64,000 bases of DNA from the NCBI GenBank assembly GCA_017506865.1, contig JAFCMP010000013.1, positions 1,240,001 through 1,304,000 of the forward strand. Direction: 5' to 3'. Source of the stretch: Tribonema minus. Lineage: Eukaryota > Sar > Xanthophyceae > Tribonematales > Tribonemataceae. The translations under genes were made by a program, and so were the position numbers. This document shows, piece after piece, positions 1-64,000 of the stretch; position 1 is the first letter of the stretch, and every line of letters starts with the position of its first letter. The notes under the pieces were generated by a model. The model saw nothing but the letters and a program-made list of their open reading frames with translations. It did not search any database and was not told the DNA's origin.

Positions 1-1471
1 AGCGTAAGGAGTTATAACATGAATGCACACCTGGAGCCATATGTATTCATGACAGGGCCACGGCAAGCATGCTGATGCAGCAGAGGCCAGCAGCACCCTT
101 CAAACTCGATGAGCAGGTGCCTTGCTCCGCCGCAATGTACGCTGCGTCATTGTTCCCAATCAGTGCACGTGGCGGGAACACTGACCTCGAGCCCAGAATC
201 TGAAACAACTCACAATTCGCAAGCACGCACGCCACAAATATGCCACATGCGGCGCAAGCACGACACCGCAGTGTTCGCCAGCACGCTCAAGGAGACGCCT
301 GTGGTAATACTACTACTGCCACGTCTTGTTTCCGTGCATCGCGCATCCGCATCCTTTCCACGCAAGGGCCTCTTCTCTGCCTGGAATTGCTGAAGGTTAC
401 TTTTCTGCAATTATGCCATGCCTCTATTCAGTATGTTGCAGCTGCGTCGCACTCCCAGCTCCTTGCATGACGCGTCGTTCACAGCGAGGTACAGACACAA
501 ACTTATGTAATTGTCAAGCACCATGTTCACCAGGGCTTCAGGTTGGTCGCTGGCGTAAAGACTTACTAAAGAGCTTTGCCCTTGACGGCCAAACTGCTGG
601 TCAAATCCAGGTAAAGCCAAGGTTGTGCCATTGAGTAAACACTCTAATGTGGCTTGATCTGGCTTGCCAATAGTCCATATGTAAAGTGAGCCATGAAAAG
701 AAGGCACACCCATCTCATGTAAGCCTACTAACGCAATGTCACAAAAACAAACATGTAGCCGTGAGTATCACACTGTGTTCATCAATGCACCATTGCATTG
801 ATTTCTGAGCACCCTAATCATGGCAGGCCCGACACTTGGTGATTGTCATTGTTGAGCCGAGCCAATCACCATAGACGAGGCCTCGAGGGCAGAAGACTGA
901 GTTGGTGCGGCGAGGAGCAGAGTTGGAGAGCAAATCACCAAGACTATGTAGAGGCGGAAAGGTGGTGGCGAGCAGAGTTGACGACCTCGTGTTTTGGAGT
1001 GCATTGTGGTGTACATGCAAATGGATGATCCCAGACTTGCTGCAAATTATGCAGTCTCCTTATCACAGCGGTGCTGCCTCAGATCACAAACGCTTCACTG
1101 TGGAGGAGAGTGCCTTTGCTGGCAGGGTTGACAAATACGGTCGGTTCTATGTGATACGTTCTTTATATACGTGTGTATACCGCCGCGGGCAGAACGCAAC
1201 CGCCAACTTCACATTTAATTTCGCTGAGGTGCTAGAGCGCTTCGCGGCCAGAGGATCACTGCAGGTTTTGAGCTTGAGCGCTTCGCGCCGGAGAGTCTAG
1301 GAAACACAGAACAAAAAAAATGACAATTACACAGACGCAAACTCAAACCACACGAAGTCACTACCAGCAACGGACCTTCACCGAGCGCTGCACGTCCTTG
1401 ATCGTCTGGATCAGGTATGCGCCTCACACAATCCGTAAGATCGCAGACACGGGTTACGAACTTTTGGCACA

Positions 1472-1572
1472 CAAGTGTGCCTGACCAGGACAGCACTAGC
1501 GTCAACGCGCTAGTGCTGTAGTCTTGACCAGCGCGTTGACGCGCTAGTGCTGTCCTTGTCAGACACACTTGT
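1472..1572. repeat. Nested inverted repeat (hairpin)
   Basis: Arms of about 40 nt at 1472-1510 and 1532-1572 are reverse complements with two mismatches and a 2-nt indel. The arms contain a shorter palindrome, ACAGCACTAGCG..CGCTAGTGCTGT, so at least two alternative hairpins can form. No target-site duplication or coding content was seen. It could be a degenerate small foldback element. Confidence 0.75.
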
Positions 1573-2825
1573 TGCACCCTCACGCTTCACGCGTGCATTT
1601 TTAACTAGACGGCTCTCATCCAACGCCATCGACCTCTTGTCGCTACTCGATGAAGTTCTCATGCGTGTTTGTGTTTATTCATGTGGATTACATATATTTG
1701 TATACCTGTCTGCTACATCCTGCTGTTGCACGTGCTGTGCCCTTTTTTCTGGTGTGGGTTGTCGCATTCCACTTCGTTGTGACACAACCTATGTTGCACA
1801 ATGTCGCGGTGCTTCGTTGTTGGGTGGGCTCCCAGTGTTTTTGCTAGTGCTGCTACAGTACTCCAGAAGCACAATTTACAGCTGCATTGCTGCCACTTGA
1901 TTGGTAATACCTTACACACCCATGCACTATTGTCGTTGCTGGCTGAACTAAATTGTCTGCCTGTGGTTACCCTGCTGTCTGTACCTTGCAGAGCATAATG
2001 CCGCCCATGGGGAACAATCTCAGCAAGGACGCATGCAGAAGTTGCGACCATTGGCTCGTTCATCATTGATACATGGCCTCTGCTGCTTTTTCTGGCAGCA
2101 TTTGTTTTGGCCCTTCTGAGAAGGTGTACTGGAGTTCAGGCCCCGCCCATTCTGCCGGTAAGACGTCCTGATTGTGGTCGCTAAGATTTCTTTGGATGTA
2201 CATAGTCCCATCCTCAGCTGACTTTATTGGCTGAAGTTAAAGTGTTTCTCCAATGCTCAGACTTGTCAGTACTGTATGATCTCACCACAACTTCATCATG
2301 CAACCAGAGCAAGTGTTGCACTAAACCTGGACACAATTGAACACCACGATGACAGCTCACGGCGACATTGACCATCAAGCAGCACCAACCGGTGAACTTT
2401 AGCAAGGCTTCACTCGCCGCATCAAAGTAAGGCTGCAAAGCTGTGGGGTTGATGTTTGATGGCGGCACACGTCTTCACTACAGCAGCAAATGCCTAACCT
2501 GCTCATCATCAGCGCGCTCAATTTGTTCAAGTGGGAATGCTCCACTTACTCAAGTGTTTTGCCTGTGCATGCGTCGCCTTCGGCTCTAAGACTTGTGGAT
2601 TGCCAATCAAAGACATTTCACTTGTGATCAACGCTGGTTCACGTTTGCAGCTACCGTTGCATCCTTCGGCTTTTGATTGTTACGCTGCTTGAGCCCTTTT
2701 GCCGGGTGATATTCTCTTGCGCACCCCTTTGCCGTGTGATGTTCTCATGTGCTCCGTTTCGCCTTGCTCCGGCAGGTGGTTCAACAACCAGCTACCCCCG
2801 ACTGTCACACTGGAAACGACGTGGC

Positions 2826-2990
2826 GCGGCTTTTGTATGCGCCATTCCACCTGCATCGCCCGCTGGCCCACCAGCCAGGCTTCTCTGAGGCTGGACATGA
2901 CATGACATGGGTTTTGTATGTGCAAATCCACTTGCAGTTGCTGCTGGCTGTACAGCCAGCTCCTCGCAGGGCTGGAAATCACATGGCCTG
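2826..2990. repeat. Two-copy tandem repeat, about 80 bp unit
   Basis: Two adjacent, diverged copies share blocks around TTTTGTATG, a CCACCTGCA/CCACTTGCA block, CAGCCAG and GCTGGA. A further short duplication (GCCGKGTGATRTTCTC) precedes it at about 2700-2750. No function can be assigned. Confidence 0.5.
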
Positions 2991-3094
2991 ACGTGATTGC
3001 AGCAATGTGGCGTTCAGTTTGCAAGCAGAAGGTTGAAGAGTGTTCACTCAATTGTACCATCTTGTGTGCGTGCAAGTGTTGGGTGCATTGTTCA

Positions 3095-3320
3095 GTGCAA
3101 GTTAGTGGTTCCTTGTGCGGTCTTTTGTAAAACTTCAAAGCGGGTGTGCTTGCACGTCCCTGCTGTTTGAGGAAGCTAACGTTCCTGGTGCGTTCTCTGG
3201 TAAACTTTCAAAGCGGGTGTGCTTGCACAGCCCTGCTGTATGAGCAAGCTAGCACTTCCTTGTGCATTCTCTTGCAAAGTTTCAAAGCGGGTGTGCTTGC
3301 ACAGCCCTGCTGTTTGAGCC
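3095..3320. repeat. Three-copy tandem repeat, about 77 bp unit
   Basis: The block CAAAGCGGGTGTGCTTGCAC followed by a CCTGCTGT block recurs at about 3136, 3211 and 3288, with a period of about 77 bp. The sequence between copies is also similar (TTCCTTGTGC / TTCCTGGTGC). It is non-coding tandem DNA with no gene nearby. Confidence 0.75.
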
Positions 3321-4001
3321 CAAGTGCGTGCAAGCATGAGATGCATTTGTTTCCGGTGAGAACAATGCTTATCTGCCAGTCCCTATAATTTCTGTCACCC
3401 CTGTGGTGGTGGAATAAATACGGCCCCTAGTAAAGGTTGAAGCTTTGAGCGTGCTGTTTGTGTGTTTGCTTGCCCTCCGTTCACTGCATGCTGATCAGAG
3501 TTTGTTGTTGCATGAGCATTTGCATTGCTGTAATCTGTCTGCATTAGTACAACCTTAATTGTGCTACAAGTCCAGTACTGCACTGCTGCCTGTGCGTGGG
3601 TTGCACAGGTGGGCATGGGTGCATGAGTGCTGCCGTGACGTGGCAACACTCGATCCTGAGGCCTGTTAATGCATACTGTCACTGGAAATTGTCATGCAAG
3701 CTGTAATCACGATTCATGCATTGTTGCCTTTGTGTGCCTGCCCATTGTGCTGCTTTGTACGAGCAAGTATGTAAATATATGCGTTTATCGTTGCGGCATG
3801 CGTGTACCTCAACACAGCCATTGCGTGTGCTGCTCTTGACATCATCTTGGTGCAATGTCAACAGGGCACTGGTTAAAAACCTTTGGTTTGTGATCATTAA
3901 TGCTGCAGTTCAGGTGTGCTGAACCTTCATGACAGCATACGGTCCGCCATGTGCTTCGTTTTGTCTGCATGGCACGTGTTGTCTGTTAGAACTTTTTATT
4001 A

Positions 4002-4038
4002 ATTCTCGCTCAGGGCGCGAAAAAGCCCAGATGATTGG
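4002..4038. repeat. Dispersed hairpin motif, reference copy
   Basis: ATTCTCGCTCAGGGCGCGAA followed by AAAGCCCAGATGATTGG. The GGGC and GCCC blocks can pair around a GCGAAAAA loop. Related copies lie at 18157-18188, 22210-22238, 55442-55473 (inverse sense), 55620-55652 (inverse) and 63950-63983 (inverse). Confidence 0.8.
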
Positions 4039-5832
4039 CATCTAGCTGTAAGGAATCTACATGTCGTATGACAGTCTGAAAGTGTCGCAACGACAGTTAG
4101 TACCTTTCATCTGTAGCCAAAACTTGTTTCACGCCAACTCTGATGCTTAACATCGTGCAGTGATGAGCATGTGGTCGTCAAACAATACGGTGAAGAATTT
4201 GGGGCGAATTGGCTGAATTGGGGTGCATCAACAGCGAGTTCGCCCAAAAAATAGCGTTGTTCACGCTCAACCACTATGCTGCGATGCAGAACATCTAGTG
4301 CAACGCTCAAAGGAAGCCCAACGGGACAAGCACATGGTTGTTTGTGCAGCGCGGTGAAGACAGCAGAGGTGCTGACGGCTATTGCAGATGACCATGCATG
4401 CAAGTTACAGGACTGGACTATCAAAATACTGCATGAGGGTGCACAGTGGTATCAATCGCTGGAGCAGGTGGACTGACTGGCGACGCCTCTGTTACGATAT
4501 CATTCATACTTGCTGAATGCTGAGCACTATGTAGTCTTTCATCAATACACATGTGCCTTGTTGGTGTGCAAGCATTGTATCAGTGAGCCTTATCGTGCCC
4601 TGTAAGCAAGCATGTATGTAGCGAATTCACTATTGGCTTGGTGCACTGCATGCCTCAACAGCTAGACTCATGACACACACAGTACACACCTGTTAATTGA
4701 GCGCTGCAGCAAATGCGCATCCGTTTTCCAACACACACAAGTGCACGACAGCAACAACATTTGAGAACGCATTCACATCAGAAGGCATGAAGTAACACTG
4801 TGTGGTTCTATTGTGGGTGCAGGACAATGTGGTGACGTATCGAGGGTGAGCGACCCAGAGTAATCTGAGGCTGGGTGGTGCATGATGGATGATCTGCGAT
4901 GTGACCTGGGTGATGGCGTTAGGCTGATGCCAGTGTGATAAAAATCAGAATCATTGTGTGTGCCCGACAAAAAACGATGGTGGGATCTAGATGGGTGCTG
5001 CTGCGCGCACTCACTGTGCCGCACACGCATGGCACAGGATGAGCCGCTGCGTTAATAGCGGCACTCGGCTCCCTCCGCTCCACGCGCGGAAGCGGCGACC
5101 AGCGCAGGCATCCTTTGCACAGCACTGTAGGCATGATACAACCATGGGAACCCGTGTCGACGTGTGCAGCGCACGCACGTTAGCAGTCTCGTCTCCACCG
5201 CGGGCGCTGTGCTGTCATAACTAGCTACACACGTCGGTATTGTCTGCAGTTTCTGCAGCTACTGCGGCGGTGGCGGCAATTCAGCACGCCGCATCGCACC
5301 ACACGCTGGCATCGCCAGATACATATAATGTGGCGTCTGCGATGGCCGCGGGAGCGGCGGCGGCCGCAGTTGCGGCGGCAAGTGGTGCCACCACTGCAGG
5401 CAGCGTGCGCGATCCGCACTGCCCGCGTCGCCGTTACTACGCCGCCATTGCTATCTCAGGCCGTAAGTTTAGAAGTCGTTCGCTAGCAAGTGTCGCCACG
5501 CCTTTCCTCTGCTGGCGGCGCCACCGCCCACACTTACGGCATCAACTGGATCACGCAATGACGCCCCCGCAGTCATGAGACCCTGCAACACCGCATGCGT
5601 ACGCCAACGCGGAGCCAAAGCGTTGAACGCCATAGGCATCGCCAGCGCTGCCAAAGGCTGCAATCACCGCCCTCAAGGGCTGAGCGTTGCTGCTACACTG
5701 CGCCCCCCCCCCCTCTTCACACCAGGAGCCGCCGAAATCTCGCCTGCGCGGGCCCTGCAGCCCCCCCCCCCCCACCTATTCCATCGCGCGTCACACGGCC
5801 ACAGCCGCCCGCAGGCGCGCGAACCGATCGAT

Positions 5833-5895
5833 CCGAGCGCGCGATTTACTCAGCTGCTGCGGGCGGAAACCCAATCCGAGCGCGCGATTTACTCA
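5833..5895 (-). repeat. Duplicated stop-codon region of the prolyl hydroxylase
   Basis: A 20-nt block containing the reverse complement of the stop (CCGAGCGCGCGATTTACTCA) occurs at 5833-5852 and again at 5876-5895, an offset of 43 bp. The copy nearer the coding region holds the real TAA. It is the 3'-end counterpart of the exon-echo arrays in the introns. Confidence 0.8.
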
Positions 5896-8800
5896 TCTGA
5901 CTCGTCGGACGACTCGAGGAGCGCTGCCACGGCGCTCGTCGCGGTGTGTGCCGCGTTGGCGAGCCACGCCGCGTGCGCCGCCGCCGTCGCGGCGTCGGTC
6001 GCACGCGCGGCGGCGCGCGCGAGCGCCGTGGCGGCGGCGCGCTGCGCGGCGCTGCGGCGCAGCGGCATCGGGCCGTTCCAGACGATGAGGTTCGCCGCCC
6101 ACTTCTCGCCCTGCGCGCGTAGTGGGGGTGGCGGTGGGGCGGAGATGTGTCAGAGCCGCATTCGTGGGTCTTTATGGCAGACTGACTAGTGACGTGGTGT
6201 GCCACAGAGATTACACAGGGATTACAGAACAGATGTGTGGTGGTGCGACAGCGCTCCACGCGATGAGGTTTGCCGCCCGCTTCTTGCCCTGACCGCGCGA
6301 TGTGGGTGAGTGAGTCATAGAGTGAGTCGTGTCTGAGTCGCATGGATGCGTACCGAGTGAAGACTGGCTAATGACGCGGTCTGTCATAGAGACCAAAGCA
6401 GGGCTCACAGATCAGATGTGTGTGGCGGCGTGGTATCGTGCGGCTCCGCGTGATGAGGTTCGCCGCCCACTTCTCGCCCTGCTCGCGCGATGTGGGTGAG
6501 TGAGTCATGGAAAGAGTCGTGTCTGAGGCGCATTGATGGGGCCCAGGTAGAGACTGGCTTTTGAGGCGTTCTGCCAAAGAGACCCAAACGGAGCTTACAG
6601 AACGGATATGTTTGTGGCGGCGCAGCATTGCGCGGCTCCACGTGGCAAGGGTCGCCGCCCGCTTCTCGCCCTGCGCGCGATATGTGGGTGGGTGAGTCAT
6701 GGAGTGAGTCGTGTCTGAGTCGCATGGATGTGTACCATGTAGGAGACTGGCTAATGAGGCAGTCTCCCATAGAGACCAAAGCAGGGCTTACAGGTCAGGT
6801 ACTTGAGGCGGCGCGGCATCGCGCGACTCCACGTGGCAAGGGTCGCCATCCGCTTCTCGCTGCCCCCCCTGCCCTCCGCCCCCCCCCCCTCCCTTCGCCG
6901 CCGCCGCTCCCCACAACCAAAATGCACGTTCTTAAACCGTGGGTAATTACTTGCGTTTCAAAAACAGCAAACGTTACTAAACCCCGACAGAAAGACATGG
7001 AAAACTCCCTACCATCCTGATCCAAATGGGCTCACCTTGAAAACGGGGCACGCGCCGTGCTCCGCCCCCGCGTCCGCGCCGCCGCGAGGCAGCTGCACAT
7101 AATCATACTTGATCCACAAATACTTTGAAGTAAACCTTTACCGGACCCTATCAAGACTCTTGTCACGTTTCTTATTCCTGAACTTTTTTTAATACAATCA
7201 AATGCGCTCGCCTTGAGAACGGGGCACGCGCTGTGCTCCGCGGCCGCGTCCGCGCCGCCGCACGACAGCTGGTTTTGATCATACGTAAACAACTGGTAAA
7301 CCCATGTCAAGTCTATTTTTCCTAGATTATGTGCATTTGAACGGGGCCTCGCCTTGAGAACGGGGCAGGCGCCGTGCTCCGCGGCCGCGTCCGCGCCGCC
7401 GCGCGGCAGCTGGTCGTAGAACAGCGCCGCCGCGCCGCGCCGCGGCGGCGCCGCGACGTGCCCCGCGCACGTCGTGGCCAGATCCATGCGCCACGACCCC
7501 GGCTCTATGCCGAGCTGCGCCAAAAGGGGGGCGCGCAGGGGGTCGGCGCTGAGCGCTGCTGCCGTGGCGGCGTCGGTGGCGGGGGCGTCGGGGGGGCGCG
7601 CGCTGCGGGACCAGACGGTCTCGCCGCCGAGCTCCACATCTGCGGAAGGAGGGGGGGGGGAGGGGAGGGAGGGGTCAAAGGGGGGAGGGGGGAGAGTTCA
7701 TGTTGCGGAGTGAATAGGGCTGTAAGGCCGGGGGGGGGGGGTGAAGTTGAGGTTGACTAGAAGCAGGGTAAAGTACGGCTGTAAGCCAAGGGGAGGGGGG
7801 GGGTGGGGTGATGTTGACGTTGACTAGAAGTAGCGTGAAGTGGGGCTGTAAGCCTCACGTAGTTGTTGGCCGCCAACTGTCTTGATTGTGGCAGCAGGGT
7901 CGTGCGTCTCGTTGACCAGCGGCCAAGCTCAGCATGGCTTTGCGGCAGAAGCCATTGCAAATACTATAGCGGCGACATCTCCATTTTTCTACTTCAAAAA
8001 TGGATGAATACGTCAAACGCACATGAGCCAAGCCCATGTAGCCATGTCATCATCGGAGCTGTTGCGCTTTAAACAATGTTTGCCTGCAAAGGAGGAGGGG
8101 GGGGGGTGGCGAACAACCCCTTTTTTATTACTTTTTTTGCTTCCCCAGCGCTGCTGAGGCAACGCTCCGTTCAACATGAGAAAAAAAGAGAACGGCAAAA
8201 CAGCGGTCGCTGCCGCCCTGACGCTGTCAATGACGTACATCATACCCCCTTGATGCCAGTCGGGCAAGGAGGTGCGCGATGGCACCTTGAATCGCCGCTA
8301 CACGTTTCAATGGCGTTGGCATTCCGAGCATATCCCATTTAACTCGGAGGTGCACAACTGTCAAGCTGCCCCCTCTCACCGTTGAAGTACACGACAACCG
8401 TGAAGTAGCGGCACGCTTTGCTGAAGCACCACACTGCCCGCTCTCACCGTTTACAAGTGTACTTGAGGACCGTAAATGAGCGATATGCTGCGCTGGCCCA
8501 CAACCATCGACACTTCTCATTGAAGTACATGAGGACCGTAAAGTAGTGGTTGCTGCCGCCCCCGGCGCTATCAACGATATGCCTACCCCGTTATCGAGAC
8601 ACACTGTAACACACACACTGTCAATACTGCCCGCTCTCACCGTTGAAGCACATGAGGACGGTGAAGTACCAGTTGCTGCCCCTGGCACTGTCAACGATAC
8701 AGCACCTTGATGATACCAGTCCGGCAAGGACGCACGATCAGCTACTTTGCTGATATACACCCATCACCACTGCCCGCTCTCACCGTTGAAGTACATGAGG

Positions 8801-11800
8801 ACGGTGAAGTAGCGGTTGCTGCCGCCCCTGGCGCTGTCAATGAGGTAGCCGGCAGTGTCGTAGCCGGTGTCCTCGTCAAATGTGGTTGTGTCGTCGTGCA
8901 GCGTGAAGCACTCCCCCGGCCAGTAGTGGAGCATCTCAAATGCTTCCTGAGAAAGCGGCGGAACTGAGTGAGAAACGGGGTCTCGCAGTAGATGAAGCTG
9001 CAGCTACAGTCATGTGCGGGTGAACAGCCTGACACAGGGGAGCAACTCAAACGCCTCCTGCAGAGGCGGCGGCGACATCGGGTGAGGTAGGGGGTGGCAC
9101 TTGGCAGCTGCAGCTGCAGTTACAGTTTTAAACGGGATTGAACGGCCTGAGCGAGTGGTCGGCGGAAAGCAGGCAAGCACGGTCACAGGTTTTTAGTTAC
9201 AGTTACAATTTCAGGGAGAAGTCGGCGCTGCAGCTGCCGAATTAGGCAAGCACGGGCGCTGCGCAGCATGCGCGCTCATCTGCTGCACCGTCAGACGTCG
9301 ATGTCAGACCATTTTTTTGCTCATGTCAGTTGTGTGTCGGACTAAGACAAGTAGCTGCCCAGCGCTCACCTCCTAGTCGCCCTTGACGCCGCGTATACGT
9401 CTACAGCATGCGCAGCAAGCTCATCTTCCCTGGAGTTCCGCTGCTTGTTCGGATGACTTGTTCTCTTACGCATTGTGTGCTTTTAGTGTTCTCCTATGGG
9501 GCGCAAAATCTTTGATGTACCCAAATTGAAACCTTTTTTTTGTGTTGATCAATAACTGAGGATTACATGAGAATGGGCAGCACTCACCGCCCAGATGTCC
9601 TTGTCGTCGCCGTACGCGGCCATGCGCAGCACTTTTGATTCTGATACTGGTTTTCTGCCGCTTGTGCGGATTCATTTGCTCACGCCTTCTAGACTACCAA
9701 GATGCATCAAGTCCACTACGGACTTGTGTGTTACCATGTACCAAGAATTTACTGTGAATTCATGCAAGAATCATGATTGCGCAGCGCTCAACGCCCAGTC
9801 GTCCTTGTCGTCGTCGAACGCGGCCGTGCACAGCATTCTGATAATCATATAATACCAAGATTATTATATTAGTTGTCTGCAGCTCGGGTACTTTTGCTCG
9901 TGCATTGTACTACCAAACAGAGGTAATGTTGTGTAAAATCAAACACTTAAATAAAGCTTCACAATTTTGGCAGTGCTCACCGCCCAGTCGTCCTTGTCGT
10001 CGCCGTACGCGGCCATGCGCAGCACTTTTAATATTTACAGTGATTGCTGCAGATGTACCAAGGATTCCCTGTGAATCCACTCAAAAAACAGTATGAATTG
10101 CGCAGCGCTCACCGCCCAGTCGTCCTTGTCGTCGCCGTACGCGGCCACGCGCAGCACATTTGATATCATAATGAATTACCGGGAACATTCATGTGAAAAT
10201 CATGAATGTAGTTGCGCAGCGCTCACCGCCCAGTCGTCCTTGTCGTCGCCGTACGCGGCCACGCGCAGCACGCGCTGCCGCATCGCCTTCACCGCAGGGG
10301 TCAACTGGCGGACAGACGAGCAGGCACGGGGGACTCTGATCAACGAGTCACACTCAGCACATGAGACTCTGATCAGCGAGTCAGAGTCATGAGTACCGCG
10401 TCGAGAGTGTCGCCTTCACCGCAGGGTCAACTGGCGGACACGCGGGCAAGCACGGGGGGACTCTGATCAGCGAGTCAGACTCAGCACAGGAGACTCTGAT
10501 CAGCAACCAGAGTCAGAAAACCGCTTTAAAAGCACCGTGGTTCGCCTTGAGCGCCAAGCAGCGGACAGACGAGCAGGCACGAGCAGGCACGGGGGGGTTC
10601 TGATCAGCGAATTGGAATCAGGGTTCCGCTTCTGGAGCACCGCGGTTCGCCTTGAGCGTCAAGCAGCGGACATGCAAGCAGGCACGGGGAGACTCTAATC
10701 AGCAAGTCCGAGTCCAGAGTGCTACTGCGAGAACACCGCCTTCGCCGCGGGGCACCGACTGGAGCACATGCGAGAAGGCGGGGGGACTCGGATGACTGAC
10801 TCAGACTCAAGAGCTCAAATCAGTGAGTCAGAGTCGGCACCAGGTCCGCGTTGAGGTTTGTACACAGCGACGAGGCTGGCGCATACGCGGGTGCCACGGA
10901 TTTACGTATTCAGTTTGCCCGCAACCACATGTTGCTAGTAGGTACACCGCATACACAGTAATGCGCACGTGTGCCTCAGTTGAGTGCGGCCTGAGCAGCC
11001 GGATGTCAGTGTGTCAGGCCCCGCTGAACCTTGAGCGCTGCAGCCGGCCTAATCCTAACCCTAACCCTGCCCTAATCCTAACCCTGGCCCTAGCCCTAGC
11101 CCTAATCCTGGCGTCACATGCGTCGTGTGCATCAACCTGAAGCCTGCGTGCAAGGCAGCAGTGCTCACGTCGAGCAGCCAGTCATCCGCCAGGCGCTTGC
11201 TTGTGCGCGGGCGTCCTGTCGCGCAAGTTGAACATGAGTAGTACCTCGGAGTATGATTTCTATTTAGAGAAAAAGTCACATTAGGTCACAGAAATACGAG
11301 GCAGCAGCGCTCGCCTGGGGCAGCCAGTCGTCCGTGCGGCGCTGCTTAACCACGGGCGTCCTGTCGCGCAACTTGGAGATGATTCATTCACCTTAGCAGT
11401 GTTCACATATGATTAACAATTAGGTTACTGTGAGGCAGCAGCGCTCGCCTGGCGCAGCCAGTCGTCCGTGAGGCGCTCCTTGTTCACGGGCGCCCTGTTG
11501 CGCAACCTGAAGATGAGTACTCTGATTCCATGCATGTGCCAATGCACCATGTCAGAGCAACTGCAATGCCATAACTTTGAACGAATGGATGCTTGAGACA
11601 TCGATCACTTTTGTCAAAATATGAGGCAGCAGCGCTCGCCTCGGGTAGCCAGTCATCCGCGCGGCGCTGCTTGTGCACGGGCGTCCTGTCGCGCAACGTG
11701 GAGATGGTCCATTAGCCTTCGCAGCGTTCACGTATGATGATATAATCAGGTTGAAGTGAAGCAGCAGCGCTCACCTGCGGCAGCCAGTCGTCCGCGAGGC

Positions 11801-14348
11801 GCTGCTTGTGCACGGGCGTCCTGTCGCGCGCGCCCTTGCCGCGCAGCACCGCATCTCCCTCGCGCAGCAGCTGGTCGACGTCGCCAGCGCTCAGCAGGTG
11901 GCGCACCGCAAACACGCGCGGCGCGATGCTGATGGTCTCCAGCTGGATCGTGCGCCCTGCGGTTGCGGCAGTTACATGAGCGGTTGCGGCAGTTACATGA
12001 GCGATTACATCAATTGCAGGTGCGTGCAGTTGCAGCAGTTACGTGAGCGGTTGCATCAGTCGTTCAGCAGGTGGCGCACCGCGAGCACGCGCGGCGCGAC
12101 GTTGATGTGGTCTCCAGCTGGACCGTGCGTCCTGCGGTTACAGCAGTTGCGGGAGCAATTACGCCAACTGAATGCATGACTGGATATGCCGTGTCGTAGG
12201 AAACCGGCAGGTGCCATTCCCTTGGTCGCGCCCTGCAGTTGCAGCAGTTTCTTGAGCGGTTGCATAAACTGAGAGCAGTTGCATCAACTGAACACATTGA
12301 GTGGATACGCCACAGGGAACCGACAGGTACCGAGGGAACGACGATGGGCGGCATTGAAGCACACAGAAAGCCTCAGAAATGTCAGGAAGGGCCAAATCCT
12401 GTAGACTTCTTTTTGAATAAAATCAAATGGCGCGCCTGGCTGGCGGTGCCGTCAAAAAACGTGCAGCATTCATTTACTAGCAGGCCCTGTGTGGCGGCAC
12501 CTGAAGGACTCACTTACTGACAACTCATCTGCTTATGACTCACTTACTCATGACTCACTTACTCACAAGTGGTGCTGACTCACCGTCCGGCGTCGGCACG
12601 TGCGGCAGCTCCACGACGTGCCCCAGCGCCTGCGGCGCGAACATGAACGGCCGGTGCGGCGGCACGAGCAGCAGCACCACGGCAGCAGCAGCAGCACCAC
12701 CATCAGCAGCAGCAGCAGCAGCCGCAGCAGCAGCGCCATCATCAATGCCCCCACCGCCGCTGCCACCGCCTCCGGCACCGACACTCGCAGCATCACCACC
12801 ACCAGCAGCAGCAGCAGCAGCACCATCACTATCACTGCCGCCGCCGCCGCCGCCACCACCAACATCACCGCCACCACCTTCAGCGCCCGTGGCAGCGTCC
12901 CCCTTCATCCTGTCAGCGATGCTCAACAGATCCGCGTACGTCAGCAGACGCGCGCCCGACTCGTGGTGCACGCGGCTCGGCACGCCGGGCCTGTCGTCGC
13001 CGTCAGGAATGTCATCGCAGTGCTCAGCGGCGGCAGCGGCGGAAGCGGCGGCGGCGGCGCAGCGCGCGCGTATCGCGGCGCCGCTGCTGCAGTCGAGGTG
13101 CGCGTTGAGCAGCGCCTCGAGGTCGCCGGAGCGGTTCGCTTGAAGTTCCGCCTGGGGGGGGGGGGTAGGGGGTGGAAGTTACTGCGTGAAGTGCGGTGTA
13201 GTGACGGTGCAGGGAGGGGTGGTGTGTTGGAAGGGGGTTAACAGTTACTGCAGCGAAGTGTGGTGTAGTGATGGTGCAGGCTAGGGGGGGGTGTCAGAAG
13301 GGGGTTTCACAGTTACTGCACCGATGCGTAACGCAGTGATGGCGCAAGGCTGGGGGAGCACGGTGGCAAGCGCAGCCGATAGAGTGCGGCAGTTTGCGGC
13401 GCGACTGAGTACAATCCCATGAGCTTTTCTGTGCCTCAGTGAGAATTGCTCAGAGAAGCGTTCACAGGCTGGCCACGGATAAACTGTATTGTACCGTTGC
13501 GTTAACAGCCTTCATGTCCATTTCTGGTGGTGGACAGCAACAGGCGTTGTCAGCAACAGCTCGCCACACTTGACAAACCATCATCGTCAGCGATGCCGGC
13601 TGCTTCAGTTCAATATTAAGAAGAAGCAACAAGAAGAGCTCAATGGTGGACGCAGCTCCTGTGTGGACACTGTCCAAAGTAAACTTGAAGTTTTGTGTAT
13701 GTCACTATGTCAGATGCTCAGCATCTTCAACTAACAGTTAAACTACTAGTTGAACATCACCGCTTATCACAATGTAGCTCACGCTGCCAGTTCAAATGCA
13801 GCGCACCCACGAGATGCAATGCACCCTTGAGGGCAATGTAGTCTCAGCCTAGCAACATGAGAGAGCCAAGAGATATTGCGTTTGCTAAGATCTACAATTA
13901 TGAATGAGGATGAATCATGTTTGGCTAAAGACTTTACGTCCAAAACTGCAAGTCGACAATTCACCTTGGTACTCTTGCGTAACACCGGCCCGGGTGTCGG
14001 CACGAGGGCACGTGCTGGGCTAACGCATTGCTGCTTTTGTTGTTGCGATTGCCAAACTACGACATCGGGTCGCAGCCAGTGCAAGAGCAGGACGCCGGCG
14101 TTTGCTGTCAAGTCCTCGCGTCAATCAGGTTGTGCCGCTCGCAGGTCAGCAAACACAAGGCTCACCTGGCTCAATTCAACGTGCACGCTGATACCGGCCT
14201 CGCCTCCATTGCATAGCAAGCGCACTCGTAGCTGCTGCTCCATGTCTGCGCAAAAGCTCTCTTGACCTGCGCTGCAACTATCTAGAGCTGCTTCGGCTGC
14301 CAGTGCTGCTGGTGCCAGCAAGCACAGCCTTGCAAGAAAGCAGCGCAT
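5889..14348 (-). CDS. Prolyl 4-hydroxylase (2OG-Fe(II) oxygenase), secretory pathway
   Basis: Eight exons join in phase to 597 aa: 14348-14195, 14104-13965, 13151-12584, 11956-11775, 10304-10227, 8946-8784, 7639-7353 and 6110-5889 (stop TAA). Residues 1-18 are a hydrophobic signal peptide (MRCFLARLCLLAPAALAA). A Gly/Ala-rich linker lies at about 190-260. The catalytic P4H domain covers about 270-560: VFAVRHLLSAGDVDQLL, the iron-binding HxD in FTLHDD (about H391, D393), NDVELGGETVW, distal His in AEHGACPVL (about H517), and the 2-oxoglutarate Lys in GEKWAANLIVWNGPM (about K527). Enzymes of this family hydroxylate prolines in secreted or wall proteins. Exon 7 uses a GC donor (GCGAGG). The exon 1 end is least certain: a stronger GTGAGC donor at 14166 gives a frame that does not reach exon 2. 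Acidic C-terminus ESSDESDE. Confidence 0.88.
6120..6880 (-). repeat. Acceptor-side exon echo, prolyl hydroxylase exon 8 (186-bp units)
   Basis: Four decayed copies of the start of the last exon (coding sense CAGGGCGAGAAGTGGGCGGC) lie in the upstream intron at about 6256-6295, 6446-6485, 6637-6672 and 6822-6865. The period is about 186 bp, so the array is a true tandem repeat that also carries intron sequence with a GTGAGTGAGTCAT block. The real exon starts at 6110. Confidence 0.85.
7024..7275 (-). repeat. Donor-side exon echo, prolyl hydroxylase exon 7
   Basis: The last 57 nt of exon 7 (coding LPRGGADAAAEHGACPVLK, with the distal iron His) recur at about 7262-7206 and 7086-7030. The annotated exon end (7353) and the first copy have GC donors (GCGAGG, GCGAGC). 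The farthest copy has a canonical GTGAGC donor. Each unit begins with CAGCTG, which supplies an AG in front of a 57-nt block divisible by three, so it could be spliced as an in-frame cassette. Whether it is used is unknown. Confidence 0.85.
8345..8770 (-). repeat. Donor-side exon echo, prolyl hydroxylase exon 6
   Basis: The end of exon 6 (coding sense TTCACCGTCCTCATGTACTT) with its GTGAGAGCGGGCAG donor flank recurs at about 8630-8695, 8510-8580, 8435-8480 and 8370-8430. Each copy is partly rearranged. The copies lie in the intron downstream of the true donor at 8783. Confidence 0.8.
9030..9085 (-). repeat. Acceptor-side exon echo, prolyl hydroxylase exon 6
   Basis: A single diverged copy of the exon 6 start (8928-8970) lies about 95 bp upstream in the coding sense. 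It keeps the AG acceptor and a GTTTGAG block. Confidence 0.65.
9585..10160 (-). repeat. Donor-side exon echo, prolyl hydroxylase exon 5
   Basis: Copies of the exon 5 end with its GTGAGCGC donor (coding VAAYGDDKDDWA) lie at about 10105-10160, 9975-10025, 9780-9835 and 9590-9635. Identity to the real exon (10227-10280) is high even in the farthest copy. Confidence 0.88.
10385..10800 (-). repeat. Acceptor-side exon echo, prolyl hydroxylase exon 5
   Basis: Four copies of the exon 5 start (coding sense CCAGTTGACCCTGCGGTGAA) and its upstream flank (CCCGTGCTTGCC) lie at about 10395-10450, 10538-10590, 10640-10690 and 10735-10790. They are interspersed with a CTCTGATCAGCGAGTCAGA block. Exon 5 therefore has echoes on both sides. 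Confidence 0.8.
11049..11112. repeat. Degenerate interstitial telomeric repeat (CCCTAA)
   Basis: About ten CCCTAA/CCCTAG-like units in tandem inside an intron of the prolyl hydroxylase gene. Confidence 0.85.
11150..11720 (-). repeat. Donor-side exon echo, prolyl hydroxylase exon 4
   Basis: Four copies of the exon 4 end (coding DRTPVHKQRLADDWLPQ plus GTGAGCGCTGCTGC) lie at about 11628-11700, 11435-11510, 11300-11370 and 11153-11235. The real exon end is 11775. Identity is high over about 65 bp, and the copies are separated by unrelated A+T-richer intron. Confidence 0.9.
12060..12260 (-). repeat. Acceptor-side exon echo, prolyl hydroxylase exon 4
   Basis: A copy of the first about 75 nt of exon 4 with its CCGCAG acceptor lies at 12060-12140. 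It has an internal indel relative to the real exon (11880-11956). A shorter flank copy follows at about 12230-12260. Confidence 0.8.
13155..13390 (-). repeat. Intronic tandem repeat before prolyl hydroxylase exon 3
   Basis: Three units of about 65 bp share GTTACTGC, GTGCGGTGTAGTGA and GGTGCAGG blocks and G-runs (C-runs in the coding sense) next to the exon 3 acceptor. They resemble the echo arrays but carry almost no exon sequence. Confidence 0.65.
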
Positions 14349-16139
14349 GGACTATTGCAGCAGCAAACAGCAGCAGCAGGGAACCTCAGCACGCCGCGCA
14401 GCTACTGTGCGAGTGGTGATTGACCACCTCCCGGTTAATCAGGGTTACAGGAAGTAGGGTTCGAGCACGGTTGAAGGGTCCTTCAAGGTTCAAGTTCAAT
14501 GCTGCCCCATGGGCACCACCCATAGGCCATGCCAAGCTACACTTCGGGTCACATTGATTGGCAAGGATTTATTATCTATAGCAAGGCCCCCGATACAGTC
14601 ATGACCAGGTCGAGCAATCAGCTATAGCAAAGAATTTGTTTGCCAAACCCTTTGACAGTGCCAGCGAGCATTCATTGGGCGTCATGCATCCAGTCAGCAA
14701 ATACGCATTCAAGCCCAGCGACTCGGAGCACCACCATGTGCGGGTTTGCTGGTTCACTGACCATTGCCATAGCACAGAGCTAGCTTATGACGGCACCACA
14801 TTACATGGCAATCAGTTGAGACAATGCTGGGATGCTCTCATTCCCAGTTCATTTGACATCTGGCACACAGTATTGAGGCCAGCAGCCCATCTGCTGCAGG
14901 TTTCAGCATTGGTGAGTTTTGGCAGGCCGGCAAAACAAGTCTGCAGCATGCAGTCGCTCAGAGCCGTGTCACATCGTTATCAGTAGGGTACATCATTGAT
15001 GCTGCAGCCTCTTTGAGGCTGGCGTAAAGGATGCGCGCACAACTGGGCAGAGGGCTGGGCCAGATTTTTATGTACGCTTTTTGTGCCGAGCACGTAACCC
15101 AACCGCTTCAGTGTATGCAGACTAGAGTGTTGCGCTGTCATGGAGCGACCTCAGAACCTCCGGCGTGTGTCGGCTATTCCTTGCATCGTTGCCGCTCCCC
15201 CTACCATACAGAGCCCATGCTTTAACTCCAATGCAACGCACCGTGACAATGCACCTTCTGACGCACTCCTCTGCCATCATGAGTTCCAAAGTTCAATCCT
15301 TAGACGGAAGCCGGTAGCGGCTGCGCGTAAAGGTGCGTATACTGTAGCAGCCCCGCGCTACATGCGTGTCCACATCGGCTTCGTTGCGCCCGCCCTGAAA
15401 GCGTCCCCGACGTCAGCGGGGTCACTGCGTGGCGTGCCGGCGCTGCGGGGCGTTCTGGGGGAGAGCAGCGCAGTGCGCCTCGCCAGCTGCGCGAGCGCGG
15501 CACGGAACGGGCGTCTCGAGATCAGCGCGTCATGCGGTCAGTGATGGCACTGCCGCCGTGCCAGCGCGCCAACTGAACGGATGAGGTGATGGGCAGGCAC
15601 TTACCCTAATACTGACCCTAAGGGGCCTTTGCGGCGCTCTTGCGTGCATCGTTGCACACTTCGCAAGTACACAAGCGCCAAACAGCCCTCCTCAGTGATG
15701 GCCTTTGCACGTGCGAGGTTCGCAACATCTTCTTGACACTCCCCCCTCCCCCCTATCCTACTGGAGGCGTCAATTTGTCCGCTCCACACAATGCAGCACA
15801 GGGTGTGTTGTTGAGGCCCGAGATTGCATCCACTGACAAATGCGTTTTGCACAAGGTCCCAAGAGCCACAGCCCACCCCCGGGCTGCGAAATACACTATC
15901 ACAAGGCGGCACGTGCACAGACGCGAGGTTCACAAGTACCTTGGGGAGGGTAGTAGTGGTAATGGTAGCAGTGCGATAGTAGAGGCAGTAGGGGTAGGGG
16001 CAGCTGTCGTCGTTGGGTAGGAATGGGATGCGCCTAGGCGCACCCTGTGTGCGCCGGGCGCGTTTCACTACTGGTACTGTGTCTATACTGAACATACTCT
16101 GCATGATGCAGGGTTTTCCACCCGTCAAGCAGCAGTAAA
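14349..16139. other. Intergenic region between the hydroxylase and the upstream gene
   Basis: This region lies between the signal-peptide ATG at 14348 and the putative stop at 16140 and should hold the hydroxylase promoter. A GC-rich block at about 15365-15550 has exon-like composition on the minus strand (frame with RRPFRAALAQLARR, stop near 15360), but no splice site joins it in phase to a neighbour. It may be a decayed or alternative last exon of the upstream gene. Confidence 0.4.
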
Positions 16140-19100
16140 TCAAAGTACCTCTGGGTTGTGCTTCCGCCGGAACTGCGCCGCGTACTCCGTCCGTAACTGC
16201 TGGATGTAACTGCCGTGCAGCTGAGCGCGGTAGTGCGCGCCGATGCGCACGGGCTCCCCCGGCGGCGGCGCGGCGCTCGAAATTGGTGCATCTGGGGGAA
16301 GAAACGCGCGGCGCAGTATGTACGTAAATATGTCATGAGCTCGTAGTTGAGGAGTCTGCTTCAGCGAAGCGCGCCAAACTTTATTGCCATGAGGATGATG
16401 ATGATTTCTTCTGCTGATGCTACGTTTATTGATTCTTGCTTAGGGCATGACAGCGCATAGCGCCACCACCGTGCCAGAGGTGGACAACCAAGCAGCCAAG
16501 CAGACACAACTCACGAGAGCATGTGTTGCTACAGAACGAAGTGAATTAGGAACACGATGCAAACCTTGTCTGAAGTGGGCACGTCAGTGCTCACCAAGGA
16601 CCAACCTCAACATGTGCTGAGCTCTGCTCCATCACCCTCCCTCAGGCATTTGCAACACCTTGCATAATGACTGGACTGAAACCGATGAGAAGGTATGAGC
16701 CGGGTGCTCTTCCTATCCGATGCAAACGGTGTGCATCTCAAACTGTTTGAACTGCTGTGTGCAGTGGAAAACTCATTGCAAAAACCACTACGCTGTTGCA
16801 AACAACTGTGCTGTGAAGCACTCTCAAGAACTACAGCGCCGTGAAGCGCCAAGCCTCTGCTGCATTCTTGACTCCGCTGTTGCGCGCCATGCTCTGGCCG
16901 CAAAGCTCCTGCTGCGCGCCATACTCTGGCCGCAATGCTCGCGCGTTATCCAGCCGCTGCGCGCCATCCTCTGGCCGCCCGACCATCGCGCTTGCGCCCA
17001 ACCAGGCGATGCGCACCGCCGGTCGTGGTCGCCTCCATGCGCTCGAAAGACAATGCGTGTCCCAGCGCCGTGTTTAACGTCCCCCGGAAGAGACGGGCCT
17101 CGCTCGAAAGACAATACGTGTCCCAGCGCCGTGTTTAACGTCCCCCGGAAGAGACGGATCTCGCTAGATCCAGCAGGCGTGCTTGCCCGCCAATGTGCCC
17201 TCGCCATCCGTGCGCGCGAGGCACCTCCACAAGACCATGCTCCGCAAGCATGCCTTGCCCAATGCTGCCGACCCTCCCTGAATGCGAAGGTGCAGCCGAC
17301 ACCTGTCGCCCTCCCTGGCGACCGAGCTCCCTCCAGCACGAGGAAAGCTGTTGTCACGGCTATGCTGCATAGCCGTCTCCATGCATGGCCCGCTCCACCC
17401 GCAGCCGTCCTGTTCCCGGTCCGTAATCGCCATCAGCTCAGCGCGAGCACGCGCATGCCCTACCGGGGCATTGGTATCTGTCGCACAGGCCTCTCGACCG
17501 CAGCACCAGCCTCTGCGCTGTGCCTACATTGCGCCAGGGGGTACCGAACCAAGCCCTGCGCGGTTGCCGACTGCCTGCGTTGCCCCAGCGCTGGGGTGAC
17601 TCAAATGCTGACCAAATCATGCCGTCTCCGCTTGCTGTTGCGCGATGCTGTACCCAGTGAACTAAGCCGCTCTGCTGTAGAACTCCTGCTGCTCACGCAT
17701 ATCGCGTAGGACAGGCAATCCTGCCCTGTCCACGCTTCCGCCCATTGATCACCCTGTGGCGGTGTAGCTGGGGACTTCGTGCTTCTTGTCCCGAGCATGC
17801 CCTCCCTCATGGCGAGAGGAGTGCAGCTCCCTCTGCGCTAACCCAAGGCATCATAACCTGACAGCGCATAGCGCCACCACCGTGCCAGAGGTGGACAACC
17901 AAGCAGCCAAGCAGACACAACTCACGAGAGCATGTTTTGCTACAGAACGAAGTGAATTAGGAACACGATGCGAACCCTGTCTGAAGTGGGCACGTCAGTG
18001 CTCACTAAGGACCAACCTCAACATGTGCTGAGCTCTGCCCATCAGGGCAAAACAAGCCCAGGTACCTATGCCAACAAGTGGGAATGGTGACTTGATAATC
18101 GTGTGTAGACTTACTGTGCCCGTAGGGGGGGGGGGGGGCAGGTGCGACTGGTGTTTTAATTCTCACTTGGGGCACAAATAAGCCCACCCACATTGTACCT
18201 AAGCCCGTGTATGTCATGGCATGCTTTACACGTAGGTGACATCAGCAGAAGGCGTGGTGATGTTTACAAATACCCGGAATGCACTGCTTGATCGTCACTC
18301 GACTGTACTCACCAGCTTCTAACTTTGCAGATTAGTTGACTGCACAAATGGCTGGATTCTCAATGTTGAGAATATCGTGAAATTGGAGCTGTGATTCAGT
18401 AGACAGCACCACAAACATACAGGAGCCATCCTTCGCACATGCAGGCGGCATCATGAAACTTCACACCGTATTACCCCTGAAAACCTATACCTTGTCCTGA
18501 ACCATACTGCTGGCCTCTTGTGGCGCCCTATACACAAACAGTGTGACATATACCAAATGTTGCACTTGAGCTACATTGATGAAGCGCGCCTATGGGGCCA
18601 CACCAACCACGTACTTCAGTTTGAACAACTCTGCTCCTGTTGCTCTGCGAAGCGCCTCAACTCATACTTCAAACTTGAAGTCATTAGTGGAGCGTCACCT
18701 GTGGTGGCCGGCCGCTGCGCGCTGCGCCCGTCGCCGCACGCCTTAATGCCCTGCCTCGCGGCCATCATGTGTCGCACCTGCCGCGCATGTGTCAACATGT
18801 CCGCACAGTCTGTGCTATCAGCACGAGTGGCAATGCGTCAACACGCTCTGTGCTATCAGCACGACACTGTCGCAGATGGGGGGAAGGCTTGGGGTCGCAA
18901 TAGATGTAAGGGTTGGTGTTAGGGTTGGGGTAAGGGTTAAGGTTCCGGCTGGGGTTTGGGATATGATGAGGGCTAGGGTTAGCCGCACGCCTTGATGCCC
19001 TGCCTCGCGGCCATCATGAGTCGCACCTGGCGCGAACGTGACAACGTGTCAACACGCCCTGTGCTCTCAGCACGACGCTCTTGTTTGATGGGGAAGGGTT

Positions 19101-22100
19101 AGGGTCACACCGCTCTCATAGATGGGGTAGGGGACGGGTTGGGATTAGGGCCAGGTTTAGGGATAGGGTTTAGGACAAACATCAGGATGAGGTTTAAGGG
19201 TACACACATCAGGGTTAGGGGTTAGGGCCAGGGTGAGGGCTGGGGCAACCGTCCCAGCACTGTGGAGAGAGCATGACGCGTTCGGGTGACATCCCACATG
19301 AAGGGTGCCACGCTCATTCACTCCCACTTCTCGGATTTGCACCGTGAGTCATGGTGCTACATAGTTGTACTGGACTCATGGATTCGAGTCACGCCGCTGC
19401 TGTCAAGTACTACAGTCGTGTACTGCCGAGAGACGCAATACAAACACTCACTAATGCTCCGCACAGTGGATCCGTTGACGCTGACACAGCCGCACGACGT
19501 GTACGGCAATGGCAGTGCCACGCACAAGCAGCTTTGCCTGACGACGAGCTGGCGTCAGTTCGCGGTCGCAGCAGCGCTCACAGAAGCGATTCAGCATGGC
19601 AGCAGACCAGACGATGGTGTAGTACAAGTTGCACGGGCGACGCCACTCTCTCGCTTGCAGGCAGACTGGAACAGCTGTCCACTCATACGTAATGTAGGCA
19701 ACTTCACCATCGCCCAGCAGAGCGGTGGCAGCGCCATTCAGGCAGATTGCAAAGGCATGTGTCCTCTTTGATTCATCGTGTGTACAGACGCAGTTCACGC
19801 CAAGAAGCACGCCCAAGCTGTACCAAGTGAACGATGCGCAGACAAGAGCCGTCGAGCTCACGCCAGTAAGAGAGCCCAAATTGTACACCGATTTCACGAC
19901 ACACCGCTTCCCTGTAAGCCACACTCTTCACAGAAACAGTTCGCAACATGACAGAAGCCCAAGCTGTACCATTTCCACCAAGTAAGCGATTTGCACACAA
20001 GCCTTGCCTGCGGGCTCTGCGGCTCCGGGAACATGTAGCTGACTGCCGCGCTGGTGCAGAAGTACGCCTCCGCCAGGCTGGCGGCGCCGGTGATGTCGTG
20101 CTCGCGCTTGCCGCCGCTGCAGCACCCCGCCGTCGCGTGCGCGCTCGCGTGAAGTTGATGTTGAAGTTGCGCACCACAAGATGAAGTTGCTGTCGGCGCC
20201 GCGGAGGCGGCCGTGCTGGCGTCGGCGCTGAGGTGGATGGCAGCAGCGCTCAACGTTTCGGTGCCTGCAGCGCGCGTGTGAGAATGGGAAAACCGGTGAG
20301 AGCTGACCGTCGTCAGTTACCGTGTGCCGCTTGGCAAGACACGACGCCAAGCGCACAGCGGCGCCTGCATTCGCTGATGGCATGGGTGTGCGTGCGTGTC
20401 ACATGTTGCACCAACTAGCAGCTTTGGTGGCGATCGCAGCGGCAAGCGTGACTGGCTGACGACCTGCTTGCGGCATGCCCACATGGAAACACTCCCATGT
20501 GGCAATGGCCTTGGCACCATCAGCGGCAGCGTGGCGGCCGACCAGGCGGATGGGAGGCGCCGTCGTCATGTACAGAAATAACGCGTCCATAAAAAAGATG
20601 CCCAATTCTGCTTTAAGAGCACGCACGTGTGGACCAGCTGCTTTGTGCTGGTGCGGACACCCTAACCCATGGGAACGTGCTGTGTGACGCACAACACCCA
20701 GAATTGGGCGTGAGGAGTGAAGGCCATAGTGATATTCAGCACTTCATTACAGAACTGCAACAGAGACCTTCAGGTGGGGCACAGTCAACAGCGGCCTCTC
20801 CTGCGTGCGGCGCACGAGAAACTGACTGCTGTGGGTTGCACAGTGCATCGAGCATTGGCGTTGGGCCTCACGGCATCAGCGGCTCAGCACACGCAGGCCA
20901 CAAACAGGACGCATCCCACTTTCAAGGTGCGCATCAGCACCCATCATCATGCAGCAGCTGTCCGTTGCTTCAATGCTGCGCCGAAACACACACGTCAACT
21001 GCTCGCTGCCTATGCAGCCGCAAGGGCAATACCGCCAGCCTTCACGACACACAATCACCATTGACAGTTTGCGCAGCCGCCACGAACACATCAACTTCAC
21101 CTGCCACGCCTACGCCGCCGCCGTCGCGATGCCGCAGCGTGCGCGGGCTGCCGTGCGCCGCGCCGCCGCGCCGCGGCGGCGGCGGTGACGCCACGTGCAG
21201 CGGCAGCGGCGCCGGCGCCGGCGCGTAGAAGTACGGCAGTATGAAGCGCGCCGCGACCTCGGCGTGCAGCACCGCCAGCAGCGCTCCGCCGTCTGCAGCA
21301 GCGCTCAGGTACGCGTACTCGCTCGCGAGCACCGCCTCGAGGCCCTCGCGGATGCTCAGCGTGACGATCGGCAGCGCCGCCGCCGCCGCGGCAGCGCGCG
21401 CCGCCGCCGCGCGCGCGCGCGCGAACGCCTGCACGGCCGCCGCGAACAGCGCGTCGCGCTCGTCGCGCGTGATGCCCGTCGGGTCGGCGTCGCCGTCATC
21501 GTCGGCGGGCAGCGGCGGCGGCGGTGTGTTGATTGTGCCTGCGGTGCAATGCGGGCAGCGGCGGCGGCGGCGGCGGCGGCAGCGGAGGCAGCCGCGGCGG
21601 CAGAGGTGTGAGACGAGCTGTGACATGCACAGGGTAGGCTGTGCCTGGTGCACGGGCATTGTGAGTGGCAGTGGCGGGACTGGCAGCGGCAGCGGCGGCG
21701 GCGGCGGCAGCAGCGCGAGCCCTATTGACTGTGCTGACATGCAGGTGGGGTATAGGTACAAGTTGAAGTTGTACTGCACGCACTACATGAACTCCGGCGC
21801 ATGCGGCACGGCTGTCTGTCCGGTAGAGCAGCCTTCGGCACAAACGCTATACTCCTCCATGTACACGTGTACACGCGCACCGTATTTGAGCGCATTTTGG
21901 CGCTTGTGCTGCGGTCACTAGGCCTCATCAGATGCCCAAGTGCCACTACGAGTCACAGCCATAGATGCACGTGACCATGCGTCCTGCGAGCCGACTGCGT
22001 GCGCGTGCTGAGACGTTTGGCTGTCGCCACGCCGCAAGCCCTCCACCTGCGGCAGCAACGCGCCCAGGCATCGGACCTCACCGTGCCTCGCAAGACGCTG

Positions 22101-24115
22101 CTCAGGCAAGGCGCCACGCCGTAGCGGTCCAAATGCCCTCATCACATCGCAGCAAGCATACTTTGAAGTATGCTGTAATGCAACTAGTTGTGCTTGTCAG
22201 TGTAACCTTGGCTAGAGCGCGAAAAAGCCAGATGGTGGACATTGAGCTCGCCACCATAATCAACATGCATCGTGCGATAACTCGAGAGTTTCTCATTGCA
22301 ATCTCGATGCAATTGGTTGGACTTCGGAGCGTGCCACAACAGCTCTGCTGCTTGCGGGGGTACCACACAGCAGCGCTCCATGCGACGGCGCCGAACCCCA
22401 GCCCAACCGCGCAGCAACGTACACCCTACCACTAAATTTCGGAAGTCTGTGCGATTTTCAACGCGTCGCCCCACCTGCAGCGCCACCGCCCGCCGCCCCA
22501 TTATACATACCCTCCAAGCTACATGCCACCCCACCGCGCCACCATGTGGGTATATATGCAGCGCCCCCGTCCTGGAGCGTCACCGCCGGCCGCTCCGTCA
22601 TACATACCTACCACCGCCCCGCACTACCACGAGGGTATGTATATGGCACCTGGAGCGTCACCGCCCGCCGCCCCGTCATACATACCTTCCGAGCTACCGC
22701 CGCCGCACCGCGAGTCACTCGGCAAGCGCCCCTGCTCCGCTGAGCCGCACGACCATGTGCTGAGCGCTGCCCCCTCGCCGCTCGTGCTGCGGTACGCGGC
22801 GCCGCTGCGCACTCTGCTGTCGCGCTCCGCAGCGTCGAGGCTCGCCCGACGCCGCCGCAGCGCCGCGCCGTGCGGCCGCAGCAGCGCCCAGTAGCTGCGC
22901 GGCGGAGGCGGCGCAAGTACTTCATGTGAGTGAGACGGGTATGGGTTCGTGGTGATGCTCAACAGGAGCCGATCGACCGCCGGCCTATACTGCGTGCACA
23001 AGACTGAGCAGCACGTGCGTGATTGGCCGCAGCAGCGCTCGGTGCATTTGTGCCTTGAGCGACGCTCACAGGTGGTGCGCCATGAGCAGCCGTGCTCGGT
23101 GATCAGAACAAGCAGCTGTCACGAGCTTCGTAGAGGGGACAACTGATGTTGTGCGGGAGCGGCTGCAGCTGTGCTCTCGGCATTGCGACGACACTCACAG
23201 GTGGTGCACCGCGCGGTGCGCCCTGAGCACCTGTGCTCAGTCACAGGTGCATTTGCGGTTGAGCAATGCGCACACGCGGTGCGCCATGAGCAGCCGTGCT
23301 CAGCATTCGCGACACTCACAGGTAGGTTTGTGCTGGAGCCATGCTCACAGCAGTGCACCACGAGCAGCTGTGCTCAGCGCTAGGCAAGACACTCACAGGT
23401 GCCGCAGCGTGCTTACGACACTCACAGGTGGTGCACGGCGAGGCCGATGAAGCCGACGACGTGCTCGCCGCGCAGCAGCTCCTTGAGACCGTCGAGCGCT
23501 GCTGAGCCAGGCTGCAGCCGCGCGTCGTACTGCTGGAACGGGAACACGCGGATGAAGTTGGTCTGCGCCGCCAGGATGCACTCGTGGCCCGCGCGCGGCG
23601 GCACGAGGAGCGCCGCCTCCGCCACCGCCGCTGCCGCTGCCGCGGCGCCGCCGGCTGCCGCGAGCGGCGACGGCGGCGACGCCCTGCCGCTGTTGCTGCT
23701 GGTGGCGCCGGTCTGACCTGCGGTACTGCTGCCTACTGACGCTGCTGCCATTGGCATGGCTGACGGCGTGGATACCGGTGCTGCTACTGCTGCTGCTGGC
23801 GCTGACGCAGTGGTAAGGGGGGGCGCAACGCGAGGCAGCACGGGGCTGTGACCGCCGTCGAGAACGGAGGTTCCGCCGCACGCAGCGGGCGTCGCCGCTG
23901 CTGGCGATGCAGCAAGTGTCGCTGTCTCTGGCACCTCGCCCTCAGCCTTGCGTCTGGCCCCCTTCGGCTCTATGATCAGCGCATCTGTCATGCACCCTTT
24001 CGCCCGCCACGCCGCGGTGATGGTGCACTTCCGCAGCGGCATGCACTGCAGCAGCACCCTGCGGTTGTCCTCGCTGGGTGCGACCCCAATGGACTCCAAG
24101 TAATGCACCGCATAC
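16140..24115 (-). CDS. Multi-exon gene of unrecognised family (5' incomplete)
   Basis: Six exons join in phase: 24115-23426, 22894-22686, 21538-21101, 20264-20008, 18777-18699 and 16291-16140 (about 607 aa, ending FRRKHNPEVL then TGA). The first exon starts in phase 2, so at least one upstream exon is missing. A weak candidate lies at about 25190-25300. Conserved-looking segments are ESIGVAPSEDNRRVLLQC, NFIRVFPFQQYDARLQPG, the junction peptide GFIGLAVHHLYWALLRPHG, VTLSIREGLEAVLASEYAYL, TGAASLAEAYFCTSAAV, and the junction FPEPQSPQVRHMMAARQ. Between them are Ala/Ser/Gly/Pro-rich linkers. The exon at 20008 uses a GC donor (GCAAGG). No domain family was recognised. The six-way phase agreement and high GC3 support real coding. 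It may continue into 15.3-15.6 kb. Confidence 0.6.
16448..18038. mobile_element. Element bounded by 180-bp direct repeats (LTR-like)
   Basis: The repeats at 16448-16627 and 17859-18038 are both 180 bp with four substitutions and no indels (about 98% identity by eye). They flank 1231 bp with a 54-bp internal tandem duplication at about 17040-17160. The repeats start with TG, but no clean target-site duplication was found and no reverse transcriptase or integrase is present. It fits a small non-autonomous LTR-like (TRIM) element or a recent segmental duplication. It sits inside an intron of the unknown minus-strand gene. Confidence 0.55.
18905..19235. repeat. Degenerate telomeric (TTAGGG) tracts around an exon echo
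   Basis: GGGTTAGGG-like units with many substitutions occupy about 18905-18982 and 19095-19235. Between them (about 18975-19040) is a diverged copy of the start of the exon at 18777, including its CAG acceptor. The echo is therefore embedded in telomere-like DNA. Confidence 0.75.
19785..19990 (-). repeat. Three-copy intronic repeat after the exon ending at 20008
   Basis: Copies of about 75 bp share CCCAAGCTGTACCA or CCCAAATTGTACAC and GCCAGTAAG/GCCAAGAAG blocks (about 19798, 19865 and 19955). They follow a GC donor. Exon sequence in the copies is minimal. Confidence 0.6.
22480..22680 (-). repeat. Donor-side echo after the exon ending at 22686
   Basis: The intron start, coding sense GTATGTATGACGGGGCGGCG, with its following GGTGACGCTCCAGG block is present three times (about 22640-22685, 22570-22620 and 22475-22520). 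Confidence 0.8.
23040..23415 (-). repeat. Donor-side echo after the exon ending at 23426
   Basis: The donor junction (coding sense CACCACCTGTGAGTGTCG) recurs at about 23390, 23315, 23195 and 23065, within larger units that contain GAGCACGGCTGCTCATGG blocks. These keep the consensus GTGAGTG donor. Confidence 0.8.
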
Positions 24116-24619
24116 CTGCATTGGAAACATTAACTAGCGTGTCAATTGGTGCATGTCACCACATGCGTTTGCACCACGCGGTGCACGACATGCGGGGATC
24201 ATGTTTCCACGACTAGCACTAAACGCCTCCTCCACGTCTGACGGCCGAAGCCCGCCAGTTCGTCAACACGCAGACAGCAGTCAAGTGATAACACTCCACG
24301 AGCGATGGCAACGGGTATGCATGCAGCCCCGCGTACACACACGGCACACTCACTCCTGTTCGAGCTGCTGGTTGAATTTGTCTGGGAAAGTCAGGGGCTT
24401 CTGCTGCTGTTTGAGAGGTATGGTGATTTTCGCTGCAACGGGCATGGTGCCTCCGGCCAGCGTAGTGTCTGATACTCGTCCCGTGATGCCTCAAAGCATA
24501 GCCGACCGCCAGGCATGCACCGTGACCCTGCAAAGCCGCTGGTTACAAGGAGGTCCCGGGCACGCCGGACAGACCCGGGAACGCGTGGAAACCAAGGTTC
24601 ACTTCACTTCACTTGCAGA

Positions 24620-25910
24620 TGTGACATCGCCTGAATGTGGTTTATGCAAGTAGGCGCAGGCTTGGCTGAACACTTGTACGGAACTCAAGTTGGCTGCGAT
24701 CACCGTCTGCCGCCAGATCATCACATCAAGGTCAGAGACGAGTGCACCTGGACGCCAGTCGCCCCGCATTTCACGCCATGCAGAAAACACAGAAATGTAT
24801 ACATATGTATACAAGAAAGCACCCCCCTCCTGAAGGAACAGGGGGCGAGCGACCCGGAAACAGACAAGCCTCTTTTGTAAGTTGCGCTTAAAGCAAGTGA
24901 TGTCACAGAGACATCACCTTAACATTTGCTGTTAAAAATCTGAAACATGCGCATCACCTCATGTTTCCTGTTGCATTGAGATCATGTTATGCCCATGCTG
25001 CGGGATTACATCTACCTTGCCATTAAGCCGTCCTGCCACGCTTAGCGCATCAGCACCACCACGCTCTGCGATCAGGGTTTCCGGCCCTAACCCTAAGTCA
25101 TAACCCTAAGTTAGGGTTAGCGCCTCGGAAGTGAAGTTGCGCGTAACGGCTTTGAAGTAGACGATAGCGAAACGAAGAACAGACCTCGTGAGCCCTCGAG
25201 AGCTCTGCAGGCCGCGAAGCGTGGCTGCAGGCTTGAAACTGCAATGCGATACATGCGAAGTGCCAAAACGCTGCATGCGGTCAGCGCCGCCTGTGCAGCA
25301 ACACCTTGCGAGAGCTGAAGAGCCAGCGCCAGAATCAGCTCGCAGCTTCCTGGTGTTGCCCGATGCAACGAGCAACTAAACTTGGGCAACTAAACCCCTG
25401 CACGCTGATTGGTAAAAAATGGTCGTGCCGAGCTGCTTCAGCAACAATGCGCCAGCGCTGATTGGGGGCGATGCGTAACATCCGCAAATATCAGTATTTG
25501 TGTTCGCAAAAATCAGCAAGCGTGGCATTACGCAGGTGCATCAGTAGTGCGGAGGCTTGCGCGCGCCATGACTTAAGAAGGCTCGCGCCCTGAAGGGTCC
25601 CTCGCCTATAAGTTGCCATCACTAAAGCGGCGCGCCGGCAAACTGCATCGCGTCATAACTACACTCCATCGTCGTCGCGGGCGCAATGCACTGCGCACAT
25701 CCACACACAGCACGGCCAACAACACCTGTGCGCCGATCACATCACGGCACCCCCCCTGTGCGCGACCCCCCCCCCCCCTCCCCCAACCGCGCCACAAAGA
25801 GCATCCGCACGAAATCCGACTCCCATGCGCAGTTCGCCTGAAAGACAAACGCGTCGCGTTCCGGTTGCCGAGCAGGTTGGGCGACACCGTGCTCAGCGCC
25901 GCGGCCAGTT
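24620..25910 (-). repeat. Diverged copy of 28670-29230 (RhoGAP exon 3' end plus intron)
   Basis: Two blocks match the RhoGAP gene. 25613-25910 matches about 28885-29230, including the exon coding SPNLLGN..ESEFVRMLI, now frameshifted after LLGN. About 24650-24800 matches about 28680-28880. Order and orientation are kept, but this copy has extra sequence between the blocks. It is the largest echo in the window. Confidence 0.75.
25079..25123. repeat. Tail-to-tail telomeric repeat junction
   Basis: Two CCCTAA-type units, a second CCCTAA group, then TTAGGG in the opposite sense form an inverted telomeric motif within 45 bp. Confidence 0.8.
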
Positions 25911-27230
25911 ATTATAAGTTCCAACAAGAAGTAGATTTGAGTTCCAACAAGAAGAAGATTCGAGGCTGACGATGGTGTCGTTGTTGGTTTTTTGGTGCAG
26001 CGCCCTCCGAGCATATCAAATCCTGCTGAAAGCCTGCTGGCGACCCCAACTGACGCCTTGGAGTACATATCTTAGAATCTGCCCCCAACACAAGGTGCAT
26101 GAAGCCCTCTGATAGAGCCCTCAGGAGGCACCACTGCCACTAGTGCACAAGTCTTGTTGTATTAAAAGCCTCGACGAAGGCGGTCGATTGTGTGTGCGAG
26201 CGTTCCGTGTGTGGGCTACGCTCCTCAGAGCGCACTAACCTTAGGACAAATGATGATGCGCATGTGCACACGAAACGTAAAATCAGGTAATGTCAAGTGT
26301 CTCAACGTGGCGAGGTTGCAAATGAATGGAAGTGTTGATCATCAGCAGCATGCATGTCAAGACGATGTGCAGATGCGGCACCGAGACATTGCAATTCGAC
26401 AGCGTGCAGCAGGTTTTTACTGCCGTGACAGTGGAAGTGAGTGCGTGCTGGGCGCACGCCCTTTGCTGCTGCACTGTTCACACACACATTACCTGTTGGC
26501 TGCCATCGCACTTTTTTTATTATTACCGTATGCATCAATCCCCCGCGCGTGTAATGCCAACGCAAGCCTTAAAGCTGCTCTGACGTCAAAGATGGCAAGG
26601 CGACATTGCCGCACATCGCGAGCTTAACAGATCAGTGCACAAGATGAGCAAGCTCCATTGCCCAACAATCGCCGGAAGAGCTCCATGGCCAAGGTGGCCT
26701 TGAGAGAAGCGCAAAAACCCAAGCCCGCTGGTGCTCCCCTGCAGGATGGTGTGTTGATGTGCATGAAAGTGATGGATGAGCTCACCTATTGCTGCTTGCA
26801 TAGCATGGCTGAGTACCTGCAGCTCCTTTGATTTTAAGGATTATGCTTCCACCTTATTGAAACAGCAGCTGATGCAACAAGCTCCAGGTACGATGCCCGC
26901 TACATTATTTGTAAACGGACCCAAAAAAAAATGTAGCGTGGCACAATACAAGAGCGAGTTGCGTGGCAGTGGAATTCGACTTCAGTCGGCATGCTTGCTC
27001 ACTATGTGAGGGCGTACGACAGCAATGGCACAAGCACAATCAACACAACGTCATGTGATAAATGTTGGTGTAGCATTATCTGCTGTACGCTCATTCTGTG
27101 TTGCTGACTGCGGCTGATGCATTGAGGCGCGGATGTGCACCTCACGCTGCGGAGCACTGCCATCAAGTTGGTCCCTATACAGATCAGTGGACACCACAGC
27201 GCGCGCGCATGTGCAACATCGACGAGGTGC

Positions 27231-27941
27231 CTAGCGCCTCTGACGTCCCCGCTGCTGCAGTATCACGAGGACTTTCTGCAGCGCAGGCAGTTTGTCCGCC
27301 AGCGCTTGTGGGAACTCCACTTCCCCAGCCCTCAGCTGCCGCAGTGCCTCTTTCACAGGCACCTCTTTGCCTGTGTGAATTGTAGAGTTGGAATTCTGCG
27401 CAATGCAACACACATCCTGCCACTCATCCCATGACACCCCCTCCGCATCTAAAGCTCTCTCAAATTTACGAGTGACAGGCCTATCATCCTCTTCCCGTTC
27501 AGCTTCCTCGCTCAGCGCGTCCGCTACATCAGGCCACGTGGACCCGATATCCTCGCTGAGCTTCTTACAGAACCGATTGATATAGCACCGGTAGCGAGCC
27601 GAAGTGTCCTGGACATCTTGCTGCTGCTTGAGCTCCGCGATCGCAAGGTCCTGTACACCTTGATGATGCTTAAGCTCTGCGACTTCAGATTTCAGCGTGT
27701 CGACGCGCGATTCCAGTGCGTCGATGCGCGTGTACACCTTTTTCAAGGCGTCGCTGAAATCACGCATCATCGCCGTAATGCCCTCATTGCATGCCTGCAG
27801 TTCGGACACCGCCCTCATGATGGGCGCCAGTTGTTCTGCAGCGGTGGCGGTGTTCACGAAGATGTCCTCGAGTTTCTGTTCATTCTCTTTGCATGCCGAG
27901 AGGAGCCGTAGTGCCCTCTCAGCTGAGCGCCCGAGCATCTC
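27231..27941 (-). CDS. Coiled-coil terminal exon (or nested gene)
   Basis: This uninterrupted 236-codon frame is listed separately because it may not belong to the RhoGAP gene. It has heptad-like stretches (RIDALESRVDTLKSEVAELK) and a charged C-terminal half, with clearly lower GC than the neighbouring exons. A CTCCGCAG acceptor precedes it and the phase matches exon 9 of the RhoGAP gene. Its own ATG at 27938 is the second codon, so it could also be an intron-nested gene or a captured mobile-element frame. No family was recognised. Confidence 0.6.
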   Translation of the reverse strand, partial: EMLGRSAERALRLLSACKENEQKLEDIFVNTATAAEQLAPIMRAVSELQACNEGITAMMRDFSDALKKVYTRIDALESRVDTLKSEVAELKHHQGVQDLAIAELKQQQDVQDTSARYRCYINRFCKKLSEDIGSTWPDVADALSEEAEREEDDRPVTRKFERALDAEGVSWDEWQDVCCIAQNSNSTIHTGKEVPVKEALRQLRAGEVEFPQALADKLPALQKVLVILQQRGRQRR

Positions 27942-30900
27942 CTGCGGAGTTTAGGAGAGGTGAAAAGTAGCAGCGACCGACCTCTCATGGTGCTCGCCTG
28001 CCATGGTAATCCCCGACATGTGGTGCCTGATGTTATGATATAGAGGCAGAAAACGAAAGCAATTGTGAGGGAGAACACTGTGTTCGTCGTGCCGTCATTC
28101 AGACGGGTGCATCGAGCAGCACTGAGCACGACACTGTCGAGCCCCGTTTCATAAACACCAAAGCTCCGCCGTAACAATGCCGGTGGCGGAGGACGTGCAC
28201 GAGGGAAGATGAGAGGCAGCGGATCACGACGCAGCATCACTCCCCGCCGCTTCACTCACCCTCTCTGAGCACCTCCGGCAGCTGTCCCCCCTGCCAGCTG
28301 TCCCGCTGCTGCTGCGGCGGCCTCCCCCTCCCCAGAGCTGCTGCTGCTTCTGTCTGTCCTGACTCTTGCCCCGCTCTCCCAGCGCTTCCGCCAACCACCC
28401 ACCCCCACTGCTGAGGTGCCTCAGCACCGTCGACTGACCCTCCTTCGCCGGTTTATTCGCAAAACAAAACGTTTGGTTGCAACTTCAAGTTGGTACTCAC
28501 GGGCTGATGCAAATCTAACCCTAACCCTAACCCTAACCCTTCCAAGGTGGCACATCAACGCGTCCACGATGCCGCCATCCGTATCGTCCTCTGTGTCATC
28601 GTCTTGTGCTACAACTACGACAACAACCGTCACTTCCGAACTGAACCTCAATGGATGTCAGCTGCTGCTGCTGCAAGCAGGTGCAGGCTTGGCGGAAAGC
28701 AAGCGGAACTTGGCTGCGATCACCTCTATCAATGCAGGATCATCACCTCAAAGGTCAGAGACGCACTTCAAACAACGCAGTCGCATCCTGACCTCGAGGT
28801 CAGAGAAGAATGAGTACACCTGGACGTCAACGGCCACGAGTGTCACGCCAGTGCAACAAAAACACATAAAGACGTGTATGTATGCATGTCATCACTAAAG
28901 CAGCGCGGCGGCAATGTGCATCGCGTAATCACTAAACTCCGTCGTCGTCGCGGGGCGCAAGCTTGCCCACACACACCACGGTCCGACCACGGACAACATA
29001 CACACACATCACGTGCGCCGACCACTCCCCCCCCCCCCCCGCGCCCCGGAGAGGTGGGGGGGCGGGGACCCCCCTCCCTACCCCCCGCCCCCCCCCTCCC
29101 CCAAGCGCGCCACGATGAGCATCCGCACGAACTCCGACTCCCACGCGCAGTTCGCCTGAAACACGAACGCGTCGCGCGCCGGATTGCCCAGCAGATTCGG
29201 CGACAGCACAGTGCTCAGCGCGGCGGGGCACATGCGCGTCTCCTCCGCGCGCGCCGCGACGCGCGCGGCGACGCGCAGCAGTAGCGCGAGGCACGCCGCG
29301 TTGCACGGCGGGAGGAGCGCCGCCACCTGCGCCGCGGCGGCGGCGTCGCGCAGGCGCCCCGCGTCCACGGCGCGCTCGTAGAGCGCGTGCGGCACGAGCG
29401 GCGGGCTGAGGCCGCGCAGCCAGATCTGCAAGGGGGGGGGGGGTTGGGGGGGGGGGAGGGAGGGGTGAATGCTGGGACGAGGGAGTCGGGCGGTGTATGA
29501 GACTATTCAGCGCGCGTCTGCTGTTTCTGTAGGGGCTCTGAGCGGAGAGTGAGCTAGCAATGAAGTCGACGCGACAGCCTGTCACCCGCGCAGCAAGCAA
29601 CGAGGGGCCAACCGCGGGAGCGCAGCGTGGCCTGCCGGCAGTTAGGGTTAGCCCTAACCCTAAGCAAAGGACCAGCGGCAGCGCAGCGCAACCCTCACCC
29701 CTGCCTTCATGTAAAGCACAGCGGGCAGAGCTTGACAGCGACGTACGCAAGATTGCTCGGCTATCTGTAAGAAGATTGCCTGGCGATCTGCTCTCTGTTG
29801 CTGATGCTTCATCTCAGAAAGAGGTGTCGCAGCGCAGTGAACGAGCCGCCGCGCGAGACTGGTAGTTTTTATTGCTGAGACATAACAAAGTATTGCAGGG
29901 CAGCACACGCGCCGCCGCGCAAGCGTGAACGCGTACACGACTGCAGGAGGAACAGGGCCTGCGGCATTTGTGCACGTGGTCAGCATTTCAACTGCGCGAT
30001 GTGCGGCCCCCGCTTGAGCACACACAGCCGAGCGCAGCACCCGCATGCGCACAGGATCCTGCCGCTGCGGTGCGCGGATGCCAGGCTGTCCATATCGCCT
30101 AGGGTTGGGTCTGTGTTCAAGCAGGCCTTCCGGTGAGTCCACATGACCAGGATACCGCCCCCGACCCTCGGACGTATTATTGGATGCGAATGTGGATGAT
30201 ACGTTTCCTTAATCTGCAATTCTCGCTTGTTGTGTTTGCAGACCACATGGCCGCTGCGAACGCGCCGGTCCTCGGGCCGCTCGTGCTTTCAAACGAGGCA
30301 TTTGAACACACCGCTCGCGCACGCCTAAACTTCAAATGTGTGACACCGCGGCGCGCGCACTGTTTCGTGCCGCTGCGACGCGCTGCTACCACACCGTCCG
30401 TATCGCCTGGAACTAGGGTTATGTAGGATTCACGCCGGCCTCCCTTGCCTCTACTGCACACAGCTCGCGCGCTGCTGAACCTCAAGTGTGATGCTTCAAG
30501 TGTGATGCCGCGGCGGCGCGCGCACCTTGGTCGCGTCGGCGACGCAGTAGACGTCGTAGCCGCCCTCGTCTTGCTGAGCGCCGCTGCCGCCGTCGTCCGC
30601 CTGCGCGTGCGCGCCCTGCGCGATGGCCTGCAGCACGCTGTAGTCGCCCTCCCTGCAAAGCGGTTCGCGCACGGGGCAGTGCTGAGGTTACTGCACGCGG
30701 TGCACACCGACGGGACGAGCGAGTGAAGTAGGACAGGTATTTGGGCAAGAAAAAATTCATGAGTGGCGTACAGCACGCGTTGTCATTGCCCTCCCCGGGA
30801 GCGGCGCGCATCAGAGGGGGTGGAGTGCGCCGGCGGCATGGGCGGTTGCGGTTGAAAGTATGTACCTATAGCTAAGGCAATCGCGCACGTGGTGATCAGT

Positions 30901-33900
30901 CAGACCGGTGGCCTGCAGCATGATGCACTTGCACCCGCAGAGCAGTCCAGGATAGCGGCAGTGGAGGCGCCAGCGATCGCATCGGAAGTGGGCACGGTGC
31001 CCCGGCAACAACTTCAGTTTGAACTTGCAGCCAGGATCCCTAATGGCGACAGCACCTGTGGCCCCCCTCCCTGCAGCGCCACGCGCGTAGCAGCACTGCG
31101 GCCGTCGACCGCACTCTGACGCCCATTCACTGACAGAAGCCTTCCTATCATTCAACGTTTGCAAGAAGCTACTCTCAACAGATGACCTGTCGATGAACGC
31201 GGCACAAAGTCATGTGGACGCCGCAGCGCGCGCGTTCTCGTATCAAGCGGCAGCCACGATTATCGGTGGAAGGCATTCAATTTGACGGCTCACCACACCT
31301 TGTCACCGAGAGCTCTACCTTTTCATTTCTTCATTTCTTGTTGGTTTCCATCAAGCATGTACATCCGTCAAGTCTCCTCAAGGCCTCGGTTGACTGATGA
31401 ACGGATGATACCCGCGGCACAAGCGTTCTTGAATGCTGCAACGCGCATGGAAACGCGTAGGCTCCCTTACCTGATGGCGTCGATGAGCTGGCGCGTGCGC
31501 GCGGCGTTGGAGGAGCGGCGGAACACGTTTCAATACCAATACATACAGTATCCCAGAGGCCTCTCTTGAATGATGACCCTCCCCCCCCCTCATGTCTGTT
31601 CAATAAAACCGTCGAGACGCTGAAAAACGCGCGTGGGCGTGGCCTCTCTCACCTGATGGCGTCTATGAGCTGGCGCGTGCGCGCGGCGTTGGAGGAGCGC
31701 CGGAACACGCCCTCCGCGCGCGTGCAGTCGAGCGCCTCGAGCGCCTGCAGCAGCCAGATGGCGGGCACAGAATTGAATACACACTTTGAAGAACTGCACA
31801 TTGCAGGTCGAGTGGCGGCTCAGAACAGAACGGCGCGCACGAACGCGCGCGGGCGGCCACGCAAACACGTGCAAGCAGTCATCGAACATTCCCTCCGCGC
31901 GCGTGCAGTCGAGCGCCTCGAGCGCCTGCAGCAGCCAGGCGGCGGTCCAAACAATCAATATATGCTTTGAAGTACAAAAGACACAAGTAGCCACATGGTG
32001 ATCGAGATTCAGTCAACTTCATACTTCGAAGTATGCAATTGGTAATGAGAGCTTGCAGCAGCCAGACGGCGTCGCAACGTTGTAGTGGCCCTTCAGCCAA
32101 TGATCACGCTCCGAGTCTGCAGCAGCCAGACGGCGGTGCAGAGTTTAGTGTGTGCAACCGACACAATTCACAACATGGTGACAAAATTCAACCATGTCTA
32201 TCGATACACAACTTCAAAGCGTCTTCAACAGTACGCAATTGATAGTGAGAGTCTGCAGCAGCCTGACGGCGTCGCAACGTTGGTGGTGGCACTTCAGCTC
32301 AGAGCCAAAAATAACATTCCAAGCAGCAATCAGGAGCACGCCCACAGGTTGGGCCACCAATCACGCTCCAAGCAACAACCAGGAGCACATTCAGGAGATT
32401 CCACGCATCCATCATCACGACCACAGTTACTGGCGGAAGGCATTCAAAATGACGGCTTACCACACCTTGTCACCTGGAGCTCTACGATCTTTTGATTCGT
32501 TTCCATTACCTGCACCAGCAGCTGTAGCACCGCGGGCGCGTCCGCCGCCGCGGCGCACACGCTCGGCGGCGGCGTTGGCGGCAGCGGTGCGCAGCACCAG
32601 CAGCGGCCACACCATGGCCGTCCAGCTCCCAGGGCCAACAATCACGCGCCAAACAGCACCCATAAGACTACGCTCAGGAGAAAACAAAGATAAAATCATC
32701 ACCTGCACAAGCAGCCGCAGCACCGCGGGCGCGTCCGCGGCGGCGGCGCACACGCTCGGCGGCGCCGGCGGCGGCGGCGGCGCGCCGCCGCCCGCGCAGC
32801 GCAGCAGCAGCAGCGGGCGGTAGTGCTCCTGCCGCAGGACGTCCTCGAGCGAGCCGTCAAAGACGCGGCCGGGTATGAACGCCGCGCGCCATTGGTCGAG
32901 CTGCTCCCTGCTCGGCACTGCCACTGAGGCCGCGGAGCACTGTTGATTGCCGTCCAACGCGGGCCTGCCAGGGGGGGGGGGGGGAGGGGGGGGGGTCAGC
33001 AGTGCTCAGCTTTCGACCGCCATGCGACCACACGCATGTATCATTAGGGTTAGGTTCAGGGTCAGGGCGAGGGTCAGATGGTGCGTAGAGGTGCGTGTTT
33101 AGGGTTAGCACGAACGCGGCGCGCCACTGGTCGAGCTGCGCCCTGCTGGGCACTGCCACGGAGGACGCTGAGCACTGGTGATTGCCGTCCAGCGCGGGCC
33201 TGCAGTAGGGGGCGGGGGGGTGCCGTCAGCAGTGCTCAGCTTTGCGACCGCCATGCGACCACGCGCACGTATCATTAGGGTTGGGTTCAGGGTTTGGGGT
33301 AGGGTTAGATGATGCGTGGAGGTGCGTGCGCGCCTTCGCTGTTGGCCTCACGGACTGGGGGCGACATGCGGCGGCAGCGCCGCCACTGCGCGATCACACG
33401 CGCCCGCCAGCTGACTGCGTCATCGTTGACAATAAGGTGGCTTCACGCGAGTTGCGTCTGGGCTCTTCGTGACTGAGCGCTGCGGCACAGCAGCTGTGAC
33501 GGAGCGTATGCGCCGGGAACAACAGAGCAAGGGGCGGGGTTGAATTCTGATGCCTCACAGCTTCACGTGCCTGCGCTGCTGCCTGTGTGAACGCGGAGAG
33601 CGGCGGCTACCGCGCATGGTGCCAGGCGTACCACACAGCATCCTAACCCTAACCTTAACCCTAACCCTAACCCTAGGGCTCCAGCTGCGCGCTCTTCATG
33701 CGGTGCAGCACGCTCAATCAACAACGGCGCCCTCCCTCGCTTCGCGCACACATGCCCTCCACTGAATTGCTACTCGACACACGCGCGTACGAGGTACCTT
33801 AGAACTTACTCTGGACCTGTCCATCTGTAGTCTATGCATCTGCCGTCTCTCATTCATTCCATTCTCTCTGGCGCGGCGGCGGCGCGCTGTGCCCGCGCAG

Positions 33901-36363
33901 CATCTGCCCCCTCCCTATGTACCCCTTCGTTGCCAAACCCATCCCACCATGCTGATCCACCATGACCACCATCGTTCCACCCCTCCGTCTCCGGTGCCGC
34001 ACTGCCCACCATCGTCAAGGCTAGGGCTAGGGTTACACGCGTGCTGTTTGGTGCTGAGCACCTCTGATGTGCAAATTACGCGCCGCCGTGGAGATACGCA
34101 TGCAACCCTCAAAGTATTCTTTCTTTCGCACCTCTGATGCGCAATCTACCCACCATCGTCAAGGCTAGGGCTAGGGTCACGCGCGCGTGCCGTTCGGTTC
34201 CCCGCGCCTCTGATGCCGCACTGCGGCGTCGTACGCGCACGGCGCGATCGCCACCGCTCCGCTTCTCCGTCGTCGCGCACCTCTTGCGCCGCAGTGCGGC
34301 GCCGTGCGCGCGCAATCTACGCACCAGATCATAAGAGACACGCGTGCCGCTTGTCTCTCCGCACCTCTGATGCCGCACGGCAGCGTCGTGCGCGCACAGT
34401 CTAGCCAATATCGTTAGGGTTAGGGCTAGGGTTACACGCGTGTGCCGCTCGTCTCTCCGCACCCCTGCGATGTGCAACTCACCCACCGCCGCGGACACAC
34501 AAGTGCTACCCAAAGTACTCCTGAAGCTGAAGTACCATCCTCTCCGCACCTCCGATGCGCAATCTGCCCACCATCCTTAGGGCTAGGGGGTCACATGCGC
34601 GTGTCTCCGCACCTCTGATGCCGCACGGCGGCGTCGTACGCGCACAGTCTAGCCAATATCGTTAGGGTTAGGGCTAGGGTTACACGCGCGTGCTGCTCGT
34701 CTGTCCGCACCCCTACGATGTGCAACCTAGTTCACCCACCGCTCGCCGTGGAGACACGCGTGCTGCTTCACAAAGATTTTCTTTTCTTCGCACGTGCGTG
34801 CTACCTCAAAGTATTCGTTTCTTCGTGCACCTCTGATGCCGCACGGCAGCGTCGTACGCGCACAGCGCGAGCCCCCCAATCGCATCCGGCCGCCGCGCCG
34901 CCGCCTCCAGCTGCGCGACCACCGCCGCACGCAGCGCCGCCTCCAGCGGCGCGACCCCCGCCGCCCAGCACAGCGCCGCGAGCGCCTCGTACGCCGCCGC
35001 CTCCGCCTCCCCCCGCGGGCACGCGCACGCCTGCTTCAGCGCCACGCAGAACGCCTCCTCGCGCAGCGCCGCCGGCCCCGCCGCCGCCGCCGCGACGAAC
35101 GCGCGCAGCGCCGCCGCGTCGCCGCGCGCCGGCCGCGGCGCCGCCGCCGCCGCCGCCGCGCTGCCGCTGCCGCCGCCGTGCTGCTGCGGCGGCGGCGGCG
35201 CCGCCGCCGCCGGCGGGCCGCGCCCCGTGTAGCGCTGGTGCGCGAGGAAGAGCGCCGCAGCGGCGGGCGCGAGCTCGGGGGGGAGGTCCGCGAGCAGCGG
35301 CGCGCGCGGCGGCGCGCCGCTGTGGCACGCGAGCGCGGCGACGCTCGGGGGGCGCCGCAGCAGCCCCGGTGGCGGCCCGCGCGCGAAGCGCGCCTCGACG
35401 AGGCGCCGCATCTCGTCCGTGAGCGCGTCCGCGGCGTCTGGCGGCAGCGCCGCCGCCGCCGCCGCCGCCGCCGCGGAGGGCGACGGCGCGCAGCCATCTG
35501 CTGCCGCGGCGGCGGAAGCGCCGTGCTGCGCCAGGAAGCGCAGCGGACTGGACGCCGGGCTCATAGCGCTGGACATGGAGGACGTGCTCGTGGGGGAGTC
35601 CGCGCCCGGCGGTGCGGTGCCGTCGCCGGAGAGGACCGCCAGCAGCGCGCTGATGCCGCCGCTGGACCTGCGGAGGCGGCGGCGGCGGTAGCAGCGGCGG
35701 GACATTACAGTGCCTGTGTGTGCGCGCGTGGGGCTGGTCCGAGAGATGTCAGTGATCCAGCGCGCAGTCCTCGACTCGCTTGATGAGCCCCCCGCCCCCC
35801 TCAGAAGCTCCCCAGAGACGTGCGTTTCAATGCACAGCTACACGCTGCGACGAGCCTGCTGCGTGCGTATGTACGACTCGACGACGTGCAGCACGAGGCG
35901 CAACGGCGATCTGAGTGCTTGCGGTGTCGCCGCGCTGCGCTGCCGGGCGTACTCCGCGCGCTGCCGATGCGCTGCGCGCCCCCGCTGAGCGCTGCTGCTC
36001 CTGCGCGCCTCTCGCTGTAGCGCCGCCTGTCAGACTACGCAGACTGCATGCGAGGGCCGCCGCAGCTGCCGCGCCACGCGCGCCGCGCCCACCGCATACC
36101 TACCCCTGCCGCCACGCGCTCCAAACATACGCAATCGCCGCCAGACACGGCGCGCTCCCGCCTCACCTGCGCATCCGCGCGTGCCGGTCGCGCTTGAACA
36201 TGCGGAAGCTCCCCTTGTGGTCCCCCCCACCCCCCCCGGGCGACGCAATTCCCGCCTGACTCGGCGACCGCTCGCGCGCCACGCCCGCCTGAGCAGCGCT
36301 GCCGCTGCTGCTGCTGTTCTTTCGCGCCCCCGGCCCCGCGGTGTGCGGCCGCTGATACACCAT

Positions 36364-36429
<66 letters not shown>

Positions 36430-39400
36430 CCCCCGGGGCCACCGGCTCGGCGACAGCGACACGGCGCGCGCGTGTCCGCGCCGCCCCGCCGCCGCCGCCG
36501 CCGCCGCCGCCTCCGCCGCCGCCACGTTGATCTGCATCGCGTCGCCGTCGGCGGTGCTGAGGGAGCGCGGCGCGCCGCCGCGCGCGGCGGCGCCGCCCGC
36601 AGGTGCGTCGGCTGCGGCGGCGCAGTCGTCTGCGCGCGGCGCGGCGGCGGCGGCGCGGGTTAGCAGCGCGGTGAGGCGCCGTGCGGCACGCAGCTGTTCA
36701 TGTGGCGGCAAGGCCGCGCAGAAGCGCCTCGCCGAAGGGCCTTTGCCGTAGCGCCCGGGTTGGCGCGGCGCAAGAACGCATCTGGCGCGCCCCGCATTCT
36801 GACCGCAGCGGCCGCGGCAGCAGCAGCGCCGCTGCCTCATCGTGCGCAGCGCCGCGCTGCTGCACGCCGCAGCGTCATGGTCGGCGGCGCTCGCTGCTGC
36901 CGCCGCGATTGCGGCAGCGCCCCCTGCGCGAACACCGACGGGACTCCGCATGCCTAAGCGGCAGCAGTCACGATCATCTCCGCGACGGCGACGCAATGCA
37001 CGCGACTGACGTTGATTTACAATACACGATAGCGGCGCTCGATTGCAGCAGAGCTCCTCTGCGCCATCGTTGCGACGCGCCGCTCGCCCGCGTGCGGCCG
37101 TCTGCGGGCGCGCCGCCGTCGCCGCCGCAGCCCACCATCGCACGCTCGCGTGATCCATGCGGTATACTGCCTGAAGTACTTTGACAAAGTCTTCGACTAC
37201 CCCATCGCACACACTGCGCACCTGCGGTGGCAGCGGCGGCAGCAGCGCCACACCCGCGCCATGACCGCACAGCCTCTAGCCCACGCATCCGCCGTCGTAT
37301 CTTGGATGTATACAGAAAAACGACCGAGAAACTGCTCGTTGGGCGTGTCCGCAGACGCAGCCAAGACACATACAGTACATATCGCACACCTGCGGCGGCG
37401 GCGGCGGCGTCGCTCCCCTTCACCACGACAGCGAAGCTGCTCACCCCCGCACCCCCCACTGCAGCCGTGATGCATACAGAGTAACCATCGGTAAACCTGC
37501 TACTGCATGCGTCCACGAACGCGGCAATCATACATACTCCATCACTGCGCACCTGCAGTTGCGGCGGCGGCGGCAGCGTCGCTGCCCTGCACCACGACCG
37601 CGAAGCTGCTCGCCCACGCATCCGCCACCATAGCCATGATGTATACAGAGTAATGATTGTAAAACTGCTCGCATGCGCGTCTGCAGACGCAGCCAAAGAC
37701 ACATACTTCAAGTACAGTACACATCGCACACCTGCGGCGGCGGCGGCGGCGGCAGCGTCGCTCCCCTGCACCACGACCGCGAAGCTGCTCGCCCACGCGT
37801 CCGCGAACGCGGCCGTCTCCGCCAGGAAGTCCTGCGCGTCGCCGCCCGCAAAGGCCACCGTGATGGTGTTGCTCTGCAGGCCGCGCGCATGGCGGTCCGC
37901 CTTGTGCGCGCGCAGCGGCGGATCGCGCGATATCGACACCACCTGTGCGCGTTTTTCGGCGGGAAGAGACGTCGTTGAGGTGCGCAGGACCAGGAGCGCT
38001 GGGTAATGGCATGAGAATGTGCCACTTTTGGAAATACTTCATTGTTGAAGTTTACAGGGGCAGCGCGCGTGGCGGTCTGCCTTGTGCGCACGCGCGCAGC
38101 GGCGGGTCGCGCGATATCGACACCACCTGCAGTCGGCGGGAGGGCGCCGTGTCAGCGTGCAGAGTCAGGAGCGCTCTGGCACTTGGACGTGCCTACTTGA
38201 GCAGTAACGATGCTGCAAGCACGTGGCCTTTGGCGCGTGCAGCGGCGGGTCGCGCGATATCGACACCACCTGCGCACGTATTGTCGGCGTTGTCTCAGTG
38301 CGCAGGATGGAGAATGGCATATGAATATATGCAAGCCACTTTAAAAGTACTTCATTGTTGAAGTTTATGACGGCAGCGCGCGTGGCGGTCCGCCTTGTGC
38401 GCGCGCAGCGGCGGGCCGCGCAATATCGACACCACCTGCAGCGCGCGCGTGCGGCGTCGCAGGAAAACTGCGCAAGTGAGAGCGGTCAGGCTGCAAGGGT
38501 GATGCCTTCAAGAAAGGGGAACTGCCAGTCCACTGCAACTTTGAAGATTATACAGGCTCTGTGCGCGCGCAGCGGCGGGGCGCGCGATATCGACACCATT
38601 TGCGCGCACCTTCTTCGGCGGGAAGATATTTATTTCAGTGCGCAGATTTAGGAGCGCTCTGGGACCTGGTAGTGCTGCCCTGAGCTATACTTCTACTGGA
38701 CCGCTCTGTCACTTCTGGCTATGCCTACTTCAGCATTGAATATTCTGCAGGCACATGGCCTCTTGCGCGCGCGCAGCGGCGGGGCGCGCGATATTGACAC
38801 CACCTGCGCACATGCGCGCGCAGCAGCGGGTCGTGCCATGTCAACATGACCTGCGTGCGCGCAGCGCTAGCGCGGTGCGGCGGTAATTGGCATGCGAGGG
38901 CACCTTGGAGGCATGCCACATCCACTCACCGATGCCGCATCCCCACTAACCCTAACTCTAACCCTAATTCTAACCCTAACCCTAACCCCCCCTGGAGGCA
39001 TGCCACATCCACGGATGCCGCATCCTCACCAACCCTAACCCTGATTCTAACCCTACTCCTAACGCTCGTCCACACAATGTGATGTACTTGCACGTGAGCA
39101 CTTCGAAGTACTTCTGTACATAGATTGCATGTTTGCTGCTGCATGATGCCTCCAACGGGACGTGATACCAGTGCGCACAGTTGTTGCGGCCACTTGACCA
39201 AAGCTGATGCATACTACACCGCGAAAGCGGGCACCTAAAATTGAAACGTTGCGCACACAACGGCATGCAACAGCTGATGGTCTGTTTGCCCGGAAGCTAT
39301 CGAGACATTGCATGAGGAAAATGGCTACAGGTAACACTGGTGTGGAAGATGTTGTGTCAAGTATTAAACGCACTTGCCAGCTGACTTGGCACACCAGTAG

Positions 39401-40682
39401 AAGCGGTAACCGCAATGGCGCAGCCAAAGCCGGCATGGAGACAGAGTAAATGACCATCAACATTTCAGTGCTGCAGATATGTGCACGAGTAGTTTTCAAG
39501 CTGGCCTGACGCAGAATCAGATCCGGCCGCTGCTGCTGTGGCTTGGCGCTGGCGGTACGCACTCATTTAGTGCGGAACCCCAGTGGTGTTGCACTGGAGC
39601 TATTCGCCGAGCTCCAAGCTGATTTATTGAAGCATCAACCCATAAACTCTGACTTTGCCCTCTAGTACGACTACTGTGACATGCCTAGAACGTGGAGAGG
39701 TACATGACGATGGTTGTGCTGACGTTGCGTACATTGGCTTGAACTACACTATCTTCATGACATTCAGCTCTTTTTTTGGTCGTTTTGAATAGCGCACCTG
39801 ACTGACAGGCGCCGTCACCAGGTCATTCTCCAAGTGCTGCTGCGTTCCGCTGGCCGCCGCCGCCTTGCTCCAGCACAGCCGCGACAGGTCCTGGCTCAGG
39901 AAGACGAAGCGCGCCTTGTAGTCCTTGTCCGAAGCAGACTTCACCTGCATCGTGCAGCCTGCGCACAGCACCTGCGCCACGCCCCGCCGCAGCTTGTCCT
40001 CCCCCCTGCGTCCCGCTAAGCGCGCTACCACCGGCAGCACTCCTGTCACGTCCTCCCCGTCCGCAGCTGCTGCTCCTGCTGGCTCGATCGCGCTCGCCGC
40101 TTCATGAGGCAGCGCTGCCGCAGCATAGTCGCCGCTCAGAAGCCGCACGCGGTCGGCGATGGGCAGCTGCGGTGGGGGCGGGGGAGGCGCAGGTTCTGCA
40201 CCCGTATCATGATGTATGCTCTGAGGCTCCCAATGATGGTGTTGTTGTTGCTGCTCCAGGCCGTAAGATGAGTCCTCGTCGTGCTCAAGCAACTGCATCT
40301 GCGCCTGCTGCTGCCAGATCAGATTCAAACCGTCGTCTCGCTGATCGGGCCGCTCGCTGTCGCCATCTGCGTGCGGACTGCTCGCTCGGCTCGAGGCGGA
40401 GGGGGGACTTGCTGGGCAAGAGGGGTACTGCTTCTCCAGAGGCTTCACGTAGGATCCGGGGAACCACCCCTCTCCCCTCTTGGAGCTGCCAAACCACCAT
40501 CCTCCCTCTGCTTCCGACTGCGTGTAAAACACATCTACTGCGTCGCCTTCCACCAGCGCCAGGGTGTGGTCGCCGTCGCAGCCCGAGTACCTGAGGACGG
40601 CCACCATACGCTGCTGTTGCTGCGGGCTCGACATCGCTGCATCCCCATCGTCCATGGCCCCTGTGGCAGCGCTCGCGAACAT
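27231..40682 (-). CDS. SH3-PH-MyTH4-RhoGAP protein with coiled-coil tail (ARHGAP39/Vilse-like)
   Basis: Ten exons agree in phase (1455 aa): 40682-39798, 37942-37732, 36923-36167, 35667-34831, 32964-32703, 31744-31653, 30652-30526, 29425-29114, 28433-28260 and 27941-27231. SH3 at about 27-83 (GWFPGSYVKPL). PH-like domain at about 232-352, split by intron 1. Low-complexity linker with a run of about 24 Gly at about 365-640. MyTH4 at about 700-910 (LREEAFCVALKQACACP). The MyTH4-RhoGAP hinge VPSREQLDQWRAAF then FDGSLEDVL matches ARHGAP39-type proteins. RhoGAP at about 935-1161, with the arginine finger in EGVFRRSS (about R999) and VLSPNLLGN. The last exon encodes a coiled coil and has lower GC. 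The role is inferred: GTP hydrolysis on a Rho/Rac GTPase at membrane or cytoskeleton. The last two exons are less certain; an unspliced exon 8 would stop at 29078. Confidence 0.85.
28515..28540. repeat. Interstitial telomeric repeat (CCCTAA)4
   Basis: Four perfect CTAACC units lie in a RhoGAP gene intron, next to the acceptor of exon 9. Confidence 0.95.
29641..29663. repeat. Head-to-head telomeric palindrome
   Basis: GTTAGGGTTAG is followed directly by CCCTAACCCTAA, a near-perfect inverted telomeric junction in an intron of the RhoGAP gene. Confidence 0.9.
30310..30515 (-). repeat. Donor-side echo, RhoGAP gene exon 7
   Basis: Copies of the GCGCGCGCCGCGGC block and the following CACACTTGAAGTTTAG-like flank lie at about 30478-30525 and 30320-30365. 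A weaker third copy is at about 29990-30080. They lie downstream of the true donor at 30525. Confidence 0.65.
31450..31535 (-). repeat. Donor-side echo, RhoGAP gene exon 6 (arginine-finger exon)
   Basis: One copy of about 70 bp of exon 6 (coding FRRSSNAARTRQLIDAIR) lies at about 31465-31530, followed by a GTAAGGGAG donor. The real exon end is 31653. The copied part includes the codons next to the catalytic Arg. Confidence 0.85.
31875..32275 (-). repeat. Acceptor-side echo, RhoGAP gene exon 6
   Basis: Four copies of the acceptor junction (coding sense CTGGCTGCTGCAGGCGCTCG) lie at about 31885-31945, 32050-32075, 32115-32140 and 32250-32272. The nearest repeats about 60 nt of exon. Distal ones keep mainly the CTGCTGCAG acceptor. 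Confidence 0.85.
32505..32625 (-). repeat. Donor-side echo, RhoGAP gene exon 5
   Basis: A copy of the exon 5 end (coding sense GCGGACGCGCCCGCGGTGCT, with a GCAGGTAATGG donor) lies at about 32510-32620. The real exon end is 32703. The frame APAVLQLLVQ is kept in the copy. Confidence 0.85.
33095..33215 (-). repeat. Acceptor-side echo, RhoGAP gene exon 5
   Basis: A copy of the exon 5 start (coding GNHQCSASSVAVPSRAQLDQ) lies at about 33115-33210, against the real GNQQCSAASVAVPSREQLDQ. The copies are in the same frame and keep the AG acceptor. Telomeric tracts flank it at about 33045-33115 and 33274-33308. Confidence 0.88.
33642..33676. repeat. Interstitial telomeric repeat (CCCTAA)
   Basis: Five to six CCTAAC units, one of them a TTAACC variant, in the intron between MyTH4-encoding exons 4 and 5. 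Confidence 0.95.
33995..34820 (-). repeat. Donor-side echo array, RhoGAP gene exon 4 (MyTH4 exon)
   Basis: At least six copies of the exon 4 end (coding YDAAVRHQR, coding sense GACGCTGCCGTGCGGCATCA) and its GTGCACGAAG-like donor lie at about 34605-34660, 34545-34575, 34360-34410, 34205-34255, 34125-34150 and 34050-34085. Copies are separated by GGGTTAGGG-like telomeric units (34412-34436 and 34661-34684) and AGTACTTTG blocks. The real exon ends at 34831. Confidence 0.88.
36361..36432 (-). repeat. CCG trinucleotide run encoding polyglycine
   Basis: About 23-24 CCG units (GGC in the coding sense) in exon 3 of the RhoGAP gene encode a polyglycine linker between PH and MyTH4. Its length is likely to vary between alleles. 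Confidence 0.95.
37200..37665 (-). repeat. Donor-side echo array, RhoGAP gene exon 2 (PH domain)
   Basis: Copies of the PH-domain C-terminus (coding ADAWASSFAVVVQGSDAAAA) and its GTGTGCGATGTG donor flank lie at about 37550-37640, 37370-37460 and 37195-37300. The real exon end is 37732. The first copy keeps the frame. Confidence 0.88.
38045..38885 (-). repeat. Acceptor-side echo array, RhoGAP gene exon 2 (six copies)
   Basis: The exon 2 start, coding sense GTGGTGTCGATATCGCGCGA, recurs at about 38100-38130, 38242-38275, 38405-38440, 38568-38603, 38775-38805 and 38818-38855. Each copy keeps an AG acceptor and a GCGCACA-like flank. The real exon starts at 37942. This is the longest acceptor-side array in the window. 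Confidence 0.92.
38945..39062. repeat. Interstitial telomeric tracts around a 40-bp direct repeat
   Basis: CCCTAA-type units occupy 38945-38988 and 39031-39062. They flank two copies of GGAGGCATGCCACATCCAC (38909 and 38995). Confidence 0.9.
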
Positions 40683-42224
40683 GCGCTACAATTGCCACAC
40701 CCAACGGTTACTTTTTTGGGCCCAGATCACACTTCAAGTTTGGTGCTTGAAGTTTTTCACGTTCAATGAGACTGTGTCCGAGACACTCCGAGACACTACG
40801 GCCGCTTGTCCCTCAGGTCATGGCTCCTCAGTCCAGGGCGCTCAGTCGAGCAGCATCCACGTCACGGATCAAGCGCGTGACAGAGAGGAGGAGGCGCCTG
40901 CTTCGCATTGCTGGGATGCTGCTTTGCATCGACGCCATGGAACATAGGAAGAGGAGCTCTGGCGAACCCTATGGCATCTACGATCTGCGTGAACACCCAC
41001 TCGTTGCAGCTGCTTTCGTCTTTCTACTGCGACGCCGCAAGCTGGGTCGAGAAGCCGCATGCCTCAGCGACTGGGAGCGTGGCGATTTGCTCGAGGTTAC
41101 CTCAAGGCTGGTGCTGCCCTGAATAGCGTGACTGGCGCAGATACAACTGGGGTGCTTTACAAATCGCCATGTTGATTGCCCGCTGGCAATTTAGATCTAG
41201 TGACGCGTGGTGCCAGGCAGCAAAGCTGCCATTTGTCTGGGCTGTGACCCGGGGGCGTGACAGCTCCTGTACTCGCGCAGCCCTCAAAGTGATAGCCGGT
41301 GTGAGATGTAGAGCTTCGACCAGTATTTAACTTGTTTCAGTGGCCCATGCTTGATGTAATATTTGTGCAGCTGCGCAACATGCTGGCGCCTACCAGCATC
41401 TGTTTTTGCCCGAAGTCCCAGCAGACCGCGCTTCAATGTACATGTCAAATGCACAGTTGTGCAAGTTCTCTTCTGCACACGTGATGATGCTGCATCCGTT
41501 TCTCTTTGGCAACAGACACGGTGTCACCATGTTGATGCACGATGATGTCGGAAGACGTTGACATGCATGTGCATATGCTCATGTGCGTTTTCATATGCAG
41601 GGGCTACTGTGTGTGCATGATATTGCTGCGCTCGTATCTATCAGGCCGCAGACAAACTGTTGTCGTGCAAGTGCACTATGGCACTCTGAGCTTACTTAGT
41701 GGCTACCCAGATGCTCGTGGCCTTGCACGTTGCGCCCACCACGCAGCCCATGGTTGACAATTGGCCGCAAAGGGGGCGAATGCCGGTTTCTGGCTGAAAA
41801 TTGAGATGTATGAAGGATCCTGCTGGGGACAAGTTGTGTTGGTGTTGGGGGTGCTTGTTGAGAGCAAGATGAAAGGGGCACATGTGCTCAAATGCAGCGG
41901 CATCTGCCTCCTGCTGCTGCAGCAGCAGTGGCGTGGCGGGCAAACAACTGTTGTTCACATCTTGCCTCGCTGCTAGCCGGCTGACACTTGCAAAAACAAG
42001 CTGTCCAGATAAGCCCTTCTGGGCAAGCAGAACTGCGCTGTGCAAGCAGTGCACCACACACAACCAGATCCATGCAAAAGTGGTGTTCCTAGAGCAGGGC
42101 AGTGACACTCCAACTTCCTGAGGATCTTCAACTAGGTGGAATGGGTATGTATGCGCTGCACTTTTTTAAGTCAAGTTGCATTGCAATTGAGTGCAGCAGC
42201 AAAGTTGCAGATCCGACAGCAGAG
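40683..42224. promoter_or_regulatory. Shared divergent promoter region
   Basis: This 1.54-kb gap separates the start codons of the RhoGAP gene (minus) and the EGY gene (plus), so both promoters and 5' UTRs should lie here. No convincing TATA box or other named element was identified. A 118-codon plus-strand frame at 40766-41122 has no recognisable motif and is probably chance. Confidence 0.5.
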
Positions 42225-45200
42225 ATGCGGTGTACAGGGGTGACCTTGGCGGCGCTGCTGGGACTGTTAGCTACCGACGCCGTTCATGGCTTCCTCCCCC
42301 GCCCCAGCCTTCATGGGCAGTCAAGGTTCAACTCACACCAGCTGGCGCCGCGGCTAGGCAGGGCACTGCGGATGATGGGAGATGATATCAAGGAGCCTCC
42401 GCCAGCTCTGGGAGACGCGGAGGCTGGCGCGCAGCGGCATCGCAGCGTGGAGGCCAGGCGCCTGTCGCAGGAGGCAGAGAAGTACATGCTGCAGGCCGAG
42501 AAGCTGCGGTTAGAGGCAGAGAGGGAGAGGCTGCTGATGGAACGGTGAGGCTTCTGCCAGGTTAATGACACCACGCTCTTATGATGCTGCAGTGCTGGTA
42601 CCCCATAATAGGCTGGCAGCGCAATGTGTGCTCAGATCCAGCAGCATCGCCGTCAAACAGGATAATATTCATAGCAGAAGCTGCATGTGTGCGCAGTCAC
42701 TCAGCGCTGCATGGTGTCATTGTGATGCGCGCACTCGGCAACTTGGTTTCAAGCTTGCACCAGTTAAGCCTCATGTTCTTGGTCCACCATGCTGGCCGGC
42801 ACCTCATTCAGAAAGGGATGGATGATGACAGATTTGCAGCCTTCGTTCAGTACCTGTTAGCAAAACACGTTTTGGCTCAACGTAGTACCACTTTGTGCGC
42901 CATCCCTTCTACATCTTGCGTGCGTTGACGGACACAGCGCCTGCACAGATATTTTGACAACTCCGCAAGCATGTGTGTTTCGAGCGGCTCCTTTTCGCAA
43001 ATGGTTGCGCATTGTCCATCCCCGCCAGTTTGCTTTCTTGAGCTTAGATCTGGCGCACTGATCCGCCACAGCAAAGACAGAGAAGGCGTCGACTGGACAG
43101 CTCATAATGACCCCGTTAGCATATCAGCACAATGGCAGCGCTCAGCTGCTGTGACCCACATCCATCCGTCGCTTGTCACACTGGTAATGCGCCGTGCTCG
43201 ACGGACACCATGAGGGCACGGCAGCCACCGCGCATGTTCTCCGCACAACACGTCAAGCGCGTGCTCCTGACGCTGCGTCATTGACCTGCGATGCGCGTCG
43301 CTGAGCGCTACTGACGGGCCCTGCGTCCCGTACTCATACACCAACAACAAAATCATGGCTAACACGCAGACGTCATTACCGAGGTCGCCCTGTCATTGCA
43401 TGCGCTTTGGCGCCGCGCTCTGACGCCGCCTGCGCTCGCTGAATGTCCTGACATGACATCTGATTGCGCCCGCGGAGAGCGGCACGCAGCGCGCTCGCCG
43501 CCGCTTCGCCTCATCGTCTGTGAGCTGTCGCACAAGACTTCGGGGAACAAGCATGTAATATGGGCGCCAGTCTGCTGTCCCCCCGGCAAATCCGATGCAA
43601 CCATCCTCGCGCGTGGTCCGCTGGCAAAGGCTCCAGTAAAAACGCATCCCCGACACTCCATCACGGCCCCCCCCCCGCGCCCGCCCGCGCGCCGGGAGAA
43701 GATATGTCGCAAAATGACTATCCCCGACCCCCCCCACCCCGCGTTCGCCCGCGTGCAGGGAGAAGATAGACCGCAAGATGACCATGCTCGCGGAGCACGA
43801 CGCGCTGATACGGCTGTGGCGGCCTAGTCACTGCTTCCACTGTACAGAGAAACCGCATCCTCGACACTCCCTCACGGTAGCCCCCCCCCCACCCCCATCG
43901 CCCCCCCGCGCTCAGGGAGACGATAGATCGCAAAATGACCATTCCCCCTCCCCCCCCCCCGGCGCGTGCAGGGAGAAGATAGACCGCAAAATGACCATGC
44001 TCGCGGAGCACGACGCGCTGATACGGCTGTGGCGCGCGGCGCTGGAGGAGGGGGGGCCGGAGGGGCTCGCGGCGGCGGTGCACGCGCGGCTGAGCCGTGT
44101 GGACGCGACGGTGTTCATGCGCATGACGGACCTCGCGGAAAATTCCAGTGATGCCACGGAGCGCGAGGCGCTGGTGGCGCTCAGCCAGGGCATCATGCGC
44201 GTCGTAGAAACGAAGGGTGAGTCAGTTTTTTTGGGTCACGTGTGCACTGTATGTGGACGCGCTGTTCGTGTCATACTTCTGTAGCTCTCTGGGACGCCGC
44301 GGTGACGCTGGTGGCACTGAGCCAGGGCATCATGCGCGTCGTAGAGACGAAGGGTGAGTCGGGGTTTCACTGCTGGCGCGGGTACGTAGGCATGGGTTTT
44401 CGCGTTGATAACGCGCAGCGCGAGGGGTGCTCGTGGCGCTCAGCCAGGGCATCATGCGCGTCATAGAGACGAAGGCCGCGTGCAGTGCGCGCGCAAGGCA
44501 CGTGGATTCGGTGGTCTGACTGTCCGTTAGCAGGCCATCATGTGCATCGCCGAGACGGCGGGCGCGTGCAACAGGCGGGAATGCTGCAGCGGCGCATACG
44601 CTCTCCGGCCTGCTTGATGTCTTCGCAACGGGATCGTGAAAGTTGAAGTAAATGCGATCACCCACCATGGCTCGTTGTCGATTGGCTTGAGCATGGCGCG
44701 CCTTTAGGTTGGCCTGCTGTGCGCCACACTCACACTTGAAGTTTGGCTCGCTCAACAGCAGACGGCGCCTGAAGTTGCATTTGCGTGCGCTTATCATCAC
44801 CGCACTTCTGCACGCCTCACACTTGCAGTTCGCATGCGCCTCACGTTCAACACTCTGCAGATAAGGGCATGGCCGCCAAGCTCAATGCTGACATCCGAGA
44901 CAGCATGCAGCGCGCGGCAGACGCGGGGGGGTTGCTGGGGTCGCGGCAGCCGCGGTCCGTTACACCGCAGGTATGTACGTTTACAACTTCAACTATCTAC
45001 TTCAACATTGCATGGAGACAGTGCTCGCTCAGCGCGGGCACAGAAACTGTGTCCCTACAGCGCCAAGTCGTTGACAGACAGCGCAAGCTCAACGAGGGCG
45101 CAGAAGCTGTGCGCCTTGCCGCTGCGCAGATCACGCGGCGACTGGATGTTGCACCAATGCGACGGTCCCTGTTGGCGGCGGCGGTGACGTGCCGCAGGCC

Positions 45201-48200
45201 TGACGACGCGCAGCCGCCGCTGACCGAGGAATTCACCCCCTCGTGAATGCGTGCTCGGGGAGGAGACGTCGCCAGACGTGATGCGTCGCTCGCCGCCGTT
45301 CCATCGCGCGGAGCCGTGTTGCTGCTGCAGAATTTAGCACACGTGGCAGTTCAGCAAGAGACGCCGTGCGTTCTCGCCTTGTAAGCACCAGGACCTGCAA
45401 GGCACCACGACCTGCGGTGTGTCAGCAGGCGCTGCTGCTGCCGCTGCTGCGCTCGCGTCGCCTCCATGCTGGCGCGCCGCTCTGCTGCCGCAGCAGCTGC
45501 TGCTGCTGCTGCCGCCGCTGCCGCAGCAGCTGCTGCTGCTGCTGTAACTCTGTGCTGTCATTTACCGAATCGTGCTGTCCCTTCATCGCAACGGCACAGC
45601 TGCAACAGCTGCGGCGGCAGCGAAAGCGTTTTTCATCTCATCACCCATGTTTGTGCTGTCCACTGCCACCCCGTGCAGCCAAGCCAGCGGGAGCTGGTAG
45701 AGAAGTGGGTGGAGGCGACAATGGCCAATCGCAACGGCACGGTGGGGGGGGGCGTGCCCTTTGTGCTGGGGGCGCCGGGCAATGGCACGGCGACAACGAT
45801 ACCCATTCAGCTGGGGGGGGAGGCCGGGGGGGGGCTGGTTCTGCTGCCGCTGTGGTGAGTGCCTACCAAGAAATGTGCGATTGCGTGTACAAATCAGTGA
45901 GGCAGCTGGGCGGGGGGGGGGGGGGGGCTAGTGTTGCTGCCGCTGTGGCGAGTGCCTCCCGTATGTGCAATTTGCGTGTATGAGTGGATGAGGCACCTGG
46001 CGGGGGGGGGGGGGCAGGCTGGTTCTGCTGCCGCTGTGGTGAAGTGTCCCCCATAACATGTGCCAGTTGCGTGCGCGAGTGGGTGAGGCAGCTGGGGGGG
46101 GGCGGCGGGAGGGGCTGCTGCCGCTGTGGTGAGTGCCTCCCGTAACATGTGCCATTCGCGTGTATGGAGGCACCTGGGCGGGGGGGGCTAGTGCTGCCGG
46201 CCGCCGTGGTGAGTGCCTCCCGGGGCAAGTGCCGTTTGCGTGAACGCGTATGAAACAACGCCGAGAGGCTCGAGGGCATTCAGGTGGCACGGCGCTCCAG
46301 TGGCGCGTGAGGCAGTGCTCAACGTGGAGGACAGCGCGCTCAGTCGCGTGTACCAGGAAGGTGGGGATGGGGTTGGGGCGCGGCCGGCTGTGCTGTCACC
46401 AGCGACCCCCCCTCCCCTCGTGCGCGCGCGCGGCACTGCCGCTGGCGCCGCGGTGAAGCAGCCTGTCCTGCTCGCGCCTAGGGTTAGGGTCAGGGTTAAG
46501 GTTAGGGTTACGGTTCAGCGCGTGCGCACTGCCATTGGCGCCGCGGTGAGGCTAACTTTCCTGCTCGAGGTTTTTGAGAGAAACACTGAAAGACCCGGAA
46601 ATATGGAGAGCGCAGGAACTACCTGAAAGCCTGGAACTTGCGCGTATGCTGTGACCCTACACTGCATGTTTGTTGTTCACGTTGCATCACTGACAGCACA
46701 TCAGACCTATGAGAGCCTGCTGTTCCGACATGTATACCCCAGTATGCCGGTGGAAGGAGGAGGGGAGAGGGCACCTCTCGTGGAGCAGTTGCAGCAGCGC
46801 CAGCAGAGTTCGCCGGCGACGCAAAACGACAACAACAACGTCATGCGTCAAGGCATACGATGCAGCCGCGCTCTCTCAGCCGCCTCCAGGCCTGCACACG
46901 CCAACGGTAGTTCCTCAGCTGCGTTTACTATCGTTGGGGTTGTTGGAGTACAGCCTGGAGTAGGATGTGGACTGCTTGAAGTACAACTTCAAGTTCACAG
47001 CCACCAAGTAACCGCTGAACTCTTTCTCCGTGCCACAGGGTGCCGCCGACGCTGCTGCGCTACGTGAGCGGCGCGCCCGCGATTGTCGACGAGGACGTGG
47101 AGGTGCTGCAGAAACAGGTACTTCAACTTCACATGCTGCAGCAGGTACTTTCAACTTGACATCAGCGTCGCGCGCGTGCGCTGCTTACATAGCGCTGCTG
47201 TCCCATGGCCATGACTGACGAGCTGGTGCAGAAGCAGGCGCAGGTACTTCAACGCGTGTGCTGCTAGCGTCGCTGATCCATAACTGACGCCGCACATCAG
47301 TGCTCGTCACCTCATATTCCTGAGAGCGGAAGACCATGAGCGCAGGGTGGCTTTCAGCAATGGGATCGTCGGGCAATCTGTTGAGGTCTTCTCCAAATTC
47401 AGTGCTTGCGGTGTGTGCATGTTGTCAGCAGTTCTATGACGTGTCAGCAGGAGGACCTGGCATTGTCAACTTCAACTGCTTGCAGCACCGAGCTTGAGTC
47501 GTGAAAAGCTGCACGTCCTTCTCTCGCATACTGTTACGTCGTGCGGCCATGTCTGCTGCATCTTCAGTTTGGCACGACTGCCGTTGAACTTCAACAACAA
47601 TAAAAATTTCCGGTTCGGTTAGCATCTCAAAACAACATTTGCCGCCCTGTCGCGGCCGCATGTGTCTGGCATGGACACCTTCAACGTGACGCAAACAGAG
47701 CGCAGCCCTCTGCGACATACGCTGGTGTTGAATGACAACAAACACGTACACGCTCGTTTTGGTTGCTGCGACAACTGCCATCCTGCGCCTGCTGCGCCCA
47801 CACTTTTAGCTGGAACGTCAAGGAACGTGATACAAGTATTGCCAATTGCGGTATTGATGGAAATGCCGCTTGGTGCCCGCTGCGGCCACAGGTTTTTGGC
47901 ATGGACGCCTTCTACGTCACGCAGACACCTGCGACAAGTGACCTTCGCCGCCTGCTGCTCGCGCACTTCCTCAGCATAATGTCCAACTTCAAGGAACATC
48001 GACCATGATACCACAAGTGTTGCGCACTTCAGTTTTCATGGAAACGCCGCTTGGCACCCCTCTGCTGCTGCAGGTTTTCGGCATGGACACGTTCTACGTG
48101 ACACAGACGGAGCGCAGCCCTCTGGCGGTGCTCTTCCGCGGCAACCTGCGCAAGCAGGACAGCGAGGCGGTGTTCGCCAAGGTGCAGGAGCGGCTGCAGG

Positions 48201-51200
48201 TGCGCACGCTGTCTCCGCTGTGTGTTCATTCCCATTGTTTTCTTACCTGACTGCTATTCATTGATCGATCATTGTCACAGCGTTGATGATCGCCGTCAAC
48301 TGCAAGTAACGCAAGAAGTAGTGGATCGTTTGTACGGCGACATGCACAAGCAGGACAGCGAGGCGGTGTTTGCCAAGGTGCAGGAGCGGCTGCAGGTGCG
48401 CGCGCATTGCCGAGCGATGGGCTTGCTGTGTTGAACTTCGTTTTCTTGCATGACTGCTACTGGTTGATCAGCAAGTGCGCACGTGTCTCTTGCGTTACCG
48501 TACTGGATCAGTACGGTTATCATTGTCATGCGCGCGCATGCGCGCAGGTGCAGCCGCAGCTCGCACGAGCGCGTGCAGCCATGCAATTGCACCACGAGCG
48601 CTGCGTCTTAAGGGTATCACTGGCACAGTTATCAATGGGCTGTTGAAGTTGCAAGGCCCTCCTTTTCGAAGTCGTTGTAGCCGCCCTGCTGCATCGGTGC
48701 GCAGCCCCAGGTTCGGCGCGCTCCCCCTTGGCATGCTGCCCCATACCCCTGTCACTCTCGTGCGAGAGGGCGGACCTTTACCGGCTCGCTGCCACTGCGG
48801 AGGGGCGATCACAGCCCGCCCATGCGCTCTCTCAGTGCGCAGCTGTCGATCGTGCCCCCCCCCCCCCCCCCCGTCTCCCCCCCGTCTCCCTTGGACCGAC
48901 GCGCACGGGACGCGGAGCATGGTAATGCCTTCGCTCCCACACCGTTGAAGTGGCCGCAGCACATGTATCTGGAGCACGCAATCCTGGCTCCGCTTTTGAT
49001 AAGGGTAGCGTTGGAGTCAAATTAGGGAGTGCAAGTGCGGAACGTCACCTGCGAACAACCCCCCCCCCCCCCCCCTCACCATCACCCCCTAATGCCGTGC
49101 AGGCGCAGCCCGGGGGCCTCGGCGAGCGCGTGCAGCTGCTCCTCATGCCGGACTTCACGCCGCCGTCGATGGACGACATGGACGCGGGCGAGGACGCGCA
49201 GGCCAGGTACGACTTCAACTTTGACTTCACAGTACCTGCAATGTGTGTACTTCAAGTTTAAGTTGACCAAGTTGGAGCTGACCAACCCCCGTGCAGCCCC
49301 GGAGGACAGTACTGTCTGTGTGTGAGTGTGTGTGTGTGTGTGTGTTGCCACGTCTAATGCGCTCGAACGCGGGAGCTGCGTAGACCGACGCGGCACTCCG
49401 CATCTGGCCCGGCAGGCAGCACGAGCGTGACCTATGGAACTCCTCTTGGCGCATACGCGTCATGTGCGTCGCAGTCGCTGCATCGCCTCCCCCCGGTTGG
49501 CCGCGCATGTTTGTTCTCCAGCAGCGTCGCAGCACGCCGCTCGCAGCAGCCATGGCAGCGCTCGACACCTGTGTCATCATTGCTCAGCTCCTGCCGCGGT
49601 CTGATCCGCCTGCTTCGACAGCAATGCGCACCGCATTTCTGAAGCACACCTCAGCCTTCGTTGTGCGCGCCAGGCTTCCGTCCTCAGCAGCAGCAGCGCA
49701 GCTGCAAGAGCAGCAGCGCACCAGTGCCGCATAGCGTAGCGCTGGCCAGCTGACTAGCAGCCTTTGTCGTGCTCTGCGCCTGACCCACCCGCCACGGCAG
49801 CGGCGCGCACCGCGCTTCGGAGGGTTAGGGTTAGGGTTAGGGTCAGGGTTAAACCCAACCCTAACCTCAACTCTGAACCTGCCCTTTTTCTCGTGCCACA
49901 CCAGTTAGGCAACGCCGCGTGCAGCGGCGGACACCGCAATTTGGACGCACTTTTGTAGGGTTGCACAAAAACGTATTCGGCCACACAAATTCGGCGTATT
50001 TGGGGCACATTAAGCAACCAGGAACACGTTTTGAGCGAACCGCAACAGGAGAACACGCTGCGCAAAGGGCGCGTATTTGTGGGGCATCTGTTGACTCTTC
50101 TCAATCCCGAGCTTACAGTCCACCACAAGAGGGCAGCACTTGAAGTCAGAAATACACTTCAATACGCTTTTGTGCAGCCCTACCTGTGTTTTCTTTCATG
50201 TCACAATGGCCGGGGCGATGCGCACGGCGCCGGCAGTCGATCGCGTGCGAGCAGCGCTTATGTACCTTCCCCTTGGCTGATTGCTGCTGCCCGCAGGCCC
50301 ATCTTCCTCGCCATCAGCACGCAGGCGCAGCCCAAGCAGCCGACGGCGTTCACGTACGTGTTCAGCCTCGCGACGCTGGTGGCGTCCGCCTTCACGGCGT
50401 TCGCCTACGCACTGGGCACTTTCGGTGCGTACGCATGAAAGTTCTAGTAGTTGCTTCTGCTTCCCTACGCGTTGGGCTCTTTCAGTGCGTGCAAAGGGTA
50501 CGTGTTCCTGCTTCCCTATATTATATGCGCTGGCCACTTCCGGTGCGTGCATAGGATACTCGTTCCTTCTTCCCTACGCGCTGGGCACTTTCGGTGTGTA
50601 CAAACGATGCTCATTCCTGTCTCGAGTCGCTTTATGGCGGCACCAATGATGCACACACTGACATCGAAGAACTGCGCCTGTCTCGTTGCGGAGCGATGAA
50701 GGGACCCGCTGATGTGCAGACAGTCGGTACTTCGCAGTTGAAGTACAGCGTTGACGCGATGATACCGGCTGCTGGTGGCATCGGCGCTCGCTGCCTTCCG
50801 CCACGCATTGAGCACTGGCGTCGCGAGCTCCCGGCAGATTCAATCAGTGCAAATGCCACGTGTTTCTTTACTATCATGCTGCTACATGTACGTCACGGCA
50901 GCTGGTCCTTCAGACATTGTGAGGCCTTCAACATGGCCCATTCTGACAGCCGTCGCCTCCACTGCGTGCTCACCGCTCGCCAGCACTCTCAGTGCGTATA
51001 GCACCTGGGGGACATTGCTGAGCGCTGTCAGAAATTCTGGCCGCCTAACAGGTGCCGGTGCGACGTTGTCTCATGTTGTTCAACCGCGAGTCACCCCCAG
51101 CACCCACTCCCTGCTTCTACCGGAGGGTTTAGTACAGTAGTACAAGGTTCATGCAGTATGCATGCATACACGAGCCTATGAACACCTCCACCCACAGTCG

Positions 51201-53898
51201 CGATGCCCTCGTCATCAGCCGCCGCCGCCGGTGCGTCTCCCTCATTCCGCTGCCTTGGACATCAGCACTCTTGCCTTTCAGTTCGTTCGACAACTACAAC
51301 TCACACGCGAGCACATCTTCTTCTGTTCTTGCGCCGCCGCGCAGCGCTCAACACGGAGTTCTTCGCCAAGGTCAACGACGGCGACCTCTCAGTCGCCTCG
51401 CAGGCGCTGCCGGTTGCGGCCGGCATCCTGGGGCTGCAGCTGGTACACGAGCTCGCACACCGGCTAGCGGCGCTCGCGTCCGGCAAGAAGAACCTGCTGG
51501 GGCCCCCCGTCTTCATCCCCTCTCTCCAGGTGCGTTTCGGTGGGGGTGAGCATCGCGTTTTCGCGCGTGCAGAGTGCTATGGGGCGACGCTGTATCATCT
51601 GTTGAAGTTCACAATGTTGAAGTACACGAGCTCGCCCACTGGCTAGCTGCGCTAGCGTCCGACAAGAAGAACCTGCTGGGACCCCCTGTCTTCATCCCCT
51701 CTCTCCAGGTGCGTTTGGGGGGGGGGGCGGTGGCTGTTGAAGTTCAATGTTGAAGTTCAATTCCGTACACGAGCTCGCGCACCGGCTAGCGGCGCTCGTG
51801 TTCGGCAAGCAGAATCTGCTGGGACCCCCTATGTTCATCCCCTTCCTCCTGGTGCGTTCGAGGGGTGGGGGGCGTGTGAGCATTGAGCTTTCGTGCGCCC
51901 AGAGCTCTACGTGGTGATGCTGTATCATCTGTTGAAGTTCACAATGTTGAAGTGCATGAGCTCGCGCACCGGCTAGCGATGCTGACGTCTGGCAAGAAGA
52001 ACCTGCTGGGACCCCCCGTCTTCAGCCCCTCTCTGCAGGTGCATTCGGGGGGGGGGGGGGGGGGGGGGGGGGGGTGAGCATCGTGTTTTCGTGCGCGCAG
52101 AGCGCTTCGGGGTGACGCTGTATCATCTGTCGAAGTTCACAATGTTGAAGTACACGAGCTCGCGCACTGGCTAGCGGCGCTGACGTCTAGCAAGAAGAAC
52201 CTGCTGGGGACCCCCCGTCTTCATCCCCTCTCTCCAGGTGCGTTCCGGGGGGGGGGGGGGGGGGCGTGTGAACATGGCGTTTTCGCGCGCGCAAAGAGCG
52301 CTACGCTGTAACATCTGCTGAAGGTCAATGTGGAAGTTCAAATCCGCATTTGTGCACAGCGCCGAATTAACCAGACGCAAGGGCTTTGCTCCAGGCGCGA
52401 TTCGCAGCATGCTGCGCGATTCACGGTGGTCGCTTTGCAGTGCGGTACATGCTGAGTACACTAGCCGTACACGGCTGCACTCGAGACCGGTCCCCACGCA
52501 GGCTGCAACCGCATCGTCCTCGCACGCGCCTGTCTCGATCCGCTGGCAGCTGCCTGCGCTCAACGGCTCAAGTGTATGCTGCTACGAAGAGCGTAACGAA
52601 TGAGTAGTCTGTCCCATTGCTGACGGCGAAACACTGTCGCCCCCCCCCCCCCACCCCTGCCCTCCCCTTGTCCCTGACAGGTGGGCACCTTTGGCACCAT
52701 CACGCCATTCACGACCTTCCCCCGGGACCGCAAGCAGGCATTTGACGTCAGCGTTGCGGGGCCCGCGCTCGGCGCCGTGGTCTCTCTGGGGGCCCTAATA
52801 GGTGCGTACTAGCTTCCAGACTGCCTGGTGCCGTGATTCATGATACTTCACTGCCAGCCAAACTAGATTCAGCATGCCATTGCCATGTCAAATGCTCCAC
52901 GTGCCGTGGTCTCTCTGGGGGCCCTAATAGGTTCTCAACTCTAAGGCGGCGGCTCCCACCCGATCACCGGCCGTGTTGTATGTGGTTGGTGAGGCAGGGA
53001 CATTGTCGATGGTCGTTTTTGCATTGCGCGTCCCATTCAAAAAGCTGGTGATCTCGACGCACTTGCTCATTAATCCATGAATTTCATCCATCCGTTTCAA
53101 TCATTACAGCAGTGTCCATTTTTTCATGGATTTCACCCATTCATTTCATTCAACCACAGCGGGGCTGCTGCTCATGGGGGGGGGGGGGAGGGGGGGGGTC
53201 GACCGCGGAGGCGCTGGCGGCATTTATTCATGCATTTCATCCATTCGTTTCATTTGATTCAGGGGGCTGCTGCTCGCGGGGTGGGCGACCGCGGACGCGG
53301 TGGCAGTGTTCACTTATTCATGAATTTCATCCATCCCTTTTATTCAATTCAGGGGGGCTGCTGCTCACTGGGGGGGCGACCACGGACGCGCTGGCAGCTT
53401 TTCCCGTCGTCCCCGCCGCGCTCTTCCACAGCTCGGCGATCATCGGGACGATCACGAGCATCGCGCTGCCGCAGGCGATGCTGCAGGTGCGTCACAGTTG
53501 AAGTGGACCTTGATCGATCCTGTGTGTAATGAAAGCTTTCGGGGCTCTGCTCTGGTGCAGTGTGGTTGCGCCATCGCAGCTGCGGGGGCGCGCTGCCCCT
53601 GTCACCATTGATGCACTCTGCCTCCGCCAAGGGCCGCCCATGTCAGGCCTCTTTCTTTGTCAGCGGCCGTTCCATTCTCATTCGGCATGGCGCAGGCGTC
53701 GGCATGGCGCAGGCGGTGCAACTTGTTCGACGCTGGGGTAGGGCGACACGGCACAGGAAGAATGCGTGCCCGTGCGCCGTCCTGTTCAGGCCCTGCTTCA
53801 TCGCCATGACCAGCGGCGTGAGCGGCATCGACTGCTTTGCATTTCGGTTGGGGGTTCAGGGGGTCCTGAGCACCGCTGAGTGCTGCCTGATCCCCCAT

Positions 53899-53929
<31 letters not shown>

Positions 53930-55824
53930 GCGCAGGCCCTGTCACTCCCGCACCAATGCTGCAGGTGCGTCACCTTTTAAAGGCGACTCACAGTCGAAGT
54001 TGATGCCATTCTGAGCGCTGTGACGTCCATGCACCACAAGTGGTACGCTCTGACGCGCCGCCGCCGCCGTCAGATATAATTTCAGTATGCTGAGCACTGC
54101 TGAGCCCTGTGCGACGTCCGCGCCGCCGCCGCCGCAGGCCCTGTCCACCCCCGTCCCCCTGCACCCCCTGGCCGTGATCGGCTTCACGGGGGTCATCGTC
54201 AACGCGCTCAACCTCATGCCGGTGGGGCGGCTCGATGGGGGCCGCCTCGCCGCCGCGGGGTTCGGGCGCCGCACCGCCGCCGTGCTGGGCACGCTCACGC
54301 TGCTGCTGCAGGTGCGTACTGAGCAGTCGGTGGCTGCACTTTCCCGCGCCACGTTGTGTGCGCTTCGAATAGAAAGGGGAGTTGCCGCGTGCGGAATGTA
54401 GTGGCAAGGCCGTCTTGCGCGTTCTCGGGCACCCTCGAGCTGCTGCCGCAGGTACTGCTGCTGCAGGTACGTACGGCGCAGTCTGTGGCGCGGTGCCGCT
54501 GCAGTGTTCCGTGCTCTCGCTCGCGTCAAACCGGCATCGACTTGTCGTCAGTGCGTGGTGAGCGACGTTTGGCTGGTGCCGCGTACGGTGTACCACTACA
54601 CAGTAGTTTTCGCCAGGGGGCTGGAGACTACAAGATTGGGTACGGCGGTGTGCATACGCTGGCCAGACTCTCCCTGAGCCAGGTGGCCGGTTGCCTCAGA
54701 TGCGCCCCGCCGTTGCACTCTGCTGTGTTGCCGTGCGCAGGCGGCCAGCGCCATCTTCAACAACTACAGCCTGCAGCTGTTCTGGGGCCTGGTCGTGATC
54801 ATCTTCCAAAGGGGTCAGGACCTGCCGGCACTAGACGAGGTATGTACTTCTATGTACATTGTGGTGCTGTACTGTACTGTACTGTACTGTGCTGTCCGGT
54901 ACGTGTCAATGGTGCTGCACATGTTTCCCAGTTTTCAAGAGTGCAGGTAGGTTTGTAGTTCTGCACATTGCAGTCGGTTATGCTGTCGTGATCATCTTGC
55001 AAGGGGGTCAGGACGTGGCGGCACTGGACGAGGTATGTTTTCATTGGTGGCCGTGCTGTACTGTGTACTGTACTGTGCTGTAGTGTCTAGTAGATGCGTC
55101 GATTGTGAACACGTTCTCCTGTCGATTGTGCTGAACACATGATCCTGCATTCACCAGTGTAGGTTTTGACGTCTGCCCCTTGTGGTCGTGCTGTACAGCA
55201 CATGTGCCAGGCCTGCCCGGCGCTTGGCGTCGCGAGCTGCTCACGTGTGATACGAAGGCATGTATGTCGATCGTGGCCGTACGGTTTGGCGCGTGTGTGC
55301 ATGCCGCTGCGCATTGAAATACGCCACCATGCTTGCTGTGCGAGCTCTTTGCTGTGAACAAAGCACATGCGCATGGAGACGCTTTCAAGGTGTTCACAAA
55401 GACGCATGCAGATTCTGGCTTGCAAGTCCATGAACACCCACCATCTGGGCTTTTCCGCGCCCTGAGCGAGAATCGACAAATAGTACATGCGCACGCGGAC
55501 GAGGGGGGGGGAGATGCCATTTGCCGACGTCTACGTCTAAAAGTGATCGTCTATGCCCATTGCTCCACTTTCGGGCTTTCACGACACACATTTGCATGCT
55601 AGTAGCAAGCTGGGCCCATCATCTGGGCTTTCGTGCGCCCTTAGCGAGAATTCACAACAAATACACGCACGCATCATATGCAGGGCAAGACTGACCCTGC
55701 GCACCACCGTCCTCTCGGCCGCCACCGCGCGCAGGTGTCGGAGGTCGACGAGGGGAGAAACACGGTGCTGCTCGTGCTGCTCGCGTTTGCGCTGTTCACG
55801 CTGGTGCCTTTCCCCTCGCTGTAA
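42225..55824 (+). CDS. EGY: EGY-type plastid M50 (site-2-protease-like) metalloprotease
   Basis: Exons: 42225-42544, 43972-44216, 44861-44970, 45679-45854, 46284-46360, 46697-(end unresolved), 47039-47117, 48074-48199, 49103-49206, 50297-50424, 51345-51529, 52681-52801, 53353-53486, 54135-54311, 54741-54839 and 55735-55824 (TAA). All junctions agree in phase except exon 6 to 7. The N-terminus is a signal peptide ending near ATDAVHG then FLPRPS, as in complex-plastid preproteins, followed by a charged helix (AEKLRLEAERERLLMER). Family marks: FGMDTFYVT, VLFRGNLR, zinc-binding HELAH (exon 11), GPPVFIPSLQ, FGTITPFTTFPRDRKQAFDVSVAGP (in pieces), the second metal motif NALNLMPVGRLDGGRL (exon 14) and C-terminal EVDEGRN plus a last membrane segment. 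EGY proteases act in thylakoid or plastid membranes. Intact active-site motifs argue for an active enzyme. Confidence 0.9.
43655..43960 (+). repeat. Acceptor-side echo, EGY exon 2
   Basis: Three copies of the exon 2 start (GGGAGAAGATAGACCGCAAA) lie at about 43692, 43757 and 43915, upstream of the real start at 43972. The second copy carries about 70 nt of exon (to CGGCTGTGGCG) with its GTGCAG acceptor. C-runs precede each copy. Confidence 0.92.
44300..44575 (+). repeat. Donor-side echo, EGY exon 2
   Basis: Copies of the exon 2 end (coding ALSQGIMRVVETK) lie at about 44310-44355, 44432-44478 and 44530-44570. The first keeps GGGTGAGTCGG, identical in type to the real donor at 44217. The later ones have lost GT. 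Confidence 0.92.
45905..46215 (+). repeat. Donor-side echo, EGY exon 4, with G-runs
   Basis: Four copies of the exon 4 end plus donor (GCTGCCGCTGTGGTGAGTGC, coding LLPLW) lie at about 45933, 46024, 46117 and 46190. Each is preceded by an 8-15-nt G-run. The real donor is at 45855. Copies 3 and 4 keep GTGAGT. Confidence 0.92.
46479..46516. repeat. Interstitial telomeric repeat (TTAGGG)
   Basis: Five TTAGGG-like units in the EGY intron after exon 5. A short duplicated exon-like block (CACTGCCGCTGGCGCCGCGGTGA, in pieces) lies on each side. Confidence 0.85.
47125..47260 (+). repeat. Donor-side echo, EGY exon 7
   Basis: The exon 7 end (CTGCAGAAACAG then GTACTTCAACTT) recurs as CTGCAGCAGGTACTTTCAAC at about 47139 and GTGCAGAAGCAGGCGCAGGT at about 47227. 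All keep a GTACTT-type donor. Confidence 0.8.
47655..47945 (+). repeat. Acceptor-side echo, EGY exon 8
   Basis: Two copies of the exon 8 start (coding FGMDTFYVTQTERSPL) lie at about 47665-47725 and 47890-47935, upstream of the real start at 48074. One keeps VTQTERSPL in frame. The other keeps the CAGGTTTTTGGCATGGAC acceptor junction. Confidence 0.9.
48335..48405 (+). repeat. Donor-side echo, EGY exon 8
   Basis: One near-perfect copy of the exon 8 end (coding KQDSEAVFAKVQERLQ then GTGCGCGC) lies at 48348-48400. The real copy is at 48152-48207. The copy is in frame. Confidence 0.93.
49317..49346. repeat. GT dinucleotide run
   Basis: TGTGTGTGAGTG followed by an uninterrupted GT run in an EGY intron. 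Confidence 0.95.
49821..49868. repeat. Head-to-head telomeric repeat junction
   Basis: Four TTAGGG units (one TCAGGG) are followed within a few bases by AAACCCAACCCTAACC in the opposite sense. The array lies in an EGY intron. Confidence 0.92.
50455..50612 (+). repeat. Donor-side echo, EGY exon 10
   Basis: Three copies of the exon 10 end (TACGCACTGGGCACTTTCGG then TGCGTAC) lie at about 50465-50500, 50515-50550 and 50573-50605. Each keeps a GTGCGTG or GTGTGTA donor-like flank. The real exon ends at 50424. Confidence 0.9.
51600..52245 (+). repeat. Tandem copies of the HExxH active-site exon end (EGY exon 11)
   Basis: Four extra copies of the last 87 nt of exon 11 (coding VHELAHRLAALASGKKNLLG and PPVFIPSLQ) lie at about 51630-51708, 51767-51850, 51950-52038 and 52158-52238. 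All keep HELAH. Copies 1 and 3 are open to the CAG before GTGCRT. Copy 2 reads to CTG|GTGCGT. Copy 4 is frameshifted by one inserted base after LLG. Each copy is preceded by a GTTGAAGTTCA block and followed by a G-run of up to about 27. The original lies at 51443-51529. Confidence 0.95.
52895..52935 (+). repeat. Donor-side echo, EGY exon 12
   Basis: A single perfect copy of the exon 12 end (GTGGTCTCTCTGGGGGCCCT then AATAGGT) lies about 130 bp downstream of the real donor at 52802. Confidence 0.93.
53080..53345 (+). repeat. Acceptor-side echo, EGY exon 13
   Basis: Copies of the exon 13 start (GGGGGCTGCTGCTCRCGGGG, then GCGACCGCGGACGCGSTGGC) lie at about 53160-53225 and 53265-53310, before the real start at 53353. 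The flank TTCATCCATYCRTTTCATT is copied with each unit. Confidence 0.92.
53885..54010 (+). repeat. Hybrid echo joining EGY exon 14 acceptor and exon 13 donor
   Basis: The segment reads a CCG-rich tract, then GCAGGCCCTGTCACTCCCGC (the acceptor and start of exon 14), then CCAATGCTGCAGGTGCGTCAC (in pieces; the end and donor of exon 13). It looks like a small exon flanked by its own splice sites, made from the two neighbouring exon edges. Confidence 0.8.
54415..54500 (+). repeat. Donor-side echo, EGY exon 14
   Basis: GGCACCCTCGAGCTGCTGCC followed by GCAGGTACTGCTGCTGCAGG and a TACG flank copies the exon 14 end (coding GTLTLLLQ) and its intron start, including a GCGCAGTCTGTGGC block. Confidence 0.85.
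54955..55085 (+). repeat. Donor-side echo, EGY exon 15
   Basis: A copy of the exon 15 end (coding VVIILQGGQDVAALDE) followed by GTATGTTTTCATTG lies at 54978-55050. The real copy, VVIIFQRGQDLPALDE then GTATGTACTTC, is at 54791-54850. The CTGTACTGTACTG intron flank is also copied. The copy is in frame. Confidence 0.93.
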
Positions 55825-56944
55825 CGCAGCGTCGTCCGCTGTACAAAGTTTCGCAGGAGCGCTGCTGCTGCGCGCGTTTTTAATTGCGCGCCAACACATA
55901 ACGACGATGATAGACACAGTCAGACCGCGCCGCAATGGCGGTGCACACATCGAGTGTATAGTCTATTTTGCTGTTGTTACTGCTGTGATGATGCGCCTGC
56001 TGATTGCTGCTGCTAGTGGCGCACGCTTTGTGCTCCGGCAAGATGCGCAGGCACATCGCGCCGCATTGCACATAAATTGGTGTCGCAAGTGCGCCGCTTG
56101 CGCGCTGGCATGCTCAATGCGACAGACAGGCGCCAGCAAGCTGGCAAAACAACAGGAGCACAGGACACAAAGCATCGCAGCAGCGCCACGCGGCGCAGTG
56201 GCAGCACGTAAAGCACATGAATATTTAGATCGCCCACACCTTCCGCCTGAATTTCAGCTATTGAAAACCCCACTGCTGGAGAGAAGCAGAAAACTGGGCG
56301 CAGCCGTTGCGCGCTCTTACGGCGCCACCGGTGCAGCGTGCGGCGAATTGAGTGCTTCGCCTCTCTGGCGGTACATGCATAGCCGCTTCTGTCTTGGGCG
56401 CGCGCACGGGCTTCTGGGCTTGGGGCCATGCTGTGGTGCTGCGCTTTGCAGTCAAGGCCCACAGCACGCTCTGCGACAGCCTGAATGACGTCAGCAGCTG
56501 CGCCGCACTGCTCTCTCACTGCATGCACTAAGCCTCTGCGCTGGCTATTTCAGACTTGAAGCAACCCTAGTGCAGCCTTGAGGCTCTTGTGAACCTCTAG
56601 CCATCTTGAGTGGCGGTAGCCACTAGGGGTAGAACCGTACTGCAACAGGCACTGTTGCTGCCGCCGCTGGCATCACCTGTGCAGCGTTAGGGTTGGCAAC
56701 TAAGTAGGGCAGGGGCAGGGTTAGGGGTTAGGGTTGAAGCAAGTGCTGCACCATATACATCAGACAAAGATGATGTAAATGTGGGCCGTGCACCATACCC
56801 AAGTCTGCAACGCCCAAGCCAGACAAGTTGCCCGTGCGATGCAGTGTGTGCCTGCATAGCGTGGTGCGGGTTGACTCGGCCCAATTACATGACTGCTGCG
56901 CTGCAGCAACAGCGCTACAGCAACAGCGTCACTCCTTCACGGGA
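55825..56944. other. Downstream flank of the EGY gene
   Basis: No supportable gene. Overlapping long frames on both strands (about 55960-56530) have no motif. One block (about 56060-56220, minus sense) is a diverged inverted copy of about 62685-62850 (frame LNIHVLYVLPLRR versus LNIDVLYLLPLHC), so it is a dispersed repeat. Telomeric units lie at 56686-56736. Confidence 0.5.
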
Positions 56945-59202
56945 AGCCTTTGTCACAGTGGCACGTGAGTCTGCTTGTTCGTTTCTGTGTGAAGAATGCC
57001 CCCCCTGCCGTCTGCAGCAAGAACAACGATGCAATCGTGTGTGATGCGGAGGTCAGCGGTTTTATCAGTTTTTGTTTTGACAACTGTAAGTGAAGTAGCA
57101 CGTGACGCTCCAGCTGCGGACATTGTGCTCAACGAGACACACAGCAATGTCAGTTGTCGAATGAAAATCAGGTGAGCTTACTGCGGTGGTCATGGCGCGC
57201 ATTCACCGTCAACTTGAGTTGCAACATCTGAATGTTCAAGATTATACTATCGGGTACCGATTCCAATGTACTTTAGCATCACCAGCAAGTGGTAAATTGT
57301 TAGAAGTTTGCTGATGCTCTACGCTTGTTGGAGTGATGTGGTCACGCTGTGCACAATGCAGTGAATGAGCGAATCTGTCTTGGTTGGGCGAATTCAGCGC
57401 CCAAGGCCCCCACACCACAGCAAGGTGCAGACCGATAGCAGGGGAGACTACACTGGCCTACAATGATGCTACTTCAAAATTGAGGTACTTTGAAGTATGT
57501 AAGGTTCATGCTTTAACAATACATGTGCACTATCAGCAGCTACTTATAGTTACGCATACCTCCAGGGGTAGGGGGCATTTGGACATGGCGGGTGGCCCTA
57601 GGGGGGCGGGGGGCGGCGGGTGCGGGGGGCGGCGGGTCCCCCTGCCCCCCCAGAAAGGGGCATGCGCGCATACATACATGCCCCCCCGCGACTCAGTACT
57701 GTTTTCTGGTCGCGAGCCACCGTCAGTGCTCCAGCGTCGGCCTCGAGACAGGTCACGGTCTGGTATGGCACAGGCTGCGCTGCGCAAGTGCGACGGCTGA
57801 GAGGGCATGTGGCCCGGGCTAAAAGCGCCGCACGGAACCTCCCACATCAGCGGCCGACACTGCATTTGCTGAACCTGGCGACTCACTCGTACAACGAGTC
57901 GCCCGGCTCGCCATGTCCGAACGCCTGCGCTAAACGAGGGTACTCGCACTGCGAGGTCTAAATCGTGCAGTTCAGGGCCAGGCCAGGAGTGTACTCGAGC
58001 CGGTGCGCCTGCCTGCTGCTCCTTATGAGCACATATTGTCTACCAAGCCTCTACTCACTGAATAGCTGTATAACTTCAACTGCCTTGACGTGCGCATGGC
58101 AGGCTGAAGCTGCACACGGCAACGGAACCTCAAGCTACGGCAGCCGCAGAAGCAGCCTCGTGATGCAGCCAGCACATGCGCGACGTAAATGGCGCCAGCC
58201 ATTGACACGACGCAGTGGTGCTGCTTCATGTGCTGCTGTGACCATTGTCACTCAACGCTGCCCAAACGCCAGTATGCCCCGCAGGGGCAGCGTAGGGTGA
58301 CAATGGGCACAGCATCGCGTGAGCAGAGCTGCTGCGCTCACACCACGGCCAGCACGGCATGTGCTGTTGCACGTGGCTGCTGGTGCAGTTGCTGCGGCTT
58401 AAGGAACAGATGCCACATAACTTCTAGCTGTCAATATGCAAGCAGTCTCATCATACAAGCTGCTAGGTAAGTAGAACAAGGCTCGCTAAACGACATGGCT
58501 CACCGGTACTGCAGGTGGAGAAGGGCTCTCGTGATGTCCGTGCCGGGCATTGAACCTCACGATCAGAGTTGCGGTGGCTCTAGCCTCGGTCGCATGTTTT
58601 TAAGCCCAGGCCAGGGTGTCCGCTGCAGCAGACGCAATGGGACCTCCGAGCTACTCACTCCGCCGACGCAGGGTCATCGCCCCGCTGACACGAGCAAAAA
58701 ACCCCACTGCCTGGAATGCCAGGGATGGTGTGGAGCCAACAGCATATATGAAACATGCTGATGACTCAGGGGAGCGCGTCTGAGACTGCCCCTGCAACCA
58801 CGCTGCTAGTGGTTGCCGCCCACACACCATCACTTCATGCGTGTGCGCCATAGGACATGGCAGGCTTCTTGCAGCGCCCTGCACACGCATTGCTCTCGCT
58901 GCGCGCAGCAAGCAAGGGAGATGGATCACGAGGCTCTAGGAAGACAGCCTAGCGTCCTCGTGGTCTCCTGGCCGTCCTAGGCGGTGGTGATTTTCTGTTG
59001 GTGAACTCATATGTTTTCACTGTTACAGATGAGGGCGGTTACACTTTTCCAAGTGTTGACTTCAACTTCTGAGTTCGGACCAACAAGCCTGGGGGTGCAA
59101 GATGCAAGATGAGAGCAGCGCAGAAATTCTGCAATGAAACATCTGTAAGGCAGCGCAGCGCTGCCCTGCAAATGTTGATCAGGCCCAACGAAATGCGGGG
59201 GC

Positions 59203-59442
59203 TTGGGCAACAACCTGTCGTGTGAGCTCATCAAGATGAACATCGTGGCATCCATAGACATTTCAAACCAGATTGGTAGAAACTTTCAAGAACACACACA
59301 CATGTTCCTTTTCATGAATGCATCGGGCAAGGTGAACAACCGGCAAGAGGACCTTCTTTCTGAATTGGGTATAAATTACCTCCAAGTAGCGTTCAAAAAG
59401 GTTTACAACGGAGGCGACATGTGGCGACGCCTACCTATTTGA
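59203..59442 (+). CDS. Hypothetical 79-codon frame in the palindrome loop
   Basis: An A+T-richer open frame (with CELIKMNIVASIDISNQIG and ELGINYLQVAFKKVYNGGD) occupies the single-copy loop of the palindrome. Its composition differs from the host exons. It has no ATG before codon 11 and no recognised domain. It may be a fragment of a mobile-element protein or chance. Confidence 0.2.
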   Translation: MGNNLSCELIKMNIVASIDISNQIGRNFQEHTHMFLFMNASGKVNNRQEDLLSELGINYLQVAFKKVYNGGDMWRRLPI

Positions 59443-60992
59443 TACGTGTAGGTGATCTCACGCTGGGCGGCACTGCATCACAGATGTGTCATTGCAGATC
59501 TTCTGGCACTACTTGCTTGCTCCGTCGGGGAGTCGTACTCAGAGTAGATGAGTCACATGTAACCGCCAGTAGTGACATCAGCTTCACACACTCAGCACCA
59601 CCGCCTAGGACGACCAGGAGACCACGAGGACGCTAGATTTCACTTCCTAGAGCCTCCGTGCTCCATCTCGCTTGCCTGCTGCGCGCAGCGAGAGCGATGC
59701 GTGCGCAGGGCGCTGCAAGAAGCCTGCCATGTCGACATGTCCTTTGGCGCACACGCATATGAAGTGATGGTGTGTGGGCGGCAACCACTGGCAGCGTGGT
59801 TGCAGGGGCAGTCTCAGACACCCTCCCCTGAGGCATCAGCATGTTTCATATGTGCTGTTGTCTCCACACCATTCTGGCATTCCAGGCAGTGGGTTGCTCG
59901 TGTCAGCGGGGCGATGACCCTGCGTCGGCGGAGTGAAATGACAAGCTCGGAGGTCCCATCGTGTCCGCTGTAGCGGATGCCCTGGCCTGTGCTCTGAGAT
60001 TTTCGACCGAGGTGACGACCACCGGCATCTCCAACCCTGGGGTTCAAGGCCCAGCATGGACAGTACGAGAGCCCTTCTCTGCCTGCAGCGCCGGTGAGCC
60101 ATGTCGTTTAGCGAGATCTTCAACTTACCTAGCAGCTTGAATGACGAGACTGCTTGCGCATTGACAGTCAGAACAGCTAGTTATGTGGCATCCATTCCTC
60201 CAGCCGCAGCAGCTGCACCAGCAGCCACGTACAGCAGCACATGCCGTGCTGGCCATGGTGTGTGCAAAGAAGCTCTGCTCATGAGATGTTGTGCCCATTG
60301 TCACCCTACGCTGCCCATGCGGGGCGTATTGGCGTTTAGGCAGCGTTGAGTGAAAATGTTCATAGCAGTATGTGTAGCAGCGCCACTGCGTCACATCATT
60401 CCCTTACCCACGTGCTGCATGCACGAGGCTGCTTCTGCGGCTGCTGCAGCTCATGGTTCCGTTGCCGCATGCAGCTTCAGCCTGCCATGCGCGTTTTAAG
60501 GCAGTTGAATTCATACAGCTATGCAGTGAGTAGAAGGTTGGTAAGCGATATGCGCCCACATGGCGCAGCCGACAGGCGTACCGGCCCTAGTACATCCTGG
60601 CCTGACCCTGAACTGCACGAGTTAGACTTGCAGTGCAAAGTACCCTTGTTTGGCGCTGGCATTCGGACATAGAGAGCCGGGCAACTTGTTGCCTGGTTCG
60701 GCGGTTGCAGTATCGGCGGCTGTCGTGGCAGGTTCTGTGCGGGGCTTTCAGCCCCGCCGCTTGCCCTCTCAGCCGACGCACTGCGCAGCGCAGCCTGTGC
60801 TTGACCAGTCCCGTGACCTGTCTCGAGCCGATGCTGGAGTACTGACTGTGGCTCACGACCAGAAAACAGTACTGAGTCGCGGGGGGGCATGTATGTATGC
60901 GCGCATGTCCCTTTCTGGGGGGGCAGGGGGACCCGCCACCCCCTGCCCCCCCAGGGCCACCGCTGTGTCCGAATGCCCCTATGTGTTTCTTC

Positions 60993-61180
60993 ACGTTGTG
61001 CGCCCAGGTGTTGTCAATATAACGCACCTCGGTACCTGTACGACACTGTATACAATGCATCTCGGTACCTGTACGACACTGTACGACACTGGCGTACAGG
61101 TACTGAGATGCGTTGTATCGACAACACTGTTGTACAGGCATCGAGATGCGTTGTATCGACAACACCTGGGCGCACAACGT
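60993..61180. mobile_element. 188-bp MITE-like element
   Basis: Perfect 23-bp terminal inverted repeats (ACGTTGTGCGCCCAGGTGTT plus GTC) lie at 60993-61015 and 61158-61180. The interior is also largely palindromic, with repeated GGTACCTGTACGACACTG blocks. It lies in the part of the right arm that is absent from the left arm, so it inserted after the inverted duplication or was lost from the left. No target-site duplication was found. Confidence 0.7.
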
Positions 61181-62180
61181 TGCTGATTCGCTGATGTTTG
61201 TTTGAATAGTTAAAAATCCAAGAACTTTATTGTAAATCCATGGTTTTGAGTGCTCTCAACGCACATCTTTGAAGAACAACTACTTCGAAGTACGTGCAGA
61301 TCTCGTTACAGTAAATGACCTGATCCCATTATTCTATAGCTTTTATAAACTTCAGAAGTCTAACTTGACTTGCACAAATCTGGCCGCTATCAGCATCTTT
61401 GACTCGTGTCACGACACTGAATTTGAAGTCAAGTCATCAAAACTCAAATTCACAGCAGCCTACAAACAGTACTAAGAATTGTTGCAGTTCGATTACATTG
61501 ATGTGCTTGTTGATTTTTTCAAGGTGCCAGCCATTAAAAAATCTTGAATTAATAGACTCGATGTATCAGCCTGTTTTTATACATATGATCAGTAGCTAAA
61601 GATAAGCTCTGTTAAAGCAAATAGCACTAGATGATGTAGGCTAGTGTAGTCTCCCCTGCCAACAGTCTGCACCTTGCCGCGGTGTGGGGGCCTTGGGCGC
61701 TGAGATTGCCTGACCAAGACAGGCCCGCTCATTCACTGTGCGTTGTGCATACTAGTACGAAAGCGAGAGTAGCTGCAATCACACTCACAAGCGCAGAGCG
61801 CCAGAAAACGGTCAGTGTACCGCTTGTTTGTGGTGCTTCAATTGCACAATATTTGTACGTGATAGGTGTTGTCATCCGTGTTGTCATCCCTATTGACTCA
61901 CATTTTGCAGTTCAAGTCAAAGGTGAATGAGCGCCACGACCACCGCAGTAAGCTCAACTGATTTCCATTTAACTACTAACATTGCTGCACGTCTCGTTGT
62001 ACAGAATGTCAGCCGCTGGAGCGCCACTTGCAGTTGTCTCCAAAACTGATCCCCCCCCCCCCGCCCCCCCAGCTGACCTCCACATCAAACACGACTGCAT
62101 CATTGTTCTTCCTGCAGGCGGCAAGGGTGCCTACTTGACGCAGAAACGAATAAACGGACTAACTTGCCACTGCAACCAAG

Positions 62181-63282
62181 CTTCTTCAAGTTGTCACTGA
62201 GTGACGCTGTGACTGCAGCGCAGCAGTCATGCTGTCAAACTTCACCTGCATCACACAATGCAAGCATACGCTGCATTGCACGGTCAAAGCTATTCGTCTC
62301 AAGCGTTGCAGACTTTGCACGGTGCACGGCCCACACTTACATCATTATGCATGTCAGATGTATGTGGCACAGCACCAACCTTAACCCTCACCCCTAACCC
62401 TCCCCCCTGCCTCACTTAGACGCCAACCCAAACGCTGCAGGTGATAGCCAGCACAGCAAGTTGCGTATAGTGAGAGCAGGGCAGCGCAGCTGCTGACATC
62501 ATTCAGACTTTTGCCACGCGTGCTGCAAGCCTTGACTGCTAACGCAATGCCGCCAGCGCTGGCTGCCCCAGAGCACGCATGCGCATCCAAGGCAGAAGGC
62601 GGCCACGTACCAGAGCGGCAAAGCACTCGATCTGCGGGTCGTCAATGACCGGAAGACTGAAGGCAGGCAGGGGGTGTGGGCAATTTTAAGTTAAATATTG
62701 ACGTGCTTTACTTGCTGCCACTGCACTGCATGGCGATGGTGCGTTACTGCATTTTTGCATGTCTGGTGCTGCTTGTGTTTGTTGTTGCGTCCATGTGTTG
62801 TCGGCACCTGGACGCCTACTGTGCCAGCGCCTTTCATTTTGTTGGTATGATGCATCGCACCAAGCATGGCATGGACAGCCCCAGCATACTTGTATGGGCG
62901 CAGCTGCAGCAGCAGAAATTGCTTGTTTTTGAGCCCGTGGCGTGGGTTAGGGTTGGTAGTAGGGCTAGGGTTAGAGTGGGGGCTAGGGTTAGGTAAGGTT
63001 AGGGTTAGGGTCAGGGCACCTGCCGCTTACTTCGGGTAACGACTAGGGTTATGTGTGCAACGCAGTACAAAATGCGGACACATCTTAGAGCACGATACAC
63101 ATAGTCAGACACCCCTGCGGTGGAGACACACATGTGATTTTTCTGTTGCCATGCTGTGAGGCACCTGCTGGTTGCTGGTGGTACGCATTGGCCTACACTA
63201 TGGGTAACATTATGTGAAGGCATGTGTTGATGAAACGTGCCGCAGCTCTCTGCAAAATCCATGGAGTGGAGGTACACCACAG
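62181..63282. other. Flank with telomeric tracts
   Basis: No supportable gene. CCCTAA units lie at about 62380-62405. A longer degenerate TTAGGG tract occupies 62945-63019. A plus-strand frame at 62676-62996 is a diverged inverted match to about 56060-56220 and runs into the telomeric tract, so it is not a convincing gene. Confidence 0.45.
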
Positions 63283-63592
63283 CAGGGGCAGGGCACCAGT
63301 GTAGAAAGAGCGAATGCAAGCAGCACAACCAGCACCGTGCCTCTCCCTTTGTCAATCTCTGACATCTGTACGCAATGGTACCGCGGCAAAGCAATGCCAT
63401 GAAGTGTGCCAGTCTGCAGCAGCAGCATGTGAGCGCCCAGCACGGCGGCGGTGCGCCACTCCGCAATAGTAAGCCGGCTGTCGTAGATAGAGCCTTTAAA
63501 CCTTCATGAGGCTGAGAGCGGGCAGACAATGACACGCATGACCTTCCTACAATCAGGGGTGCAGGGTGACAAGGGTGCTCCATGGACAAAGC
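63283..63592 (-). pseudogene. Decayed inverted copy of the EGY gene 3' end
   Basis: On the minus strand, 63592-63414 matches all of EGY exon 14: the acceptor CTGCAG, a CACCCTGCACCCCTG block, and RTAAVLGAHMLLLQ against RTAAVLGTLTLLLQ. 63366-63283 matches exon 16 (MSEIDKGRGTVLVVLLAFAL against VSEVDEGRNTVLLVLLAFAL). The metal-binding LDG is replaced, and the early part of exon 14 is frameshifted. Exon 15 is missing; only about 47 nt separate the two parts. Intron sequence before exon 14 is partly conserved, so it is a genomic copy rather than a retrocopy. No matching upstream exons are in the window. Confidence 0.8.
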
Positions 63593-63851
63593 CTGCAGCG
63601 CACGGTCGTCACAGCGCTCAGGACAGCGTCAACCTCAACTGTGCCTGAGGTGCATCATTGCTTGCGGCAGTGCAATGTTTGTGATTGTCTCAATGATTGC
63701 CGCGCTGCAGTTGAAATAGGGCGGCGTGCCCGGCCACATGCAGTAGGGTCCCTCGCCCGACCTCCGAACTTCTTGAAGATGTAAGGGAGGGCCTTAACTG
63801 TTGATTGACTGATCAATGACTGGGATCTTCTAGCGTGCGCACACATCTTGT

Positions 63852-63878
63852 TAACCCTAACCCTAACCCAACCCTACC
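63852..63878. repeat. Interstitial telomeric repeat (CCCTAA)
   Basis: Four CCCTAA-like units near the right edge, 70 bp from a copy of the dispersed GGGC-GCCC hairpin motif (63950-63983). Confidence 0.92.
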
Positions 63879-64000
63879 CTTCGTGTGGTGGTTGTCATTG
63901 AGACTCTAGACTGTCACAAGTATATTCCGTACAGCAAGCTTAGATACCATTCATCTGGGCTATTTCGCGGCCTGAGCGAGGATAAATCAAAAGTACAAGT

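Follow-up and report, generated by a model that had tools for sequence, protein, structure and literature searches.

Short copies of exon edges, together with their splice sites and some of the adjoining intron, lie in direct orientation beside the originals in the introns of Tribonema minus, most clearly in one array of an M50/EGY-like gene. The best explanation for these exon echoes, and one that we hold to be somewhat more probable than all others together, is frequent short local duplication in which one copy is frozen as exon. The phenomenon is real and extends outside the window, the whole stretch of 64,000 nucleotides that was analysed: the copies are direct repeats that keep to the edge of an exon and to one side of it, they are found at many places in the genome, and they decay neutrally. 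An earlier note on this DNA had reported that echoes recur in introns with their splice sites and that four genes are affected, and both statements hold, the genes being P4H, RhoGAP, M50/EGY-like and one near 44 kb. At 15 window junctions, picked for looking echoed and leaving aside several other repeat arrays (for example 6053-6860, 7023-7414, 37203-37816 and 45808-46242), 35 echoes align to the exon edge with 83-100% identity. Each consists of some tens of bases adjoining one junction, an edge rather than a whole exon, and a junction carries one to eight copies.

Three donor-side arrays belong to the P4H gene, on the reverse strand. The first (8188-8784, exon last base 8784) has four echoes, at 8188-8233, 8380-8411, 8520-8577 and 8641-8697, with identities of 0.85-0.91. 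The second, array n (9588-10302, exon last base 10227), has echoes at 9588-9632, 9792-9835, 9981-10025 and 10113-10157, the nearest of which repeats 45 nt of exon and 15 nt of intron without a change (60/60); a fifth, older copy is seen with a longer query. The third, array p (11153-11860, exon last base 11775), has echoes at 11174-11224, 11315-11369, 11454-11503 and 11644-11694, and in three of these four GC replaces the donor GT. Pfam finds no family in the unspliced frames of this region; when the exons are joined by hand without the echoes, they give a 2OG-Fe(II) oxygenase domain and matches to prolyl 4-hydroxylases.

On the same strand, three exons probably belong to the RhoGAP gene, the RhoGAP match itself lying in another exon on the strand of the first of them. 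Two are echoed on both sides: exon 31744-31653 has an acceptor-side echo at 31884-31925 and a donor-side echo at 31471-31527 (31471-31925 overall), and exon 32964-32703 has them at 33141-33199 and 32510-32569 respectively (32510-33199). The third, whose last base is 34831, has donor-side echoes at 34208-34247, 34365-34399 and 34613-34647 (34208-34831); we take it to be MyTH4-like, and Pfam gave no match. Also on the reverse strand is the acceptor-side array m (37879-38806), with five echoes between 38063 and 38803, or six with a longer query, upstream of an exon that begins at 37942.

The remaining arrays are on the forward strand. In the gene near 44 kb (44149-44475, exon last base 44216) two copies lie downstream of the exon, the first (44306-44353) keeping GT and the second (44414-44475) having lost it. 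The next gene is presumably M50/EGY-like, its M50 match being below the cut-off and its identity resting partly on motifs that we recognised. It carries donor-side echoes at 48336-48395 (48139-48405, exon last base 48199) and 54985-55032 (54792-55081, exon last base 54839), and an array of four tandem units of ∼140-200 nt (51443-52345, exon last base 51529) in which the spacer is conserved as well as the exon block (0.84 versus 0.85). A further echo, 52903-52930 (52774-52932, exon last base 52801), repeats 28 exon bases exactly and then GT, and the sequence beside it shows no flank homology (z −0.6). Acceptor-side echoes at 53193-53225 and 53262-53306 (53193-53397) precede an exon with first base 53353, and neither has an AG at the called position.

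How general are such echoes? Among 62 junctions of 31 introns in CCT/Cpn60 chaperonin genes elsewhere in the genome, 18 are echoed, against one of 62 with reverse-complement queries, and 15 of the 31 introns bear echoes, a call being a match that scores higher than 99% of mismatched comparisons. A second count gives 22 of 68, six junctions having been added to the set for looking echoed. Echoed junctions are thus about three in ten, far from the nearly every junction of the earlier note, and they are commoner in longer introns; echo-bearing introns have a median length of 936 nt compared with 481 nt for the others (p=0.003). In this chaperonin sample an exon edge matches its own intron in 13 of 36 cases and the intron on its other side in none of 36, and exon middles match in one of 28. 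Both the proposed arrangement, donor copies downstream and acceptor copies upstream, and the proposed excess of edges over exon middles are therefore borne out. For 30-nt exon windows the match rate is 9/31 at both kinds of junction and mostly 0-7% beyond 60 nt into the exon, with about three higher points (among them 3/24 on the donor side and 2/19 on the acceptor side), a fall with depth that is expected for units of limited length.

Local direct repeats, as detected, cover 28% of 23,010 intron bases, which together with the greater length of echo-bearing introns supports the suggested role in intron growth. They are present also within introns, away from junctions, and since the repeats there are of the same kind, most of the pattern can be accounted for without a mechanism directed at splice junctions or R-loops, such as had been proposed; a residue is left of very similar exon blocks beside old-looking spacers. 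Exon edges are conspicuous in part because their exon copy is kept from decaying. In the modelled introns, however, repeats away from junctions are of lower identity only: all 13 pairs of at least 86% identity include an exon edge and none is confined to intron, a restriction that decay at half the rate does not readily give and that speaks against the duplication account.

Direct orientation prevails wherever repeats were counted. The window holds 98 direct pairs and three inverted at spacings below 3 kb, and in three sampled sets the ratios are 161:9, 149:0 and 104:2. The first of these comes from 20 unannotated stretches of 10 kb, one at a fixed position on each of 20 contigs (18 of the 20 have at least one direct pair), and the second from ten chaperonin loci, in both cases for spacings within 1.5 kb. 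Contiguous head-to-tail units are seen in the EGY-like array and in three near-perfect pairs from the unannotated stretches, with offsets of 92, 291 and 331 bp; of 112 pairs with 86-98% identity, 91 have a length below half the spacing. In the same unannotated stretches, a donor motif occurs in seven of 35 high-identity blocks against a background of 0.10, a weak enrichment, and an acceptor motif occurs in two of 35, without excess. Rfam at gathering scores has no match in the window, and an exon-edge search of one plasmid collection found none. Direct pairs are about ten times as dense in the gene blocks of the window, as we delimited them, as in its remainder (3.15 versus 0.32 per kb), and this ten-fold difference too counts against the duplication account, although the remainder is unannotated.

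The copies appear to behave as neutral debris. Divergence at codon positions 1, 2 and 3 is 0.069, 0.049 and 0.141 across 74 echoes, and the excess at position 3 is the amount expected from the silent changes of the exon itself. Of 15 indels in the exon part, 13 disrupt the frame (an earlier version with 66 echoes gave 30 of 31 not a multiple of three, with ambiguous frames and some intron included), so that the reading frame, which the copies were said often to keep, does not act as a constraint. The GT or AG is kept in 64 of 75 echoes (23 of 30 in the window, 41 of 45 in the chaperonin genes), no more than expected if two sites decayed freely. Across 13 arrays with 55 echoes, 203 variants are private to one echo, 31 are common to some and 13 to all, as if each echo had been copied straight from the exon.

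Together these observations support the duplication across splice junctions that had been suggested, and we propose that it operates as follows. The genome would make local, directly oriented duplicates of short segments, each unit being roughly 60-350 bp long. Selection would remove most duplications internal to exons, with those in introns being tolerated, and one that spans an edge could be tolerated if the outer splice site stays in use, leaving an exon fragment and its splice site stranded in the intron. With the true exon fixed, the stranded copy alone would then undergo neutral decay, and for this reason exon-edge copies could be recognised for longer than those made of intron alone. 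With repetition, such events would produce arrays and longer introns.

The spacers between echoes fit this scheme less well. In 11 of the 12 arrays analysed (of 13, the L033 acceptor being left out), identity between echoes is 0.78-0.91 in the exon blocks and 0.66-0.77 in the spacers, with shuffled spacers at 0.63-0.69; the advantage of the blocks over their linked flanks in these arrays is 0.06-0.21, a result compatible with several explanations. At +16 to +45 the flanks of echoes with 97% identity are only ∼0.70-0.72 identical, equal to those of 86% echoes, where random sequence gives ∼0.57-0.60. That flanks do not track the age of their blocks is a point against simple duplication with a frozen exon copy. 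Two perfect blocks, the 60/60 block of array n and the 28/28 block at 52903, adjoin spacers no better than random; the flank z of 22.8 for the former is ascribed to the next echo lying inside the flank. The spacers are nevertheless only in part the unrelated sequence that they had been taken for, since intron-side flanks are homologous (z>3) in 49 of 70 cases, a count inflated where the next echo falls in the flank, and in seven of 12 junctions that have a single echo.

Four neutral settings with detection bias were simulated, and none fits the flanks and the identity distribution together. Three of them fill the 97% class and predict flanks of 0.77-0.93. A uniform spread of ages was rejected because it predicts 0.91-0.93 for the youngest class, compared with the 0.70-0.72 observed; two old-heavy settings come nearer (0.77-0.82) but leave too few well-kept blocks (chi-square p<1e-6, an optimistic value as echoes within one array are not independent), and in the oldest setting the 97% class is almost empty.

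Well-kept exon blocks beside older-looking spacers suggest re-copying from the exon. Old tandem edge repeats may be repeatedly overwritten with exon sequence, through gene conversion in short tracts or through template switching, with the exon as master because reverse changes would be selected against, a possibility that we rate at about half the likelihood of the favoured one. Exon edges would then be standing templates, their intronic copies evolving in concert as copying refreshes them and the spacers turning over freely; this wider picture we hold just as tentatively. Decoupled ages of block and spacer, the misfit of the neutral simulations and the exon edge in every high-identity pair of the modelled introns all point this way, as do common outer endpoints in some arrays (25, 25, 26, 25 and 23 in array n; 15 four times in array p) that nevertheless share few derived variants. 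Against this, incompatible-site pairs, whose number recombination among echoes should raise, do not exceed simulation (nine observed, mean 17.7 simulated, in 11 arrays with few informative sites and low power), spacers are about as young as blocks in the EGY-like array and in the L029 array at 3711, and outer endpoints differ in L029 at 3712 and L027 at 5998. Conversion tracts as such become visible only when two alleles, or two sister species, are compared.

A less likely alternative is that exon-edge fragments were copied into intron breaks during end joining, so that the spacers were never duplicated with them. The many pairs much shorter than their spacing and the block at 52903-52930, with its lack of flank homology, would be explained in this way, but the homologous flanks at seven of 12 single-echo junctions would not, and the common outer endpoints in arrays n and p would require coincidence. 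Snap-back joining should, moreover, yield inverted copies, and these are rare. Selection for function, whether the echoes served as alternative exons, as decoys for splice sites or in regulatory pairing, is improbable: retention of GT or AG and the conservation of blocks above spacers are what it would give, yet that retention is no better than free decay, array p has lost GT from most of its echoes, and codon-position rates and frameshifts rule out selection as coding sequence. The idea that echoes supply cassette exons is not supported, because the copies gather frameshifts, change at codon positions 1 and 2 as unconstrained sequence does, and comprise edges, not whole exons. Repeated exon ends could mislead an assembler, but echoes that are mostly several per cent different from the exon, with private changes, and similar repeats on many contigs make an artefact extremely improbable.

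Evidence on intron growth usually comes from isolated rare events, and this algal genome offers many, of varied apparent ages. The echoes could serve as a clock, with codon positions 1 and 2 dating the decay and position 3 adding the silent changes of the exon, so that one assembly would suffice to measure how fast local duplication, neutral decay and any exon-to-intron copying proceed. Recent paralogues were rejected as a clock, the LHC copies L037 and L038 matching mainly over a coding stretch and L039 and L040 being identical over 1,266 bases. The best PDB hits of one LHC protein are fucoxanthin chlorophyll a/c-binding chains, and another LHC protein hits LHCI chains of entry 9vfj first and ACPI/CAC chains after them; chains of these kinds are those of diatoms and cryptophytes, and the plastid is thus probably of the red lineage. 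Gene finders should be warned that echoes appear coding, often with splice sites. If exon edges are indeed standing templates, introns would grow by copying their own exons through repair or replication at or near junctions.

Finally, how do the echoes compare with known systems? Among titles and abstract openings, which scarcely cover subscription papers and preprints, we found no report of exon-edge copies at many junctions. Tandem and mutually exclusive exon duplications likewise repeat exon sequence directly within a gene, but they involve entire exons, open in frame and with a splice site at each end. The algal copies are tens of bases beside one junction, with 13 of 15 indels shifting the frame, and do not each have the acceptor, donor and open frame of a duplicated alternative exon. 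Introner-like elements form dispersed families, whereas each echo copies the adjoining exon of its own gene, and an 80-nt P4H echo probe, the one used, had five genomic matches, every one of them within the array from which it came. The invasive intronic elements of this kind in Amoebophrya (PMC7789003) resemble the algal case in being repeats inside protist introns. Dual-specific splice sites in tandem-repeat genes such as polyubiquitin, as outlined in PMC10809524, also involve tandem arrays with repeated splice-like sites; there, however, the repeats are coding units spliced in variable numbers, whereas many algal copies are frameshifted exon edges. In the model summarised in PMC4974935, tandem duplication of an exonic AGGT creates a new intron, so that duplicated exon sequence bears splice signals as it does here, but the algal segment spans an existing junction. 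The same paper documents one tandem duplication that crosses an intron-exon boundary: as in the alga, sequence that had been exonic comes to lie within an intron, with splice signals from the parental boundary. That was a single event that created an intron, compared with the many junctions of the alga, each with one to eight intronic copies.

Direct copies of exon edges, mostly with the splice site and often with part of the adjoining intron, are found in Tribonema minus beyond chance and on the side of the exon where the earlier note had placed them. In the window, 98 direct repeat pairs lie within 3 kb of each other, compared with three inverted pairs, and 35 such echoes were measured at 15 junctions, which were picked for looking echoed while several other repeat arrays were left out. 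An independent sample was therefore drawn from CCT/Cpn60 chaperonin genes elsewhere in the 158 Mb, 554-contig assembly, with exons anchored by Pfam matches and 31 introns modelled. When 45-nt exon edges were compared with the introns, 18 of 62 junctions scored beyond the 99th percentile of a background of 1,620 mismatched exon-intron pairings and were counted as echoed, as against 1/62 for reverse-complement queries. Both introns had been modelled for 18 exons; an edge of these matched its own intron in 13/36 cases and the opposite-side intron in 0/36, and exon middles matched either intron in only 1/28 tests; as regards exon interiors, this control thus favours the original observation. Echoes flank three of these exons on both sides, as had been proposed for several exons, and seven on one side only.

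The proposal that nearly every junction is echoed was overstated, since a detectable echo is present at about three in ten. Echo-bearing introns have a median length of 936 nt, compared with 481 nt for those lacking echoes. Repetition is also seen for windows within introns, where the rate varies with position from 0.04 to 0.33, a range overlapping the 0.29 at the junction; local repetition is therefore a property of introns generally and not of junctions alone. Repeats are thus not clearly enriched in number at exon edges relative to the rest of the intron, but they are enriched in identity: all 13 pairs of at least 86% identity in the modelled introns involve an exon edge, whereas 20 of the 48 less similar pairs are intron-only. 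Local direct repeats cover 28% of the 23,010 modelled intron bases. In the window, direct pairs are ten times denser in the delimited gene blocks than in the remainder, a contrast that is only a lead because the remainder is unannotated. One of 20 fixed-position stretches from the genome (L008), the only one examined for genes and in plus-strand frames only, has 19 pairs, a CNNM-type gene and exon-like blocks of high identity.

The window carries a prolyl 4-hydroxylase-like gene (around 6-12 kb, minus strand), a RhoGAP gene (putatively around 29-38 kb, minus strand) and a plus-strand gene (around 48-55 kb) whose M50 match is under the Pfam cut-off and whose motifs suggest that it is EGY-like. 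Exon boundaries in the window were assigned visually on the basis of frame, GT/AG signals and protein sense. Several junctions in the data set were score-predicted and may be off by a few bases. The alga probably has a red-lineage plastid, since the best PDB matches of one light-harvesting protein of the genome are fucoxanthin chlorophyll a/c-binding chains, and for a second the LHCI chains of one PDB entry rank first, followed by ACPI/CAC chains. Other repeats include a 1.4 kb inverted repeat (57618-58989 and 59596-60950, 83% identity), which spans 57618-60950 and could represent a mobile element or an inverted duplication, and a 187-nt direct repeat (16448-16634 and 17859-18044, 97% identity, 1.4 kb apart), possibly the terminal repeats of a small element. 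Telomere-type TTAGGG/CCCTAA-like tracts, seen by eye in or near introns at about 11050-11110, 33670-33700, 38940-39060, 46480-46510 and 49820-49870, would fit the patching of breaks. A motif around TTGAAGT/ACTTCAA, noted by eye and uncounted, recurs in many introns (for example 51605-51625, 51930-51950 and 52130-52150). Elsewhere, a small contig of 11.8 kb matches part of a larger one without a single difference over 1,266 bases (L039/L040, on G000:C70 and G000:C489), which shows that the assembly includes some haplotype or duplicate contigs.

In 74 echoes of known frame, divergence from the exon is 0.069 at the first codon position, 0.049 at the second and 0.141 at the third, as should be seen when a freely decaying copy is compared with an exon accepting mainly silent changes. 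Frameshifts account for 13 of the 15 indels in their exon parts. Among echoes that reach the junction, GT or AG is kept in 23/30 from the window and 41/45 from the chaperonin genes (64/75 in total); if each of the two sites decayed at about 0.05-0.07, some 87-90% of copies would be expected to keep both. Nothing in these data suggests that echoes are maintained for use. In array p, beside the prolyl 4-hydroxylase exon with last base 11775, GC replaces the donor GT in three of four echoes (11315-11694, minus strand). Across 13 arrays comprising 55 echoes, 203 variants occur in a single echo only, 31 are common to some and 13 to all; the echoes thus radiate like a star from the exon at its centre. 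The outer endpoint is common among echoes in some arrays (p, and n at the exon with last base 10227) and differs in others.

In 11 of 12 arrays, comparison between echoes shows exon-derived blocks to be better conserved than their spacers, with a difference of 0.06 to 0.21; the spacers of these 11 are 0 to 0.09 above shuffled sequence. Nor do flanks improve with block identity, being no better conserved in echoes whose exon part averages 97% identity than in echoes at 86% (62 echoes, in three classes of 16, 28 and 18). In simulations of tandem duplication beside a frozen exon, passed through the same detection step, none of four settings reproduced the flanks actually seen together with the actual proportion of well-kept blocks; chi-square tests were run for two, with p-values that are optimistic because echoes within one array are not independent. 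The simulations nevertheless show that much of the mismatch is accounted for by detection bias together with an age distribution weighted towards old echoes, and for this reason we make no claim to have ruled out the simple model for the majority of echoes. Taken overall, the evidence speaks to some extent for the exon having been copied repeatedly, a tentative reading that is less likely than not. Hypermutable spacers would be an alternative account of spacers that look old, but spacers age at about the block rate in an array at 3711 of another locus (L029) and in the EGY-like array (51443..52345, four tandem units of about 140-200 nt), the exception among the 12, with block 0.85 and spacer 0.84. 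A test for recombination among echoes, of low power because informative sites are few, found none.

These results come from the DNA assembly of one genome. Searches of an open-access library listed no description of such exon-edge copies, which is weak evidence of absence. The nearest likeness is to a potato gene, for which a tandem duplication crossing an intron-exon boundary is documented (PMC4974935); from that case the T. minus echoes differ in scale, in persistence and in their array form.
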